Positions 1 to 64,000 of a stretch of DNA of 64,000 nt are shown one piece after another (the first letter of the stretch is position 1; every line of letters begins with the position of its first letter). Both the position numbers and the translations under genes were made by a program. A model generated the notes under the pieces. The model had not been told where the DNA came from and did not search any database. It saw only the letters and a program-made list of their open reading frames with translations. Source of the DNA: a virus; the IMG/VR virus record IMGVR_UViG_3300042924_003416, positions 21,774 to 85,773 of that record; one strand, written 5' to 3'.

Positions 1-2570
1 ATAGTCCTACTGCAGTAAACATATCTAAAGGAAATAAAAGATATTTAGTAGCTGCTAGAGATTTACCTGCCGGTACTGAAATTACTACTAACTATAGATT
101 ACAACCTGAGTTAGAACAACCTGAAGACTTTATGCAAAAAGGAGGAATGACTCCTCAGAAAGATGGTTATAGAACTTATTCACCATTTAAAAATCTTCCT
201 TTTATTGATGTAGAAACAGACACTATTGATACAGACAATATAGTATATGATTTACAATTGAGGGCTAATAATGGAGTTACTAAAAATGTACAAAAAAATA
301 CAGGCTTACATAAAATTCCAGGAGCAACTGTTATAAGAGAAATTCCTATGGGTAGAAAAGGAGGATCTGCTCCTAAACTTCCTAAAAAGAAAAACTCTAA
401 AGGATACTCAAGAAGTCTTGAAGCAACAAATAGATTATTTGCAGAACATCCATTCTTTGCTCAATCAAAATCTAGAAAGAATAAAATATATGATCCTAAT
501 TCAAAGTACTTCCAATTTGGTGGTATGTTTACTGAAAAAGGAGCTAATGTATATTTTAATCCAACATACATGAATAACTTTACAGGTGGTACTAATTCAT
601 ATGAAAAAAATATGCTTGGTTCATACCGTACAGGTTTTTCTCCTGTTGTTGGTATAGAAGGTTCATTAAGTAAAAGTAGAAGAGCTGATGAAGAAAAGGG
701 AAGAGGTTGGTTATATAATGCATATGCCGGACTTAATCCTAATGCAATGAAAGAAGGTAACTATACTCCTTCTGCAGGTTTAAGTTTTGATTTTGAAAAT
801 TCACCACAAGATAGAGTCTTTAGACCTTTTGCTCAAATAGGTGCTGACTATAATCCTGATACTGGTCTTAATGCTGGAGCAACAACTGGTGCTAGATTTC
901 CTTTTACACCTTATGGAAATAAAAGAATTAAACCTGGATATGCAATAGGTCATTTAGATATATATGGTGGTATTAGAGGTGGTTATGGTAAAATGAAAGC
1001 TGATGGTGCAGGTCCTTCAGGAGGTTTAGCATATGGTGCAAGAGTTCATGGTAAATATATGCCTGAAAGAAAATCAGTTCTTGGTAAACTGATGGGTAAA
1101 GGTGCTTATTTTTATGGTGATGCAGGAATACAGTTTGATCCTCAAAAAGGTCAACTAAGTCAGAAAATGAAAGATTATACTATTCCTTCTGGAGCGGTTG
1201 ATTATTATGGTAATGCAGCAACAGCTAGTGGAAGTGATCAAGATTCAGGTCTTAAATTTGGTAATACTATTTATGCAAATGTTGGTGTCAAAAAAGAACT
1301 TGATGATATTAAGTTTAAAAAAGATGACAGAGCAAGAAAAATTCAAGAGATTGAAGATAATGAAAAAAGAGCATTTCAGGAAAATGAAATAAAACAAGTA
1401 ATAGAAAAACCTAAAAAAGAATGTCCTGAAGGAGAAGAAAGACATTGTGCTGATTGTCCTTGTGAACCAATAGAAAGAGTAAGTCATCCAAGATGGTTGC
1501 AAGAAGGTGGTGAGTATATTGAAACAGAACTTACTCCAGAAGAAATAGAACAGTATGCTAAAGGAGGGTATATCATAGAAGATATTTCTATACCTTCATT
1601 ACCTAAAGCTCAATTGGGTAAAATTATAAAAAGTACAAAGAATATAGTATTTCCACCAACTCCAGATCAAAAATTTCTTACTAATTATATATCAAATAAT
1701 TTTGGCCCTCATGTTACTTCTCAACATTCAGCAGATATTGCAAGAAGATTAGCAAGAGAACAATATCAACGTGCTGTACTAGATGCTCAACAGGCAGCAC
1801 TGTTTAATGCAAGTAATATAGATATATCTACACTACCTCAACAACGTGTTGCTGATTTACAAAATTTAGTTACACCAGCTATTCAAAGTAAAATAAATAA
1901 AGTTAACTTACATGAAGCAGAAGACTTATTAAAAACTTTAGATCCAAGTGAACTTGATAAATACATTGATTACAGACCATTTAGAATTTATACACCTTCA
2001 GGTAGTTTAGCACTTCATCAAAATACAGATAATTTAAAAGATAACTTATTTTCTTTTAATGTATTTATGAATAAACCTAGAGAAGCTGGATTAGCATTTA
2101 ATTATGCAAATAAGTTTTTTCCATATAAGAATCCATCAATTTTAGAAAAGAATAGTTTGAGTTTAGATTCATTTAACATGTTAGCTAACATGGGTCGTAG
2201 ACCAGAATGGGATATACAATTTGATGATATGATTGATATGAATGCTTTAGCTCGTCATAGTAAATTATTTGAAGGATTACCTTCTGTAGGTAGGATAGGT
2301 GCTGGTCATTTTGATAAAGCTACTGGTGAAGAGATGTTAAGAAGGTTAAATGCTATGATTGCTGAAAAAGGTTTTTCTGAAAAAGCAGACTGGCAATACA
2401 CTCCAATTTCAGGAGATAACTTAGGTATCCATAAATTTATGTTACCTAACTATAAAATAACTAGAAAATACAGTGAAGGTGGAGATTTTGAATATGAACT
2501 TGGAGATGAAGTAGATGAAACTACTATGCAAGAATTAGAAAAATTAGGTTATACATTTGAACAAATATAG
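1..2570 (+). CDS. Modular virion protein with SET-like segment and possible beta-barrel (5' partial)
   Basis: The frame is open from base 3, so the gene starts to the left of the window. The ATG at 132 is internal, because the residues encoded before it look like the end of a SET domain: a KRYLVAARDLPAGTEI-TTNY stretch matching the usual (v)aaRDI-x-GEElT-x-NY. Next is a conserved-looking DGYRTYSPF region. A Gly/aromatic-rich segment (about 525-1310) follows, with alternating polar and apolar residues such as LSFDFEN, PFAQIGADY and GAYFYGDAGIQF; this could be a beta-barrel. A Cys-rich mini-motif lies near 1418-1470. At about 1500-1590 is an ELTPEEIEQYAKGGYIIED tag, followed directly by an LPKAQLGKI tag at 1599, which begins a second module of unknown function. 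The C-terminus repeats the acidic tag (LEKLGYTFEQI). I infer a virion or cargo polyprotein. Two bases separate it from the next gene. Confidence 0.7.
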   Translation, partial: SPTAVNISKGNKRYLVAARDLPAGTEITTNYRLQPELEQPEDFMQKGGMTPQKDGYRTYSPFKNLPFIDVETDTIDTDNIVYDLQLRANNGVTKNVQKNTGLHKIPGATVIREIPMGRKGGSAPKLPKKKNSKGYSRSLEATNRLFAEHPFFAQSKSRKNKIYDPNSKYFQFGGMFTEKGANVYFNPTYMNNFTGGTNSYEKNMLGSYRTGFSPVVGIEGSLSKSRRADEEKGRGWLYNAYAGLNPNAMKEGNYTPSAGLSFDFENSPQDRVFRPFAQIGADYNPDTGLNAGATTGARFPFTPYGNKRIKPGYAIGHLDIYGGIRGGYGKMKADGAGPSGGLAYGARVHGKYMPERKSVLGKLMGKGAYFYGDAGIQFDPQKGQLSQKMKDYTIPSGAVDYYGNAATASGSDQDSGLKFGNTIYANVGVKKELDDIKFKKDDRARKIQEIEDNEKRAFQENEIKQVIEKPKKECPEGEERHCADCPCEPIERVSHPRWLQEGGEYIETELTPEEIEQYAKGGYIIEDISIPSLPKAQLGKIIKSTKNIVFPPTPDQKFLTNYISNNFGPHVTSQHSADIARRLAREQYQRAVLDAQQAALFNASNIDISTLPQQRVADLQNLVTPAIQSKINKVNLHEAEDLLKTLDPSELDKYIDYRPFRIYTPSGSLALHQNTDNLKDNLFSFNVFMNKPREAGLAFNYANKFFPYKNPSILEKNSLSLDSFNMLANMGRRPEWDIQFDDMIDMNALARHSKLFEGLPSVGRIGAGHFDKATGEEMLRRLNAMIAEKGFSEKADWQYTPISGDNLGIHKFMLPNYKITRKYSEGGDFEYELGDEVDETTMQELEKLGYTFEQI

Positions 2571-2572
2571 TC

Positions 2573-5500
2573 ATGGCTAAATATAGAATAACAAGCATTC
2601 CTGCTAATTTACCACAAGCTCAAGATGGAGGATCTTTTTGGAAAAAAAAATATAATGTTGCTAAGAGTAAAAAACTTAAAAGAAATAAAACAAATACTTC
2701 TAAAAGATCTGCAGGAAACTTTTCTAATGAAGTAGGAGAATCTATCTCACAAGACCTACCTATGGTAGAAGTCCAAGGTGTTGATCAACCTTCTTACTGG
2801 AATCAAATGTCAAGTGATGTTGTACAAGGTATAGAATGCCCTCCAGGAAAAGAAAACTTTGAAGGAAATTGTTTAACTGAAGATGAAATTCTTAGTATTC
2901 TAGATGCTAGAACTGCAGAGATGAAACAAAAGAATTTTGATAGACGTGTAGAACAAGGTTTTAAAAAATCAAATGTTTTTGCAGATTCAGAATATGCTTC
3001 AAAAATGTTAGGTCGTTATATTTCTGCTAGGAATCAACAAGAACAAGACTATGATAATTATGCAAATAAGTACTATGATACTTTTAAAAAATCTAAAAAA
3101 AGTGATAAAATACAACCGTTTAAAAAGTTTTCTGCAGAAGAACTAGATCAATTACAAGATGTAGTTGATCAAGAAGGTAATGTAGTTATTGATGAAACAA
3201 CAGGACAACCACTGCAACAAGCTAAAATTGATGCATTTAAAAATAACTTTTTAATTAATAAAACAAAAGATGGTTTTTATGAACTGTATCCAAAAGATAT
3301 TGTTAGAGATAGAATTTTACAAAGTGGTTTTAACGAAGAACAATTTAAAAATTTTTGGGGATTAGATCCAGAACAAGTAAAGGAACAGGTAGGTGATATG
3401 ATAGGTACGGCTAATGAAATCTATAATCAAAGATTACAACAACGTATTATTAAAACAGCCATTGATAAAAATATATCTGTTGAAGATGCAATTAAAACAA
3501 TACCTAAATCTGAAGGTACTCAAACTGGATTAACAAATAGATTTAAAAAATCTACTCAAAAAATAATTGATGACACTTTTGATATCTATACAAATAGTAT
3601 GTTAGAGTCTATGTTGTATGATCCTGATGTTGCAAAAAAAGATGAAGATGTATTTTATTCAGAAGATCCTAAAACAGCATGGGAAAATAAATATCATGCA
3701 GGTGATTTAAAATATATTTCTGACAAACAAAGAAAAGGTCAAAAAGCATATGATGAAGCAATTAAAAATTTTAGTAATATAGGTAGTAGTGGTGCATCAG
3801 ATGAATATTATCAAAATCAAGGTAGGTATGATGACAGGATGGCACAACAAAGATTAAAAAATCAAGGTGTACAAAAAGCAATAAATTTATCAAGAGCTGA
3901 ATCGGCAAGACAAGGAGCACAAGATAAAAAGTTTAATGATGCATTTGGTCAGTATTTAAGTAATCAAGGAACATCTTATCAAAAAGAATTATTAGGAAAA
4001 GCATTTGATAAACTTAGAGCTGACCCTAAAGCAAAAATAAATTTTTTAAGAGATATTGAAAAATATCCAGACTTGGTTATGGGGGATGTTTTTAATTTAA
4101 CAGATGATGAGTCTGGTAAAACATATTCTGATTTATATTCAGAACGTCTTAATGATAGCTATATGAATAGTTTAAAGGCAAGACAAAATACATTTAAAGA
4201 AGGTAGTTATAAACCTGAACTTACAACAGGTAATAAAATATTTGACTATCTTAGACATCCTTTTCATGCAGCATATTATGCAATGCACCCAACACAAGAT
4301 ATGCATGGTAATTGGAATATTGATTATGATACAAGACTAAAGCTTGAAAAAGAAAAAGGTATAAATTTAGGTACTATGGATAAAGTACAAGGATTTAATC
4401 CTATGTCAGTTTTAAATTTGACACCACTTCAAGCTCTTAATCCTTTTAAAATAGGTAGTAATTTAAGACAGGGATATGATAAAGGAAATTTTATAGGAGC
4501 ATTAGGTGATGAAATTGTTGATATTGGTACATCAGTTGGAGCTGCAAAAGGTTTTAATGCATTATCAGGAAGTGGTTTAGGATTAACAAAGGGAGCAGGA
4601 ACTTTAGTAAGTAGTATATTTAATCCCTTTAGTGATATAGGATATGCTTTAAAAGCTGGAAAAAATTTAGATAATGCAACTGATTATATTAAAAAAGGTG
4701 ATTATAAAAATGCAGCTTGGGAAGGTTTAGAAGGTGGATTAAATGCTATACCACTTATAGGCTTACCAAAGTATTTAAAAGGTTTTAATAGATTTAATGA
4801 TGCAACAAGTGGATTTAATTTTAATAGAACATTTAATAATGCAAATCAATTAAATTTTAATAGCCCTAACTTACTTGGAACACAACAAATACCTAAATAT
4901 AATATATTGAATAAAGATGGACAACTCATTCGTAATCAATATAAAAATGGAGGGTCTCTTCCTAAAGCACAATTAGGTAAAATAGTTAGTAGTTTAAAAT
5001 TATTGGAACCTGTAGAAGTATATGGTAAACAATTTTTAAGATCACATTATAATCCTTTATCTTATCCTGTTAAACTTGCTGGTTCAAAAGTAGCAGGTTT
5101 AAGTTCAGGTGCATTTAGACAACCTGGAGAAATTGCAAAAGCATTACTTGCAAAAGAAGGTGATTTAACATACAAAGGTCAAAATACAGTTATAGTAAGA
5201 CCTGGAAGTGAAATTGAAAAAATATATACAGAAGGTGGTAGAGATTTAGTAAAAAATTATATGTTAGGTCAGACAAAAGGATTGCAAGAATTAATGTATG
5301 ATTTTGAAAAAGATCCTGGACTTAACCAAGCAATAGATTATTATGGACCATTAAAAGCATATGAATTATATTCTAAAATACCACATGGTGAAAACTTAGG
5401 TATACAAGATTTTATGAAACAGGCTTCAGGTTTTAGTTTTAATAAAGATAAAGTTATTGATGATCTTATGAGTGGGTTTGATCAAAATCTTAATATATTT

Positions 5501-7018
5501 GATCAATCAAAAAATACTAGATTACTTTTTGATTTAAAAAGAGATTTGGGTGAAGAAGCAGGTAATGCAAAATATAGTGAAATTGCAAAAGATAATTTAA
5601 AATATTTGTTTGATCAGTATGGTAATGACGTTATACCTTTTCAAGCAAATGTAGATCCTATGCATACAAAAGATTTAATACTAAGAGGTAATCCCATAAT
5701 GCCGCTAGATGATATTGGAGGTCATATGGGATTTTTAAAAAAAGGTCCTGATGGTAATTATGATTTTACAACTAGAGATTTGTGGAGTTTTAGACCTAGT
5801 GCTTATGGTAAAAGATATGCTGGAGATAGTACTGCAAAAGCTTTATTTAAAGATGCTCAAGTTCAGTTGATGGATACTTTTGGTAAACCATTTATTCTAC
5901 ATCAAACTAATCCTATTAAATTTAAAGAAGGTGGTGATTTACCAAAAGCTAAGATGGGTTGGCCTCCTGGAGGTTTTAGATCCCTAAGAAAAATTCCAAC
6001 AGTATTTGGTAGAGAAGTTTACAGACCAAGCAGTACTATTTTTAACACAGGAATAAAAACAGGAAATATTCATGTTCCTAAAAAAATAGACTTTTTAAAA
6101 GAAACTGGACCAGAAATAGACGAACGTGTTAGAAGAAATTTAATATGGGATTTTGATGAGTATACTGGAGGAGATCCTGCTAACCTACCAGGAATATCAA
6201 GTTATATAGGTAGAGGTCTAGCATCTCCCACTGAATTAACAAAGTATTTAGGTGATTTTGATTTTAAACCTTTTTCAGATGGATGGCAAGTAAGAAATCA
6301 AATGATGAATGCATTTGATGGACCTCAATGGGCAGCAGGTAAAAATGATTTTTTTACTGAATCTGAATTAATAAACCTTGTTAATCAACAAAGTGAATGG
6401 CAAAAAGCAAGAAATTCATTTGATGATATGTATCCTGAAAATCCTGCTATGGGAATTATGAATGCATTTAGTGGGGATAACAGTAGAGAAGAGTTATTTA
6501 GTAATCTTTACCCTAATGCATCTATGCCAAATTTTAGAAGTAAGTTTACAACACCAGAACAAGAAGCTTTATTACAACAAAATTTACCTTGGCAATATTC
6601 AGTAAGAGATAAAGGTATGCTTAATAGTTGGAAATTAAATCCTTTTCTTGCTGATACACTTAATGATAAAATTTTACCTTCATTTAAAAGACTAACAAAC
6701 TTTAAAAAAGATTTAGCAGATGATAATCATATGGTTGGAGAATATAGAGGAATGTTAGGTGTAAAATATGAAGATTGGAAAAATGCATCACCAGAACAAA
6801 TTAGTAAATGGGCAAAAGAAATAAATAAAAAACTTTATAATAGAGATTTTAATCGTTATAAAAGTGATATAGAAAAACCATTTAAAGGAAGTGATGCATG
6901 GAATCAAATAACATCTCAACCAGGTTGGAAAAATAAAAATGGAGGTGTTGCTATGAAACTTACCAAAAAGGAAATAGACAAATATGTTCAAGGAGGATAC
7001 ATTGTAGAAGAAGAATAA
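2573..7018 (+). CDS. Giant modular virion/cargo protein, 1481 aa
   Basis: I do not recognise a named family. The N-terminus (KYRITSIPANLPQAQDGG) carries the short basic R-I-x-x-x-P plus LPxAQ tag shared with the two next large proteins. Residues 1 to about 780 are a highly polar, largely helical region, with an ECPPGKENFEGNC mini-motif near residue 90 and a Gly/Ala-rich apolar stretch around residues 640-730 that could contact membrane. A second module begins with LPKAQLGKI at residue 796 and a third with LPKAKMGWPPGG at residue 1123, each preceded by a GG-containing linker. The C-terminus is LTKKEIDKYVQGGYIVEEE, the same kind of end tag as the internal one in the preceding gene. This looks like three once-separate proteins joined in one chain. 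A virion or injected cargo role is inferred from the tags and from the neighbouring RNA polymerase genes. Confidence 0.65.
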   Translation: MAKYRITSIPANLPQAQDGGSFWKKKYNVAKSKKLKRNKTNTSKRSAGNFSNEVGESISQDLPMVEVQGVDQPSYWNQMSSDVVQGIECPPGKENFEGNCLTEDEILSILDARTAEMKQKNFDRRVEQGFKKSNVFADSEYASKMLGRYISARNQQEQDYDNYANKYYDTFKKSKKSDKIQPFKKFSAEELDQLQDVVDQEGNVVIDETTGQPLQQAKIDAFKNNFLINKTKDGFYELYPKDIVRDRILQSGFNEEQFKNFWGLDPEQVKEQVGDMIGTANEIYNQRLQQRIIKTAIDKNISVEDAIKTIPKSEGTQTGLTNRFKKSTQKIIDDTFDIYTNSMLESMLYDPDVAKKDEDVFYSEDPKTAWENKYHAGDLKYISDKQRKGQKAYDEAIKNFSNIGSSGASDEYYQNQGRYDDRMAQQRLKNQGVQKAINLSRAESARQGAQDKKFNDAFGQYLSNQGTSYQKELLGKAFDKLRADPKAKINFLRDIEKYPDLVMGDVFNLTDDESGKTYSDLYSERLNDSYMNSLKARQNTFKEGSYKPELTTGNKIFDYLRHPFHAAYYAMHPTQDMHGNWNIDYDTRLKLEKEKGINLGTMDKVQGFNPMSVLNLTPLQALNPFKIGSNLRQGYDKGNFIGALGDEIVDIGTSVGAAKGFNALSGSGLGLTKGAGTLVSSIFNPFSDIGYALKAGKNLDNATDYIKKGDYKNAAWEGLEGGLNAIPLIGLPKYLKGFNRFNDATSGFNFNRTFNNANQLNFNSPNLLGTQQIPKYNILNKDGQLIRNQYKNGGSLPKAQLGKIVSSLKLLEPVEVYGKQFLRSHYNPLSYPVKLAGSKVAGLSSGAFRQPGEIAKALLAKEGDLTYKGQNTVIVRPGSEIEKIYTEGGRDLVKNYMLGQTKGLQELMYDFEKDPGLNQAIDYYGPLKAYELYSKIPHGENLGIQDFMKQASGFSFNKDKVIDDLMSGFDQNLNIFDQSKNTRLLFDLKRDLGEEAGNAKYSEIAKDNLKYLFDQYGNDVIPFQANVDPMHTKDLILRGNPIMPLDDIGGHMGFLKKGPDGNYDFTTRDLWSFRPSAYGKRYAGDSTAKALFKDAQVQLMDTFGKPFILHQTNPIKFKEGGDLPKAKMGWPPGGFRSLRKIPTVFGREVYRPSSTIFNTGIKTGNIHVPKKIDFLKETGPEIDERVRRNLIWDFDEYTGGDPANLPGISSYIGRGLASPTELTKYLGDFDFKPFSDGWQVRNQMMNAFDGPQWAAGKNDFFTESELINLVNQQSEWQKARNSFDDMYPENPAMGIMNAFSGDNSREELFSNLYPNASMPNFRSKFTTPEQEALLQQNLPWQYSVRDKGMLNSWKLNPFLADTLNDKILPSFKRLTNFKKDLADDNHMVGEYRGMLGVKYEDWKNASPEQISKWAKEINKKLYNRDFNRYKSDIEKPFKGSDAWNQITSQPGWKNKNGGVAMKLTKKEIDKYVQGGYIVEEE

Positions 7019-7032
7019 ACTTTATAAGTTTA
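7012..7032. promoter_or_regulatory. Inverted repeat overlapping a stop codon
   Basis: A perfect 9-base-pair inverted repeat (AATAAACTT, loop TAT, AAGTTTATT) includes the stop codon of the upstream giant gene. Nearly the same sequence (TAAACTTTAYAAGTTTATT) sits at the stop codon at 15607, and both open a gap of 56-57 bases before the next ATG. Only two plus-strand junctions among the giant genes have such gaps. The element could be an operator, an RNA processing hairpin or a weak terminator with a promoter after it. The sequence alone does not decide. Confidence 0.5.
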
Positions 7033-7075
7033 TTGATTAAATTAAAATTTAGTATATTAGTATATAACACATCTT

Positions 7076-10000
7076 ATGAAAAAATCAGTAAGAATAAGAA
7101 AAGCTCTTCCAGGTGAAAAACCTGGTTACTATAATAAGACTGCAAAGTTTTTACAAAAAGCTCAAATGGGTATGCAAGTTGGTTCTCCAAGTATGGATCC
7201 TCAAAGATTAAATAAGGTATATGAGAATGTATATATATCATTAAAACAGTCTACTCCTCCTGATGTAGTTTATAATGAACTTGTTACAGAATATGCTTTA
7301 GATCAGGATACTTCATTAAGTATTCTTAGAGCTGCTTTAGGTCAGTTATCTCAAGAAGGTTATTTTGATGAATCTGAATTAGAGGGTGAGAGTACATCTC
7401 AAAGTGAAGAAGAAACTCAAGAAGAAGATACTTCTGCCCAAGAAGAACAACAAGCATCAGATGATGCAGAACAACAACAACTTGCTGAGTCATCTGAAGG
7501 TTATTATGATGATGAAGAAGCATTAAACAATGACACATCCCATCTTGAAGATGAACAGTATGAGCAACAAGAAGCATTTAGATATGGTGGGTACTGGCAA
7601 GATGGTGGAGAAAGTGAAGAAGTATATGATGAATCAGAGTATCAAGATGAAGAAAATTATTCTGATGAATCTGATACACGTGAAAATGTAGTTGATCAAT
7701 ATAATTATCCTGGACAATCAACAATGGAGAAACCTTTCTCTATAGAAGATTTAATGGCTATTACTCCAGGGATGCAAGGACAAGAAGCATTTCCAGATAT
7801 ATCAGCTTATTTAGGTGATTATCAACCTGTAGCAGATTCATATCAACCAGAGAATTATTTACCTCAAGCACAGTATGGTACTATTATTAAAGCTGCTAAA
7901 GCTGCTGCAGATGCACTTAAAGTAGACCCTCCTATCTTAAGACAACCGTTTACTAACTTAAGTACTTTACGTAAGTACATACCTATTTCTACTCTTACAG
8001 GAGAAGCAGTAACTAAATTACCATTAATTGGATCTAAACTTGCACCTAAATTAGCAACTACTTTTACTCAAAATAGAGATGAGTTGTTTAAAGTAATGCA
8101 GGGTCAGTCCCCTAAGACAGGTATATTTAGTCAAACTGGTAGTTATGCTGGTGGAGCTGATGGTAGTTTATCTGCTGATAGATTATTGTTGTATCAAGAT
8201 GATGTATTTAATATTATTGATCAAATAGAAAATGGAGGACGTTCTGCTTTTCAATTTATGGATATTGATCCTGTTGCAAAAAATGATGGATTAATAAGTG
8301 GATTGTATCCATTAGATTCTAAAATTGTAAGTGGTGTTGATGATAATGGTTTTAAATTCTTTGAATTAAATAAAACATTTACTCCAGGTGAAAAATTACC
8401 ATTTGGTACTTTACCTTCTAAAGCTAAAGAAGTTACATTTAAAAATAGATTCTATTATAAGACTGATGAGGCTGGTCAAGTACAAGTATTTGATTCTTTA
8501 GGTAATCCTTTATCTCAAGGTGCTCAAACTAAATTTGAAGTTGCAAGACCTTTTGGAACAACTGTTTCAAGAACACTTACTGATCCAATACTAAGAAATT
8601 CTAATACACCATTTCCTAGTTTTAGAACAGGATACGAAGGTGGAAGACTTACTGAAACTATGGGTGAAAAACCTATGACTTTTGCAGACATGGGTGTAAG
8701 AGGTAAGATTGGTAGAGGATTAGAAACATTTGGTTTTACTGGTTTAAATCTTCCTTTTAGAACAGGAGCTGATGCTATTCAAAAAGTTGACTATCCAGTA
8801 TTTGGATATACTAATAAAGCTTTAGGACCTAATGTAATAGATCCTGCTACTGAAGGATCTTATGCAAAAGATATTGCAAATGCAATGAACTATAAATATA
8901 GAGTTGGCCGTAATACATTACTTGGTCTTGGTGCTCTAGGTGCATTAGGTTATACAGGATATAATGCTTATAATAAATGTCAATGTGAAGATCCTCTTGC
9001 TCCAAACTATCAAATGAAAGATAAGTATGATAACTGTCCTTGTGGTACTGATGTAGGTAGTAGGAGAACTTTAGATCCAACAGCTAATCCTTTTACTGAA
9101 CAAGTTGATCCAAGATCTTTAACTATGCCTGATAGTATGCAATTTCTTATTCAAAAAGGAATTTATCCAAGTGCAGAAAATTATTACAGGTATCAAGATA
9201 GTAATGTTGTAAATCCAAATATGGAGAACAGTATTCCTGCAGATGATTTTGCATATGGTGGTGCATTACCAAGAGCACAAAAAGGTCGTATTATTAAAGG
9301 TGTTGCAAAAACAATGAAAACTTTAAAAGCACAACCTACACCAAAAGGAGTAACCATACCAAAAAATATGTCTGACATTCCAATACCTAAATATAATGTA
9401 AAAGGTATGGATGCAAGAAAAGCATTTGAAGATGATTTAAGACTTGATCAAGATTTTATAGATTTTCAAAATAATGATCAATTTTTACAGTACAGTCCAG
9501 GTTTTCAAACTAACCAACAACGCTTAGATTCTGAACCTCTTCGTGATTTCTTTAAATATGTAACTGGATATTCTGATCCTCTTGAAATAAAACAATTTTT
9601 AAATACCCCTGGTATAACAAAATATAATAAATTTGGTGTCCCTTTTGCAACAAGAGATTTTAAAATGATGCAAACACCTTTTGAAGATCCTTTTAATCTT
9701 TTAGATGATGGTTTTAATATACCACCTTATCAAAAAGGAGGTATTTCAAAAAATCAGTTTATTAAAAAGTTTACTTCAATGTATCAAGAAGGTGGGGAAA
9801 AAGATCCAAAAGATCCTTCACTAGGTAAAGGAAAAAGGTTTGATACTCTTACTAATGATGTAGAAGCTAGAAAAGATATATTTAAAAGTAAACTTAAAAA
9901 TAATTCTAATGTAGCTCTTACAGAAGAGATATATAAAAATGCTCAGAGTAATCCTCAGATTCTAAGCATGTTAATGCAAGATGGTCAAAAAGAAAATCTT

Positions 10001-12127
10001 GCAGAAAATGATAATATGCAAACAGCACAATATGGTGGTGTTAAAGAAGATAGTATACCAAATTGGTATAGAGGTTATCAATCTATGATGACTCCTGCAC
10101 AATATAAAAAACTGTACAAACAGTTACGTAGAATGATACCTAAAGGTGTAGATATTTCAAAAGCTAATATTGCATCTAACTTTTTTGATAGGGGAACAAC
10201 TTTACCACCATATGGTCATGTTATGACATATCCTCAATATGATGATATGATGAATAGAATGACTATGCCAATGATGATAGATCCAAATACTTTTGGATTT
10301 AGAGGTACTAGTATTCCTTCACAACTTCAAGCAGAAGATGCAGTAAATAAAAATAATCAAAAAGGTACACAATTTTTACCTGAACTATCTCCTGACTTTA
10401 TTGATTCACCATTAACACCTGAATTAAAAGGTCAAGATTTTTTACAGTTTTATGAAGACTATCCAACTCAACTTCAACAAAAAGATTTTTTTCCATTTGT
10501 TGATTATCCTGCAGTTGCTGAACATGGTGGGTTTGTAGATACTGATGCTGAAGAACCTTTATATAAGTTTATATATGGTGGTGATGAACCAGAATATTAT
10601 GAACAGTATGGTTTACCAGAAGCACAGTACGGTGCTGATGTTTCTGGTATTTATGACTATATTGATGGTCTTCAGAAGAATGCTAAGAATAATGATCCTG
10701 ATCCTAATCCTAAAGAAAATGAAGATAAGAAAGATGATCAAGATATAATTGAATGTGGACCAGGAACAGTATGGAGTAAAACATATCAATCTTGTATTCC
10801 TAGATCTAAAGTAACATATAATCAAAGACAAGTAAGAAGAAGTCCTGGATTCTTTAATACTATGTTACCTTGGAATGCACCATTTGGTTATGCCGGTTCA
10901 TGGACAAAACAGATGTCTTTACCATATTATTTAGGAAGTAAAGATCCTTATAAAGGTCAATTAACAGGAGCTCCTGTTGCTAGATACGTAACTAAAAAAG
11001 GTATTTTAGGTAGACCTAAAAAATGGATAGACATTTACAATACTGGCAGCGGTTCTGGTAGCATAAATCCTATAGAGTTAGAAAAACTGATGGAACAAAA
11101 CAGAAGAGGTTCCAATAGAAACATGAATAAAAATCAGTTTAATAATCCTTCAGAAGATAGAGTAAGTGGTAGAGATCAGTTAGAAAGTGATCTTAAAAAG
11201 AGAATGGGTTATTCAGATGAAGAGTGGGAAAGCACTAGTGAAAAAGATAAGAGAAGAGAGATAAGAGCTGAGAGATATAACCAAGGTAAAGGTTTAAGAT
11301 ATAAGACTAATGAAGCTTATGAAAATCTTAAAGATTCTGCATTAGGTAATACTGCTAAATTTTATGGAAACATAGGTAAAAAAGTAAAAAACTTTCTTAC
11401 TAGAAAAGATTATGGTGGTGCTGGTGGATGGGATCCTTTTGCATTAGGTAGTGGATTAAGTACTGGTGTTGGTCAAAACATGTCTGCATTTGCACCTTAT
11501 TCACAACAACAACAATTTGAGAATAGTTTGTTTGGTACTAAAGGTCCTTCTGCAGCTCCTAAACCACAACAGAATCCTCTTGCTAATGTTAATTTTGGTA
11601 CGGGCTCTTATGCTGAGACTGCAAATACTGGACATACATTAGGTGCACAAGGTCAAGAAATTATTCCACAAAAAGAACCAGAAGCACCTGAAAATGAATA
11701 TGTAGGTGTTGAAAACAAAAGAAAAGATATGCAAAATGTAGATCCTGAAGCAGGAGTAAATGTTACTAATGCAGCTATCAGAGGTGGTTTAGGAGTACTA
11801 AGTAGAATGCAGAATGCAGGAAGAGAAAGAAATTTCTTATTAGATACTGTTGATCCAATGAACTTATATGCATCTGCAAATGAAACTGACAGAGGTGACT
11901 GGCAAGACTTTGGTTCTAAATCTGGTATGTTAAGATATGATCAAGAAGGACAAGACAGAAGTAGTAGAGCTACCTATGGTAATTATGCTAATGCAGCATA
12001 TGGTGGATACATGCAAGAGGGTGGATTCTATGAAGAACCATACTTTGAAGAAGACGAAGAAGTATATATGACTCCAGATGAATTAGAACAATTTTTACAA
12101 GCCGGAGGACAAGTTGAATATTTATAA
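7076..12127 (+). CDS. Giant modular virion/cargo protein, 1683 aa
   Basis: The N-terminus (SVRIRKALPGEK, then FLQKAQMG) carries the shared basic/KAQ tag. A short helical domain (about residues 40-95) is followed by a long Glu/Gln/Ser/Asp-rich low-complexity stretch with YGG repeats. Further tags open modules at residue 262 (LPQAQYG), 731 (LPRAQKGRI) and 1180 (LPEAQYG). The second module ends in an apolar segment, NTLLGLGALGALGYTGYNAY (near 8910-8970), probably membrane-spanning, directly followed by a CQCEDP...NCPC motif (about 8977-9045). A second Cys pair (ECGPGTVWSKTYQSC) lies near 10753-10798. The C-terminus is very acidic and ends MTPDELEQFLQAGGQVEYL, the common end tag. I do not recognise an enzyme domain. 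It is probably a concatenated virion or cargo protein, separated from the next gene by 8 bases. Confidence 0.65.
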   Translation: MKKSVRIRKALPGEKPGYYNKTAKFLQKAQMGMQVGSPSMDPQRLNKVYENVYISLKQSTPPDVVYNELVTEYALDQDTSLSILRAALGQLSQEGYFDESELEGESTSQSEEETQEEDTSAQEEQQASDDAEQQQLAESSEGYYDDEEALNNDTSHLEDEQYEQQEAFRYGGYWQDGGESEEVYDESEYQDEENYSDESDTRENVVDQYNYPGQSTMEKPFSIEDLMAITPGMQGQEAFPDISAYLGDYQPVADSYQPENYLPQAQYGTIIKAAKAAADALKVDPPILRQPFTNLSTLRKYIPISTLTGEAVTKLPLIGSKLAPKLATTFTQNRDELFKVMQGQSPKTGIFSQTGSYAGGADGSLSADRLLLYQDDVFNIIDQIENGGRSAFQFMDIDPVAKNDGLISGLYPLDSKIVSGVDDNGFKFFELNKTFTPGEKLPFGTLPSKAKEVTFKNRFYYKTDEAGQVQVFDSLGNPLSQGAQTKFEVARPFGTTVSRTLTDPILRNSNTPFPSFRTGYEGGRLTETMGEKPMTFADMGVRGKIGRGLETFGFTGLNLPFRTGADAIQKVDYPVFGYTNKALGPNVIDPATEGSYAKDIANAMNYKYRVGRNTLLGLGALGALGYTGYNAYNKCQCEDPLAPNYQMKDKYDNCPCGTDVGSRRTLDPTANPFTEQVDPRSLTMPDSMQFLIQKGIYPSAENYYRYQDSNVVNPNMENSIPADDFAYGGALPRAQKGRIIKGVAKTMKTLKAQPTPKGVTIPKNMSDIPIPKYNVKGMDARKAFEDDLRLDQDFIDFQNNDQFLQYSPGFQTNQQRLDSEPLRDFFKYVTGYSDPLEIKQFLNTPGITKYNKFGVPFATRDFKMMQTPFEDPFNLLDDGFNIPPYQKGGISKNQFIKKFTSMYQEGGEKDPKDPSLGKGKRFDTLTNDVEARKDIFKSKLKNNSNVALTEEIYKNAQSNPQILSMLMQDGQKENLAENDNMQTAQYGGVKEDSIPNWYRGYQSMMTPAQYKKLYKQLRRMIPKGVDISKANIASNFFDRGTTLPPYGHVMTYPQYDDMMNRMTMPMMIDPNTFGFRGTSIPSQLQAEDAVNKNNQKGTQFLPELSPDFIDSPLTPELKGQDFLQFYEDYPTQLQQKDFFPFVDYPAVAEHGGFVDTDAEEPLYKFIYGGDEPEYYEQYGLPEAQYGADVSGIYDYIDGLQKNAKNNDPDPNPKENEDKKDDQDIIECGPGTVWSKTYQSCIPRSKVTYNQRQVRRSPGFFNTMLPWNAPFGYAGSWTKQMSLPYYLGSKDPYKGQLTGAPVARYVTKKGILGRPKKWIDIYNTGSGSGSINPIELEKLMEQNRRGSNRNMNKNQFNNPSEDRVSGRDQLESDLKKRMGYSDEEWESTSEKDKRREIRAERYNQGKGLRYKTNEAYENLKDSALGNTAKFYGNIGKKVKNFLTRKDYGGAGGWDPFALGSGLSTGVGQNMSAFAPYSQQQQFENSLFGTKGPSAAPKPQQNPLANVNFGTGSYAETANTGHTLGAQGQEIIPQKEPEAPENEYVGVENKRKDMQNVDPEAGVNVTNAAIRGGLGVLSRMQNAGRERNFLLDTVDPMNLYASANETDRGDWQDFGSKSGMLRYDQEGQDRSSRATYGNYANAAYGGYMQEGGFYEEPYFEEDEEVYMTPDELEQFLQAGGQVEYL

Positions 12128-12135
12128 CAATACCA

Positions 12136-15100
12136 ATGATAAAAGTTAGAATTAAAAAAGTACCTAAAGCAAGAACTGGATACCAAGTTCAAGGAGCATT
12201 AGTTAATGATGTACCTGCAATGGGAGGTATGGACTACAATGCTTATATAGGTAAAGAAAAACTTAAGGAAAGTAAGTACATCACCGCTGTCCCTAGAGAA
12301 GAAGCAAATCTTGAAGCAGAGGGAGGTGAAACAGTATATGGAGACATCAATGGTGATGGAATGCCAGAACATAAAATCATCAAAGGACCAAGACATGCTC
12401 AAGGTGGAGTTCCTCTAAGTCTTCCTGAAGATACTTTTATCTTTAGTGATACCAGAGCTATGAGGATAAAAGATCCTGAGATACTTACTATGTTTGGTAA
12501 AGGTGGTGCAAATAAATCTTTTACACCTGCAGAACTTGCTAAACAATATGATGTACAGAAATATAGAAAACTTTTAGAAGATCCTGATACAGATGCAATA
12601 GAAAGAAAGACTGCTGAGTTGATGATCAAAAAGTATGTTATAAAACTTGGTTGTCTTGCTCTTACACAAGAGTCTATGAAAGGATTCCCTCAAGGAATTC
12701 CTGCCGTAGCAAAACCTTGTATGGAAGCTAAAGGTCTTACAGAACAAGATATATTACCAAGTAAAGAAATACAAGGTCTAAATGAACAGTTGAAGCAACA
12801 AATGCAACAACAAGAAGGAGGAGATGAAAATCAAGTTCAAGAGGCTGTTGACATGAATGAAGGAAATCCTGTTGCTGAACCTACACAACAAGAACCTCAA
12901 GGTGAAATGCCTCCATCTCCAGAAGAAATGATGATGTATGGTGGTCATAGAAGATTAAGAAGAGGTCAAATGGGAATGGAACAAGTTCCACAAGAAATGA
13001 TGGAGCCTCAACAAGAACAAGGAGGAGGAGATGAGATGATGGAAATTGTTCAAGAAGTTCAATCTGCTTTAGAAAGAGGTGCTGACCCTTCTGAAGTTGT
13101 TATGAATTTATTAGAGAATAATGTTCCTCCACAAGCAATAGTAGAAATCTTTGCTCAATTGGGTGCAGATCCACAACAAGCTGCTGGTCTTGTAGAACAA
13201 GTAATAAGTCAAGCTCAAGGTGGTGGTCAAGAACAAATGATGCAAGAACAACCTATGTCAGAAGAAGAAGCAATGATGATGCAACAACAACAGATGCAAC
13301 AACAAGCTCCTCCAATGGCAATGTATGGGATGACTATGGGTGGTTATGATATGCCTTTTTTTGACATACCTCAAGCTGAATATGGAATGTCTATGGGTTC
13401 TGGTATGTCTCAAAACTATCAGGGAAGACCTAAAAGAATTCCTGGATCAGGTCCTATGTTTCCATTAACAAGAGCAGACAATGGTATTGTGGTTGATGGT
13501 AGTAATATGACAGAAGAACAACTACAAAGAGCAATTTGGAATGAACAACAAAAAGCACTTAAAGATTGGAAAGATAAAAATCCCGGTAAAGATCCAAAAA
13601 CATCTGGTTATAAAGAACCACAAATTAATGTAAAACGTAAAGATGCATCAGGTAAAGTTATAACTTCAAAGTTAAAATCATCAGGATTTATTATTCCTGA
13701 AGGTAAAGATATTAGTGATTTAAAAGGTTTTCCTGATACACCAAGAGGGAGAACTGTTGCTGCACAGTATATGTTAATTGAAGATAACTTAAAAAATCCT
13801 ATAGTTCAAGCTGAGATTATTAAAAATACTAAAGAAGCAATTGAAAATCCTGATGCTTGGACAGGTAAAGGTGGTAAAAGAAATGCAAATAACACATGGT
13901 CTAAAAAATATGGATCTTTACCAGATGACGAAGAAATTATAAAACAAGCATTAAATCATCAAAAAAGAAATTTAATGTTTGAAGCTAATGAAGTAGATCC
14001 TCAATTATTTACAGATGTTGGTGATGCTTTAGATAAAGCAAGTACAGTTGTATCTGAAAAATATATAAATCCTAAAACAGGAAAACCCTATACTTTAAAA
14101 GAAGCCCAATCTGAATTAAAAAGATTAACTGATAAGGGATACACAAGTATAGCAAAGATGTCAGAGAAACTTAAAGTTCCTTTAGATCCTTTAGGAAAAG
14201 ATCGAGTTTTACAACAAGCTACAATGCATTCATATGCAAAGTCTTATCAAAATTTTCAAAAAGGTGACTATGATTCTAATCCAGATGCTAAATATGCTAT
14301 GGATAATTTTTTAGGTAATGTAAGTTTAGTACATGCCGGAGCAAATGATGAAACCTCAATGGGTGCTTTATATGGTACAATTGGTAATAAAATATCACCT
14401 CTTGATGATAAATATAATTATGCTAATAATAACTGGTATGATTTTGCAAATAGTTCAAAAGGAGATAGTAGATTTACAACTTATGGTGATACAAGTGCTG
14501 GTCATAGATATATGGTTGGTAAAAGAAATTATGAATTTGAAGATTTACCACCCGAAGTAGATCCAAATTGTCAATGTGCAGATCCTAATAAACCTAACTA
14601 TGGTCAGTATAAAGATGCTAATGGAAATTGTAGTTGTACTCCTCCAGATGTTCCAAAAGATAAACCAAAGAATTGCCCATGTAGAAAGTCTGATGGAACA
14701 GAAATAAACATGACTCCTGATAAAGATGGTAACTGTCCTCCTTGTACAGAAGAACAAACTATTGAAACTCCTGCACCTCCTGCTGAATGGTGGTTACAAG
14801 ATACTATTAAAACTACTGGTGCATTTGGAGACTTAATGGGTATTAAAAAATATATGCCGTGGGCACCAGGAGTTGAACTTGGAACACCAAGACCAACTTT
14901 TATGGATCCTACAAGAGAACTTGCTGCTAATGCAGAACAAGCAAACATCCAAACCCAAGGTATGGCACAGTTTGCAGGACCTCAAGCATTGTCTGCAAGA
15001 TCATCTGGTATACAAGGTCAAGCTGCTAAGAATGCTGCTGATGTACTTGCTAAGTATAATAATGCTAATGTTAATGTTGCAAATCAATTTGAAATGAAAG

Positions 15101-15609
15101 CAAATGACATTAGAAATCAAGAGAGTATGTTAAAACAAGCAACTGCTCAAAGAGTCTATGATCAGAATACAGTTGCTAACCAACAGTTTGATAATGCTAA
15201 GTTGGCAATGAGAAATCAGTTAAGAAACTACTATACTAATGCAATTACTAACAGATGGAAAACAGATGCTCTTAATCAAATGTTCCCTAACTATGCTGTA
15301 TCTGCTGGAGTAGGTGGAAGAATGGATTATAGACCTTCAGAAAGAACTCCTAACCCAACACAGACTACAGGTAAAACTAGAGAAGAGTGGTTCATGTGGT
15401 GTAAAAACAATGGAGATCCTAATCCTTCTGCATGTGCTCAAAGAATGATGGATAATAAAGGAAGTTCAAGTAGTAGCAGTGATGGGGCAGATGCAAACAT
15501 GATTAAAACTATGTATGGTCAATATGGTGGGGCTATGTATCCAGATGATGATTTTTATGAAGATGGAGGATATGTACATGTTAATTCATGGCTACCATTT
15601 ATAATGTAA
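12136..15609 (+). CDS. Gln/Met-rich virion protein with GPRHAQGGVPL motif, 1157 aa
   Basis: The start (MIKVRIKKVPKARTGYQ) has the shared N-terminal tag. Residues about 50-190 hold a well-ordered domain with ANLEAEGGE, GPRHAQGGVPLSLPED and TFIFSDTRAM, a pattern I associate with structural proteins of Bacteroidota phages. Residues about 210-420 are extremely rich in Gln, Met, Glu and Gly and include two predicted helices. IPQAEYGM at residue 411 is another module tag. Near 14568-14755 is a dense Cys cluster (CQCADP, NCSC, NCPC, NCPPC) homologous to the one in the preceding protein. The C-terminal part (ADVLAKYNNANVNVANQF onward) is Asn/Gln/Ala-rich and helical, like scaffold or cargo proteins. 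It ends in YGG plus an acidic tail. Its role in the virion is inferred. A 56-base gap with an inverted repeat follows. Confidence 0.65.
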   Translation: MIKVRIKKVPKARTGYQVQGALVNDVPAMGGMDYNAYIGKEKLKESKYITAVPREEANLEAEGGETVYGDINGDGMPEHKIIKGPRHAQGGVPLSLPEDTFIFSDTRAMRIKDPEILTMFGKGGANKSFTPAELAKQYDVQKYRKLLEDPDTDAIERKTAELMIKKYVIKLGCLALTQESMKGFPQGIPAVAKPCMEAKGLTEQDILPSKEIQGLNEQLKQQMQQQEGGDENQVQEAVDMNEGNPVAEPTQQEPQGEMPPSPEEMMMYGGHRRLRRGQMGMEQVPQEMMEPQQEQGGGDEMMEIVQEVQSALERGADPSEVVMNLLENNVPPQAIVEIFAQLGADPQQAAGLVEQVISQAQGGGQEQMMQEQPMSEEEAMMMQQQQMQQQAPPMAMYGMTMGGYDMPFFDIPQAEYGMSMGSGMSQNYQGRPKRIPGSGPMFPLTRADNGIVVDGSNMTEEQLQRAIWNEQQKALKDWKDKNPGKDPKTSGYKEPQINVKRKDASGKVITSKLKSSGFIIPEGKDISDLKGFPDTPRGRTVAAQYMLIEDNLKNPIVQAEIIKNTKEAIENPDAWTGKGGKRNANNTWSKKYGSLPDDEEIIKQALNHQKRNLMFEANEVDPQLFTDVGDALDKASTVVSEKYINPKTGKPYTLKEAQSELKRLTDKGYTSIAKMSEKLKVPLDPLGKDRVLQQATMHSYAKSYQNFQKGDYDSNPDAKYAMDNFLGNVSLVHAGANDETSMGALYGTIGNKISPLDDKYNYANNNWYDFANSSKGDSRFTTYGDTSAGHRYMVGKRNYEFEDLPPEVDPNCQCADPNKPNYGQYKDANGNCSCTPPDVPKDKPKNCPCRKSDGTEINMTPDKDGNCPPCTEEQTIETPAPPAEWWLQDTIKTTGAFGDLMGIKKYMPWAPGVELGTPRPTFMDPTRELAANAEQANIQTQGMAQFAGPQALSARSSGIQGQAAKNAADVLAKYNNANVNVANQFEMKANDIRNQESMLKQATAQRVYDQNTVANQQFDNAKLAMRNQLRNYYTNAITNRWKTDALNQMFPNYAVSAGVGGRMDYRPSERTPNPTQTTGKTREEWFMWCKNNGDPNPSACAQRMMDNKGSSSSSSDGADANMIKTMYGQYGGAMYPDDDFYEDGGYVHVNSWLPFIM

Positions 15610-15665
15610 ACTTTACAAGTTTATTAAACTTAAAAAATTTTAATAGTTTTACACAAACATAAATT
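15607..15665 (+). promoter_or_regulatory. Intergenic element with stop-codon inverted repeat and AT-rich leader
   Basis: The stop codon starts TAAACTTTACAAGTTTA, a 7-base-pair inverted repeat nearly identical to the one at 7012-7032. It is followed by TTTATTAAACTTAAAAAA, an 18-base block that recurs exactly on the minus strand just before the start of the gene at 50091-51482. The recurrence in front of an unrelated gene on the other strand suggests a phage promoter or leader element rather than coding constraint. No Shine-Dalgarno sequence precedes the ATG at 15666. Confidence 0.45.
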
Positions 15666-18600
15666 ATGGCAACGTATTTACAAGGAGTCACAGATTATAT
15701 ACCAGATTATCAGCCGTTTCAGCCGGATTTAAATTTCTATTCTAATCTATTACAGGCTAAACAAAGTCAATATGATACTAATTGGAAACAATTAAATAAT
15801 CTTTATGGTCAATTATATGGTGCTGATTTAACTCATGATATGAATATCAAGAAGAAAGATGAACTATTAAAACAAATTGACTTTAATCTTAAAAGAGTAT
15901 CTGGGTTAGATCTTTCTCTAGAGCAGAATGTAGATCAAGCAACACAAGTATTTAGACCATTTTATGAAGATCAGTATCTTATGAAAGATATGGCTTGGAC
16001 TAAAAACTGGAAAAATACATATCAGTATGCTGAAGGTTTAAGAAAGTCACAAGATAAAAAACAAAGAGAACAGTGGTGGAAAGAAGGTGTTCAAGGTCTT
16101 GAGTTAAGAAGACAAATGTTTAAAGATGCAAATCTTGAAGAAACATTAGGAATGGCAAATGCTGAATATACACCCTTTGTCAATGCTGGTCAAACATACT
16201 TTGATCTTGCTAAAAAATATAATGTAGGAAAGATAGAGGAAAAACCTGATTCTTCTGGATTATATATGGTAAGAAAAAAGAATGGAGAACTTATTCTTCC
16301 TACATTACAAAATATGTTTTTAGCTGAATATGCAAATAATCCTGGAATACAGGACATGTATAGAGAAGCTGCTTTTGTAGAAAGGATGAACTATGCTTAT
16401 CAAAATAAAGATAAATTTGGTAGTGTACTTGAAGCAGAAAAAGATTACATTAAAACTAAGTATGATTATATTAAAAATTATGCTTCAAAAAATAATGCTA
16501 AAGCTCAAGATGAGTTAAGTGTTACTAAAAACTTACAAGGTTCATTAGAAGAAGATGTTAAAAAAGGAAATGTTAATCCTCAGCAACAATCTTATGCAGA
16601 ACAACTTCAAAGTCTTTTAGCAGTAAATAGTGCTGTAGCAGACAATGCTGAAAAAGTAAATAGTCAAATTAATGATAAACAAGCTACTACTACACAAAAA
16701 GGTTATGATGAAGATATACTATCTGATTTAGACTTAGCAAGATTAAAAGTTGATGCTGGATTTGCATCTATAAGAGCAGAACAAGATATACTAGGTGCTG
16801 CAAATAATTATGCAGATCTAAATAGTGAATTTATAGTTAAAGCAAATCCTGTTGGTCTTGAGTTCTTAAGACATAAACATGCTACTCAAAGACAAGCACA
16901 ATCAGCTAGAGATAGACAAGCAGAGATACAACAGAGACATGAGAATGCAATGTTTCAAAAAGCTGTTGATTATAATGTGAGTAGAAATTACTGGTCATTT
17001 GATGAGAATGGTAAATTAAATACTAACCCTCAAGCAAATGGATTTAATTCCACATTTACAACTCCAGATGGAACAAATACTGAAGGTAAATTTACTTTTG
17101 ATGCTTTGCAAAAAATGGCAAGAGAACAGTTAATTAAAAATAATGCTGCTGGTGGTGTTGATGCTTTAATGAAAATGATTCATGCAGGTGTTACTAGTAA
17201 TGGAGGTTCACAATTTACTGCAGCTCAATTAGCAAAAATGATAACTAAAATTAATCCTAGTGATCCTACTGCTAAAAGAATTCTTAAAGAAGGAAGTACT
17301 CCAGAGAATTTAAAACAAATTCAACAAGTATGGAATAATGTTTGGAATAGTTATAAAAAAGATCCTAATGGTTTCACAATGAGAACAGCAAGTTCAGGAC
17401 AAATTCATAATCTACATGAGGTTATGAAAAACTGGGCTGGTGCACATTCTGCTACATCATTAGCACAAGACTTTAGTAAGAATCAATCTTTAATTCAATT
17501 AGAGCAACTTGGAAGAGCTGACATGGCACTGAATGAAACACGTAATAAAAACTATGACAATATTAAAGCTAAGTTTTCACAAGACTTAAATTATATAGTT
17601 AAGAAAGTTAAAGAAAAAGATCCTAAAGCATATGCTAATGTAACAGATGCTAAAATAGAGCAAGCTGTTAATTTAATGATTAATAGATATGTTCTTGATG
17701 GTAAAGGTCATACAGAAGAGTTTAACAAAATTGCTCCTGAAATAGATAGACAGGTGTCAGCAATACTTGGATTTAATATTGGTAAAAGTACTAATCAAGC
17801 TTCAGAAGCTAAATGGTATAACTATGTGTTTCCTTTAACTAATATACCAAGAATTCTTGGTGACGGAAGAGAAACTGTAGAAGGTTCAGCATCATGGGTA
17901 GCTGATGTATTTGATCAATCTTTTGATGAACTTACAAATTTAGATCCTGATAATGGTGGTTTAACACCTTATTTTCCTAATATTAAAAAGTCAGGAGATG
18001 ATAATCAATATGGTCTTGCTACTGAAACAACAAATATAAAAGTTGCTCCAGGAGTTAATTGGGATCCAGGAAATCAATCTGCATCAGGTATGTTCTCTAC
18101 AATTTTAGGAACTCTTTGGGATCAAGATATAAATCAATATAGGATAACATTGGAAGGTAATCAATTACCAGCAGACGTAGAAGCTCCAACAGGTATTGAT
18201 AAATCTGAAGCACTTGCAATTGTAAGAGAACTTCAAGGAAGATTAAATACTGATGATAAACTAGAACCATTTTTTATAGGTGCAACATCTATGTCAATGG
18301 AAAGTGAAAAGCTAGGTTCTATGAAATTAATGGCACCAAGAGATGTTATTGAAAAAGTTATTAAAAGTATGGCTGGTGATGATGTTAAAGAATTAGATAT
18401 AAAAGCTAAAATAGATAATATTTATCAGAAAGGTATTACATTTATTGCTCCTAAACAAACTTGGGAAAGTAATAGATTATTTAACATGCAATTTGCTACT
18501 CCTACAGAAGCAGCATTAAGAGTTGGACCAATTAAATATGAGGATCCTAATGGTAACGGTAGATACAGAATTGAGAAAGTACCAGGTTCTGGAGACTATA

Positions 18601-18863
18601 TTGGTATAGTTGAATTAAATGAACTTAAACCTAATGGTGAGGTAAATGTCCTTACTAGACAGTGGGATGTAAATGTAAAAAGTGGAAAGACTATTGATTT
18701 AAAAGAACAAGAAAGTTTTAACATGATTCAAAGTGCAATTCCATTAAATCTTGATATGTTTAAAAGAATACATCAATCTGGAGATCCTGCTACATTAGAA
18801 AAGGCAACTAAAAATCTCGGACAAAGACCTAATAATCCTTTTTGGAACTATAATAAGAAATAA
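15666..18863 (+). CDS. Conserved virion-associated protein next to RNA polymerase genes, 1065 aa
   Basis: The N-terminus (MATYLQGVTDYIPDYQPF, followed by a region with KQSQYDTNWKQLNNLYG and ISGLDLSL-like SGLDLSLEQNVD) matches a protein type I recall from crAss-like and other Bacteroidota phages. It has no assigned biochemical activity. The chain is polar and mostly helical, with Gln/Lys/Ala-rich coiled-coil-like stretches (about residues 270-450) and no transmembrane segment or Cys cluster. It lacks the LPKAQ and GGY tags of the four preceding proteins, so it belongs to a different class. Position directly before the three giant polymerase-region genes (2-base gap) suggests an injected or tail/cargo protein. 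That role is inferred. Confidence 0.65.
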   Translation: MATYLQGVTDYIPDYQPFQPDLNFYSNLLQAKQSQYDTNWKQLNNLYGQLYGADLTHDMNIKKKDELLKQIDFNLKRVSGLDLSLEQNVDQATQVFRPFYEDQYLMKDMAWTKNWKNTYQYAEGLRKSQDKKQREQWWKEGVQGLELRRQMFKDANLEETLGMANAEYTPFVNAGQTYFDLAKKYNVGKIEEKPDSSGLYMVRKKNGELILPTLQNMFLAEYANNPGIQDMYREAAFVERMNYAYQNKDKFGSVLEAEKDYIKTKYDYIKNYASKNNAKAQDELSVTKNLQGSLEEDVKKGNVNPQQQSYAEQLQSLLAVNSAVADNAEKVNSQINDKQATTTQKGYDEDILSDLDLARLKVDAGFASIRAEQDILGAANNYADLNSEFIVKANPVGLEFLRHKHATQRQAQSARDRQAEIQQRHENAMFQKAVDYNVSRNYWSFDENGKLNTNPQANGFNSTFTTPDGTNTEGKFTFDALQKMAREQLIKNNAAGGVDALMKMIHAGVTSNGGSQFTAAQLAKMITKINPSDPTAKRILKEGSTPENLKQIQQVWNNVWNSYKKDPNGFTMRTASSGQIHNLHEVMKNWAGAHSATSLAQDFSKNQSLIQLEQLGRADMALNETRNKNYDNIKAKFSQDLNYIVKKVKEKDPKAYANVTDAKIEQAVNLMINRYVLDGKGHTEEFNKIAPEIDRQVSAILGFNIGKSTNQASEAKWYNYVFPLTNIPRILGDGRETVEGSASWVADVFDQSFDELTNLDPDNGGLTPYFPNIKKSGDDNQYGLATETTNIKVAPGVNWDPGNQSASGMFSTILGTLWDQDINQYRITLEGNQLPADVEAPTGIDKSEALAIVRELQGRLNTDDKLEPFFIGATSMSMESEKLGSMKLMAPRDVIEKVIKSMAGDDVKELDIKAKIDNIYQKGITFIAPKQTWESNRLFNMQFATPTEAALRVGPIKYEDPNGNGRYRIEKVPGSGDYIGIVELNELKPNGEVNVLTRQWDVNVKSGKTIDLKEQESFNMIQSAIPLNLDMFKRIHQSGDPATLEKATKNLGQRPNNPFWNYNKK

Positions 18864-18865
18864 AA

Positions 18866-21800
18866 ATGGCAGAAGAAACAATAGGTGGTGCTGAAAATTT
18901 AGAAAGTCAACCATCTGCTTTTGATCAATTACTAGCAAAAAGTGATATGTTAAATCCAGCAAGGATTGAACAACCTATGGCTCCAAAAGTTAATTGGCAA
19001 GATAACTTTGTTAACCCAACTAATTATATAAAAGATAATACTGCAGGTGTATCTCCTAACTATCCTCCTTCAGAAGTAAAAGCTGCACAAAGAAGTGGTG
19101 CAATGGGTGGTAGTTTTGAAGCAATCCTAGATAAAGGGATGGCTAAAATTAATGGTATGTCTGACGTAGGTTCATATGCAGAACCTTATGCATATGATAC
19201 ATCTCCTAAAGGTACATTTAGAGATAGATACAAAGGATATGGTCAAGAAACATTTAATAAAATTGGATTTCATCCACTTATAGATAATGAAACTTGGTTT
19301 AATCAGAATACTACATTTGGTGATGATTTAAAAAGATGGTCAACTAATTCTCTTTGGCCAATGGTTTCTAAAGGATTTATGGATCCTATTAAATCATATC
19401 AAAGTATAATGAATGGTGATGGTCTTTTCAATGCAGATGAACAAAGTGCAAGAGACTATGAATATTATAATGCAATTGGTGCATCAACTAAAGGTGGTCT
19501 AGGTGGGTTTACTGTAAACTTACTTAACTCTGCATCTTATTCTATGGGTATCTTACTTGAAGGTGCTGTAGAAGGAGCACTAATTGGAGGAATGTTTAGT
19601 GGTGGTAATCCAACTGCTGGTGCATTAGAAGGAGGTGCTGCATTTGCAAGAAAGTTAGGTAGTTTACCTAAGTCATTAATAGATGCTACAAAAGCAACTG
19701 GTAAGTTACTTTCTAGTGTAAAAAATTATTCCAACTTAGCAAAAGCAAAAGAACTATATAAATCTGCCGGCTCAAGTTTTGGAAATTTTATAAATCCATT
19801 ACATAATACATTTGAAGCATATCATCAATTAAAAAATACTGATAACATAACAAACCTTGCAAGAAGTTCTGCTACTGCAGGAGCACTTTGGCATGATATG
19901 ATGTCTATGAACCTAGCACTTTCAGAAGGTAAACTTGAAGGTGGTTTTACAAGATATCAAGGATATGATAAATTATATAATGAATTTATGGCTGATCCTA
20001 AGAATGGGGGTAAACCTCCTTCATTAGAAGAGCAAGAGTCAATGATGAGACAGGCATCTAAAGGTGCATGGTTAAATACTACTCTTAACACAGGCCTTAT
20101 ATTTCTTAGTAATAAAATAGCATTCCCATCTATTACAAATGCAAGTTTTCTAAAAGGAGTTCCTAAGTTTGCTTTTGGTAAAGTTGTTGGTAATGTTGGA
20201 AAAGAGTATCAAATATTATTTGATCCTGGTAAAAAAGCTTTAGAAGGTGTATTTGCAAAACAAAAAATAAGTTTTGGAAATGCAATTAAATCATTAGCAA
20301 AACCAGCAACATATGGTAAAGTAGGTTTAAACTATTTTAAAGCCAATGTTGTTGAAGGTGGTCAAGAAGTTTCTCAAGATGTATTACAAGAAGCAGTTCA
20401 AGATTATTATGTTCAATCTTATAAAAATAAAGATGCAAGAAATTATAGATACGGTGCTGGTTTATTAGGTAGTGCAATCAGTAAACAATGGAACACTCAA
20501 GGTCTTGAAACATTTCTTTCTGGTTTTTTAATGGGTAGTATATTACAAGCTCCTGGAAAAATTAAGAGTTATGCAACAATGGGGTATAATGATTACTTTA
20601 AAAAAGATGCAAGTTATCAAGAATATATAAAAGGTAGAGAACAAGTTGCTGATGATGTAGTAAATGAATTAAACACCATGTACAAAAGTGGTGATTATTT
20701 TTTTGATCCAAGAATTAATAACTATGCTAATCAAGCACTAGCTGCTAATGTAGTAGATGATCCAGATAGTCATACTACAAAAGAAATAAAAGATACTGAA
20801 TTTGCTGCTTTCCAATCAGCTGTACTTGGTTCATTACAAAGAGGAACATTTGATATGTTCTTAAATCATTATAAGGGTTATAAACAAGCAACTCCAGAAG
20901 ATATTGAACAAGCATGGAATTTAAAACCAGGTGAAGGTGTAAAAGCATTAGAAAGATTTGACAAAGCAATAGAAAATGCAGAAAAAATCCGTGATAGATG
21001 GAACACTGCAAAAGACAAAATGAAATTCATGGCAAATCTTGATGACTATGAAGAAGGTAGTGATGAGTATAAGATAGCTGAAATTTATAACAAAGCATAT
21101 AATCAGTCTTTATATAATTATGTTTTCTTACATAACTCATATGATGACAATGTCAATAGATTAGGTAAGCTGTATCAAAATCTTTCTTCTTTATCTGTAA
21201 TAAAAAATTCTACTTTCTCTGACTTTGTGGGGTTAGTTGATTCTAACAGACTGTCTCAAGAAATTGAAATGCTTAAAACAGAAGTAGAAAGTTTAGAAAG
21301 TTTTGGAACAACAGAAGCACTTACTGAAGCTGCAAGAAAAAGAGGATTATCTGAATTGTATTCAAAATTTCAAGAGAAACAAGAGGAACTTGTAGATTTG
21401 TTTGTAAACAAAAGTTTCCTTGACAATATTGTTAATGAAATAAAACAAGAAGATCCAGATCTTACTGATAATCAGGCTACTATAAAAGCAATTAATAAAG
21501 TAGTTGATGATTATGATCAAGGTAAAAGTAATGAGTTCATAGAATATAAAGAAGCATTTTCTGAATTACTTTATGGAATGGCTGAGACTCCTGAAAAGAA
21601 ACTAAAACTTGAGGAGGAAATACAAAATGTTGGTGGTATTGATGTTCTATTTGATGAACTTTTAGATACACATATTCTTAAAAATGAAAATGCAAGATTA
21701 ATTCAATATGTTAATACACTTGCAAATCCAAGAGAGTTCTATGAACACTTGATGAGAAACTTTAAGTTTATGAAAGACCTCTATGATAATAGAGAGGAAA

Positions 21801-24800
21801 CCATAAAGGAAATTGTAAATGGAGAAATTGAAGCAATTGAGAACAATACTTTATTAAATACATTAGCTGATCAAGGTATATACATTGATCTAGAGGAGTT
21901 TGCTAAGTGGGTTGAAAATAAAAGATACTTACCTGAAGAATTTTTTGATGTTAAAAATAAAAGAGTTATTACTAAAGGTTCTGTACTTTATCAAGACATA
22001 CTAGATATCTTTTTTAGAGCAGCACAACTTGCTGAAAAAAAACCGGCAGGTGATCCTTTAACTCAGAAACAATTACTTGATAAAAAAATTGAGGATCTTG
22101 AAAATGATAGAGGTATAGCTTTACAAAAAGAATTTGATAAGTATGTTGAAGCTTTTAAGAAAAGATATGGATTTACTCCAGAAGAATATGAAGCACAAGA
22201 AGAAGCAAGAGTTGCAGAAGAAGAAATTAGTGAAGAAGATAGAAAAGAAGCAGAAAGTTTAAAAAAGTTTCTTGAAAATGCTGCAGAAAAACTACAGTCA
22301 GATAATTATATTGAAGTACAAGCAGCAGCTGAAGCTGTTGTAGAGAGGATATTTGATAAAGAAGGAGAAAGAGCTCCAGAAGAGTTCTTTCAAGAACAAG
22401 TTGAAATTTATGAAAATGATCCTGAAAAAAATGCAGTAATCAGAGAACTGATTAAAAAGTTTGATAGTGAAGACATAGCTGATAATGTTGATGCAGCATT
22501 AAAATCTCAAATCTATGGAGAGGCTGTTGCTACTGCACTTAATTTAATAAATGAAACACTTAGTAAAACACCTGCAGCACCTACAATAGATGTAGAGAAT
22601 ACCAAAGAATACCTTGCATATCAAGAAGCAATTCAAGCTATCAATGATAAGTTTGATGCTCTTATTTCTGAGGTAAAAGAAACTTTTAGACAAAAAGGAG
22701 TAGATGAAAATACTCCAGATGAATATACTACTAAAACTGATTTTGAAGACTTTGATTTACCTTATCAAGAAGAAATAACAAATCTATTTGATCAGTATTT
22801 AGTAGATATATTAGGTGAGTCAATTGATATTAAAACCAAAGATCCTCTTGAATATGAAAGATTAAGAACAAACTGGTTGGAACAACAAACACCTTTGATT
22901 GCAAAGTTTAATCAACAAGCAAAAGAAATTGCTTTAGAAAAAGCAAGAAAACTTGCTGAACCACCTCAATTAAAATTTATTCCTGATCTTAAAATTAATG
23001 CTCAAACTACTACATATACTATAGCTTCTTTAATAAATAGATTTAAAAAGTTTTTAGAAAATGGAGAATATACTGATCCTAAGAGTAAAAAATTAATACA
23101 GTTAACTCCTGAAGATATTCAAAATATTAATGATGATATAGAATCATTAAATGGATATCTTAATGCAAGAGTAGCTGTAGCTGCACCAAGAAATATTGCA
23201 GAACAAACTATTGACATTATTCAAGAGTATGTGATTAACAAACAAAGTGAACTTGTTGATTTACTTGATGAAGACGGCAATGTAATAGGTAGAACTTTTA
23301 AAGACAGAGGTCCTGGAGATCCTGTTCCTGATCGTACTACTCAAGTAGCAGAAGAAATAGAGAATAGTTTAAAGGACAAAGATTCATTTGAGTATAGTCC
23401 AATTAAACCTCAAGTAGATGAAGAAGGGAATGTTTCACTTTCTCCTGTTGAAAGATTGTATAATCAGTTTTTTAAAGATCCTGAAATTGTCCCTGAAGAT
23501 CGTATTAGACTATTCATGGATGCATTTAAGAGAGAAGCATTTAGAGGTTGGAAAGAATTTAGATATCCTGAAAAACTTGAGGCAGTTGAAAATTCATTAA
23601 AGACTGTTGGTACATATGATGACTTAAGAAAAACTATAAGTAAATATGCATTTAAAGAATCAGCAGATGCTGGTGATTATGTTGATGGACTAATTAGAAT
23701 ATTCTTAACTCCTAATGCAGCTACAGCATCTAACTTTAGTGAGTTTACTCATGATTCTACTGTACAAATTAAAGGTCGTGATATTAAGGTATCAGATATA
23801 ATGTCTAGAAAAGCATTTGACAAATTGTTTTCTCCTGTTACTCCAACAAGTCCAGGTGGTATTATTACTAAGTTTAGACTAGGTATTGTAGATGGAACAT
23901 ACATGATTCTTTCTGAAAACGTAAAATTATTTGACAAGTCTTTAAGAAATGGTAAAGGTGTTACAGGTGAGGTAGATTTACTTCTTGTTAGAGAAGATGG
24001 TTCAGTAGCTATTGTAGATATTAAAACTAAATCTCTTAAAGAAAGAAAAGGTAAATTAGTTAGTGGTTGGAAAGACTTTGGTAATCCAGATGCTAAATAT
24101 GAAAGTTCAACATACTTTAGAGCTCAACAATCTATATACGGATATCAGTTTTATAATAATACAGCTATTACTCCTGATCTTAAACTAATGCCATTTGATA
24201 TGTTGCTTAGTAAAGAGAAGATAGGTTATATAGAAGATATAGATTTAGCAGAGATTCTTGAAGATGGTAAAGATACTATTGACTTAGAATACTTACCAGA
24301 GATAGAAAACTTTGGTATTCAAAAGATAACTCCAGAGATCAAAGCTCCAATTAAAAGAGAAGAAGTAGAAGCTAAAGTTGAAGAAGGTCTTCCTGAATCA
24401 GATCCTACAATGAACACATTAAAAGACAACTTAAACAAAGCTGTAATCTATAATGGTCGTTCAGGTAAACTAGTAAGAATGCCTGATGGTGGATTTGGTG
24501 TTGAAGTAATAACAAATGATGATATAACTACATTACAACTTACATTAGATACATTACAAGCCAATCTTGATATAGAAAAACAATATGGTTCAGAAGAATC
24601 TATTGCTGAATTAGAAAGAGATATCAAAAGAATATCTGATGCTATTGAATCTAATAAAGGTATTACAGAAATATTTCCATTACAAGAAAATCTAAATAAA
24701 GTTACTAATGGAGATGTTTCTTTTGATAAAGTGGGTCTTCAACTTGTAATACCAATTGATAAAGTAGGTCAGTTATCAACTGTTAAAGGCCAAGTCATTA

Positions 24801-26338
24801 ATGCATCTTTCTCTAATAAAGAAGAAACAATAGCTAGTATTAATGGTGTTAGATATGATGTATTACGTGATGCTTCAGGAAATATAACTACTCTTAGTTA
24901 TATGATTAATGATCAAGCAATTAGTAAACTAAACAAAGAAATCAAAGATATAAATGATAAGATTACTAAGTTACGTAATAATCAAGCTGTAGAAGAAACA
25001 GATGGAACAGTAAGTCGGAATTATAAACAAGATTCAATTATAACACGTATTGCTGATTTACAAAATCAAGTAAGAACTCTTACTGGTAAAAAGACATTTC
25101 TTTCAGAAACTAATAAGAAGATGTATTTATATGGTGAGAATGCTAATGATTATATATTTGCATTAAACAGATTACCTAATAACTTTCAAAGATTAACTAA
25201 AGAAAATACAAAAGCTCAAGAAACTCAAGATCTTAAATCTATTAGTAACTTATCATTGAGTACAGCTATTGCAGATACTATTACTGAAATACTATCAGAA
25301 AACTATCCTGCAGAATTAGATATGTTATTTGATGGTACTTTTGATTACAAGTTTAAAGCTAAACCAAAAATCAACAAGTGGATAGATACATCTATTGAAA
25401 AATTATATGCACTAGGTTATACTGTTATAAACAGAGGTGATCTAGTTGATGATATACAAAATCAAATTAATGCTTTGTTAGAATTAAAAAATGATCTAAC
25501 ATTAATTAAATTAACAAGAGAACGTAAAATTAAAAATTATGCAGAAGTCAGAAAAATCTTTACAGAAGGACAACGAGTACAGGAAGGGACTAGTGTACCT
25601 AAGAATGAAAGGACTACCAGAGGAAAAACAGAAGGAGTTCCTAGACAAGCTACAAGAGAGGAACTTAAAGACCTTGTCAAACAAGCAAGAGAAGAAATCT
25701 TAACTGATGTTTTTGATGAACCAGTAGTATTTGAAGAAGTAGGTACTCTTAGTGAAGCTATGTTAAACGATATAGGTACTATAGAAAATATAGCTAAATT
25801 AAATACTATAGAATTAATCTATCAAAAAGCATTTTTAGAGGCACAAGAAAGAGGAGAGGATGCAACTGAACTTACTAAATCATATAAGAAAAGATTGCAA
25901 GAATTAAAAACAATTAATGCTGTTTCAAATGTAGAAATTGGAGAGTATCTTATCAGTAAAAATCCTATCTTTACAGATATTTCTGGAGAAATAGTACAAG
26001 TAGTAGATATTTTTGATATATATGAAGAAGAAGTTGCTTATCCTCCAGGAACTCAAAGTACTGTTACTTTAAAGAATATTAAAACCGGAGAAGTTAAAGA
26101 ATTTACAGACGCATTCTTTGCAGAAAATTTTGAAAAAACAACTATGGAAGCAACACAACCAGAACCAGAAGTAGAATTAACACCAGTAGATATAGAAGAT
26201 TCTAAAGAGTCAAAAGATACTATTGATGATTTAATTAAAAATGGACAAGATGCTATTGCTGAAGCTAAAGAAAAAGCAAAAACATCAGATAGTCAATCAA
26301 GATGGAATAAATTAGGAAACAACTCAAAATTTTGTTAA
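18866..26338 (+). CDS. Giant multidomain protein with embedded PD-(D/E)XK nuclease domain, 2490 aa
   Basis: This is the first of three adjacent giant proteins of the virion transcription block. Residues about 100-560 contain Gly-rich apolar stretches (around ILLEGAVEGALIGGMFSGG), which could be membrane-active. Residues about 600-1500 are Glu/Lys-rich and helical. A restriction-endonuclease-like core is visible at residues about 1690-1760: GEVDLLL with D1704, then AIVDIKTKS with D1718 and K1720, then YFRAQQSIYGYQ, as in RecB/Cas4-type nucleases. It could process host or phage DNA at entry. The C-terminal part is again helical and acidic and ends NNSKFC. The next gene starts after a single base. 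The nuclease call is from motif spacing. The rest I cannot assign. It may form part of the virion RNA polymerase complex. Confidence 0.7.
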   Translation: MAEETIGGAENLESQPSAFDQLLAKSDMLNPARIEQPMAPKVNWQDNFVNPTNYIKDNTAGVSPNYPPSEVKAAQRSGAMGGSFEAILDKGMAKINGMSDVGSYAEPYAYDTSPKGTFRDRYKGYGQETFNKIGFHPLIDNETWFNQNTTFGDDLKRWSTNSLWPMVSKGFMDPIKSYQSIMNGDGLFNADEQSARDYEYYNAIGASTKGGLGGFTVNLLNSASYSMGILLEGAVEGALIGGMFSGGNPTAGALEGGAAFARKLGSLPKSLIDATKATGKLLSSVKNYSNLAKAKELYKSAGSSFGNFINPLHNTFEAYHQLKNTDNITNLARSSATAGALWHDMMSMNLALSEGKLEGGFTRYQGYDKLYNEFMADPKNGGKPPSLEEQESMMRQASKGAWLNTTLNTGLIFLSNKIAFPSITNASFLKGVPKFAFGKVVGNVGKEYQILFDPGKKALEGVFAKQKISFGNAIKSLAKPATYGKVGLNYFKANVVEGGQEVSQDVLQEAVQDYYVQSYKNKDARNYRYGAGLLGSAISKQWNTQGLETFLSGFLMGSILQAPGKIKSYATMGYNDYFKKDASYQEYIKGREQVADDVVNELNTMYKSGDYFFDPRINNYANQALAANVVDDPDSHTTKEIKDTEFAAFQSAVLGSLQRGTFDMFLNHYKGYKQATPEDIEQAWNLKPGEGVKALERFDKAIENAEKIRDRWNTAKDKMKFMANLDDYEEGSDEYKIAEIYNKAYNQSLYNYVFLHNSYDDNVNRLGKLYQNLSSLSVIKNSTFSDFVGLVDSNRLSQEIEMLKTEVESLESFGTTEALTEAARKRGLSELYSKFQEKQEELVDLFVNKSFLDNIVNEIKQEDPDLTDNQATIKAINKVVDDYDQGKSNEFIEYKEAFSELLYGMAETPEKKLKLEEEIQNVGGIDVLFDELLDTHILKNENARLIQYVNTLANPREFYEHLMRNFKFMKDLYDNREETIKEIVNGEIEAIENNTLLNTLADQGIYIDLEEFAKWVENKRYLPEEFFDVKNKRVITKGSVLYQDILDIFFRAAQLAEKKPAGDPLTQKQLLDKKIEDLENDRGIALQKEFDKYVEAFKKRYGFTPEEYEAQEEARVAEEEISEEDRKEAESLKKFLENAAEKLQSDNYIEVQAAAEAVVERIFDKEGERAPEEFFQEQVEIYENDPEKNAVIRELIKKFDSEDIADNVDAALKSQIYGEAVATALNLINETLSKTPAAPTIDVENTKEYLAYQEAIQAINDKFDALISEVKETFRQKGVDENTPDEYTTKTDFEDFDLPYQEEITNLFDQYLVDILGESIDIKTKDPLEYERLRTNWLEQQTPLIAKFNQQAKEIALEKARKLAEPPQLKFIPDLKINAQTTTYTIASLINRFKKFLENGEYTDPKSKKLIQLTPEDIQNINDDIESLNGYLNARVAVAAPRNIAEQTIDIIQEYVINKQSELVDLLDEDGNVIGRTFKDRGPGDPVPDRTTQVAEEIENSLKDKDSFEYSPIKPQVDEEGNVSLSPVERLYNQFFKDPEIVPEDRIRLFMDAFKREAFRGWKEFRYPEKLEAVENSLKTVGTYDDLRKTISKYAFKESADAGDYVDGLIRIFLTPNAATASNFSEFTHDSTVQIKGRDIKVSDIMSRKAFDKLFSPVTPTSPGGIITKFRLGIVDGTYMILSENVKLFDKSLRNGKGVTGEVDLLLVREDGSVAIVDIKTKSLKERKGKLVSGWKDFGNPDAKYESSTYFRAQQSIYGYQFYNNTAITPDLKLMPFDMLLSKEKIGYIEDIDLAEILEDGKDTIDLEYLPEIENFGIQKITPEIKAPIKREEVEAKVEEGLPESDPTMNTLKDNLNKAVIYNGRSGKLVRMPDGGFGVEVITNDDITTLQLTLDTLQANLDIEKQYGSEESIAELERDIKRISDAIESNKGITEIFPLQENLNKVTNGDVSFDKVGLQLVIPIDKVGQLSTVKGQVINASFSNKEETIASINGVRYDVLRDASGNITTLSYMINDQAISKLNKEIKDINDKITKLRNNQAVEETDGTVSRNYKQDSIITRIADLQNQVRTLTGKKTFLSETNKKMYLYGENANDYIFALNRLPNNFQRLTKENTKAQETQDLKSISNLSLSTAIADTITEILSENYPAELDMLFDGTFDYKFKAKPKINKWIDTSIEKLYALGYTVINRGDLVDDIQNQINALLELKNDLTLIKLTRERKIKNYAEVRKIFTEGQRVQEGTSVPKNERTTRGKTEGVPRQATREELKDLVKQAREEILTDVFDEPVVFEEVGTLSEAMLNDIGTIENIAKLNTIELIYQKAFLEAQERGEDATELTKSYKKRLQELKTINAVSNVEIGEYLISKNPIFTDISGEIVQVVDIFDIYEEEVAYPPGTQSTVTLKNIKTGEVKEFTDAFFAENFEKTTMEATQPEPEVELTPVDIEDSKESKDTIDDLIKNGQDAIAEAKEKAKTSDSQSRWNKLGNNSKFC

Positions 26339-26339
26339 A

Positions 26340-29300
26340 ATGGCATGTAAACTAGATAAAGATCAAGTATTAGATCTTTATGAAGCACTTTATGGAGAAG
26401 TAGCAGATAGATTAAAAGACTCATCGTTACCTCCTGTTGATTTAAATCAATTAGTACAATCAGCATATGCTGTTGTAAAACTTAATTCTGAAGATCAAGT
26501 AAAGGCTATGTTATATGCACAGGCTGTTCCTGATGTATTTCATTTAGTAACACAAGACACAGAAGTAAATGATTATTTAGTTGATAATAATTTTGACTTT
26601 ACTGGTCTTGCAAAAATGAGAAAACAGTTTGCTGATCTTGCTGAAGTTGGTAAAACTGTTGCAACTAAAAAAAAGAGCAAGGACGAAATTGATTCTGAAA
26701 TAAAAGATACAAATAAAACTAAAAAAGATTTTGTACCTAAGATTGATATTGATAACGAAACACTTTGGTCATATAATGAATACAATGGTGCTAAAGTTAC
26801 TAGTGCATGGACTACATCTATTCAAATTGCCTACTCTGAAAATCCTGAAGAAGTATCTGAAGAAGACAGGAATAAAATTGATCCAGAAAAAATACTTTTT
26901 AGTGATGTAATAAAAGCTATATCTCAAATATCTAAAGATAGAGTTGGTACTGAAGATATACAATATCAAGGTAAAACAATTGCACTTACTGCTCAGTTAA
27001 CTAGAAGTGTTCCAAAAGAACTTCTTGTACAAAATGATAGAGATCATTTAGAAAAATATCCAAATACTAATGGTGTAATTGCAATTCTTACTGATGAGAA
27101 AGGTAACAATTTATACTTTAAACCAGATGGTTCTTTGACTGATAACCCATCTGAGGGTAGGATAGTGTATCAATATTTACGTAGAGTAAATCTTGTAGAT
27201 GGTAAATTACTGCTTTCTAATAGAAGTAACAGATTATATAATTTAGTTGATCCAGTTAAAATAGCTGAAAGACAAAGAGATCAAATAGTTGAAGCTAAAG
27301 GAGAAGTTACTGAAACACAGTTTAAACAACTTGTAAAAGATATTGCTGCCCGTCAAGAAAAAGAACTAAATGATTTATATCAACTTAGAACATTACTAGA
27401 ATCATCGGAACAAAATCTACAATTAACTCTTCCTATTACAGGAGGAACATTTGGTATTCCAACAACATCAGTTAAAACTGTAACTTTAGAAGAGGCTGGA
27501 GTAACTGAAACTGATTTAAAAAGTTATACTCCAATTACTACTGGTGAAAAAAAGGGTCTACAATACATTATTGTAAACAAACAAAAAGCCGGTGGTCTTA
27601 CAGTTAGTCAACAGTTATTTTTACAACGATCAGATATAGATCCTGAATTAGCAGATAAAATTGCTACTATCTTAACTACCACAGTTGAGTTAAAAGGTAG
27701 ACAACTTTCTCCAGATGAAAGAAAATCATACTTTGAAATCTTTATTAATAATGCTCGTGCAAAAAAATCTAATACAAACCGTGATAGAATTCAAGCTAAA
27801 GTATTGACAATTAATAATCAAAAGACATTAGTTGTAGAAATAAATGGTAAAAAAATTGATGATGCTATTCTTTATACTGAAGAAGGTAAACAAATGATTT
27901 TAAATCATTTACTTGCAGCTAGACCTAAGAAAGTTAGTAAAGGTAAAGAAGAAGGTTCTAATGGATATTGGCCAGCAAATGTTCAATACAATAATAAATA
28001 TAGAAACACTACATTCACTGATTATACAATTGAGGATGGTAAGATTATTAGTACAAGTAGAAAATACTTTGATGTAATTAAACCTTATGTAAAGATTACA
28101 TATACAGATGAGGTATTAGCACAAGAAAAAGGTATTAATGCATATCTTAATTATGTTATCCCAGAAGGAACAATTGAGTATGAAGGATATATACCTGTAG
28201 GAAGACCTAAACCAAAAGCTGAACCTGAAAAGAAAACTAAAAAGGATAAAGAAGAAACTAAAAAAGCTCCTAAAAAACAAGCAAGAACTAAACCTGTAAC
28301 TACTGGTGCATCAAAAGAAGTGTCTGCATATGAGATTTCTATGAAGAAACAAATTAAAGATGCAGGTGGAAAAGTTGAAGGTTATAAAACTAGAATGAAG
28401 GTTGCTGATTTAGCTGAAGCAGTTGGGTTAACTGAAAAACAAATAACTGAGTTTAGGTCTATTGCATTAGAAGCTACTGCTGATACTAAGACTACAGTAA
28501 AACCAGAACCATTAACAGCACCAGAAGTTAAAGAAGTTAATATACAAAGTAATCCTTCTACTAGAATAACATTAGTAGATGATATTATTAATGGTTCTTC
28601 TAACTCGGCTTTTTATAAAAGAGATAAACTTAACAGAGATAAACTCCGTAATAAGTTTCTTGATAAAGTATTTACTTCAAAATCAGATAGAGCTGCAGCA
28701 GAAAAATGGTGGAATAATTCTCCATTAAGTAAGTTCATTTCTCTTGAAAGAATTACTGAAGTAGTGAACTCTGATGCATTTGCAACATGGTCAGGTTATG
28801 GTATTACATTATATGAAGCTGATGGTGGGACATCTGTAGATTTATACCATGAAGCATGGCATGGATTCTCTCAACTATTACTTACTAAAGATGAGAAAGT
28901 AAAACTTTATGAAGAAATACAAAGTCTTCCTAAATATAAAGGAAAAAGTTTCTTTGATATAGAAGAAGATTTAGCTGAAGAGTTTAGAGGGTATGCAAAA
29001 TCTAAAGGTAAAAAAGCAACTCGTGGTTTCTTAGGTAAAATCTTTGATAAGATTTATCAGTTTATACAAAAGCTTTTTGGAAAAACTACTAAGAAAGAAG
29101 TAGCAACAAAACTTCAAGATATTGAATCTGTCAAAGAATTATTTGACAAACTATACAGAGCCTCTGAAAATCCAGAGATTCTATCTAATCTAAAACCTTC
29201 TATGGATAATGTAATGTTTGGGAAACTAAATAGAAGCAAAGTCATCAATGATAATTTTACATTAGAAGAGTCTAAAGAAATTGCAGATGCTATAGATAGT

Positions 29301-32300
29301 ATGATGGCTGTTATTTTCCAAAACTATAACAGAGACTTTAATACTACATCTGCAGCATTAAAACTTTTAAAAGATCCGGAAAACAAAAAAGATCTTTACA
29401 AAGATATTTATGACAGATTTGAAAGACTAAGAATAAAATATGCTGAAGAAGCTGAAAAGAATATTGATCTTATTATTGATCCACAATTTAGCAAAGAGTT
29501 TGAATTATTAATTAAGATAACAGACAATTTTGGAAATCTTACTGATTCACTTAGTGGTAAAGAAAAGAATAATGTTATTGCATATCATTTAGAAAAATCT
29601 AGATACAAAGTACTTGCTGATGAATATGATGAGATCGAAGATCCAAGTAATATTGAGAAGAGTTATTTGTTTAGATTAAATGAAGGAGGTAATACAGTTT
29701 CATCTAAAGAACTTGCTAGTCAAGAAACTATGATGTTATTGGCAAGTATCTTTGATGTAACTAGAGAAAATGGAGAGATCATTTATAATCGAGATGGTTT
29801 GTTTGGTCTTCCTAAATTACAAGATATAACTATTACGTGGAATAGACTTGCTAAAATTTTAGAGGGTTCATTTGATGAAATAGATATGTATGTAAGAATT
29901 TTTGAAAATTCTGAAAACTATCCTGAGCTACAACAACTTCAGACTTTATTACCTAATCCTTTCTTTACAATTGAAAGTGCTATGGGTATGTATAATCCTT
30001 TAGAGTTTGAAGCAGAAACAAATTTCTGGCAAGACTTTAAAAAACCAAGGGTGCCGTTTATTCAATTAAACTTAAATAAGGAAGAAATAAAATCTAAAGA
30101 TGTACTTGTAAGAGCATTTGAAGCACGGGTTGCAAAAGCAAACTTTGATGTGTATCAAGTAATCCAGGACTGGAAAAATAACTTTACTACTGCAGATTCT
30201 ACAGTTAATCCATATGTATCTAAACACTCAAAACTAGGTTACAACATTTTAAACACTGGTAAGATTGTAAAAGACTTTGGAGTAAATGGTGTATTTAATT
30301 ATAAAAAAGCAGATGAATTTTTAAGAGCAATTGGTATAGTACTAGACCCATCTAGTGCAGCTATAAGATCAATTATAAACAGTACGTCAGAACCATTTGG
30401 AACTACATTTGGTGTAGACAGAATGTATGAAGTAATCAAAAAAGTAAATAAGAGTACATCTCCTGATGCATTTCAATTTAAAAGAGATCCACTTACATAT
30501 TTTATCAACGGTCTTCCAACTTCATTAAGAGATAATGAGGAAGAAAGTGAAGAAGTAAGAGGTAGAATCAGAGCTCTTGCAGAGATACAAAATGCATTCT
30601 CTGATAGTTATTCTAACTTTAGTGTTCAGACTCCAGAAGGAAATAGAGTTTGGGAACATATGGTAGACAATACTATTACAAGAATTGTAACTGCAATTAA
30701 TCATGCAGAGTCTTGGGAAGAACTAACTACTGATGAAGGGGATCCTGCACGTAGATTCCAACATATGAGATGGCTAAATGAAAAGAATAATACATTTAGT
30801 CCTTTTTCAAAACTACTTAACTCTATCTTTGATTTAGATCCTATGTCAGATACATATGGTCAAAAAATTACTGATACTAAAATACTACTACAACATGTGG
30901 CTGGTACTCAAATGGTGAGTAAAAGAAATGAAGGTGGAACTTCTACAGCTGCTATGGATGCAACAAGTAAGTTTTTGCAAGAGTTTCATACAATGTTGTT
31001 AAGTGGTGTTGAAGAGTTTATGAGACATGCTTCTAAGAATACATCTATGGGTATGACTCTTGACGGTGAAGTTAAAACATACAATGGTAAAAAAGCTTCT
31101 AAATTATATATAGATGTTGAATCTTTCTTAGAGTATGCTGATGGAGAAATAAAAGGGTATGATATTGTTGAAGGATATATTGCTGCAGAAGCAAACAGAA
31201 TAGTTAGATTCCAACAAGGAATTGATAAGTTTAAAAACTATGCCGGCTACAATAGAAAAGTAAAAAGAAAAGACAATAAAAAAACTCCTGTAATGGCTGG
31301 TCAAGCATTTACAGCATTTGATGATATATTGTCTCAGGATCTACAAGCAGATCTTTATTCTATATTAGATGCAGCTTCAGAAAATCCATTAACTGATTTT
31401 GATCTTATGAAAGAATTGGATAACAATCCTGAAATAAGAAACAGAATTAGAAAAGATGTAGCTCAATATTTTAATCTTGAGACTAATAAAAACTTAGCTA
31501 GATTACAAAAAGCTAAGTATGTAGATAATGGATTAATGGAAAGAATCCGTGTTACAAATGAAGATCTTACAGATAAAGATATAGAACGTGCACTAATGAA
31601 AGCATATACATATAACTCTTTCATCCATAAGATGGAAACAGTAATACTTGCATATGGTGACTTAGCACAATATAATCATGCTAAAGAAGAATTCCATAAA
31701 AGAAATGCTGGTTTAGGTTCTGGAGGTAGAGGATTCCGTGCAGATAAAAGAGCTCAGATATATTTAAGTTCTTTGAAAAACTATTATGCTGATAGACAAG
31801 GTTATGAAACTAGAAACTATGATGGTACTCTTGTAACTGCTATCATGAAAGAAATGACATTTAATTCTGTAATGTATAATGAATACAGAGATGCCATTGA
31901 AGAAGCAACCTATGAAAGAACTAAAGATAGAAAGAAAGCAAAACAAATTGCAGATACAGCAGCATCAGAATACTTTGGATCTAACAAACCTCAGATGAAG
32001 ATTGCTGATGGTCAGGGTTTTATTACTATGGAATACTACAGGATCCTTAAGAAAGCTGAAGGTAACTGGAGTGATCAACAAGAGTTACTTTATAGAAAAA
32101 TTTCTATGGGAGAAAATATAACTGCAGAAAATGTAGTAGAATTTTTTCCACCTTATAAATTACAGTACTTTGGTAATATTCAATCAGAGGGTCTTCCTGT
32201 AAATTCATTCCATAAGTTTTCACTTGCTCCGTTAATTCCTGGAGTATGGAAATCTGGTACACCAATTTATGATTTACATGAAAAAATGATGAAAGATCAA

Positions 32301-35300
32301 GTAGATTATGTTTTATTTGAGTCAGGATCAAAAGTAAGTCATATTGGAAATGGAGATAACATGCTTAATGAAGACGGTAGTCTAAACAAAAAGGCAGAAT
32401 TTACTAAGAATATTGTCTATGCTGAATTCTTAAAAAACCAAACAGAAATTAACTCTACCTATAAACAAAAATCAATCTTCTCAACTCAGTTAAGAAAATT
32501 AATTTTAGAGGGTCTTTATGCTCAAGGTTCAATTAAGTCTACAAAATATAAAGACATAACAAATACTAGAGTTAAAAAATATATAGACCACGTAGAAGAG
32601 TATACTGAGCTATTAAAGTTGGAACTTCTAGAAGAAATGGGATATGAAGAAACATCCCCTGGAGAATATAAAGCAAAAGATAAATCAAGTACAGCTAAAC
32701 TAATAAACATTATCAGAACTAATCTTGAAAGAGAAGATCTTTTAAGTGATAATCTTATTGAGTTTATTGATGTGTATGATAATAGTGGAGACTTAGTTCA
32801 TGACTTATCATTTCATCCAGAGGCTGCTAAAATAGAGAAGTTATTATTATCTATGATTAATAAGAGAATTATTAAACAGAAAGTTGCCGGAGAACCACTT
32901 GTACAAGTATCTGTTGGACTAACTGCTAATCAATTTTCTAAACCTGACTTAAAAAAAGCAACTAAAGATGAGATTAAAAAATGGGCTTCTACAACATATA
33001 CACTTCCAACTTATCATAGAAAGTCAAATGGTTATACTGCAGCTGCAAAAGTTATGATTGCAATGCAAGGGACTTATTATAATCTTTTTAATCTAGAATA
33101 TGATAATGATGAAACTGTTGGTGTTTATGATGAGAGTGGTGTTTTAAATATGGATGAATCTTTAGCTAGATTAAATGAGAAGATTAAAGATGACAAATGG
33201 TTAGATGCTAATAATGAAGCTAACAGAAAAGCAATAACATTAGTTGGTGTTAGGATTCCTGTTCAGGGTCTAAACTCTATGGAATTTGCTGAGGTATTTG
33301 AATTCTTACCACCACAAGCCGGTAATATTATTGTTCCTCCTGCTGAGATAGTTGCTAAGTCTGGTGGTGACTTTGACATTGATAAACTTACAATCTTCAT
33401 GAATACACTTGATGAAGATGGGAAAGTTATTGAAAGACAGTACAAAGACAACAATGACATTAAAAAACTTAGAGGTACTGATGAATTTGAAAATGCTGTT
33501 AAAGCTCAGAAAGCAGGATTAGAAAATGAACTAATTCAAGATATTAAAAATATTCTTGAACTTCCTGAGAACTATGCTTCTTTGATCATGCCAAATGGTA
33601 CTTTCATTCTTAAAGAAATTGCAGAAAAATTATCTGCAGACGTAATGGAATATAATCCAAAAGAAAATAGAATGACAGATGATACTGGGGAGATCAGTCC
33701 TACAAGAGTATTAGAATCATTGTATAACGTATACAAACATGAATCTAATATTGTAGGTAAGAAAACTCTAGGTCTTGGTGCAATTGAAAATACATTTAAT
33801 GTTATCATGAATACCATTGGTGCTTATATGCCAGATACTTATGTAATAAAAGAAGTAACAAGAAAAAGTAACATGAGGCTGAGACATAATAAGATGGAAA
33901 GAAGAGGTAAAGAGGTCATCTCTATGTCAGACCTTTACGATGTTGATGGAACAAATAAAATATCAGATGTTATTTCTCAGATGATCAATGGATGGGTGGA
34001 CGTTGAAAAAGATGCATGGATCTTCTTTATCCAGGGTAACTATGAGGTTGCTCCAACATTATTATATCTTATTAAAGCTGGTGTACCTGTAAAAGAAGCA
34101 ATTTACTTTGTATCTAATCCATTGGTTAGAGAGTATGTAGATGAGCAACGTCTTGCAAAATCTACATTTGCCGATGTACTTAACAAAAAACCTGACGGTC
34201 CAGGACTTGCAAAATATAAAGCAGCATCTGAAGTAATTAAAAAATACTTTACTAAAGATGAACTTGCAGGTAATTCAAAAAATGATGATAGATATTTAAA
34301 AGGACAAGAACTTTTAGAAGATTATTTTAAAGATAAAAAACAAAAGCATTTTACTGAAGAAAACATGTTGAATCTTATTCAAACGGATGATAGAAAAAGT
34401 AATATGGCAAAAGCTATGTTCTTACATTATCTAGAACTAGAACAACAGATTGCTGGTTATACTGCACTTAAAATGGCATCTAATCCAGATACTGCTACTA
34501 AGTCTACTCTTTCTGATGTAGAACAGACAGAGGCTAATATTGAGAATTTATTCTTTGACCCAAGAGTTCCATTAGAGATTGTTGAAGCTATGATGGAGGA
34601 TTCTATTTTAAAGTCATTCTTTAATGGTCCCCTTGCACTAGCTGTAAGTAGACCTTTATTTAAATTAAGATATCACAAGGAAATTAGTGAATATTTAATT
34701 GCTAGAAAAGGTCAAATAAATAATGATCTTCAAACTACATTCCCTGGACAGAATATTGAGATGTTTAGTAATATCTTTAGAAATGACCTTGTAAGTTTTA
34801 TTCTGCAAAATGCTATTAGAAAATATAAAAAACAGGATGGATTTATGTCTTTAGATATGGAAACAACTATTCCTGTATCAATGGCTAAAGAATTAAAAAG
34901 AGGAGCCTTTGTAAAGAACGGTACTTTGTACATGGATATGAAGCAGATTAAAAAAGAATTTAAAGATAGTGCTTGGGTTAGAAACTCTGAAGTAGAGAAC
35001 AGTTATAAAGACAGAGAACTTTATGAATTAGATCCTTCTACTTTCATGAATCATTACGGTGCAAACTTTGATGAATATTTAAAATTTGTTGCTGAGAGAG
35101 AATATATTAGATATATAAAACCATTGAATACTGAGTTTACAAATTCATTTGAATTTCAAGAAGAACTTGATAGCACTAAAGAATTATTTCCAGATTTAAC
35201 TAATGAAAAAGCTGTAAGGTATACATATGAAAAACTGATTGCTATAAAAGCATTAGATAATTCATATAATTTCTTCCATCTTTTTAGAGATGATGATAAT

Positions 35301-36494
35301 TCATTTTCTGTAAGATTGTCTAAGTTGATACAAAACTATCCTGAACTAGCTAAAAATTATCCTATTATAGGTAAATTAAAACTTGATTCAACTAAAGAGA
35401 ATGATGCATTTAATATATTACTTGCTGATAAAGACTTTGATAATGATAAATCAAATCTTTATACACAAGATTTAAAAAAACTTTCTGATAGAACAGTTGT
35501 AAAATTAACTGACCCAGAAGAAAATGCTAGACTAAGTGACATGTTTAAATACTTAAACACTTTTGCTTTTTTACAAACCGGATTAAACAAGACTAAGTTA
35601 AGCTTTACTAATGTAGTGGACTATACAGACTTTTTATCTATTGTAGAAGGTGAGTCTAGTAAGTTTATTGAAGCTTTAAATAAAAAAGGATTTACACTTT
35701 TAGATAATTTCTATGATCAATTCATAAGAGAGAATAATAAAAAAATTAGTCCAAATAGAGATCGATTTAAAGATTATTTATCTACTATTGATTATGAAAA
35801 TGTAGAAAGAATACTTCCTGTAGAAAATCCTACTATAAAGAAAGATAGAAATGCTGAATCAGATGTAGAAGAAGTTATTTTAGATTCTACTAATCAAGAT
35901 ACAATAGCTGAAGTAAAAAGATTTAATCTTAAGAATACAGATGATCCTAATGTTTATACTTACAATGATAAGAATGCTACAAATGCAACTTACTATTTAA
36001 ATCTTGGTAAAAATAATCCTGATGTTGTCTTTGTACATAACATAAGTATTTATGAAATTAAACCGGAACAAATTGCTGCAGGTAGAAATCTTGGAGGTTC
36101 TGCTTACTTTATGACAGAAGTAGGAGATATGTCAGTTAATTTCCCAACTGATTTATTTGCAAGTGTTGTTAATGGTAGAAAGATAGACATTGCATCAGAT
36201 CAATATCAAACACTTAAAAATATTTGGGAGAAAAGAATTAATATACTTAAACAAATTCAAGAAAAAGGTGGTAAACTTGCATTTCCTGAGTATGGTTTTG
36301 GTGATCCTAACACCATGCCTCAAGAATTATTCGTATATTTAAGTAAGAGATTGTTTGAAGAGTTTGGATATATCAATCCTGGTTCTACAAAATATAACCA
36401 GGTAAGAGAAATGATAATAAAAACTCAAGGAATCTCTGATGAAGAAATAGAAATGCAATTAGAATTAGAAGAAGACCCTTTTAAATGTTCATAA
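26340..36494 (+). CDS. Giant virion RNA polymerase with zincin protease domain, 3384 aa
   Basis: This is the probable phage DNA-dependent RNA polymerase. At residues 2305-2349 it has RIPVQGLNS, NIIVPPAEIVAKSGG and DFDIDKL. The order and spacing resemble the R-x-P...S...N-A-DFDGD region of multisubunit polymerase beta-prime, and DFDID (D2344, D2346, D2348) fits the DxDxD metal-binding motif of crAss-like virion polymerases. An HEAWH zincin site (H837, E838, H841) with downstream acidic DLAEEF (E880/E881) marks a metallopeptidase domain that could cleave this or neighbouring proteins. A Lys/Pro-rich linker lies around residues 620-660. The protein ends DPFKCS and the next gene starts after one base. 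It presumably enters the cell with the DNA and transcribes early genes. At 3384 residues it is much longer than single-chain phage polymerases. Confidence 0.8.
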   Translation: MACKLDKDQVLDLYEALYGEVADRLKDSSLPPVDLNQLVQSAYAVVKLNSEDQVKAMLYAQAVPDVFHLVTQDTEVNDYLVDNNFDFTGLAKMRKQFADLAEVGKTVATKKKSKDEIDSEIKDTNKTKKDFVPKIDIDNETLWSYNEYNGAKVTSAWTTSIQIAYSENPEEVSEEDRNKIDPEKILFSDVIKAISQISKDRVGTEDIQYQGKTIALTAQLTRSVPKELLVQNDRDHLEKYPNTNGVIAILTDEKGNNLYFKPDGSLTDNPSEGRIVYQYLRRVNLVDGKLLLSNRSNRLYNLVDPVKIAERQRDQIVEAKGEVTETQFKQLVKDIAARQEKELNDLYQLRTLLESSEQNLQLTLPITGGTFGIPTTSVKTVTLEEAGVTETDLKSYTPITTGEKKGLQYIIVNKQKAGGLTVSQQLFLQRSDIDPELADKIATILTTTVELKGRQLSPDERKSYFEIFINNARAKKSNTNRDRIQAKVLTINNQKTLVVEINGKKIDDAILYTEEGKQMILNHLLAARPKKVSKGKEEGSNGYWPANVQYNNKYRNTTFTDYTIEDGKIISTSRKYFDVIKPYVKITYTDEVLAQEKGINAYLNYVIPEGTIEYEGYIPVGRPKPKAEPEKKTKKDKEETKKAPKKQARTKPVTTGASKEVSAYEISMKKQIKDAGGKVEGYKTRMKVADLAEAVGLTEKQITEFRSIALEATADTKTTVKPEPLTAPEVKEVNIQSNPSTRITLVDDIINGSSNSAFYKRDKLNRDKLRNKFLDKVFTSKSDRAAAEKWWNNSPLSKFISLERITEVVNSDAFATWSGYGITLYEADGGTSVDLYHEAWHGFSQLLLTKDEKVKLYEEIQSLPKYKGKSFFDIEEDLAEEFRGYAKSKGKKATRGFLGKIFDKIYQFIQKLFGKTTKKEVATKLQDIESVKELFDKLYRASENPEILSNLKPSMDNVMFGKLNRSKVINDNFTLEESKEIADAIDSMMAVIFQNYNRDFNTTSAALKLLKDPENKKDLYKDIYDRFERLRIKYAEEAEKNIDLIIDPQFSKEFELLIKITDNFGNLTDSLSGKEKNNVIAYHLEKSRYKVLADEYDEIEDPSNIEKSYLFRLNEGGNTVSSKELASQETMMLLASIFDVTRENGEIIYNRDGLFGLPKLQDITITWNRLAKILEGSFDEIDMYVRIFENSENYPELQQLQTLLPNPFFTIESAMGMYNPLEFEAETNFWQDFKKPRVPFIQLNLNKEEIKSKDVLVRAFEARVAKANFDVYQVIQDWKNNFTTADSTVNPYVSKHSKLGYNILNTGKIVKDFGVNGVFNYKKADEFLRAIGIVLDPSSAAIRSIINSTSEPFGTTFGVDRMYEVIKKVNKSTSPDAFQFKRDPLTYFINGLPTSLRDNEEESEEVRGRIRALAEIQNAFSDSYSNFSVQTPEGNRVWEHMVDNTITRIVTAINHAESWEELTTDEGDPARRFQHMRWLNEKNNTFSPFSKLLNSIFDLDPMSDTYGQKITDTKILLQHVAGTQMVSKRNEGGTSTAAMDATSKFLQEFHTMLLSGVEEFMRHASKNTSMGMTLDGEVKTYNGKKASKLYIDVESFLEYADGEIKGYDIVEGYIAAEANRIVRFQQGIDKFKNYAGYNRKVKRKDNKKTPVMAGQAFTAFDDILSQDLQADLYSILDAASENPLTDFDLMKELDNNPEIRNRIRKDVAQYFNLETNKNLARLQKAKYVDNGLMERIRVTNEDLTDKDIERALMKAYTYNSFIHKMETVILAYGDLAQYNHAKEEFHKRNAGLGSGGRGFRADKRAQIYLSSLKNYYADRQGYETRNYDGTLVTAIMKEMTFNSVMYNEYRDAIEEATYERTKDRKKAKQIADTAASEYFGSNKPQMKIADGQGFITMEYYRILKKAEGNWSDQQELLYRKISMGENITAENVVEFFPPYKLQYFGNIQSEGLPVNSFHKFSLAPLIPGVWKSGTPIYDLHEKMMKDQVDYVLFESGSKVSHIGNGDNMLNEDGSLNKKAEFTKNIVYAEFLKNQTEINSTYKQKSIFSTQLRKLILEGLYAQGSIKSTKYKDITNTRVKKYIDHVEEYTELLKLELLEEMGYEETSPGEYKAKDKSSTAKLINIIRTNLEREDLLSDNLIEFIDVYDNSGDLVHDLSFHPEAAKIEKLLLSMINKRIIKQKVAGEPLVQVSVGLTANQFSKPDLKKATKDEIKKWASTTYTLPTYHRKSNGYTAAAKVMIAMQGTYYNLFNLEYDNDETVGVYDESGVLNMDESLARLNEKIKDDKWLDANNEANRKAITLVGVRIPVQGLNSMEFAEVFEFLPPQAGNIIVPPAEIVAKSGGDFDIDKLTIFMNTLDEDGKVIERQYKDNNDIKKLRGTDEFENAVKAQKAGLENELIQDIKNILELPENYASLIMPNGTFILKEIAEKLSADVMEYNPKENRMTDDTGEISPTRVLESLYNVYKHESNIVGKKTLGLGAIENTFNVIMNTIGAYMPDTYVIKEVTRKSNMRLRHNKMERRGKEVISMSDLYDVDGTNKISDVISQMINGWVDVEKDAWIFFIQGNYEVAPTLLYLIKAGVPVKEAIYFVSNPLVREYVDEQRLAKSTFADVLNKKPDGPGLAKYKAASEVIKKYFTKDELAGNSKNDDRYLKGQELLEDYFKDKKQKHFTEENMLNLIQTDDRKSNMAKAMFLHYLELEQQIAGYTALKMASNPDTATKSTLSDVEQTEANIENLFFDPRVPLEIVEAMMEDSILKSFFNGPLALAVSRPLFKLRYHKEISEYLIARKGQINNDLQTTFPGQNIEMFSNIFRNDLVSFILQNAIRKYKKQDGFMSLDMETTIPVSMAKELKRGAFVKNGTLYMDMKQIKKEFKDSAWVRNSEVENSYKDRELYELDPSTFMNHYGANFDEYLKFVAEREYIRYIKPLNTEFTNSFEFQEELDSTKELFPDLTNEKAVRYTYEKLIAIKALDNSYNFFHLFRDDDNSFSVRLSKLIQNYPELAKNYPIIGKLKLDSTKENDAFNILLADKDFDNDKSNLYTQDLKKLSDRTVVKLTDPEENARLSDMFKYLNTFAFLQTGLNKTKLSFTNVVDYTDFLSIVEGESSKFIEALNKKGFTLLDNFYDQFIRENNKKISPNRDRFKDYLSTIDYENVERILPVENPTIKKDRNAESDVEEVILDSTNQDTIAEVKRFNLKNTDDPNVYTYNDKNATNATYYLNLGKNNPDVVFVHNISIYEIKPEQIAAGRNLGGSAYFMTEVGDMSVNFPTDLFASVVNGRKIDIASDQYQTLKNIWEKRINILKQIQEKGGKLAFPEYGFGDPNTMPQELFVYLSKRLFEEFGYINPGSTKYNQVREMIIKTQGISDEEIEMQLELEEDPFKCS

Positions 36495-36495
36495 T

Positions 36496-39400
36496 ATGGT
36501 TTGCCAAGTACAATTAAATTCAATAAAGTTTTTAGAAAAAAATGGAGCTACAGATGATATAAGAAGAATTATCAATGAAGATCTGTTTAATAAATTAAAT
36601 GATAGCCTTACTGATAAGGCAGAAAGAATATATGGTCTTGAAACTAATGGTAGTAAACTTTTTAGTGTAAATACTTCTGAACATATTGATCCATATAGAT
36701 CAACCTACTGGAGAGATGCTAAGGTTAGAGTACTAAGAGCTGAACCTAATGTAAAACTTTTTGAAAGACTTCAGGAACTTTTTAATGCACGTAATGACAA
36801 ACCGATGTTTATGAAAGCTCCAGAAGTGGATTATTCATTAAAGATTGTTAATGCTTTAAATAAAATTAATAGAAATAAATTTGAATCTTCAAAATTACAA
36901 GGTTGGTTAAATGATCTTCAGAAACAAGGAGTATCTGCTCAACAATTAGAACTTTTTAAAGAAGTAGCTAAACCAGGTATGACTAAAGATGAAATAGCTG
37001 CTGCTATTGCTGCTACTTATAGTTATACTATTGAGATTAATACTGCTAAAACACCAAAAGTAGGTGAAAAATTTTTAGATAGAGAATATGGTTATGAATT
37101 AGAAGTGACAGAAGAAACTTTACAAAATCAAATTAATGATGGTTTTGTAGATAATAATTTAAATACTCAATATTATTCTAATCTAACAGTTCCCGGAGGT
37201 ACTAACTATACAGAACAAGAAATAGCTACACCAGCAATTACACCAAGTATTAAAGGACATGCTCAGTTTGCTACAGATAAAGGTATAGGTTGGTTTAGAA
37301 GTGATGAGCAATCTATTAAAGAAACTGGTCCTATTAAATATTTTGTAGAAAATGCATTTGAAGATATACAATCTGAGTTATTTACTAATATAGAAGAAGC
37401 TAAAAAATTACAAAAAAAATGGTCACAAGATTATCCTGAATTAAAATTTGAAATAGTAAAATCTTCAACATATATTTCTATATTATCAAAAACCCGTAGA
37501 GTACTAGAAGTACAATCTGATTTGTTTCAGAAAGGTAGAGATAGAGAAAATTTAATAGAAGATAAAAACATGTCTTCTAACATAACAGATTCTAATAAAG
37601 AAGAATTTGAAGTTGCAAAAAGATTAGGAATTGAAGAAGAAGATGAAGAAGGAAATTTATCATATACTTATAAAGGTGTAAATTATTTTCAAGACATCTT
37701 TACAGATAACTATTTAAAATATGGATTACCTAGTTCTAATACAAAAGGAAACCAATTCCTACAACTACTAAACAAAGACAATAACTGGATTAATTTCTTT
37801 ACTAAGTCTATTATACAAGATAGTGCTAAGAAAGGATATGAAAAAGTATTGTTTCCTTCTGGTAATACAGCTAGTAAAGTAGAAGGACACACTACTTTAG
37901 AAGAGTTTAAAAAACAAAAAGAGGATAGAATTAGATTTTTAGATGGTGAAATTAATGACCCTGAAAATATAGAAAGAAGAATTGAAGAAGCTAAAAAAGA
38001 AAAAGAACAGGTTAAACAAGAACTTGAAAGAGTAGAGAGAGAAGGTTTTGGTGCTTTAAAACCTATCTATAACTTCTATGAAAATACTGTAACTAATATT
38101 CTTAAAAAACAAGGCTATAGTCCTAAAAAAATTACAGATGAGTATGGTAATACTTGGAATGAAATTACTATAGATCAAACAAGAGATACATCTCCTATAG
38201 CTTTTATGAGAGAAAATGTAAACCCTGCTCTTCAAGAGATCAACGGAGTTCTTTTTATGGATGTAAATCTAGATCAATTACAAGATCAAAGATCAAAAGA
38301 AATTGCTGAAGTACTTGCTCAAAGATTATCACTTAGTACTAATACACAGTTTAGAAATGTATCAGCTGAAGAGGCTGCAAATATTTTAAAGAACCGACCT
38401 GTTAAGTATAACGGAGAACCAGCATTTTACTATGCAGGAACAGTTTATGTAGTAGGAGAAAATATTAATGTGAGGACTGTACTACATGAATTCTCACATC
38501 CGGTCTTGAATGCATTAAGACAGACCAACAACATCCTATTTCAGAATCTCTATAATCAAGCACTTGCTACTGAAGAAGGTCAGGGTATCTATTACTATGT
38601 AGTAAACAACTATCCAGAACTAGAAGAAAACTCAGATCTATTCAAAGAGGAAGTACTTGCTTATGCAATGCAGTTAAAAGCACTCAACAGAATCAACAAT
38701 GACATTGAGACAGAAGGGTATCAAAACTTCATGAATAAACTTCTTGCTGCTATCAAACAACTACTTAGAAAACTATTTGGTAGTAAAATAGATGTAGCTA
38801 AGTTAGATGTAGATACTTCATTAGAGGAGATGGCAGATATGCTCTTGGATAAAGACTTTGAATTCAAGACAGATAGAATAAATGAAGAAGACCTTGCAAT
38901 GTTTTCCAGGGAAGTTGTTGAAAGGGCTCGTGAACTAAACAAGTTTTCTAATAAGGAGTCTATGCAGAAAGTTGTTAAAAGTACTTTTGAAACAACTAGA
39001 AGAGTACTCTCTGAAGCTGAAGGATTTAAAGGAGATAAAGCATCTAGAAAATTATTAAGAGAATCTTTATTTGAAAAAGGTACTAATAGATACATCCGTG
39101 AAGTCTTAAGAACATTAAGAGACAACTTAGATAGTAATATTGAAGACCAAGCTCAAAATCAACTCATACAAAATGCATTAGATACTGCTAGAGAAGAAAT
39201 GGATGTGGATTTAGAAAGAGCAACGGCACTGGTAAATTCATTGGATACAATCAATAGCATGACTAAGAACATGTTATTAGATATATCTAAACTTAGTGGA
39301 ACTAATATCAATAACAGAAGTACTATTGCACTATTGATGCTTTACAAATCTAATTCAAAAGCCTGGTTAAAAATGGTTCAAGAAATAGATGAGGCATTGA

Positions 39401-42400
39401 CATCTGAAGGTGGTTTTGTGGATACTAATAATCCTTTCTATAAAACTTTAAATGAAATAGTATTAAACATCACAAGAGTCAATACTAACATTGCAAATAT
39501 TCTTAAGAATAACAATGTTCAGTTTTATGTAGAGATTACGGGATACATGTCCAAGTATGTTCAAGATAGACTTAAGGGTAACTTAGGTATAGCACTGAAA
39601 CAAACTTTTCCAACAGAACAATTAGAACGTGAGGTAAATGACCTATATGACAAAGTAGTTCAACAAAAACTTACTGAAGATGATATAGATGCATTGGTAA
39701 AGAAAGGTGTTCCTGAAAATGTTCTAACAGGCTTTTTAAAAGAATATAAAGAACTTGTTGTTGATGAAGATAAAATCAAAGCTGCTCTTACTGGAGGAGC
39801 TCATGATGTTACTTGGTTTAATAGATGGTTGGAAAGTTATAGCTCTAGTAATGATGTTATAGTGGGACCATTAGCAATGTTTATTCAAAATGAAAAGACC
39901 CAGGTACAGAATCTTGTTTGGGAACAGTCTATGAAGTTTAGAAATAAACTTGAGAAACTTTTACCTAAAGTAGGATTTAGTAAACTTAATTCCGTTGCAA
40001 TGAGAGAGAGAATGGGATTTAAGGATAAAATATTCTACATGGATAAGAAGACAGGAAAACCTGTTGAAAAAGAAATTTGGAGTTATTTAGGTGCATTTAA
40101 AGATTATAGATATCACTATGATTTATTAGACTATAACTTAGAAGAAGCAAAGAAAACTGAAGATGTCAATAAAATTGCTCAAGCTCAGATGGAGTTTGAT
40201 GAATTCAAAAGAGACTACATGTGGCAGGAGTTTGTTCCTGAGTTCTATGAGAAAGATGATATCTTTAAACAGTCTGAGGTAGGTCAATTAGCATACTATG
40301 TAAGGAAACAAAAACTGCAGGCTTTTAATAACTTGGTTAACTCCATGGAAAATGAGCTTGAAAGATTTGAGAAGTACTCAACTATACAAGCTGCATTTAG
40401 AGAGTTCCAACAGTTATATTCTCTTACCTATGAAGATGGTACTCCTAAAATTGATGATCCGGCCAGAGGTGTTTATGATTTAAGTATTGCAAAAGTATTG
40501 CAAGAACATAGAGCAGCTACAAAAGGGTTCTACGAATGGAGACCAATTGAGGGTATGTTACAAAGTGCTTACAATGAATTTATAGATTTACTTGCAACAA
40601 AACAAATTTTTCCTGGATCCGGAGAATTTAAAAGAGAACTTGAAAAATGGAGAAGACAAAACCTTAGAATGGAGTATAACCAAGAATATTGGGACTCTAG
40701 AGTTGCTTTAACAACTGAACTAAGGGAACTTCAAGCAAAAATGAATGAAGTTGCAAATTCTAGATTTGATGTTGCTGCAGCATTTCAAACCATAAATGAC
40801 TTAATATATAGCTATCGGGATGAACAAGGTGAACCTGATAGTAATGCAATGGGTAAAACAAGACTTGAAAGAATTAAAGATGCAGAACAAGCTATTGCAG
40901 ACTTTAAGTTTCAGTATGATATATCCACAGGTCTTTCTAAAGAAGATTCTGAGGAGTTAAAAAATCTACAGTATAAAGCAAGAAAAGGTTTACTACAAGC
41001 TGGTTCTCCAGAATCTAAAAGATATTTCTATCTATTAGAACTGCAAGAAAAAGAAGGTATTAATCCTGCAGATGCAGCAAGAATTCAAGAGATATTTACT
41101 GAGTTATCACAATTAACTGAAAATCTTCCTACTGTATATTACATAGAGACATTAAACTATAATCTCTCTAAACAAAATATAAAAGAAGTTGATGAAGATG
41201 ACGTTGATAATTTTATAAATTCAGATGAGTTCCAAGACATGCTGGATGCTGATGAAGGATTTAAAGAATGGTTTAATCTTAATCATTATACAATAAATGT
41301 ATATGATGAAAAATCAAGAAGTTACATACCTAGATATAAAAGAACAAAAGCAAATACTGTTGCTATACCAAAAGATTCTTCTCAAATAAAATATACTAGA
41401 ATATTAAATAGAGAAGGTAATGAGGTTTTACTTATGGGTGCTCCTAATGCTAGACACTCTAGATATGAAGTAAAAGATCAGTATAGAACTATTCCTTTTG
41501 GAGCTGCTAAAGAAGATTATGTAGGTAAGTTTATTGATAATAAAAATCAATGGCTACCAAGGATGTATCAACCTGGACAAAAATATAGTGCTAAGGATAA
41601 CAGGTTCATGAATGAAAGATACTTTCAGATGCAAGCTAGTAATTCTGCAGAGTTTCAACTATTAGAAGCCATTAAAGAATATCATCTACAGAATCAGAAA
41701 GGTATGAGTAACTATAGTAAACTCTATCTTGATATGCCTAGATATGCTCTTAGAAAAGGGGACATTTATCAGTCATTACAAAAAGCAAATTATGGTTCTA
41801 GGTTTTCTGAAATAGGAAGTAATATTCAAGAGTGGACTAAGCAGTTAATTGGTAGATCAGTTACTGATTCTGAAAGAACTTCAGATAAGTATTCTATTTC
41901 TAATGAAAATAATTATGATCCAAATAATAACTTAGTTAATACAGATCTTGACGGTAATCAAATTACTTATGTTCCTGTATCAGGTATTTATAATCTTGAT
42001 ATAGAAAATCAAGATGCTGATATCTTCCAGGGATTATTTAAATATGCATTAAGTATTCAGACACAAGGAAAACTTTTAGAGAGTTTACCTCTTGTTAACT
42101 CTATACTAGATACATTAGAAGATCCTGACAATGCTCCAAAAGATTTAGAAAAATTTGATAAGAATATTTATAGTCTAAAAGGGGCCCTAACTTTTGCAAA
42201 GAAAAAATTCTCAACTAATAACCGTCTTGGTCAGGTTAAATCTCTTATTGAAAGAGAGTACTATGGTAAGATGGTTGAAGGTATAGAGGAAACTCATCCA
42301 CAATTTGGTAAATGGATAAATGGATTACAAGGTTTATCTGCTAGAGGTTCATTAGCTATCAATCTACCTTCTGACTTAAAAAACAAGTATGGTGCATATG

Positions 42401-43830
42401 TGCAGTTAATCATTGAAGGTAGTGGTGCTGAGTTTATAAATCTTAAAGATATTGCATTAGCAAGACCTTGGGCAGAAAAAGCTATGTTAGAATGGACTAC
42501 AAAAGGTATTTACCAAACAGGTCCAGGAGCTATATCAACTCAACTTGTTCAGATTTTTGATCCTAACTTTAAGTCTAAAGATGAGTTTGGTAGAGAGATA
42601 GAAAGATCTATGTTAAAAGATCTTGCCAATATGGAATGGTTATACATGCATAGAAAATTTGGTGAGATGCAAGTTGCAATGTCTTTATTTGGAGCTTTTA
42701 TGTATGGTCAAAAAGTAGAACAAGTTATGAGTGATGGTTCTAAAAAGACTTTAAGATATATTGAAGCTTGGGAAAAAGATGATGAAGGTATCATTAGATT
42801 AAAACCTGGTATACATCCTGGTTGGAGTAATCTTCCTGTATATCATGAATATACTAAAGGTGAAAGTCTTGAAAGTATTGCTAAGAAATACTACATTCCT
42901 TTAGAAGAACTAAAAGCTAAAAATAGAATTAAGTCTGAAGTACAACTTGAAGATGGTCAAGAACTTATTATATCTAAGTCAGAGTTATTTATGGGATTGA
43001 AAAATAGAATTCAAGGTACGTCTCGTAAATTATTTGGTACTTATGATGAAATGGGACAGCCTGAAGGTAATAAGTTACTTCTCTATAGAATGTTCTTCTT
43101 TATGAGAAAATGGTTTACTCCTATGTTGATGAATAGATTTGGATTTGATTCTAAAACTATTGGTTGGACACGAGGTGGTGAAAGATATGATTGGGCAACT
43201 ACATCTTATGGAAAAGGTTTTTATATTACAGCATTCCAAGCAATGTTGAAAACAATGAAATCTGGATTTAGAAACTATAACTATCTTACTGATCAAGAAA
43301 AAACTGCAGTAAGAAAACTTTCTGCTGAAGCATTCTTTGCAATTGGTCTTGCTCTAATTGGTCTAATGGTGTTTGGATTTGATCCAGATGATGATGACAA
43401 ATGGAAAAAACTAAGAGCTAAGTCTGGTGCAATGGGTCAAGATTCATTTAACACATATGGTTTTATGTCAAATCACATGTTACTTTTGATGATGGGTGTA
43501 CAAGCAGAAACTTCGGCTTTTGTACCACTACCTTCTATGAAAGGAGTAAATTTTGGTGCAGATGATTATGTAAAGATGCTAACACAAACAACAAGTGCAT
43601 GGTATAACACTGTAGTACTTTATATTGATATCTTTGGAGATGCATTAGATTTTGTAACATTCTCTGAAATGGATAGATATAAACGTGATACAGGTCCATA
43701 TTCATGGAAAGAAGAAGGAGATTTAAAATTATGGAGTAAATTAGGAAAAGCAATAGGGTTCACTGGTTCTACTGGAGATCCAGTAACATCATTTGAAAAT
43801 CAATTTAAAAGTCAATCTAAAGGAAATTAA
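36496..43830 (+). CDS. Giant polyvalent protein: zincin peptidase, LysM and membrane segment, 2444 aa
   Basis: Domains in order: a GGTNYTE...TDKGIGWFRSDEQ...FEDIQSE...AKKGYEKVLFPSG region (residues about 234-460) resembling the conserved domain of phage and conjugative-element polyvalent proteins whose hallmark is EiQSD, here IQSE; a coiled-coil Lys/Glu stretch (about 475-515); an HEFSH zincin site (H664, E665, H668) with downstream LFKEEVLAYA (E718/E719); a long helical region; a LysM-like repeat (about 2119-2160, YTKGESLESIAKKYYIPLEE); and an apolar segment AFFAIGLALIGLMVFGF (about 2280-2296), probably membrane-spanning. LysM and membrane segments suit a protein that crosses the cell envelope. 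It may belong to the virion transcription complex with the previous two genes. It ends three bases before a small basic gene. Confidence 0.7.
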   Translation: MVCQVQLNSIKFLEKNGATDDIRRIINEDLFNKLNDSLTDKAERIYGLETNGSKLFSVNTSEHIDPYRSTYWRDAKVRVLRAEPNVKLFERLQELFNARNDKPMFMKAPEVDYSLKIVNALNKINRNKFESSKLQGWLNDLQKQGVSAQQLELFKEVAKPGMTKDEIAAAIAATYSYTIEINTAKTPKVGEKFLDREYGYELEVTEETLQNQINDGFVDNNLNTQYYSNLTVPGGTNYTEQEIATPAITPSIKGHAQFATDKGIGWFRSDEQSIKETGPIKYFVENAFEDIQSELFTNIEEAKKLQKKWSQDYPELKFEIVKSSTYISILSKTRRVLEVQSDLFQKGRDRENLIEDKNMSSNITDSNKEEFEVAKRLGIEEEDEEGNLSYTYKGVNYFQDIFTDNYLKYGLPSSNTKGNQFLQLLNKDNNWINFFTKSIIQDSAKKGYEKVLFPSGNTASKVEGHTTLEEFKKQKEDRIRFLDGEINDPENIERRIEEAKKEKEQVKQELERVEREGFGALKPIYNFYENTVTNILKKQGYSPKKITDEYGNTWNEITIDQTRDTSPIAFMRENVNPALQEINGVLFMDVNLDQLQDQRSKEIAEVLAQRLSLSTNTQFRNVSAEEAANILKNRPVKYNGEPAFYYAGTVYVVGENINVRTVLHEFSHPVLNALRQTNNILFQNLYNQALATEEGQGIYYYVVNNYPELEENSDLFKEEVLAYAMQLKALNRINNDIETEGYQNFMNKLLAAIKQLLRKLFGSKIDVAKLDVDTSLEEMADMLLDKDFEFKTDRINEEDLAMFSREVVERARELNKFSNKESMQKVVKSTFETTRRVLSEAEGFKGDKASRKLLRESLFEKGTNRYIREVLRTLRDNLDSNIEDQAQNQLIQNALDTAREEMDVDLERATALVNSLDTINSMTKNMLLDISKLSGTNINNRSTIALLMLYKSNSKAWLKMVQEIDEALTSEGGFVDTNNPFYKTLNEIVLNITRVNTNIANILKNNNVQFYVEITGYMSKYVQDRLKGNLGIALKQTFPTEQLEREVNDLYDKVVQQKLTEDDIDALVKKGVPENVLTGFLKEYKELVVDEDKIKAALTGGAHDVTWFNRWLESYSSSNDVIVGPLAMFIQNEKTQVQNLVWEQSMKFRNKLEKLLPKVGFSKLNSVAMRERMGFKDKIFYMDKKTGKPVEKEIWSYLGAFKDYRYHYDLLDYNLEEAKKTEDVNKIAQAQMEFDEFKRDYMWQEFVPEFYEKDDIFKQSEVGQLAYYVRKQKLQAFNNLVNSMENELERFEKYSTIQAAFREFQQLYSLTYEDGTPKIDDPARGVYDLSIAKVLQEHRAATKGFYEWRPIEGMLQSAYNEFIDLLATKQIFPGSGEFKRELEKWRRQNLRMEYNQEYWDSRVALTTELRELQAKMNEVANSRFDVAAAFQTINDLIYSYRDEQGEPDSNAMGKTRLERIKDAEQAIADFKFQYDISTGLSKEDSEELKNLQYKARKGLLQAGSPESKRYFYLLELQEKEGINPADAARIQEIFTELSQLTENLPTVYYIETLNYNLSKQNIKEVDEDDVDNFINSDEFQDMLDADEGFKEWFNLNHYTINVYDEKSRSYIPRYKRTKANTVAIPKDSSQIKYTRILNREGNEVLLMGAPNARHSRYEVKDQYRTIPFGAAKEDYVGKFIDNKNQWLPRMYQPGQKYSAKDNRFMNERYFQMQASNSAEFQLLEAIKEYHLQNQKGMSNYSKLYLDMPRYALRKGDIYQSLQKANYGSRFSEIGSNIQEWTKQLIGRSVTDSERTSDKYSISNENNYDPNNNLVNTDLDGNQITYVPVSGIYNLDIENQDADIFQGLFKYALSIQTQGKLLESLPLVNSILDTLEDPDNAPKDLEKFDKNIYSLKGALTFAKKKFSTNNRLGQVKSLIEREYYGKMVEGIEETHPQFGKWINGLQGLSARGSLAINLPSDLKNKYGAYVQLIIEGSGAEFINLKDIALARPWAEKAMLEWTTKGIYQTGPGAISTQLVQIFDPNFKSKDEFGREIERSMLKDLANMEWLYMHRKFGEMQVAMSLFGAFMYGQKVEQVMSDGSKKTLRYIEAWEKDDEGIIRLKPGIHPGWSNLPVYHEYTKGESLESIAKKYYIPLEELKAKNRIKSEVQLEDGQELIISKSELFMGLKNRIQGTSRKLFGTYDEMGQPEGNKLLLYRMFFFMRKWFTPMLMNRFGFDSKTIGWTRGGERYDWATTSYGKGFYITAFQAMLKTMKSGFRNYNYLTDQEKTAVRKLSAEAFFAIGLALIGLMVFGFDPDDDDKWKKLRAKSGAMGQDSFNTYGFMSNHMLLLMMGVQAETSAFVPLPSMKGVNFGADDYVKMLTQTTSAWYNTVVLYIDIFGDALDFVTFSEMDRYKRDTGPYSWKEEGDLKLWSKLGKAIGFTGSTGDPVTSFENQFKSQSKGN

Positions 43831-43832
43831 AA

Positions 43833-43973
43833 ATGGCAAAGACAACAACAGGGTCCGTAAAGACCTACATGAAAACTAAGAAATCCCGTCCAGGTGTACA
43901 TTCTAAAACTAAAAGTTCTAAGATGAAAAAGTCTAGGAATTATAAAAAAGCATACAGAGCACAAGGAAGGTAA
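43833..43973 (+). CDS. Small basic protein, 46 aa
   Basis: This short open frame starts two bases after the stop of the 2444-residue protein. It encodes a chain of mostly Lys, Arg, Ser, Thr and Tyr, with a central KSRPGVHSKTKSS and a C-terminal NYKKAYRAQGR. I recall similar RPGVHSK...YRGQGR-ending microproteins in Bacteroidota phages, without known function. The high charge suggests nucleic-acid binding, perhaps DNA condensation in the head or binding to the polymerase. It is the last plus-strand gene before the strand switch and is followed by nine A residues and a hairpin. Confidence 0.75.
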   Translation: MAKTTTGSVKTYMKTKKSRPGVHSKTKSSKMKKSRNYKKAYRAQGR

Positions 43974-44006
43974 AAAAAAAGAGGAGAACCTTTTACAGTT
44001 CTCCTC
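43972..44006 (-). terminator. Intrinsic terminator at the convergent junction
   Basis: A perfect 9-base-pair stem (GAGGAGAAC / GTTCTCCTC, 43981-43989 with 43998-44006) with an 8-base loop is followed, read on the minus strand, by nine T residues. It ends the rightmost minus-strand operon. The stop codon of the 43993 gene lies in the loop, so the last codons form the stem. On the plus strand only a weak T-rich tail follows, so it may work partly in both directions. Confidence 0.8.
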
Positions 44007-44250
44007 CTTCATTTTCATAGAAGTCTAAGACTTCATATTTGTCTTTAAAGTGTATTACTTTAAAGTTATTTTCTTTAAAATCATATCTTACAACAGACAG
44101 TGTACTTAATGCTTTGTGAAAAGAACATGCTTTACACACAATACATTTACCCTTTGCACTTTTTATTTGATACTTTCTGGTGTTATCCTTAAATTTTTCT
44201 AATGGCTTTTCTACACCACAATTAAAACATCTAAGAGTCTCCATCTTCAT
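43993..44250 (-). CDS. Small zinc-ribbon-like protein, about 85 aa
   Basis: Two CxxC pairs (CFNCG near the N-terminus and CIVCKAC about 28 residues later) indicate a zinc-binding ribbon or finger. The rest is Lys/Glu-rich, with FKDKYEVLDFYENEGGEL at the end. Longer in-frame starts exist at 44274, but the ATGs at 44250 or 44244 place the Cys pair close to the N-terminus and reduce overlap with the upstream gene, whose stop is at 44231. The role is unknown; small zinc proteins in phage early regions often bind nucleic acid or host proteins. Confidence 0.6.
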   Translation of the reverse strand: MKMETLRCFNCGVEKPLEKFKDNTRKYQIKSAKGKCIVCKACSFHKALSTLSVVRYDFKENNFKVIHFKDKYEVLDFYENEGGEL

Positions 44251-44419
44251 CTTCACAGCAGTCACATTCTTCATTAGTAACTGTTAATCCATACTCATTG
44301 TCAAACCAATCTCTAGCCTCTTTTTTAGAAGGAGATTCTATTATACCTGACTCAACTACTGATTCAGCACCTGCAAGGTATGCTTCAATCATTGCTTTCC
44401 TGAATGTTATTGGGTGCAT
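44231..44419 (-). CDS. Small hypothetical protein, 62 aa
   Basis: The family is not recognised. The protein starts MHPITFRKAMIEAYLAG and contains ARDWFDNEYGL, a type of sequence seen in short phage proteins of unknown function. The tail is Cys/Asp/Glu-rich (ECDCCEDEDGDS). It overlaps the end of the upstream pyrophosphohydrolase gene and the start of the zinc-ribbon gene, which indicates one transcription unit with coupled translation. A second ATG at 44392, overlapping the upstream stop codon, is an alternative start. Confidence 0.55.
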   Translation of the reverse strand: MHPITFRKAMIEAYLAGAESVVESGIIESPSKKEARDWFDNEYGLTVTNEECDCCEDEDGDS

Positions 44420-44807
44420 CTTTTCTAAGTTTAAAAAGTTTATTCAACTCTGGTTTAAAGTATCCAGGTCCTTTTAGTATTTTACCATCATGTCTAAATA
44501 ATGGCTTACCATCTCCACCTAACTTACTCATGTTGCTTGCTTGTATCTCATCAAATACATCTTCTATAATATGTTGCATACCATGTTTTAGAATAGTCCC
44601 ACATAAGATATATAACTGGTCTCCTAAAGCATCAGCAATCTCTACTAAAGATTGTTTCTCACATGCTTCAAGATACTCATCATTCTCTTCTTTCATAAGA
44701 CTATGTCTAAGATTGTATTCTGCATCAGATACTAATGAAGGCCATTGACCATCTATTTGACCAAATGCTTTGTGGAACTCTGCCACTGCTTGTAATTGTT
44801 TTTCCAT
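44385..44807 (-). CDS. MazG/PRA-PH-type nucleoside triphosphate pyrophosphohydrolase, 140 aa
   Basis: The all-alpha NTP pyrophosphohydrolase core is visible: LRHSLMKEENDEYLEA followed by LVEIADALGDQLYILCGT, with the E-x-x-E and E-x-x-D magnesium-binding pattern. The C-terminal part (EIQASNMSKLGGDGKPLFR) is typical of the phage subgroup with an extended substrate loop. Such enzymes hydrolyse (d)NTPs to monophosphates, cleaning the nucleotide pool or lowering alarmone levels during infection. The gene starts a short operon after a terminator at about 44822-44853, and its 3' end overlaps a small gene. Confidence 0.8.
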   Translation of the reverse strand: MEKQLQAVAEFHKAFGQIDGQWPSLVSDAEYNLRHSLMKEENDEYLEACEKQSLVEIADALGDQLYILCGTILKHGMQHIIEDVFDEIQASNMSKLGGDGKPLFRHDGKILKGPGYFKPELNKLFKLRKDAPNNIQESND

Positions 44808-44821
44808 AATACTAAATTAAG

Positions 44822-44853
44822 AAAAAAAAGGGATAGCCTAAGCTACCCCTTTT
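44822..44853 (-). terminator. Intrinsic terminator
   Basis: The stem AAAAGGG-A-TAGC pairs with GCTA-C-CCCTTTT around a CTAA loop (one mismatch). On the minus strand it is followed by eight T residues. It lies between the end of the 410-residue gene and the start of the pyrophosphohydrolase gene. Confidence 0.8.
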
Positions 44854-44877
44854 CCAAAAAAAATAATTATTCATCAA

Positions 44878-46110
44878 CTAAAAGAAGTCAGGAATTGAAT
44901 CCTTATCTTCTTCAGTATCGTCTGTGAAGTCTAGATCAAAATTATCTGCCTCAGCAAATACATCATCTAGGTCTTCTGCAACTTCATTAACTACAACTGC
45001 AGCTACAGTAGTTTCATTAAGTTGTACATGTTCTACTTTAACTTCTTGGGGAAAAATGTCCTCCAAATTTTCTTGCTGAATTTCCCTTTCTGTTTCTGCA
45101 TCATGTGCAGCACATGGAGCAACTACTGGAGCTTCAAATGTATTACCTGCTGGATCTACATATTGTACAATTTCATCTTCAATTAATTCTGTGTCATCTT
45201 CAGTAACATCTTCAATGATTTCTTCTGACTGGTACAAAATCACTTCATTTTCATCATATTTTGTTCCAGTTTGTTCCAAATTTTCAACTTCAGCAATCTG
45301 ATCTAGAATATTAGTTTGATTTGGATCTTCATATAAAGGATCTTCAACTGGTGTACTTAAATTGTTGACTGGTGTACTTACCGGTTGAGGTGGTGCACTA
45401 AAATCACAAATTGTACCTATAAAATAATGCAAGATTCTTTGGTCTTCCATCCAAGTCTTAGGATGTGATGACTGTAATGCATTAGTTACAAAGTTATAGA
45501 AGGCCCACAAACTATCAGTACTTTTAAATACTTGTAATGGTCTTTTCATTTGATCTCTAATCATACTAGCTTGCTCAGTAGTAAGTATCTCATACTCAGC
45601 AAATAATACTCCTAGTAACTGAGACTGTTTTCTCTTATTCAAACTTACTACTTCCATAGCAGCTTTATCAGAACATAGCTGATTATAATACATATATGCA
45701 TTAGAGATATATTGATCAATAGTATCTTTTGTCTCTGTGTCTGCCGTACCTGTGTGTTTTCTAACCCAGCTACCAACTTCTCCAGAAATCATAACAGAAC
45801 CACTATTGTTTATATATGCACCTACTACACATTTAAACTTTACTTGTTTATTATAACTGTTTGTCCATGCAAACATCATTGACAACTCAGGGTCATTATT
45901 AAAATTTAGTTTATAAATTCCCTGGGCAATCTGTCCATCAGCAGTACATCTGTACTCCTCATCTACAATACCAAACCCTGCAGCAGCAAGGGATTGATAA
46001 GCATAATCAATAACAAACTGGTGACTTATAACTGTATAAGTAGCAGCATGATTTGGTAAAGGCACACTTACCAAATGTGCCTTTGTTGTGTTTTGTATTT
46101 TCTTTGGCAT
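44878..46110 (-). CDS. DUF932-like phage protein with long acidic tail, 410 aa
   Basis: The N-terminal ~250 residues look like the DUF932 family of phage and plasmid proteins: a Phe-x-Trp-Thr-Asn-Ser-Tyr core (MFAWTNSYNKQVKFKCVVGA), a SGEVGSWVRKHTG segment and a LWAFYNFVTNALQ helix before TWMEDQRILHYF. The family has no firmly known activity. Residues about 250-410 are Glu/Asp/Val-rich low complexity, ending LDFTDDTEEDKDSIPDFF, an acidic tail like those of single-stranded DNA-binding proteins. It directly follows the DNA polymerase gene (2-base gap) and is ended by a strong hairpin. It may act in replication. The family call is only moderately sure. Confidence 0.55.
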   Translation of the reverse strand: MPKKIQNTTKAHLVSVPLPNHAATYTVISHQFVIDYAYQSLAAAGFGIVDEEYRCTADGQIAQGIYKLNFNNDPELSMMFAWTNSYNKQVKFKCVVGAYINNSGSVMISGEVGSWVRKHTGTADTETKDTIDQYISNAYMYYNQLCSDKAAMEVVSLNKRKQSQLLGVLFAEYEILTTEQASMIRDQMKRPLQVFKSTDSLWAFYNFVTNALQSSHPKTWMEDQRILHYFIGTICDFSAPPQPVSTPVNNLSTPVEDPLYEDPNQTNILDQIAEVENLEQTGTKYDENEVILYQSEEIIEDVTEDDTELIEDEIVQYVDPAGNTFEAPVVAPCAAHDAETEREIQQENLEDIFPQEVKVEHVQLNETTVAAVVVNEVAEDLDDVFAEADNFDLDFTDDTEEDKDSIPDFF

Positions 46111-46112
46111 AA

Positions 46113-48011
46113 TTAAAATAAACTTAATTGATTTGTACTTGGATCTAGAGATTCTATTTCTTTTCTAATCTTCTCTAGATAATAATCATAATTAATATCA
46201 TATTCGTCAAATGGTTTTTCTACATAATTAATCATTGTAGTTTGTAACCATCTTCCAGCTTCTATCTGTATATCTCTCCCGTCACTGTTATGTTTCTTAA
46301 TAATCTTAGAGCCCTGTTTAGACACATAATACCTGATAGTTTCTTGAAGTTTTGTTTCACTATAATCTCCAAGTTCTATTTTACGTTCAATAAATTCCCA
46401 ATCTCCTTTTATCTTAACACCACCACAAAAATCAAAAATGTTTAGATTTTCTTTAATAAACTTTTCAGGTTTAATACCTTCTACAAAGTATGCATGTAGT
46501 GCTTTAGGTATAACTAAAAAACTTTTGTTTTTATGTAATGCCAGATTCTCATACTCAAATCTACCTTTACATTTAGATTTACCTTTCTCTGTAACAGCAA
46601 TATAGTTATTGACATCACCAAGAACTAGCTTAGAATATGTATCATGTTCTAGCTCTAGTTTAGTAATACCTTCCCATATTTTACAAATTTCCATATACTT
46701 GTCTACATACTCTCTAGGTATTATTGTCTCAAGACCATCTGTATTCTGCATTAGAGGAATTGCTCCGGGAATACCTTCACAAATCATCTCATACAACATA
46801 GTTAAAGACAACTGACCATTAATAGTAATACTCATAGTAAACTGTGGATCATACAGGAAGCTGTTCTCATCATTACTGAGTCCATAAGTTGAGTTAAGTA
46901 TAATCTTATATACATAATTCCGTGGATCTGATTTTGGTATCTTTTTTCTTTCATCAAAAAACCATTCATACTGTTCAGAAAATTCTTGTTTTGGTAAATG
47001 TGCAGGTGCCCATCCATTTCTAATAGCTAGATTAGGATAAAAACTTATAACATCTGAAGTTATGATAACCATATCTTCAGTAGAGTTATAAACTTTACTT
47101 GTTCTAGCACCATGAATACCACCAAGACCATAATCTGTCTTAACTCCTTTATATTGCACAGAATATTTAAAACCACCTTTTGTTTGGCCAGGATACAGTA
47201 CTACATCTTGAAACTTCTTTAGAAGATTTTGAAATGTAGCTGTCTCAAAACTAATATAAGGTAGAATAATATCCTTAAATATAATCTGTTCTCTACTAGT
47301 CCTCATCTTTCTTAAATCAGACTTTCTAATTTTAGTAGATTTACTTAAGAAATACAAGAATAACTCTTTAGATATTCTAGGCTCAGAGGCTGAGAACAAA
47401 TCTATGTTATAGTCTTCTGTCAAAGTTCTTCTAAGATTAATTTGCTCTTTACTCAAATGCATAATCTGTTTAGTAGACTTGACATCATTAATACAGTATT
47501 TAATAATCATACTTATTTCAGATTCTATTACATGGAAACTATGATGAATAGGCATATCCATTATATTTTTCCAATCCATAGTATACTGAATCCATTTCAA
47601 ACTAGATCTTTTAGCTGGGTTGTCCCAGTGATTAAGTTTAAATACATCTACTTGTCTAATACTTAAGTCTCTAGAACCAAATTCAGGAAATTCTCCATCA
47701 CGAGATTTACTAATAACTAATTGTGCTTTGTCATATAGAAATCTAGCAATAGTATCACCATCTTGTTCTAATAACTGTTCTTTATTCCGTAGAATATGTT
47801 CAGTAATTTGACTGTCAAATGAAAGACCATTAAAACTAACATGCCATTCATTAAGGGTCACATTTCTTTCTAGAAAAGTAACTAGTTCTAATATGTCATT
47901 TTTGGATTCGTGACAGACAAATACTTCTGTGTGTTCAGACTTTACGTCTTCAAAGACTGCTACAAAACAATTACTAAGAGTTTCGTAGTCCATTACCCAA
48001 TGTGTTCTCAT
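46113..48011 (-). CDS. Family B DNA polymerase, 632 aa
   Basis: Proofreading exonuclease: Exo I MDYE (D8, E10), Exo II NGLSFD (N61, D66), Exo III KYCINDV (Y172, D176). Polymerase: GLGGIHG linker motif (297-301), motif A TSDVISFYPN (D320), motif B KIILNSTYG (K369 to G377) and motif C QNTDG (N423-G426). In motif C the usual DTDS is NTDG: the second, catalytic Asp (D425) is kept, but the first Asp is Asn and the Ser is Gly. The length is near that of small protein-primed polymerases, but no terminal-protein gene was seen, and primase and helicase are present, so it probably works with the DnaB-like replisome encoded to the right. It ends QLSLF, which may be a clamp-binding type tail. It has its own upstream gap after a terminator. 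Confidence 0.92.
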   Translation of the reverse strand: MRTHWVMDYETLSNCFVAVFEDVKSEHTEVFVCHESKNDILELVTFLERNVTLNEWHVSFNGLSFDSQITEHILRNKEQLLEQDGDTIARFLYDKAQLVISKSRDGEFPEFGSRDLSIRQVDVFKLNHWDNPAKRSSLKWIQYTMDWKNIMDMPIHHSFHVIESEISMIIKYCINDVKSTKQIMHLSKEQINLRRTLTEDYNIDLFSASEPRISKELFLYFLSKSTKIRKSDLRKMRTSREQIIFKDIILPYISFETATFQNLLKKFQDVVLYPGQTKGGFKYSVQYKGVKTDYGLGGIHGARTSKVYNSTEDMVIITSDVISFYPNLAIRNGWAPAHLPKQEFSEQYEWFFDERKKIPKSDPRNYVYKIILNSTYGLSNDENSFLYDPQFTMSITINGQLSLTMLYEMICEGIPGAIPLMQNTDGLETIIPREYVDKYMEICKIWEGITKLELEHDTYSKLVLGDVNNYIAVTEKGKSKCKGRFEYENLALHKNKSFLVIPKALHAYFVEGIKPEKFIKENLNIFDFCGGVKIKGDWEFIERKIELGDYSETKLQETIRYYVSKQGSKIIKKHNSDGRDIQIEAGRWLQTTMINYVEKPFDEYDINYDYYLEKIRKEIESLDPSTNQLSLF

Positions 48012-48051
48012 ACCATAAGTTCAGTTAAGCTGTCCCCCCATTTAAGTTAAT

Positions 48052-48088
48052 AAAAAAAGGGAGGTTACTATACTTCGTCTCCCTTTTT
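48052..48088 (-). terminator. Intrinsic terminator
   Basis: The stem AAAAAGGGAG / CTCCCTTTTT (10 base pairs, 48054-48063 with 48079-48088) is followed on the minus strand by a run of seven T residues. It separates the 118-residue gene from the DNA polymerase gene. Confidence 0.75.
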
Positions 48089-48148
48089 CACCTTTTAAAT
48101 CTTAAGTCATGAATACATCACCATGTCCGGCAAGTACCATCCCTTGTT

Positions 48149-48505
48149 TTATGTTGGATTAGAATCCACCATAAATTTCTTATAATCAAACTTTTTTGTA
48201 TTAACTGCAAAAGTTTTAATTAGTTCTTCCATAGATTCAGTATGTTCAATGTAAAACTCTTGAAAGACTTCAATCTTGTGTCTTTCTTGTTTTACACCTT
48301 TTGTACCAGAAACAGCTTGACCATACTCATCTAATTTAGGGAGCATATGCAAACTAGTTTTCTTAATCTTAGAGATAATTACAAATACTTTTGTCCCGGG
48401 ATCAAAGATACATTCCACATATGGACATTCATCTTTAATAGGGATCATTCTAAAGGTTTGTTGTTCTTGCCATGTGGCCTGAACTAACATCATTGATTCA
48501 TTCAT
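48149..48505 (-). CDS. Conserved hypothetical protein, 118 aa
   Basis: The family is not recognised. Beta-rich middle (YVECIFDPGTKVFVIISKI) and C-terminal helix (ESMEELIKTFAVNTKKFDYK). No Cys, membrane or signal segment. It overlaps the 3' end of the upstream 198-residue gene by 8 bases, so the two are translationally coupled. It sits between the exonuclease and polymerase genes, so a replication or recombination role is possible but unproven. Confidence 0.6.
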   Translation of the reverse strand: MNESMMLVQATWQEQQTFRMIPIKDECPYVECIFDPGTKVFVIISKIKKTSLHMLPKLDEYGQAVSGTKGVKQERHKIEVFQEFYIEHTESMEELIKTFAVNTKKFDYKKFMVDSNPT

Positions 48506-49094
48506 TTTCTGTTGGTTTTGACAAATTTAATAATTTATTTTCACTTAGATCATCTAAGTCTGCAGGTTCTAGAAATAAAGTTTCTTTTTCCATGTCAGGC
48601 TTAGTACATAACTCTCCCACTTGTATCAACATTTCTGGTTCTACACCTAATAGTTCTGCATAGTTACTAAAATACTTTTCAGGTATTAAATAACTGTGCA
48701 TATAGGCATAATTACCACTGTATTTGTCAAAAAAGTTAAGGATTTTTTGCTTTAAATTCATACTTATTTTACTGTATTTTCCATTAATAAAATGGAACCA
48801 GTCATCCCCTAAATCAGATAAATCAAATGTAAGAACTAATTGATTGCCTATTTTTACATAGTCATTTAGTCTGTTGTGGTTAAGTAAAACATTCTTTTCA
48901 AAATGTTTATACTCATCATCTGTTCTTACATCATACACGCATATTAATTTCATATCCTCAGAGTTGCAGTATCCTTTCCAACTTATATAAGTTTCAATTG
49001 GAACAACACTTACCCCTCTTTTAATGCCCAAGATTGGATATAAAAACACCTTGGACTTTTGAAAGTACTTCTTATAAACAGAATTTAAAGCCAT
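48498..49094 (-). CDS. Hypothetical protein, 198 aa
   Basis: No recognised domain. The N-terminus is basic (NSVYKKYFQKSKVFLYPILG) with a beta-rich region, followed by helical segments (NLKQKILNFFDKYSGNYAYM). The tail is acidic (EPADLDDLSENKLLNLSKPTENE). It lies five bases after the PD-(D/E)XK exonuclease gene and overlaps the next gene by 8 bases, which points to an exonuclease-linked function. This is inference from position. Confidence 0.6.
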   Translation of the reverse strand: MALNSVYKKYFQKSKVFLYPILGIKRGVSVVPIETYISWKGYCNSEDMKLICVYDVRTDDEYKHFEKNVLLNHNRLNDYVKIGNQLVLTFDLSDLGDDWFHFINGKYSKISMNLKQKILNFFDKYSGNYAYMHSYLIPEKYFSNYAELLGVEPEMLIQVGELCTKPDMEKETLFLEPADLDDLSENKLLNLSKPTENE

Positions 49095-49099
49095 AAAAT

Positions 49100-50086
49100 C
49101 TACAATTTAATATTACCTACTGCTAAGTCATATGGTAGGTCATATCTTTTGTTTTCATAATGCCATTTGGCAATTTTCAAAACTTCTCCGAAATCACTTT
49201 TCCATTGACTCATTGATTCTTTAGAGACTTGGAAAGGATAAACTAAATTGTATTTGTCAATTACAATAAAGGTTACTTGAACTTGCCAGTCTCTTGCATC
49301 TGGTTTGTCTTTCAAAAATTTATCTGAAGCTAAAATAGTATAGATTACTGCTTGTATCCAATACTTGTAATATTCTACTGCATCAGGGAAATCTTGGACA
49401 GACTTACCAGTTGTTTTAAGGTCATTGATGAATAACACCTTTGCCTCATTGTCAACAACAACATTGTCAAGTACTCCGTGAAAACCAAAAGGTAATTTTT
49501 CATGATCCATTTTAATGTGCAACTCATTATGGGTATCAATGTGTGTGTCTTCCTCAGTTACATCTAGTGCTAATAGTGTTCTCACATCACTATTAGTTTT
49601 TAGTATCTCAACCTGTGCTTTGCAGCCATTCAAAGTAGGTTCATCTACTACTGTTTTGTCTAGACTTTGTTTAAGGAATTCAAAATACTCTTTGTGGTCA
49701 TCAGTAAGTATCTTATCAAGTCGTTGTTGATCTGTTTTAAGATTCTGATAAAGATTTGCTGTAAGTAGCTGTGTAAGTATATCTTGTGAGTAGTCTTCCA
49801 AAGTTAATGAATTATTTGAATATCCAAGATGTATTCTAAAAATATTATCAATAATTTTCTTTGGGTTATCACTAGGGAGTTTCCCTGGTAATGATAAAAA
49901 GTAATCATCATATTTCTCAGGTTCAAACAAGAGACAGTGTAAGACTCTCCCTCCTACAAGGTGAGAGTCTGTACTGTCTTCCCGCTGGTTGAGCACATAA
50001 TGATTGTAAAATGCAGCAGGTGAATAAAGTAATTTATTCAACCCACTATAGCTAAAATAAAATTTATTCTGATAGAATTTCTCCAT
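49100..50086 (-). CDS. PD-(D/E)XK exonuclease (RecB/exonuclease VIII-like), 328 aa
   Basis: N-terminal FSYSGLNKLLYSPAAFYNHYV is the usual opening of phage RecB-type nucleases (they begin S-x-S-x-L). LVGGRVLHCLLFEPEKY follows. The catalytic core is FHGVLDNVVVD with its Asp, then LFINDLKTTGKS (D-x-K), then a YYKYWIQAVIYTILA helix with the Gln of the QxxxY type. Such enzymes degrade one strand of double-stranded ends to feed recombination and fit the Sak4-like ATPase and SSB encoded to the right. The open frame extends to 50161, but that would overlap the upstream gene by 71 bases. I place the start at the ATG at 50086, five bases after that gene's stop. Confidence 0.8.
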   Translation of the reverse strand: MEKFYQNKFYFSYSGLNKLLYSPAAFYNHYVLNQREDSTDSHLVGGRVLHCLLFEPEKYDDYFLSLPGKLPSDNPKKIIDNIFRIHLGYSNNSLTLEDYSQDILTQLLTANLYQNLKTDQQRLDKILTDDHKEYFEFLKQSLDKTVVDEPTLNGCKAQVEILKTNSDVRTLLALDVTEEDTHIDTHNELHIKMDHEKLPFGFHGVLDNVVVDNEAKVLFINDLKTTGKSVQDFPDAVEYYKYWIQAVIYTILASDKFLKDKPDARDWQVQVTFIVIDKYNLVYPFQVSKESMSQWKSDFGEVLKIAKWHYENKRYDLPYDLAVGNIKL

Positions 50087-50090
50087 TTCA

Positions 50091-51482
50091 TCAGAACCAT
50101 TCAAAACCATCGTCATCTTTTGTTTGTGTTGTTTGATTATTATTTGACTCTTCTTCAGCAAGTTTACTTATTATCTCTCCTAGAGCATAGTCTTCTGCTT
50201 CAGTAAAGACAGATTCATTTTCAGGAAACTCTTTTTCTTCTTCTAATTCTATTAACTCTGACTTAAGTTCATTTCTTTCAATTCTAGTAAATGCATCTTC
50301 TATGTCTTTATCAGAAATTTCAATGTCATCTGCAACCCCCGCAACCCCTGGAGAGTTATTATCAAAAGAATTAAGATCAGCAAGGTCTCCATGTATTTCA
50401 GATACCTCTACACCACCTTCAGGAACAAAATCTGGGAGCTCTTCATAAACATAGTTAGTATTTAGTAACTGCAGAGTTTCTTCATTGACAGTTATACTTT
50501 TTACTTTGAAGAATGTGCTGTCTCCTCTTCTACCAAGTTCATCAGAATAATGCAACATAAGAATATCTATTTTATCTGTATCAAGGACATCTTTGTTAAT
50601 AAGAGACTGCATAATATTATCCACACTTGTATCCATGTTGGTTTTACATTTACCTAGATAACTAAGTAAAGACTTGAAATTCACATGGTTCTTAGTATGA
50701 CAGTTATACATTTTGCCAGCATGATCTTTAAATAACATTTCAAGATACAATAAGCTATCTATATAATTACAATTAGCCATAATCTCCATTGCAAGTACAT
50801 GATTGTCTCCATCTGAGCTCTTAAACATGTCAGAAATCTGATTGAACATAGTTGCATCTATAGTAGCAGCATCTTCACCATTAATATGTTTAATTAACTT
50901 ACTCTCATCGTAAACATCCATGGTTAAGATATCTGGGAATAAATCTATATGGTCATCATCTACTGAATAATATGCACTAGAGTGTCTAGAAATACTATTA
51001 TAAGTGTATCTTTTTACAAATGCTAATTCTGAATTTCTAAGTTGACCAGCTGCAGAATAATCTATAATAACTACATCTTCAGTATAAAACTCTAAAGCTT
51101 GTGTAAGATTTTCTTTATAATAGTCATCCATAGCTAGTTCAGGGTCTAGAAGAATAGCTCTAACAGCTGAAGTTTGTATAGAATAATACCAAGCTCCACT
51201 TGTAATCTTATCTTTAGTGTTCTTACCAGCAAAGATATGTGTAGCATCATTTATATTTCTGACAGTTTTAATACCATGTTGCAAAGACAAGTCTTTTAGT
51301 TTTACTCTAGGAATATTAACCCCGGGTAGAAAATAAAGTTTATCTCCTTTTGAAGGGGTATAATCTTTATCAGTTACAGTTACTATGTTTGTACTACTGT
51401 CAGCACAATATAAAGGTTCAACCTTTATGATTAGCTCATTATGCATTGCATCTACTTCATAAATATGTAAGTATGTTTTCAT
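50091..51482 (-). CDS. Hypothetical protein with S-D-x-D-N repeat-type domain, 463 aa
   Basis: The N-terminal half is mixed alpha/beta and not recognised. Residues about 222-285 contain MFKSSDGDNHVLAMEIM followed by a helical LLYLEMLFKD segment; this matches parts of two smaller proteins in the window (53914-54333 and 62520-62927). The C-terminus is Glu/Asp-rich and ends DDDGFEWF, an acidic tail resembling SSB C-termini. The gene is directly upstream of the exonuclease gene and is preceded by an AT-rich leader with the 18-base block found at 15620. It may be a scaffold or regulator of recombination; this is speculative. Confidence 0.6.
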   Translation of the reverse strand: MKTYLHIYEVDAMHNELIIKVEPLYCADSSTNIVTVTDKDYTPSKGDKLYFLPGVNIPRVKLKDLSLQHGIKTVRNINDATHIFAGKNTKDKITSGAWYYSIQTSAVRAILLDPELAMDDYYKENLTQALEFYTEDVVIIDYSAAGQLRNSELAFVKRYTYNSISRHSSAYYSVDDDHIDLFPDILTMDVYDESKLIKHINGEDAATIDATMFNQISDMFKSSDGDNHVLAMEIMANCNYIDSLLYLEMLFKDHAGKMYNCHTKNHVNFKSLLSYLGKCKTNMDTSVDNIMQSLINKDVLDTDKIDILMLHYSDELGRRGDSTFFKVKSITVNEETLQLLNTNYVYEELPDFVPEGGVEVSEIHGDLADLNSFDNNSPGVAGVADDIEISDKDIEDAFTRIERNELKSELIELEEEKEFPENESVFTEAEDYALGEIISKLAEEESNNNQTTQTKDDDGFEWF

Positions 51483-51506
51483 TTTTTTAAGTTTAATAAA
51501 GGGGAG
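51483..51506 (-). promoter_or_regulatory. AT-rich leader shared with a plus-strand gap
   Basis: Read on the minus strand, TTTATTAAACTTAAAAAA precedes the ATG at 51482. The same 18 bases occur on the plus strand at about 15622-15640 in the leader of the 1065-residue virion gene. It could be a promoter or a translation-start element. There is no Shine-Dalgarno sequence. Confidence 0.4.
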
Positions 51507-51520
51507 TTTTACCTCCCCTT
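51499..51520 (-). terminator. Hairpin terminator
   Basis: The stem AAGGGGAG / CTCCCCTT (8 base pairs) with a 6-base loop lies between the MoxR-type ATPase gene and the 463-residue gene. The following minus-strand bases are T/A-rich but not a clean T run, so it may be a leaky terminator. Confidence 0.55.
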
Positions 51521-51576
51521 ATCATTGTTTTTAATTAGACTAGTGGTTTATTAAAGGGGAAACCTTCTACGTTGAC

Positions 51577-52746
51577 TTATTTTACAGCCATCTTCACCAC
51601 GTCCTGATTCATCATCAGTTGTGAGAACTTAACTTTGTTACCGTTGACAATCTCTTTAACCATATAATATCTAAGGTCATCAGTAAATGCATCACAGTCA
51701 GTAGTAAGTTTAGCTATCCTGTCAATGATTGGTTTACCTATTGAACCTTTGTCAGCCAAAGCAAGAGAATAGTTAATTACCCTAGTTGCAATAACACTAG
51801 AGATATCAGCACGGAAGTCATCATCCTTCCCTACTGCATTAGTAAGAGAGTTCATAACATACTGCTCATCTTTAGTTAGGATGTCAACTGGACTGATAAT
51901 TCTATCTAACTTGTTATTAATAAACATAGTAAACATTGAACTAAAGTCTACACCTACAGAACCCTCACCAATCATTTGGATTAGTGGTAAACTATCTTCA
52001 AACTTAGGTACAGAACTAATAGCATTAAAGAAAGTAGTAATAGCTCTTGGATTAACTCTTTGAGTTACCAATTCTGGGTGCATCAACATGAAGTTAATAC
52101 ATCTACCATCTATGTTTGCTTTCTCTGCCCACTTAGCCCATACATCAGAATCATACTTTAACTCAACAGAGATAAATCTAGTCTTCTGAGCAACATCTAG
52201 ACTAGTTACATTATAGTCACCATTGTCTGGATTAGTAGTCAAGATAACATGCCAGTTCTTTGGTAGTTTCCAAGATACATATTCTTGTCTATCTAGAATC
52301 TCCATAGTTGCTTGCATAAATCTTGCATCAGCACGAGTATAGTCATCCAAGATTAGGAAACCACCCTCACCTTTACCTTGAATCCACTCAGGAGCAGCAT
52401 GAGACATTCTCTTTCCAACAACTTTGTACCCTTTTGCACTAGCTGCATTTATCTGAGATTCATTAATCCAGGTCTTCTTACCTTCAGCATTTTGTATTTC
52501 AAATTCTTTTACAGGAAAACCTACTAAGTCACCTAATTCTTCTAACTGAGATAAATTAAGCTTAACTACATCCATTTTTAATTCTTTACCCAACTGCATG
52601 ATTGCAGAAGTTTTACCCAAACCAGCATCACCCTCAATGTTTACAGCTACAGGTACTTTACCTTCAGCTTGGATATGTTGGTTATTACTAACCATATGTT
52701 TAATAAAATCTTTTAACTCGTTTACGTTTAATTGTACTTGATTCAT
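51577..52746 (-). CDS. MoxR-type AAA+ ATPase, 389 aa
   Basis: Walker A GDAGLGKTS (residues 39-47), Walker B GGFLILDDY (D134, D135) and sensor I LTTNPDNGDY are clear. The RFISVELKYD segment and the Pro/Arg-containing QRVNPRAITTF sensor II region follow. MoxR/AAA_5 ATPases typically work with a VWA-domain partner as chaperones that remodel or activate protein complexes. Just such a partner is encoded 11 bases upstream. In a phage the target is unknown; it could be host protein remodelling or assembly of the replication machinery. Confidence 0.88.
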   Translation of the reverse strand: MNQVQLNVNELKDFIKHMVSNNQHIQAEGKVPVAVNIEGDAGLGKTSAIMQLGKELKMDVVKLNLSQLEELGDLVGFPVKEFEIQNAEGKKTWINESQINAASAKGYKVVGKRMSHAAPEWIQGKGEGGFLILDDYTRADARFMQATMEILDRQEYVSWKLPKNWHVILTTNPDNGDYNVTSLDVAQKTRFISVELKYDSDVWAKWAEKANIDGRCINFMLMHPELVTQRVNPRAITTFFNAISSVPKFEDSLPLIQMIGEGSVGVDFSSMFTMFINNKLDRIISPVDILTKDEQYVMNSLTNAVGKDDDFRADISSVIATRVINYSLALADKGSIGKPIIDRIAKLTTDCDAFTDDLRYYMVKEIVNGNKVKFSQLMMNQDVVKMAVK

Positions 52747-52757
52747 AACACTAATTT

Positions 52758-53939
52758 TTATAATTCTAATTTAATAACTTTACCCGGTAATTGTGTATTC
52801 ATATAAGACTGTTCTGACAAAACCCATAGAGTATTACCTCTAGGTTTTACAGAGTAACCACATTCACCATCAGTAAAATACACCAGGCTTGTATATTTCT
52901 TCAGGTTGGCATTAAAATATTCCAGGACGGGATCAAACTCAGTCCCACCTCTACCTTGTACACCCATCTCAAATTTACCTTTGTAAGGTTCAATAGATCT
53001 AATAACAGTATCACACTGTACTACAGTAATATCAACACCACATTTGTAAATATGGTAGATTTCACTCATAAATTCTTGTAACTCAGAATCACTTACAGAT
53101 CCTGAAGTATCAATAGCTAGCAACATGTGCTGTCTCATTTTTACTTTTAGACCAGGATTAGCATCAAATCTACGGTTCTCTTTTCTCCTGATTTTCTTAG
53201 TAAATACCTTAGTACTTACACCAGTAAATCTTCTAATGTAACCTCTCCAATTAAACTTAGGTTTTACAACTTCTTCAATGATAATTACTCCTTCAATTTC
53301 TCCAGGAATAGTACCACGTTTCTTTTCAGTTTGTTCCTTAGCATCACCAAGAACTTTTTGTAATTGTTTATCAATTAACTTCTGTTCTGCCTCAGTCATA
53401 TCTTCAAACTCTTCCCAGGTAGCATGTTCATCTAACTCACCATTTGCCATAGCATCTAGTAACTGATCCATAGGAGCATTACCACAACTACCTTTTTGAT
53501 TTTTCTCATCTTGTAGTTGTTTTAGCTTGTCATAGTAATATCTACAACCAGCTTTTCTATCAAGATTTAAGTCAGCATAATTATCTATATCAATACCACC
53601 TTCAGGTAGCCATTCTTTAGATATATACTGATTGATCTCCATATCCATTGCAACATTTGCAAGTTTTCTATCACTAAACTTAAAGAAAGTAGTGAGATGT
53701 CCAAATGCAATATGTAGCAATTCATGTTTAAGTAAACCAAGCTTGTGGTCATCACTAAGAGATTCCCAAAACTCAGGATTAATAGCAAGCTGATAATTAA
53801 TATTATTCTTACTTACACCTGCTGTAGGAACCTTTTGACCCCAGACTTTATTTAGAGCAATAAGAAAGAACCCATAAAAGGGCTCTTTCAGCATCAACTC
53901 TTTTGCAATTTTACTAAGACTCTGTTGTTTGTCCATCAT
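52758..53939 (-). CDS. VWA-like protein with N-terminal metallopeptidase domain (COG3864 type), 393 aa
   Basis: Two parts are visible. An N-terminal zincin-like segment has HELLHIAFGH (H72, E73, H76, H81) and a DMEINQYI helix. A C-terminal VWA-like domain has a MIDAS motif DTSGSVS and a GGTEFDPVLEY segment. This is the architecture of the VWA-like/metallopeptidase family that pairs with MoxR-type ATPases. The frame opens at 53984, but I use the ATG at 53939 (or 53936), because residues from MMDKQQSLSK fit the family start and reduce overlap with the upstream gene to 26 bases. Confidence 0.85.
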   Translation of the reverse strand: MMDKQQSLSKIAKELMLKEPFYGFFLIALNKVWGQKVPTAGVSKNNINYQLAINPEFWESLSDDHKLGLLKHELLHIAFGHLTTFFKFSDRKLANVAMDMEINQYISKEWLPEGGIDIDNYADLNLDRKAGCRYYYDKLKQLQDEKNQKGSCGNAPMDQLLDAMANGELDEHATWEEFEDMTEAEQKLIDKQLQKVLGDAKEQTEKKRGTIPGEIEGVIIIEEVVKPKFNWRGYIRRFTGVSTKVFTKKIRRKENRRFDANPGLKVKMRQHMLLAIDTSGSVSDSELQEFMSEIYHIYKCGVDITVVQCDTVIRSIEPYKGKFEMGVQGRGGTEFDPVLEYFNANLKKYTSLVYFTDGECGYSVKPRGNTLWVLSEQSYMNTQLPGKVIKLEL

Positions 53940-54333
53940 CTTTAAATTTAATATCAATTTCAAATTTGTCAGTAGGATAGCCAATAGACTCTAACATCCT
54001 TGACATATCCCTAATAAAGAATTCCATAAATAGCTCAACCGAAGCTTTAGAACCTTTGTGTTTTGTAATCAGACTTAAAGTCTTAGGACTACTAAGTGGT
54101 ACTTCACTTACAAATGTATTTTGGAGTCTCATTGCTATTTTATTACAGTTTGCTAACCAATTACTCATACTATGCCCACTAAACTTATAGAGAACTAATA
54201 GTTCTCCTATATACTTATTATAATCAACATTCTTCAAGGATTCAAATGCTATAAGATGATTATCTGCATCTTCAGATTGTAACATCATAAGTAAGTTCCT
54301 TGTTTCTTCTTTACTAAAAATCATCTTTGCCAT
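53914..54333 (-). CDS. Hypothetical S-D-x-D-N domain protein, 139 aa
   Basis: Near the N-terminus NLLMMLQSEDADNHLIAFES is similar to segments of the 463-residue protein (50091-51482) and the 135-residue protein (62520-62927). The remainder is helical and basic, with a short FEIDIKFKDDGQTTES end. It overlaps the VWA gene by 26 bases and shares one base with the upstream gene, so it belongs to the same transcript. It may be a paralogue that recognises a shared partner; its function is unknown. Confidence 0.6.
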   Translation of the reverse strand: MAKMIFSKEETRNLLMMLQSEDADNHLIAFESLKNVDYNKYIGELLVLYKFSGHSMSNWLANCNKIAMRLQNTFVSEVPLSSPKTLSLITKHKGSKASVELFMEFFIRDMSRMLESIGYPTDKFEIDIKFKDDGQTTES

Positions 54334-54680
54334 CAGTCTTCAATTTTTAATGTTTTTATTGCCCACATATGTGGTTTACCAGATTCAATCATATCTACCC
54401 ACTCTTTTGCAGTAGGGATGTAATTATTACAATCTTCCTTGACATGCTGCTCACCAACATATCTTACATATACATCTTTGCCATCAGAGTTGGTAATTAC
54501 CATACCAAATCTTTGCTCACATTCAAATATACCTTCACTATGATGTCTAAACATTCTATGCATACTATGACCTACCCAGGCCTTAGTTTCATCAAACCAG
54601 TTATGTATTGCTAGGTAATCCACAGGAGAACCACCAAACTTCTTAGCTGATGATTTTGCATGTTGCCAAGGATGTGCCAT
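54333..54680 (-). CDS. DUF6915-like small protein, 115 aa
   Basis: The opening MAHPWQHAKSSAKKFGG, then DYLAIHNWFDETKAW, HRMFRHHSEGIFECE-QRFG, and YVGEQHVKEDC match a small family of phage and bacterial proteins I know as DUF6915 (His-rich, perhaps metal-binding). No activity is established. It is shorter than 120 residues, as usual in the family. It shares a base with both neighbouring genes, as in a tightly packed operon. Confidence 0.65.
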   Translation of the reverse strand: MAHPWQHAKSSAKKFGGSPVDYLAIHNWFDETKAWVGHSMHRMFRHHSEGIFECEQRFGMVITNSDGKDVYVRYVGEQHVKEDCNNYIPTAKEWVDMIESGKPHMWAIKTLKIED

Positions 54681-55087
54681 TAGTCTTCTTCTGCTTTATC
54701 TAGAATACTACCATCATGAAAATGAGTCTCATGGTCAGTAATTCTAATATTATTATTAATAATATACTTACCTGAAGGAACACAAATACATAACTCTCCC
54801 CAACCACCTTCATTATTCCACCAGTCTTCTATGTCATCAAGAAGTTTGTTTTCTGCAAATGTTTCAAGCTCCATAAAAAGATCATGATCAATATTTAACA
54901 ATTTTGAATCTTCTTCCCAATCTTCTACATTATCACTTACATCTTCTGGAGTTTCACAAGGTTTCTTTGTATAACCTATCCATTCTATGGCTCCTGAGTC
55001 TCCTCCACCATCATATTTTACTTTAACACCTGTAATACCAAAATCAGCCAACCTAAATAGGAGGCTTGTTAATTCTAATTCTGTCAT
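54680..55087 (-). CDS. DUF6878-like small acidic protein, 135 aa
   Basis: The segment VKVKYDGGGDSGAIEWIGYT resembles the D-G-x-G-D-S-G-x-I motif of a small phage and plasmid family (I believe DUF6878). The middle is very acidic (DNVEDWEEDSKLL, DDIEDWWNNEGG) and a DHETHFHDGS tail follows, which could bind a metal. No known function. Only the last base overlaps the next gene. Confidence 0.5.
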   Translation of the reverse strand: MTELELTSLLFRLADFGITGVKVKYDGGGDSGAIEWIGYTKKPCETPEDVSDNVEDWEEDSKLLNIDHDLFMELETFAENKLLDDIEDWWNNEGGWGELCICVPSGKYIINNNIRITDHETHFHDGSILDKAEED

Positions 55088-55094
55088 AATTATT

Positions 55095-55520
55095 TTATTT
55101 TACCTTAAAGAAGCGGCCCAGTATATTACCATTCAAATACTCATCTTTTTCAAGAACCTCTCTTAAAAACTGATACTTAGTTTCAAAATATGTGAGTTCC
55201 ATTTTAGAAAAACATATCTTAACTATATACCTTTTAATTGGTATACCAGCTTTGTGAGCTTCTTTAAGAACTGCATTACTACTATAGTAGTTTTGGTAAC
55301 TAGCCTTAGAAACAGTCTCATATTTCTTGTTTCTTTTATCAGTCATCTGAGCAACAGCTCTTTTACCAAACTTCTTCTTTGTAGTAGAGTAAAAATTCTT
55401 CTTACCTACATACCTTACAGACTTACCATCAATAATGGCTTCCATCTCATACACAAATCCTACAGCTCCTTCAGGAATCATACTGTTAGTAAACTCTCTA
55501 CCTTGATACATCCAGCTCAT
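55095..55520 (-). CDS. GIY-YIG-type putative endonuclease, 141 aa
   Basis: GFVYEMEAIIDGKSVRYVGKK-NFYS is a degenerate GIY-YIG start, with GFVY and RYVG in place of the two triplets. The downstream YQNYYSSNAVLKE, ICFSKMELTYFETKYQF and NGNILGRFF segments match a group of phage GIY-YIG proteins of the Seg/homing type (the ETKYQ segment contains the usual catalytic Glu). It sits inside the replication operon and overlaps the primase gene by 4 bases, so it may be a resident nuclease rather than a recent insertion. Confidence 0.7.
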   Translation of the reverse strand: MSWMYQGREFTNSMIPEGAVGFVYEMEAIIDGKSVRYVGKKNFYSTTKKKFGKRAVAQMTDKRNKKYETVSKASYQNYYSSNAVLKEAHKAGIPIKRYIVKICFSKMELTYFETKYQFLREVLEKDEYLNGNILGRFFKVK

Positions 55521-56497
55521 AATGCTTGTTTTAATAGTGGAAATAATTTATCTCTGACAGCTTCAATACCATGATCTCTAACTGAATCTGATAAATCTTT
55601 AGACATATCCAAATTTACATAATTAAAACCATATTTCTTTTTATACTTATCAGCAGACTTTAGTCCCGGCTCATCATTATCAAACAATACAATAATCTTT
55701 TGATACTTATCTAGGAGTGGTCTCATAAAATTTTCTGGTATTACACTATTCTCACTGTCTGGAGAAATAGATTCAATACCACTAATTCCCAATCTTTTAA
55801 AACACATCAAGTCCTTTAGAGAAGAAGTGATTATCAGATACTTAGACTTATACTCAAGTTGATCAGAACCTTGTATGTAATCATGTACTTTAATAAACTT
55901 GTTGTCTTTGTTTTTTGGAGTATAGATCTTATACAGTGTACCATCTTCCCGAAAATAACCATAGATAAAGTTACCTTTGATGTGTACAGTATCTAGTATA
56001 CGTCCTTCATCATCTTCCTTAATCATAGTATAAAAAGACAGTGGATAAACATTATGACCCTCTAGCAAAGTAGAAGATAATTTAAAACCTTTCCAATAAG
56101 CTTGATCTAATGTATTCCAGTGTCTCATCTCATAATCAGAAACTACATATTTGTTATGTGGTTTATATGTAATAGGAACATAAGTATTATTAGAAATATA
56201 AATAGCATAGTCTTCCATTATTCTAAAAGAAGCTTTACCTCTACTTTCTAGATTATACAAATGCATTACAAGATTAAGTCCATCACCACCATAGCCTGAA
56301 GAAAAATCTTTAAACTTGTAGTGACCCTTACTATCTGTATAAATACACATAGAAGGAACTTTGTCTCTTGAACTAAATATAGATTTGATTTTTAGACTTT
56401 GACCGGATAGTCTTTCAGTCAGTTTAAGATAGTGTTCAAATACCCATTCTCTAGGTACATCATTTAAATCAGAAATTATTGTTGTAGTTGAAATCAT
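55517..56497 (-). CDS. TOPRIM DNA primase, 326 aa
   Basis: The N-terminal part has YKFKDFSSGYGGDGLNLVMHL, the conserved strand-turn seen in DnaG-type primases, but no CHC2 zinc ligands are visible. The C-terminal TOPRIM fold has YLIITSSLKDLMCFKRLG for the first motif, where the usual Glu is replaced by a Ser-Leu-Lys-Asp sequence, and IIVLFDNDEPGLKSADKY for the D-x-D-x-x-G motif. It makes RNA primers for replication with the DnaB-like helicase encoded to the right. It follows a terminator. The variant first motif occurs in some phage primases, so it is not evidence of inactivity. Confidence 0.85.
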   Translation of the reverse strand: MISTTTIISDLNDVPREWVFEHYLKLTERLSGQSLKIKSIFSSRDKVPSMCIYTDSKGHYKFKDFSSGYGGDGLNLVMHLYNLESRGKASFRIMEDYAIYISNNTYVPITYKPHNKYVVSDYEMRHWNTLDQAYWKGFKLSSTLLEGHNVYPLSFYTMIKEDDEGRILDTVHIKGNFIYGYFREDGTLYKIYTPKNKDNKFIKVHDYIQGSDQLEYKSKYLIITSSLKDLMCFKRLGISGIESISPDSENSVIPENFMRPLLDKYQKIIVLFDNDEPGLKSADKYKKKYGFNYVNLDMSKDLSDSVRDHGIEAVRDKLFPLLKQAL

Positions 56498-56515
56498 ATT
56501 CTAAAATTTAAAATA

Positions 56516-56541
56516 AGGGGGAACCCCTGTTGATTCCCCCT
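56516..56541 (-). terminator. Hairpin terminator
   Basis: The stem AGGGGGAA / TTCCCCCT (8 base pairs) with a 10-base loop lies after the SSB-like gene and before the primase gene. On the minus strand it is followed by TATTTTAAATT, a T-rich tail. Confidence 0.65.
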
Positions 56542-56550
56542 AACTATTTT

Positions 56551-57234
56551 TTAGTCTAGAGAGAAATCAGTAGAAGGTTTATTTGATTTAAAAACATCCT
56601 CATCATCACCAAATTTAGAAATCTCAGTATTCTCAAGTTTCTTCAAATGAAGTTTTTCATCATATCTAATTACTTTACCTTCTTCTACTTCACCAAATGC
56701 ATACTTACCTTTTTCTGCTTTTGGCAACCACATGTCATAATTAGTATAACCAGTTTTACCCACATATTCTTTACCTGCAATACAGAATTCCAAATAAATA
56801 TCTCTAATAGGAGCAGATGCATTAAATGATTCTACAAAGTCTTCAATAGTATCATGTTTGTTATGTTGAGCTTGCATCCAATCATTAACACCCATAGTCT
56901 TACAAAGATTCTGTAAGAATATCAAAATAGATCTATCTCTTTGAATTTTAATACCAGATTTAGTTTCACCATCTGCAAATGCATACTGAGAAGCTTTAAT
57001 TTTACCAATCTGACCTTTAAAGTGTCCTTTCTCAGGATTATCTTTATCAAGAGCAAAACCTTCAAAACCTGGAATAGGTTCAGTTTCCACGTGCAATACT
57101 AAATGATATGCACCTGGAATAAATTTAAACTCCTCCAGTTCTACGTTGTTGATTTTTAATACTTTGTTACCTGGACTAATTGTTTTTGGTAGGCCGGATC
57201 CACCGGTACCAAGATCTTCTGTACTTAAAGCCAT
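56551..57234 (-). CDS. Single-stranded DNA-binding-like protein, 227 aa
   Basis: The order PKTISPGNKVLKINNVELEE, YHLVLHVETEPIPGFEGFAL and GHFKGQIGKIKASQYAFADG suggests an OB-fold SSB of the phage type. The C-terminus is acidic with a final DFSLD, like the flexible tails that bind replisome partners. Two gaps of charged residues separate the core from the tail. It protects single strands during replication and recombination. It lies 23 bases downstream of the Sak4-like ATPase and is ended by a hairpin. No experimental homologue is known to me. Confidence 0.65.
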   Translation of the reverse strand: MALSTEDLGTGGSGLPKTISPGNKVLKINNVELEEFKFIPGAYHLVLHVETEPIPGFEGFALDKDNPEKGHFKGQIGKIKASQYAFADGETKSGIKIQRDRSILIFLQNLCKTMGVNDWMQAQHNKHDTIEDFVESFNASAPIRDIYLEFCIAGKEYVGKTGYTNYDMWLPKAEKGKYAFGEVEEGKVIRYDEKLHLKKLENTEISKFGDDEDVFKSNKPSTDFSLD

Positions 57235-57257
57235 TTTACTTTACTTTTTTTTAATTA

Positions 57258-57977
57258 TTAAACAAAAACTTTTTCCCATGATGTCTTTAAAACACCATCA
57301 ATCATCTCAGAAATTACTATTTCTTCATTACGTAAATGCTCTGGTCTTGCACCACAAGTAACTTCTTCATTAGTCTTAAAAGACAAAATGGTCTTGTTAC
57401 CCTTACGGTACATATATCCAATAGCATCTGCATTTGCACAAATTAAAGATTTAATCTTACCTGTCAAGTCTATATTTGCAGACATGACCATCTCTCCCTT
57501 ATCATCAACTACCTTGTCTTTAATATGACCAGATAGGATAATTGTGGGTGCTAAGGTATCAATAAAATCTAAAACTTGAAAGAATGCTTGACGGATATAT
57601 AAATATCCGGCACCATTTGGTAGTGTAGTTACATTATCTCCATCATAGTTTTTACCCATTGATGTACCTCTGTAAAGTTTAATTGCAAGTGGCATAATCA
57701 TATCCTCTAATGCAGTTACAGTATCAATAGTAATAAACTTATATGGATTACCTGCAGCTTTAATTGCTTTACCAGTATCCAATAGTTCTTGTAAACTACC
57801 AATTTTTACTTTAAGAGCTTCAACATAATCAGCACCATTTTCCAAGTCAAGAATTAAATTGTCTTCTAAACCTGCATAAGCTGTTGTTTTACCAGTCTTA
57901 GGTTTAGAATAAATCACAATCCTTTTAGGATTTTGTCTTTCAGCTTTTACTTTCTTAGTTGGAAGTACTATACTCAT
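57258..57977 (-). CDS. Sak4-like RecA-family ATPase, 239 aa
   Basis: A compact RecA core: Walker A YSKPKTGKTT (residues about 23-32), a LILDLENGADYVEAL strand-loop, Walker B FITIDTVTAL and LAPTIILSGHIKDK. It is about the length of Sak4-type single-strand annealing recombinases (AAA_24/RecA-like), well short of full RecA. It probably works with the SSB-like protein and the PD-(D/E)XK exonuclease in phage recombination or replication restart. It overlaps the upstream gene by 4 bases (ATGA). Confidence 0.8.
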   Translation of the reverse strand: MSIVLPTKKVKAERQNPKRIVIYSKPKTGKTTAYAGLEDNLILDLENGADYVEALKVKIGSLQELLDTGKAIKAAGNPYKFITIDTVTALEDMIMPLAIKLYRGTSMGKNYDGDNVTTLPNGAGYLYIRQAFFQVLDFIDTLAPTIILSGHIKDKVVDDKGEMVMSANIDLTGKIKSLICANADAIGYMYRKGNKTILSFKTNEEVTCGARPEHLRNEEIVISEMIDGVLKTSWEKVFV

Positions 57978-58633
57978 ATATCACTTTTTGTTTGTTTAAT
58001 CAGATCATTCAACCAAGGTCTAGCACTAACAGGTTTTAGTAACATAATTGCTGCTAAATCTCTGATAGTAATTTCTGACAATGGTGCATCAGCAATTTCT
58101 TCATTAAAAATCTCTGCTTCTACTTTAGGAGCAAATTCTTGCTCAAAATCTGGAAACAAACTTAATGACTTCTGTAACTGTGGTACTTCAAGTTTAGCTT
58201 CTTCTTTTCTCTTTTCATAAAGAGAATAACTAATCTCTTGTCCACTAGGTAGTACAGCAACCATCTCACCTAAAGAAACTAGATATTTTCTATCTACTTT
58301 ACCGTCAGCATCAACTGTTTCTGTAACATCATACTCCTCATTGTAAAAAGGATTAAACTTAAGTTTAAACAACTGTCTGTCTTCAATACCTGGTACAATG
58401 TCTGTATTCTTTCCTGCTCCATCATACACGTTTTCGTAGAACTCAATATAGATGTCTTCTCCTTTCTTCAATTCCCATTCAAAGAACTGACATTGTTTTC
58501 CAAACTTACCTTTCTTAAAGAAAGCAGTTTTAATAGTAAAAAATGGATCTGCTAATCCAATTGCTTTGAAAGTGTCCATATGCTGCATATAGAACTCTCT
58601 TTCTTTTTCTTTTCTTAAATTGTTGTTATTCAT
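57974..58633 (-). CDS. Hypothetical replication-region protein, 219 aa
   Basis: I do not recognise a family. The N-terminus is helical and basic, followed by a mixed region containing KAFFKKGKFGK-like motif (TAFFKKGKFGKQCQFFEW) and YIEFYENVYDGAG. A Glu-rich C-terminal half (EEIADAPLSEITIRDLAAI) precedes a basic end. It starts 5 bases after the DnaB-like helicase gene and its end overlaps the Sak4-like gene by 4 bases, so it probably serves replication or recombination. No further assignment is justified. Confidence 0.6.
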   Translation of the reverse strand: MNNNNLRKEKEREFYMQHMDTFKAIGLADPFFTIKTAFFKKGKFGKQCQFFEWELKKGEDIYIEFYENVYDGAGKNTDIVPGIEDRQLFKLKFNPFYNEEYDVTETVDADGKVDRKYLVSLGEMVAVLPSGQEISYSLYEKRKEEAKLEVPQLQKSLSLFPDFEQEFAPKVEAEIFNEEIADAPLSEITIRDLAAIMLLKPVSARPWLNDLIKQTKSDI

Positions 58634-58638
58634 GTTAA

Positions 58639-59646
58639 TTAATTTACTTGGATTTTTGCTGTGGTTTCCCTAGCAGGTGTTGGTATTTCTACTATTCTCA
58701 TAGTAGCTCTATCTAATTTAAAGAAACTGATTCTGGTCATACCATTACGTGACTTCAGGAAGTGGAACACTAATGTATCCGGATCTTCAATTAGGAACTT
58801 CTCAGGACCATATTTCTGTATTTTTCTAATAGAGGGTTTATTAATACCAATAACTACATCAGCATGTTGTAATAAAGCATCAGAACCATAAATGTCAGAA
58901 TCTAATACATAATTGCCATAGTTGGCTTCTACTTGTCTTTTAACATCATCTATGTTTCTATTCAACTGACTTAGGACAACAAATGCTACGGGATAATTCT
59001 TCTTCATATAGGTCAAGGCTTCACCTAATGCACCTAGCATATCAAACTTGTCTTTCTGTCCAACATCATTTTTGAATAGAGCAGAGTGATCTATTGTAAC
59101 AAGCATGTTTGGATAAGTACCATCTTCATTCTTGTATCTTTCCAATTCATAATGAATTGTAGCACACATTTCATTGACAGTACACGTATCGTAGATGACA
59201 TTAATTAAATCATTATTTATTGTTGATTTGTAGTATTCTACACACTTCTCAAATAATTTTTTGTCAACTAACTTTCCATCCTTACTCATTAATGTATTGT
59301 AATCAGCACCTGTAATCAGACCAAACTTTCTAATTGCACTAGTTTCATCAACCATTTCCATTTGAAATTTAAGTACTCTAAATTTCTGATCTGGATTCTT
59401 TTCTATAATATCAGAAACCACCTGTTCCATAAACAGGGTCTTACCTGTACCAGGTCGTGCACCTACAACTGTTATAGTTCTCCACTCAAGTCCATCACAA
59501 AAGGCATCATTAAATTTAGGCCATGCAGTTATTAATGCAGGTATTTTACCTTCTCTCTTTGCCTTCATTTTAACAAGACCTTTTTCAAGACTGTTTCTTT
59601 CACTAACTGGTAACAGATGTCGTGCACCATTAAATAGTTTTCCCAT
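58639..59646 (-). CDS. dnaB: DnaB-like replicative helicase, 335 aa
   Basis: RecA-type core with Walker A GARPGTGKT (residues 62-70), Walker B region NMLVTIDHSALF, and VVLSQLNRNIDDVK, the conserved DnaB motif with Ser-Gln-Leu-Asn-Arg. DPDTLVFHFLKSRNG gives the arginine-finger-like end. The protein is about 120 residues shorter than bacterial DnaB, because the N-terminal primase-binding domain is missing. It unwinds DNA at the fork. The gene lies 18 bases after a probable helicase loader. Confidence 0.9.
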   Translation of the reverse strand: MGKLFNGARHLLPVSERNSLEKGLVKMKAKREGKIPALITAWPKFNDAFCDGLEWRTITVVGARPGTGKTLFMEQVVSDIIEKNPDQKFRVLKFQMEMVDETSAIRKFGLITGADYNTLMSKDGKLVDKKLFEKCVEYYKSTINNDLINVIYDTCTVNEMCATIHYELERYKNEDGTYPNMLVTIDHSALFKNDVGQKDKFDMLGALGEALTYMKKNYPVAFVVLSQLNRNIDDVKRQVEANYGNYVLDSDIYGSDALLQHADVVIGINKPSIRKIQKYGPEKFLIEDPDTLVFHFLKSRNGMTRISFFKLDRATMRIVEIPTPARETTAKIQVN

Positions 59647-59664
59647 AAACTTTTAAAATTTAAA

Positions 59665-60252
59665 TTATACAATTAAGTCACTAAATACATTTTTATCTTC
59701 ATCAGGATTATCATTTAGATATTCACAATAAGTTGCTAAGTCAGAATCCCAACTTTTGTCTACATTTTGTTTTCTCAAAAAGTATTGAGAGTTTCTCATG
59801 TATTCATAGTTTTTAGATTCATATTCTAGTACATACTTTTGTGTTGCTAAAAATATAGTTTCCCAATCATAATTGAAGTTATCAAAGAACCATCTAAATG
59901 CATTCTCAAGATTTTTGGCTGGAACTCTTGCATATTTTCCAGAGGATAGTTTCTTATTAGGAAATATTTTTACATATGCCTCTATGTTCTGCATGAAATT
60001 CTGCCCCATTAAATCTTTAGAAGTTTTCTTCTTGGATTTCTTAAAATATCCATCAATTTCTGCCATAAAGATAATGCTTTTATCTGTCAATTCCAAGGAT
60101 TCTGACAGCCAGTGATTCATATGCAGTCTTTTGCACTCAAGTGCTTTATTAATTGAATTGTGAGGTACTATTTTTTCTTTAATACAGTACAAAACATAGA
60201 ATGAATTTGGTGTCAAATCATTCTGAATTAGTTTAGTGAAGATTTCTATCAT
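59665..60252 (-). CDS. Probable helicase loader or replication initiation protein, 195 aa
   Basis: N-terminal residues look like a winged-helix domain (LTPNSFYVLYCIKEK). The C-terminal half has KKLSSGKYARVPAKNLENAF, FFDNFNYDWETIFLATQKY and YMRNSQYFL, a pattern typical of DnaD/loader-like proteins beside phage DnaB genes. The assignment rests mainly on position, between UDG and DnaB, with 1-base spacing to the UDG gene. No clear DNA-binding motif. Confidence 0.55.
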   Translation of the reverse strand: MIEIFTKLIQNDLTPNSFYVLYCIKEKIVPHNSINKALECKRLHMNHWLSESLELTDKSIIFMAEIDGYFKKSKKKTSKDLMGQNFMQNIEAYVKIFPNKKLSSGKYARVPAKNLENAFRWFFDNFNYDWETIFLATQKYVLEYESKNYEYMRNSQYFLRKQNVDKSWDSDLATYCEYLNDNPDEDKNVFSDLIV

Positions 60253-60253
60253 T

Positions 60254-60952
60254 TTACCACGTTATTATATTATTACTAGTGTTATTTACTATTGAAGATA
60301 TTTTAACAAATATATCATTACTATCCCATTTAGAACCGTTATAAGCAGCAGAAGCAGGATGTTTAACAGTAAACTTATACTCAGTGTTAGTAGTAAGTTC
60401 AGACCATTCTTCAGCTTTTTTACCCATGTATACATAAATCAATCCCGGATTATAATTATTTAACCAATCTAACAAGTAGGCAGTAAAAGGTTTCCATATA
60501 TCATAATGACTACCAATCTTACCTACTTCAACTGTAAGAGCTGTATTAAGCATAAGTATACCTTGATTAGACCATCTGGTAAGATCTACATCTTCACTTA
60601 CTGGATGACCATTGTATACTGTCCTGTTTACTTCTCCTAAGATATACTTAAGACTTGGTTGTAATTTACCTGTGTTACCACAACTAAATGATATACCGTC
60701 TGCAACTCCTAACTGTGGATATGGATCCTGACCTACTATTACTACTTGTAGTTTATCATATGGACACTCCTCAAAGGCCCTAAAGACTTGTTTAAGTGGT
60801 GGAGTAAACCTTTTATCCTCTTGACTCAGTGTATACAACTTAGTAAGTATATCATCAAAGTCACTGCTAAATACAAAAGATTTAAATATCCTGTCCCAGC
60901 CGCTGGGTCCAAGTTTAGTAAACATTTTTTGTTTAATTTCTTCTAAATCCAT
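60254..60952 (-). CDS. ung: Uracil-DNA glycosylase, family 1, 232 aa
   Basis: The family 1 motifs are visible: VVIVGQDPYPQLGVADGISFS (catalytic Asp in GQDPYP), WSNQGILMLNTALTVEVGK, and HPASAAYNG in place of the usual HPSPLS. Length is as expected for UDG. It removes uracil from DNA. The open frame reaches 61030, but the first family-like residues are MDLEEIKQKM, so the start is at 60952. UDG is common among the replication genes of crAss-like phages. It is divergent from the lone plus-strand gene at 60984 and is followed by the helicase loader gene. Confidence 0.93.
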   Translation of the reverse strand: MDLEEIKQKMFTKLGPSGWDRIFKSFVFSSDFDDILTKLYTLSQEDKRFTPPLKQVFRAFEECPYDKLQVVIVGQDPYPQLGVADGISFSCGNTGKLQPSLKYILGEVNRTVYNGHPVSEDVDLTRWSNQGILMLNTALTVEVGKIGSHYDIWKPFTAYLLDWLNNYNPGLIYVYMGKKAEEWSELTTNTEYKFTVKHPASAAYNGSKWDSNDIFVKISSIVNNTSNNIITW

Positions 60953-60983
60953 TTTTTTTCTATTTTTGTTTAAAATTAATACT

Positions 60984-61301
60984 ATGATAAAAGTTAAAGA
61001 ATTGAAAGATGATGTAATATTAGACATCAAGGTTAATAAAAGTTTTTATTTAATGGCTAAAGCTGCATCTTTTCATGTACTTCAATCAATGAATATTCCC
61101 GAAAAAGGTGATGACTATTTTAAAGACATCATGAATAAAAAATATGAAGATTTAGATTCTGCTCAAAGAACATTTTATACAATAGTTCTTCTTCTTGCTG
61201 AAATAGAAAGACAGGCAAGTGAACAAAAACTATATGATGAAAAAGAAGTCTTAGAACCAGGAGATGAAGGTTACGTAGCACCTACCCTAGAGAAAGATTA
61301 A
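60984..61301 (+). CDS. Plus-strand hypothetical protein, 105 aa
   Basis: The only plus-strand gene within the minus-strand block. It begins MIKVKELKDDVILDIKVNK (the frame reaches 60966) and contains a FYLMAKAASFHVLQSMNI helix and a Glu-rich tail ending in APTLEKD. I recognise no family. It is divergent from the UDG gene (31 bases between starts) and runs into the end of the 61282 gene (about 20-base tail-to-tail overlap). Because the plus strand carries the virion genes, it may be expressed late. Confidence 0.65.
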   Translation: MIKVKELKDDVILDIKVNKSFYLMAKAASFHVLQSMNIPEKGDDYFKDIMNKKYEDLDSAQRTFYTIVLLLAEIERQASEQKLYDEKEVLEPGDEGYVAPTLEKD

Positions 61302-61635
61302 ACTGTTCTCTTCCTATTTGTATACAAGCTTCTATAGCTAACATAAGTTCATCTTTACTACAATCTGCAAAGGATTTACCCCCTAGACCAGATGCATCTT
61401 TTACTACATCTTTCATTTCATCAAAAGTGTATCCAGACTCTTTTGCCATTTCTCTAATACAAGCATGTACTTTTGCAAGTTGTGCTTTACTATGATCTGT
61501 ATTTGCAAGATCAATATACATTTCTACTTTTTGACCTTCTGAAATCTTATCTACAAAAATCTCATAAGCTAATTTATCTTGTGGACTATTAAAGATAAGT
61601 TTTCCATTTTTCTTAATGAATTTACCACTAAACAT
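61282..61635 (-). CDS. NinB-like recombination protein (tentative), 117 aa
   Basis: The C-terminal part HSKAQLAKVHACIREMAKES, GYTFDEMKDVVKDAS and KSFADCSKDELMLAIEAC is helical and resembles the small NinB/YbcN-like family of phage recombination proteins (K-x-C-S-x-x-E-L end). The N-terminal GKFIKKNGKLIF-NSPQD is basic. The ATG at 61635 is preferred over a TTG three codons upstream; it starts two bases after the upstream stop. The 3' end overlaps the plus-strand gene. The family is only loosely recognised. Confidence 0.5.
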   Translation of the reverse strand: MFSGKFIKKNGKLIFNSPQDKLAYEIFVDKISEGQKVEMYIDLANTDHSKAQLAKVHACIREMAKESGYTFDEMKDVVKDASGLGGKSFADCSKDELMLAIEACIQIGREQFNLSLG

Positions 61636-61637
61636 AT

Positions 61638-61889
61638 CTAACAAGTTATATTATCCATAATTTCTAGAAACTGATCATAATGAGCTTTTTCTGTGATATT
61701 TAATGCAGGAATCTCAAATGATTTTAATACCCATTTGTCATCTTTAACATCAATATTATCTGTACTATGTAAAAGTACCCCAGAACATAGTTCTTTATGA
61801 TAGTAGTAGTAATCATATCCATTTTGGCTTTCATCATCAAGTATATCTACTCTTTCAAAGCCGAGATCTATTAATTCTTGTTCACTCAT
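61638..61889 (-). CDS. Small acidic hypothetical protein, 83 aa
   Basis: LIDLGFERVDILDDESQNGYD followed by YYYYHKELCSGVLLHSTDN and DDKWVLKSFEIPAL matches a common type of short Bacteroidota phage protein with no known role. It is acidic, has no membrane segment and is coupled to the next gene by a two-base gap. Confidence 0.6.
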   Translation of the reverse strand: MSEQELIDLGFERVDILDDESQNGYDYYYYHKELCSGVLLHSTDNIDVKDDKWVLKSFEIPALNITEKAHYDQFLEIMDNITC

Positions 61890-61939
61890 TTTATTCTAAA
61901 TTTCTATAAATAATACTGATGATCGCTGTAAACATACAG

Positions 61940-62035
61940 TCAATCATCCCAGTTATGATAGTTTTCATCTTTTAAGTTATAAATTATTAAACCTGCAACT
62001 GCAAATACTACTACTGTTATAATCACAAATTCCAT
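61940..62035 (-). CDS. Membrane micropeptide, 31 aa
   Basis: Begins MEFVIITVVVFAVAGLIIYN, one strongly apolar segment, then a polar tail DENYHNWDD. Its ATG shares the A of TGATG with the stop codon of the upstream zinc-finger gene, a classic translational coupling arrangement. A single-pass inner membrane peptide is likely; role unknown, possibly against the host envelope or other phages. Confidence 0.6.
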   Translation of the reverse strand: MEFVIITVVVFAVAGLIIYNLKDENYHNWDD

Positions 62036-62217
62036 CACTTATCTTTTTTAGGTAAATACTTTTTCTCAAATTTCTCCCAGCCTTTCTTGTCAAACTGAGC
62101 AACCATAAGATCCATCATAATTTCATCAGTATGCTCAGCACACATTCCTATACCCTTGATATCAAGATCAGGACTATATCTCTTGGTTGCCGGAGCTCCA
62201 CATTTAACACATTCCAT
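62035..62217 (-). CDS. Small zinc-finger protein, 60 aa
   Basis: Starts MECVKCGAPATKRY, with CVKC as a CxxC pair, then GMCAEHTDEI (CxxH), giving a compact C2CH-type metal site. The Lys-rich tail (GWEKFEKKYLPKKDK) suggests nucleic-acid or protein contact. It overlaps the membrane micropeptide by one base. No known function. Confidence 0.65.
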   Translation of the reverse strand: MECVKCGAPATKRYSPDLDIKGIGMCAEHTDEIMMDLMVAQFDKKGWEKFEKKYLPKKDK

Positions 62218-62218
62218 A

Positions 62219-62311
62219 TTAATCCATTAACAGTTTATAAACTCCATACATAAATACCAGTGTTACTAGTGTTACACAAAGTGTATCAATAATTTGAACT
62301 AATTCTTTCAT
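62219..62311 (-). CDS. Membrane micropeptide, 30 aa
   Basis: Encodes MKELVQIIDTLCVTLVTLVF followed by MYGVYKLLMD: one predicted membrane-spanning segment with a short basic/polar end. Its ATG overlaps the upstream stop by four bases (ATGA). It is separate from the other micropeptide, with no sequence similarity beyond the apolar stretch. Role unknown. Confidence 0.55.
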   Translation of the reverse strand: MKELVQIIDTLCVTLVTLVFMYGVYKLLMD

Positions 62312-62532
62312 GATTCTATATTTAAGTTATCATCATTTAAAATCTCCCGGATCTTATCTCTAACAGCTTGATAAGCAGCATCTATTTCTCCAGATATCTT
62401 TTCATTATACTTTATCTCACCTCTAAGCCATTGATCAAGTTCCCACATAGCACCTTTCCATTTCCAACCATCTATTGCAGTTCTTGCATCTTCAAGTTCA
62501 TCTTCTTTGAATTTTAAAATTATTTCTGCCAT
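62308..62532 (-). CDS. Hypothetical phage protein, 74 aa
   Basis: Starts MAEIILKFKEDELEDARTAI, then DGWKWKGAMWELDQWLRGEI and a helical acidic tail ending NDDNLNIES. This short pattern (Trp-rich WELDQWLR) is one I have seen in phage proteins of unknown function. It overlaps the upstream gene by 13 bases and the micropeptide by four. Confidence 0.6.
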   Translation of the reverse strand: MAEIILKFKEDELEDARTAIDGWKWKGAMWELDQWLRGEIKYNEKISGEIDAAYQAVRDKIREILNDDNLNIES

Positions 62533-62927
62533 TGTCCTATAAATATTTCAGTGTTAATAATATCTCTAATATAGTCAATTTCCTTGTATTTATCATTATC
62601 CAAAGTATAAACACCAAGGTCTTTTAGCCTATTATTTCTCAAAGTTAATAAAGAAAAAGCCATAATATTTGCATTGTCTTCATCTGAACTATCCAACATT
62701 CCAAGCAAATTAAGTTTCTCTTCTTCAGTAATATAACCTGTCTTAACAAGTAAATTTAATTCTGCAAAGAAAATAAATGGTCTGAATGTTCCAACTTTGG
62801 TACCTGCTGCATACATATACCATAAATATCCAATATTACTGTCACTTGGTTTTGCAACATGCCAATGTTCATGGCAAATACCCACGATTAATCCCTTAAT
62901 CTTTGGATCACTAAAATTCTTTATCAT
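62520..62927 (-). CDS. Hypothetical S-D-x-D-N domain protein, 135 aa
   Basis: LNLLGMLDSSDEDNANIMAF is the third example in the window of a short S-D-x-D-N helix motif, also found in the 463-residue (50091) and 139-residue (53914) proteins. The N-terminal half contains ICHEHWHVAKPSDSN, with possible metal-binding His, and a FRPFIFFAELNLLVKTG helix. Function unknown. It overlaps both neighbours. Confidence 0.55.
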   Translation of the reverse strand: MIKNFSDPKIKGLIVGICHEHWHVAKPSDSNIGYLWYMYAAGTKVGTFRPFIFFAELNLLVKTGYITEEEKLNLLGMLDSSDEDNANIMAFSLLTLRNNRLKDLGVYTLDNDKYKEIDYIRDIINTEIFIGQWQK

Positions 62928-63205
62928 CCTCTTAAAAATTTAAACATTGCTTGTAATTTCTTATGTTCTTCTACTAACCACTCTGGAGTAAATAAAGCTT
63001 CATATTCATCAAACTTAATTGTAGTATGTGCATCTATCTCATGAACTATTAAAGCTGACCACCCTACAACTCCATATCTTTGAAACTGAATAGTTATTGC
63101 TCCTTGAAGATTATGATATCTATAGTTTTGATGATCTGTTTTAGATCTGTAGAACCCATACTTTACAAGTCTCCTACCTATAAGTTCTGTATCTCTAAGT
63201 CTCAT
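62924..63205 (-). CDS. Hypothetical basic protein, 93 aa
   Basis: Starts MRLRDTELIGRRLVKYGFYR and has a short beta-rich centre (AITIQFQRYGVVGWSALIVH) and a helical end. I recognise no family. It overlaps the following gene by 4 bases and follows the radical SAM gene by two. Confidence 0.55.
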   Translation of the reverse strand: MRLRDTELIGRRLVKYGFYRSKTDHQNYRYHNLQGAITIQFQRYGVVGWSALIVHEIDAHTTIKFDEYEALFTPEWLVEEHKKLQAMFKFLRG

Positions 63206-63207
63206 AA

Positions 63208-64000
63208 CTAAAATATATATCTAATTGTATTCCAAGGTATTATCTTATCATGTAACTCAACAAACTGTTTGATGTAATCTGCTTTTCTGTTGTGTTCATA
63301 TCTAAGATTCTTTCCACCATACTGAGATACTTTACTTTCTTGTATTTTAGGTACCCAAAGTAAATCTTCACCTGGAAGTTTATGCTGTAGATTATACTGA
63401 TGCTTATCTTCATTATGAGTAAGAAATATTACTTCAGCTTTGATAGAGTTTTGTGGCCAATGATACATATAACAATGTTTGTCAATTATATCAAATAAGA
63501 ACTCATACTCTGTTAACCAATCATCATGTACTATTACAGGACTAAAGTTTAAGTGTACTTCATAGCCAGCATCAATAAACCATTTTACAGCTCTAAGTCT
63601 TTCATCAAGAGAATTTGTATTAGGTTCAAGAATCTTTCTCCATTTCTCAGGCATCAAACTAAATCTTATTCTAATTTTACCTTCTGGATTAAATAATAAT
63701 AATTCTCCATTTACATATTTAGTGGCAAATGAACCCATAGCAAGTGGATGATCTCTAAAGAATCCAAAGATTGTCTTCCATTCATGATATTTAGCATGCA
63801 GAGCAAAGTCTTCATTACAAGAGATATCATAGGTTACATACTCTCCTGTTTGATTTGGTTTCTCTACTGTAGAAAAATAAGCATGTGAATTAATTTCTGT
63901 CAGGATATCCATAGTATTTGTAGCTACAGATAATCCTTCCGGCTTATGTCTTTTCATATAACAGTAAGTACAGTTATACAAACAGCCATGACCAAAGGAG
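63208..64000 (-). CDS. Radical SAM protein of spore photoproduct lyase type (5' partial)
   Basis: Cut by the right window edge. The frame runs on as GHGCLYNCTYCYMKRH, giving the CxxxCxxC iron-sulfur cluster (C-LYN-C-TY-C) of radical SAM enzymes. The GHGCxxxCxYCYMxRH form is typical of the spore photoproduct lyase-like group found in Bacteroidota phages. The rest (IRIRFSLMPEKWRKILEPN; HLNFSPVIVHDDWL) fits the family barrel. The natural start lies to the right; the TTG at 63981 is not a start. It may repair or modify DNA, but the substrate is unknown. Confidence 0.8.
   Translation of the reverse strand, partial: SFGHGCLYNCTYCYMKRHKPEGLSVATNTMDILTEINSHAYFSTVEKPNQTGEYVTYDISCNEDFALHAKYHEWKTIFGFFRDHPLAMGSFATKYVNGELLLFNPEGKIRIRFSLMPEKWRKILEPNTNSLDERLRAVKWFIDAGYEVHLNFSPVIVHDDWLTEYEFLFDIIDKHCYMYHWPQNSIKAEVIFLTHNEDKHQYNLQHKLPGEDLLWVPKIQESKVSQYGGKNLRYEHNRKADYIKQFVELHDKIIPWNTIRYIF

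Follow-up and report, generated by a model that had tools for sequence, protein, structure and literature searches.

Introduction

The crAss-like phages are the most abundant human gut viruses. Their genomes carry a known transcription block, made up of several large multidomain proteins in which PD-(D/E)XK domains occur (PMC7886860), and gp47, gp49 and gp50 of Bacteroides phage crAss001 were detected in virions as cargo by mass spectrometry; by the masses given there these three add up to about 694 kDa (PMC10172136). On MS/MS evidence, the products gp076-078 of Cellulophaga phage phi14:2 carry the annotation of structural proteins, and the gp077 sequence is letter for letter that of PDB 6VR4 chain A, a DNA-dependent RNA polymerase. 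Tail constrictions of less than 50 angstrom require partial unfolding of the cargo, and present models of crAss cargo ejection have separate, partly unfolded chains (PMC10172136). Disulfides join tail and portal-vertex proteins of crAss001, and no cargo disulfides were reported for this phage, though most of the cargo is unresolved there (PMC10172136). N4-like phages as a rule have their virion polymerase fused to zincins, and the 2017 survey of polyvalent proteins that describes this does not mention crAss phages (PMC5512222). Among crAss-like phages, the public record of ctcc615 includes an entry called "putative RNAP associated protein fused to zincin protease".

Here we describe three giant genes of an environmental virus that are the crAss-like transcription gene block in a deep environmental lineage. 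The set itself is of a known kind with a shifted domain border; the apparently new part of the finding is a rule that places the cysteines of these proteins at the chain ends that face one another.

Gene layout and surroundings

The window, the whole stretch of DNA that was analysed, is 64,000 nt in length and comprises positions 21774-85773 of the 85,773-base record IMGVR_UViG_3300042924_003416. A preliminary description had counted 8318 residues in three genes with one-base gaps, and this was borne out: the ORFs at 18866-26338, 26340-36494 and 36496-43830 (chains A, B and C) are intact and free of internal stops, and a single base lies between the stop codon and the following ATG at both the A-B and the B-C junction. 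The TAA-N-ATG form of this junction is kept in the clade relatives examined. The block and its neighbors are as follows.

15666-18863, plus strand: cargo-like protein at the C2/gp46 position, 1065 aa, no Cys, placed as crAss001 gp46
18866-26338, plus strand: chain A, 2490 aa, corresponding to crAss001 gp47 without the zincin, its sole Cys being the last residue
26340-36494, plus strand: chain B, 3384 aa, virion-type RNA polymerase with a fused zincin, only two Cys (3 and 3383)
36496-43830, plus strand: chain C, 2444 aa, candidate counterpart of phi14:2 gp076 and crAss001 gp49, its only Cys being residue 3
43977-44010, no strand assigned: terminator-like bidirectional hairpin that separates the plus strand block from the minus strand replication block

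To the left of the block on the same strand lie structural genes matching PHROG virion proteins and an 1851-aa protein at the crAss muzzle position, followed by four giant proteins (P1-P4) and then by the C2-like protein, which is upstream of the block, outside the set proposed to be linked by cysteines, and gave no match above P60 in the profile comparison. Beyond the hairpin the opposite strand encodes a DNA polymerase, an exonuclease, an AAA ATPase, a primase and a DnaB-like helicase. Five terminator-like sites were found versus 0.5 expected, all by consensus match only. The placement of the block after the structural genes and opposite the replication genes is the layout of crAss001.

The P1-P4 ORFs fill window positions 1-15609 between the muzzle-like and C2-like genes (P1 to 2570, P2 2573-7018, P3 7076-12127 and P4 12136-15609). 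They contain repeats of a boundary motif, (GG)x-[LI]-P-x-A-Q-x-G, which in three of these proteins is about 6-9 times as frequent as expected from shuffled sequences. In relatives the motif is kept, and the stretches between its copies are swapped, missing or present in up to five copies; P1-P4 resemble an array of cassettes whose boundary is conserved. Left of the window, at record positions 1380-3847 (L002), genes close to the structural ones encode small basic proteins that are rich in Lys and Gly and bear KAQxG or QKGG repeats.

Domains of the three chains

The domains and motifs recognized in the chains are listed below.

23663-24235, plus strand: PD-(D/E)XK nuclease domain, A residues 1600-1790, from hhalign to crAss001 gp47 and invariant residues
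28752-29192, plus strand: zincin-like domain, B residues 805-951, with HEAWH at 837-841 and EEDLAEEF at 875
31560-34142, plus strand: RNA polymerase core, B residues 1741-2601, from hhalign to phi14:2 gp077/6VR4 residues 849-1659 and to crAss001 gp50
33369-33383, plus strand: DFDID catalytic metal-binding motif, D2344/D2346/D2348 of B, aligned to SDFDIDK of 6VR4
38485-38499, plus strand: second zincin-like motif, HEFSH, C residues 664-668, from invariant residues in relatives
42856-42972, plus strand: single LysM domain, C residues 2121-2159, PF01476, E 1.2e-5, above the Pfam cut-off

The nuclease of the preliminary description proved to be in chain A, where the region aligned with residues 1712-1877 of crAss001 gp47 (hhalign, P 95.5). 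D1704, D1718 and K1720 of A are invariant in eight relatives, and the length of A is constant among close relatives.

The RNA polymerase core was likewise confirmed, in chain B. A profile of B residues 1131-3160 matched phi14:2 gp077 with P 98.7 and E 3e-16 over 722 columns, and crAss001 gp50 with P 97.6 and E 3e-12; the link of B to 6VR4 is made solely through the profile comparison with phi14:2 gp077. The gp077 alignment takes in lysines K1940 and K1959 (in YKLQYFG and HKFSLAP) together with the three aspartates of GDFDIDK, and all five residues are invariant in 11 relatives. When part of B was used in tblastn, 100 phage records, mostly of crAss-like phages, were matched at 22-29% identity. 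For the predicted two double-psi beta-barrels, the conserved lysine region and DxDxD both align, and an AlphaFold model of the core (951 aa, 11 close relatives) had a pLDDT of 39 and was unusable. B gave no Pfam polymerase match and showed no T7-like single-subunit domain of the kind that defines N4-type polymerases. Searches of PDB sequences with the A, B and C profiles returned nothing relevant apart from LysM proteins.

Two zincins had been proposed, and they fared differently. That of B aligned with the C-terminal zincin of crAss001 gp47 (hhalign, P 86.9), was also found by blastp and gave tblastn matches in 53 crAss-like records. That of C is a motif only: H664, E665 and H668 are invariant in nine relatives, and no independent profile match was obtained for the HEFSH region. 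The proposed LysM repeat is a LysM domain present as one copy rather than an array; it occurs in nine of nine relatives and was not found in crAss001 gp49 or phi14:2 gp076. The N-terminal 85 residues of C are 34% identical to phi14:2 gp076 (E 9e-7) and a C-terminal stretch matches crAss001 gp49 (E 2e-4); at the sequence level the assignment of C as the gp49 counterpart is weak.

An apparent split of B into separate zincin and polymerase genes in three relatives (G012, G007 and G013) was considered and rejected, the ORF ends there being contig ends or joins made in the analysis. In G012 a 127-base terminal overlap allows B to read through; hence B is one fused chain throughout the clade. Given the domain matches, A together with the beginning of B is the equivalent of gp47, the remainder of B is that of gp50 and C that of gp49; compared with crAss001, the gene boundary that separates nuclease from zincin is shifted.

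Placement of the block

Like the known blocks, A, B and C are large multidomain proteins, one of which has a DxDxD polymerase motif. The window's own record is a fragment that lacks TerL, portal and major capsid protein (MCP) genes, and these tests therefore used relatives, whose portal, TerL and MCP sequences are 23-26% identical to those of crAss001 (E 1e-20 to 1e-23, 1e-14 to 4e-17 and about 1e-6, respectively). The top named TerL matches were crAss phages, at about 25% identity. The lineage would thus be a deep branch of Crassvirales or lie beside that order.

Homology indicates that A, B and C are almost certainly the transcription cargo that a deeply branching crAss-like phage packages in its virion, and the behavior of the homologues suggests that they are probably delivered into the host with the DNA. 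Of the "virion transcription-and-processing set" first described, the transcription part is strongly supported by homology and the processing part is unproven. That the set goes beyond a polymerase alone is true and was already known for crAss-like phages (PMC7886860). The set is real and its kind is not new, zincin and nuclease domains having been described in the block before. The features of this clade are the zincin-polymerase fusion, the LysM domain in C and the modules of B and C.

Exchangeable modules in chains B and C

Close relatives, in which B is about 70-79% identical, have insertion hot spots in both B and C, which in the window are the following.

35808-35846, plus strand: insertion hot spot, B residues ~3157-3169, a short linker in the window and NADAR or DUF7831 in relatives
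36820-38220, plus strand: unnamed module of ~470 aa, C residues 109-575, optional in the clade and widespread in environmental crAss-like blocks

The B hot spot holds a NADAR domain in G012 (E 2.6e-16) and a DUF7831 domain in G010 (E 2.1e-12), both above the Pfam cut-off, a weaker NADAR match in G009 (E 0.006) and a GNAT-like stretch below the cut-off in G011. NADAR domains of phages are typically stand-alone (PMC9503650). The C module is present in the window and in G006 and missing from G003, G005 and G007, and in G009, G012 and G013 a second HExxH region takes its place. It has strongly conserved motifs and was found in about 70 environmental contigs (L045-L114), mostly near the N-terminus of the chain adjoining the polymerase. 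It matched no Pfam family, and an AlphaFold model made with 50 sequences (pLDDT 66.9, pTM 0.47) had no PDB match at E <= 0.001. It may resemble a domain of other phage polyvalent proteins. Three contigs bearing relatives of the module are filed under a Woesearchaeota MAG (L123), a Patescibacteria bin (L124) and a Neisseriaceae MAG (L125), and these are probably binned phage contigs.

B has the hallmark of a polyvalent protein, a zincin and a polymerase in one chain, to which relatives add NADAR and DUF7831. The giant chains could be mainly a carrier for exchangeable effector domains, with the polymerase as one payload among many. In favor of this, the hot spots of close relatives are occupied by NADAR, by DUF7831 or by an additional HExxH region, or are empty; against it, neither A nor the polymerase core varies within the clade, and the B hot spot of the window is an empty linker. 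We regard this as a possible but less likely reading and retain that of a transcription cargo set.

Cysteines at the facing ends of the chains

The replication proteins of this phage have 0.90% cysteine, from which about 75 cysteines would be expected in 8318 residues. A, B and C together have exactly four.

26333-26335, plus strand: Cys2490, the C-terminal residue of A, facing the B N-terminus
26346-26348, plus strand: Cys3 of B, facing the A C-terminus
36486-36488, plus strand: Cys3383 of B, penultimate, facing the C N-terminus
36502-36504, plus strand: Cys3 of C, facing the B C-terminus

All four are within three residues of an end that faces the next chain (P about 4e-13 for four randomly placed cysteines landing one each <=3 residues from the four facing ends), and the outer ends, the N-terminus of A and the C-terminus of C, have none. 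Cysteines at facing ends are found in three named families as well. phi14:2 has the pattern of the window, with a single cysteine in gp078 (the last residue), two in gp077 (residue 3 and the penultimate) and one in gp076 (residue 3). In crAss001 the sole cysteine of gp47 is the third residue from its end and that of gp49 is residue 5; gp50 has cysteines at residues 5, 1334 and 2404 of 2412, the first and last of which lie close to its ends.

A wider set of relatives gave 49 distinct adjacent pairs of giant ORFs, which were scored for a cysteine in the final eight residues upstream and the initial eight downstream, with a chance expectation of 0.002 per end; the interior cysteine frequency of these chains is 0.0001-0.0003. 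The 45 pairs that are block junctions all have a cysteine on both sides. The other four (L093, L096, L102 and L105) lack the pair, and in each an upstream protein, which we infer to be C2, meets a fused giant of 4645-5670 aa with 0-2 cysteines. The fused giant of L096 ends in LNFCLNIG and the next chain starts with MKTAMQC. Counted back from the C-terminal end, the cysteine lies anywhere between the last and the ninth residue, and at chain starts it lies between residues 2 and 7.

The pattern follows the number of chains into which the block is cut. A and B are fused in six Suoliviridae (cr50_1, cr118_1, cr55_1, cr113_1, cr60_1 and cr272_1), where the fused chains have no cysteine near the N-terminus and the AB|C cysteine pair is kept; the C chain of cr118_1 (1667 aa) has residue 3 as its sole cysteine. 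In L088, L097, L108 and L109, C is split again around an ORF of 197-261 aa, and both new ends have a cysteine (IKCS|MACKY). The ORFs at these splits (L088 10627-11412, L097 10763-11356, L108 11188-11862 and L109 10957-11709) have a position that suggests free-standing homing endonucleases. The Intestiviridae phage ctcc615 was checked after the rule had been formed: its A chain ends in QSSCR and the next chain starts with MSC, the start of the polymerase chain having been known beforehand and the A chain not. Interior cysteines are not depleted in cr272_1 and ctcc615, and the terminal cysteines are kept there.

There were exceptions. One split piece, in L081, has no C-terminal cysteine, and cr108_1 has an ORF break without cysteine at the DxDxD motif. 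The polymerase gene of cr108_1 (L130 18180-18471) is broken inside that motif by about 290 bases, a gap more in keeping with an intron than with the end of a chain. Breaks at the DxDxD motif are known in the Zeta group (PMC7886860). cr10_1 was ambiguous, the A chain of G005 was taken without its last residues, and cr7_1, cr60_1, cr113_1 and cr272_1 have in-frame stops under the standard code. With these exceptions, the cysteines are almost only at partner-facing ends, absent where chains are fused and present at most new breaks. A search of the literature, the scope of which did not include the phi14:2 structure paper, found no description of this facing-end pattern.

Discussion

A cysteine pair at every junction of chains that are otherwise nearly free of cysteine points to covalent head-to-tail joining. 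We consider it probable, from the sequence pattern, that the terminal cysteines pair as interchain disulfides, the A C-terminus with the B N-terminus and the B C-terminus with the C N-terminus, to give one covalent thread of 8,318 residues. In the mechanism we propose, the A-B-C ends would be joined in this way in the virion and the partly unfolded thread would pass the narrow tail in fixed order, after which reduction in the host cytoplasm would free the polymerase, this passage and release being put forward tentatively. The B polymerase would then transcribe early genes after injection, with A and C as partner chains carrying the nuclease, zincin and LysM domains. The combination of cargo set, disulfide thread and ordered ejection is our best overall explanation and a fairly probable one. 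Its extension, for which there seems somewhat more to be said than against, is that across crAss-like phages the giant transcription proteins would form a single disulfide-joined thread, stored and ejected as one and separated by host reduction, such that a peptide bond and a cysteine pair would be interchangeable at each junction in evolution. If true, this would bear on how several hundred kilodaltons of protein are stored and ejected in order through a narrow tail, show which ends meet in the complex and explain why the block is cut into differing numbers of genes.

As assembly takes place in the reducing cytoplasm, the disulfides would have to form late. The C-terminal cysteine of crAss001 gp50, nine residues from the end, counts against the thread, as do the L081 piece and the cr108_1 break without cysteine, the undepleted interior cysteines of cr272_1 and ctcc615, and the weak sequence link between C and gp49. 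Thioredoxin-family genes lie near the transcription block in ctcc615 (L127 14396-14665) and cr108_1 (L130 29423-29692); they are not universal and are possibly relevant to disulfide reduction.

An alternative that we think unlikely is that this is no more than the known Crassvirales block, whose homology and gene order it matches, and that the terminal cysteines do something else in the protein, for instance bind a metal jointly or make a contact by which the folded complex is kept together. The His or Pro-Asn that some N-termini add after the cysteine (MSHCINTSHP, MATCPNKN) could suit a metal. However, a lone cysteine per end provides two ligands per junction, which is few for zinc in chains without other cysteines, and new cysteine pairs at new breaks suit joining better than they would a fixed metal site.

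A further reading, in line with the processing first described, is that the zincins are responsible for processing the giant chains, or the cassette proteins encoded upstream, as the virion assembles. Zincins of polyvalent proteins, for example that of P1 DdrB, have been proposed to autoprocess (PMC5512222), and the repeated boundary motif of the upstream giants could be a cleavage site. Against this, the N4 virion polymerase with its zincin is packaged unprocessed (PMC5512222), and none of A, B and C contains the boundary motif. Such processing seems quite doubtful, and the upstream motif [KRQE]-A-Q-x-G is only a lead to a putative zincin cleavage site.

Finally, that the cysteine codons are a by-product of a nucleotide termination/re-initiation signal at tight junctions is most improbable, for although the gaps are about -1 to 22 bases and the clade keeps its TAA-N-ATG junctions, the position of the cysteine differs by several codons both before and after the junction, no cysteine occurs at the C2|A junction, which is just as tight, and crAss001 gp47, encoded opposite to gp50 and gp49 with no shared messenger junction, keeps its cysteine, a layout that contradicts a DNA start-stop signal as the cause. 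The disulfide thread is the preferred reading of the cysteine pairs.

Comparison with known systems

The block shares with gp47, gp50 and gp49 of crAss001 the large chains placed after the structural genes, a DxDxD chain, a PD-(D/E)XK domain, a zincin and the facing-end cysteines. In crAss001 the zincin ends gp47, whereas in the window it is near the start of B, the polymerase chain; C exceeds its crAss001 counterpart by about 1100 aa and has a LysM domain and an extra module; and A, B and C are all on one strand, whereas gp47 of crAss001 is opposite gp50 and gp49. In phi14:2, gp077 (6VR4) with gp076 and gp078 forms three adjacent chains in the same order as in the window, and gp077 aligns with B in the polymerase core over 722 columns, the identity in the core being about 27%. 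The phi14:2 chains are shorter than those of the window, and gp077 and gp078 lack HExxH, the motif there being HEIMH in gp076.

The virion RNA polymerases of N4-type phages are likewise giant injected polymerases with a zincin and sometimes further effector domains (PMC5512222). The N4 polymerase is a T7-like single-subunit enzyme, whereas B is placed by its profile matches in the DxDxD lineage of double-psi-barrel enzymes. The polyvalent proteins of phages and conjugative elements have unrelated enzyme domains in one injected chain, in which a zincin is common and modules are swapped (PMC5512222). Unlike the polyvalent proteins surveyed there, the window has its effector domains built onto a crAss-type polymerase block, and the effector hot spots indicate that a crAss-type polymerase carries exchangeable domains as the N4-type polymerases do.

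Follow-up and report, generated by a model that had tools for sequence, protein, structure and literature searches.

The window analyzed here is a stretch of 64,000 nucleotides of viral DNA (positions 21,774 to 85,773 of the IMG/VR record IMGVR_UViG_3300042924_003416, a partial linear fragment of 85.8 kb). One of its open frames spans 3384 amino acids with no standard stop codon inside, carries the motif DFDID and lies among other giant genes. The features considered below are as follows, with coordinates of the window.

18866-26338, directly upstream of the polymerase: giant protein of 2490 aa, whose relatives adjoin the polymerase in other viral contigs
26340-36494, + strand: catalytic RNA polymerase subunit of crAss-like phage type, 3384 aa, orthologous to phi14:2 gp66 but extended at the N-terminus (open reading frame, profile, hhalign and structure match)
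28848-28862, + strand: zincin-like motif HEAWH, residues 837-841 of the polymerase frame, invariant in the relatives covering it
31992-32441, + strand: approximate N-terminal beta-like barrel, residues ~1885-2034, with inferred boundaries and putative catalytic Lys
33045-33419, + strand: approximate beta-prime-like barrel, residues 2236-2360, with boundaries deduced from the strands of the model
33252-33386, + strand: block RIPVQGLNS...PPAEIVAKSGGDFDIDK, residues 2305-2349, core of the beta-prime-like double-psi barrel (top conservation; gp66 alignment)
33369-33383, + strand: DFDID metal-binding triad D2344/D2346/D2348, invariant Asp residues aligned to D1361/D1363/D1365 of gp66, with a catalytic role presumed from the family
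33717-33818, + strand: candidate bridge helix, long, residues 2460-2493 (716-749 of the model), YN..K...G...LGLGA, putatively assigned from a model helix with invariant residues
33978-34046, + strand: second highly conserved helical block, QMINGWVD.....W.F..QGN.E, residues 2547-2569, downstream of the polymerase active site and aligned to gp66 AFLNAFVDNAKDPYI
36496-43830, + strand: protein of 2444 aa related by profile matches to phi14:2 gp65, the RNA polymerase-associated virion protein

The motif occupies residues 2344-2348 of the frame and belongs to the string R-I-P-V-Q-G...K-S-G-G-D-F-D-I-D-K, in which RIPVQGLNS begins at residue 2305 (33252) and the Lys following DFDID ends at 33386. The frame and the coordinates previously given for this block in a sequence-only reading of the DNA are correct. 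The equivalent motif in the beta-prime subunit of cellular RNA polymerase is DFDGD.

Scans of the giant proteins as single sequences against PHROGs, Pfam and, with phmmer, the PDB gave nothing useful, so that recognition of the polymerase needs a family profile; Pfam scans of the family members returned scattered weak matches to unrelated families only. A profile built from 24 sequences over residues 1745-2900 matches gp66, the virion RNA polymerase of Cellulophaga phage phi14:2 (PDB 6VR4), in two blocks with E = 8.6e-43, the next match lying at 0.065, while a wider profile compared by hhalign places residues 1119-2722 on gp66 226-1751 (E 2.4e-42, 1337 columns). The alignment sets DFDID exactly on the DFDID of gp66 at 1361-1365 and RIPVQGLNS on RIPNQGQSS, the gp66 counterpart of the whole block being YRIPNQG...TEIPTKTGSDFDIDK and its motif KTGSDFDIDK. 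The two proteins have in common a single chain, the DFDID motif in its RIP..Q..S context and, in the N-terminal barrel, conserved Lys/Gly blocks, but differ in length (2180 aa for gp66 vs 3384 aa in the window) and share only ~18-21% identity.

Other members of the Crassvirales present the same signature, namely GSDFDID in cr118_1, cr10_1 and ctcc615, DFDID in cr109_1 and DFDVD in cr7_1. We considered Ile at position four as a sign of an unusual active site and rejected the idea, since gp66 and other Crassvirales carry Ile too; given that gp66 itself reads KTGSDFDIDK, this residue represents the ordinary crAss form. The departure from DFDGD, an oddity implied in the sequence-only reading, is consequently no novelty, being present in the solved gp66 structure and elsewhere in the order. 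The giant RNA polymerase polyproteins of Suoliviridae (cr118_1 and cr10_1) resemble the window protein in having the motif GSDFDIDKL within a RIPTQG or RVPTQG context, but they reach ~4460 aa, and long branches lie between them and it in the polymerase tree. Of note, the polymerase frames of the reference phages cr7_1 and cr109_1, unlike that of the window, appear to hold many standard stop codons; crAss-like phages have been reported to reassign stop codons, with which this observation would agree.

The conservation of the block was evaluated in an alignment of the window protein with 23 relatives, diverse and extending down to ~32% identity. No other 50-residue stretch of the polymerase protein is as conserved in these 24 sequences as residues 2301-2350, and D2344, D2346, D2348, R2305, P2307, Q2309, K2340, G2342 and K2349 do not vary at all. 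Relatives were collected in two overlapping sets: scanning viral contigs yielded 27 of close to moderate similarity, and scanning with a profile yielded 79 loci. The DxDxD motif is kept in 104/104 related viral loci, a count that includes some re-fetched or near-identical contigs. Its form is DFDID in 93 of these loci, DFDVD in four, DFDFD in three, DYDID in two, and DFDYD and DYDVD in one each; position four is never Gly.

Contigs of the relatives carry a phi14:2-like TerL in 15 cases out of 16 and a phi14:2-like major capsid protein in all 16, which by way of these relatives indicates probable membership of the order Crassvirales for the virus of the window. In the window's own partial contig, searches directed at other genes turned up neither of the two. 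In the polymerase tree, the 24 environmental sequences (window included) split from six Crassvirales references by a branch with 100/100 support. The tree contains those six references only and, since some of their branches are very long, the exact position of the environmental clade is unsure. Its topology suggests an environmental group without a family name, well apart from the six reference polymerases, the rank of family not being established. The results confirm that a single-chain RNA polymerase of crAss type with DFDID, not DFDGD, spans a diverse clade of environmental viruses, and about 100 further sequences become available for studying how two-barrel polymerases diverged.

Structural comparison with the phi14:2 virion polymerase, which the sequence-only reading had proposed, was carried out with an AlphaFold model of residues 1745-2900 (1156 aa, mean pLDDT 73, the catalytic loop at model positions 597-603 having pLDDT < 50). 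In Foldseek the sole significant match of this model is 6VR4 (E 1.7e-25). VIA-align places 6VR4 at Z 23.5 over 834 residues, with model 19-1082 on gp66 870-1868, followed by QDE-1 and RDR2 (Z 8-9.1) and then by E. coli beta-prime (Z up to 5.7); in the 6c9y row (Z 5.6), beta-prime 345-489 is overlaid by model 435-671, the stretch with DFDID at 600-604. Strands are modelled at approximately 2236-2241, 2300-2305, 2313-2323, 2330-2332 and 2350-2353, in a region that matches both 6VR4 and E. coli beta-prime. The beta-prime-like interpretation of the block is hence supported by profile, register with gp66 and fold, and the double-psi barrel that had been expected around residues 2250-2400 has its counterpart in these strands. 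The predicted fold points to two double-psi barrels in one polypeptide, with low to moderate confidence for the barrel boundaries and the DFDID loop. The region of the N-terminal beta-like barrel contains invariant K1940, H1958-K1959 and G1996-S-K1998, aligned to YLKYSQAVLLP and DGVKVG of gp66.

A comparison of two-barrel single-chain polymerases is given in PMC10770324. The RNA silencing polymerases QDE-1 and RDR2 have the same single-chain architecture with two barrels, but they are eukaryotic, function in RNA silencing and are only ~10-13% identical to the window protein. E. coli beta-prime matches in its catalytic barrel (Z ~5.7) and has DFDxD after an RxP element, whereas cellular RNA polymerase is composed of separate subunits, has Gly at position four and gives no match at the sequence level.

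Taken together, DFDID almost certainly marks the site at which a giant two-barrel RNA polymerase of a crAss-like phage, DNA-dependent and made of one polypeptide, binds its catalytic metal. This enzyme most likely is packaged in the virion and transcribes early genes. A bare DxDxD would be weak evidence for such a site: shuffled copies of the 3384-aa protein average 1.2 strings of this kind, and two more, which overlap, occur at residues 3030-3036 of the real sequence; we discarded the latter as functional motifs, for relatives do not keep them. That DFDID is likewise a chance string in an unrelated giant protein is nevertheless a practically negligible possibility: the full pattern R.P...K.G.D[FYW]D.D was found in 0/2000 shuffles of the same protein, and the homology and fold shared with 6VR4, the exact register of the motif and its invariance refute it.

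Two other explanations accept the polymerase fold and question its function. The protein could be a relative that has lost transcription and now has a structural role or one in ejection, as might be imagined for a very long product encoded among virion-type genes, in a clade whose polymerase activity is a prediction. The retention of DxDxD in every locus is, however, what is expected of an active enzyme, and the three Asp, RxP, KxG and the trailing Lys are invariant even in the most distant of the 24 aligned sequences, so that we regard this explanation as very improbable. Equally improbable is a polymerase copying RNA templates in the manner of QDE-1, which is evoked by the second-best structural matches being the RNAi enzymes; the far closer relative gp66 is titled a DNA-dependent RNA polymerase, QDE-1 has also been solved with a DNA template, and the surrounding genes are of the type found in dsDNA phages.

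The RNA polymerase of crAss phage has been described as a virion component that is translocated into the host and is responsible for early transcription (PMC7886860), and virions of PhicrAss001 hold RNA polymerase-associated proteins that must partly unfold to pass through the tail (PMC10172136). By analogy with phi14:2, catalysis, packaging, injection and early-gene transcription most likely apply to the DNA-dependent polymerase of the window as well. It would travel inside the phage particle, be forced through the tail before the DNA or together with it and, once refolded in the host cell, transcribe the early phage genes. In the active enzyme, D2344, D2346 and D2348 would hold the catalytic Mg2+ between the beta-prime-like barrel and the N-terminal beta-like barrel, as homology to gp66 implies; the latter barrel would supply the conserved Lys residues, and the long helix behind the active site would correspond to the bridge helix.

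The DFDID motif itself is no discovery, for it constitutes a hallmark of a known enzyme family; what stands out is the diversity of the lineage and the HEAWH motif of the N-terminal part. The latter is unchanged in 20/20 relatives covering it and is followed by conserved Glu residues (EE..AE). A zincin-like motif of the form HEA(F/Y)H also occurs in the N-terminal part of the Suoliviridae polyproteins, in the same polypeptide as the polymerase, whereas in phi14:2 gp66 has neither HEAWH nor the extra N-terminal part and an HExxH is found in gp65 instead. No fold is established for the HEAWH region, given its model pLDDT of 53 and the absence of matches to PDB or Pfam families, and in the searchable literature we found no description of this motif in the polymerase frame. 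It might be imagined that the window belongs to an environmental clade of crAss-like phages, of family rank and so far undescribed, whose virion RNA polymerase carries a permanently fused, active metalloprotease of the zincin type; after injection, this would process the giant protein or attack a host target. We consider such a scenario unlikely.

The neighborhood of the polymerase gene has the organization of phi14:2. In that phage, tail and virion proteins are followed by gp67, gp66 (the polymerase), gp65 (polymerase-associated) and a convergent replication block; in the window, giant virion-type genes on the + strand precede the polymerase, which is followed by the gp65-like gene and then by a replication block on the - strand with genes for DNA polymerase, exonuclease, primase and a Sak4-like protein. 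The 2490-aa upstream protein showed no match to phi14:2 gp65-gp68 or gp71 and no convincing match in family libraries, and no relatives of the 1065-aa protein at 15666-18863 were present among the fetched loci, the flanks of which may often be too short. The 2444-aa protein matches gp65 with a probability of 97 and E 3.7e-11 in a degenerate alignment, and in a second comparison (E 1.3e-6) its ~95 N-terminal residues align clearly. This gp65-like protein has a HEFSH motif of its own at residue 664 and, near its C-terminus, a LysM domain (residues 2121-2159, E 1.2e-5).
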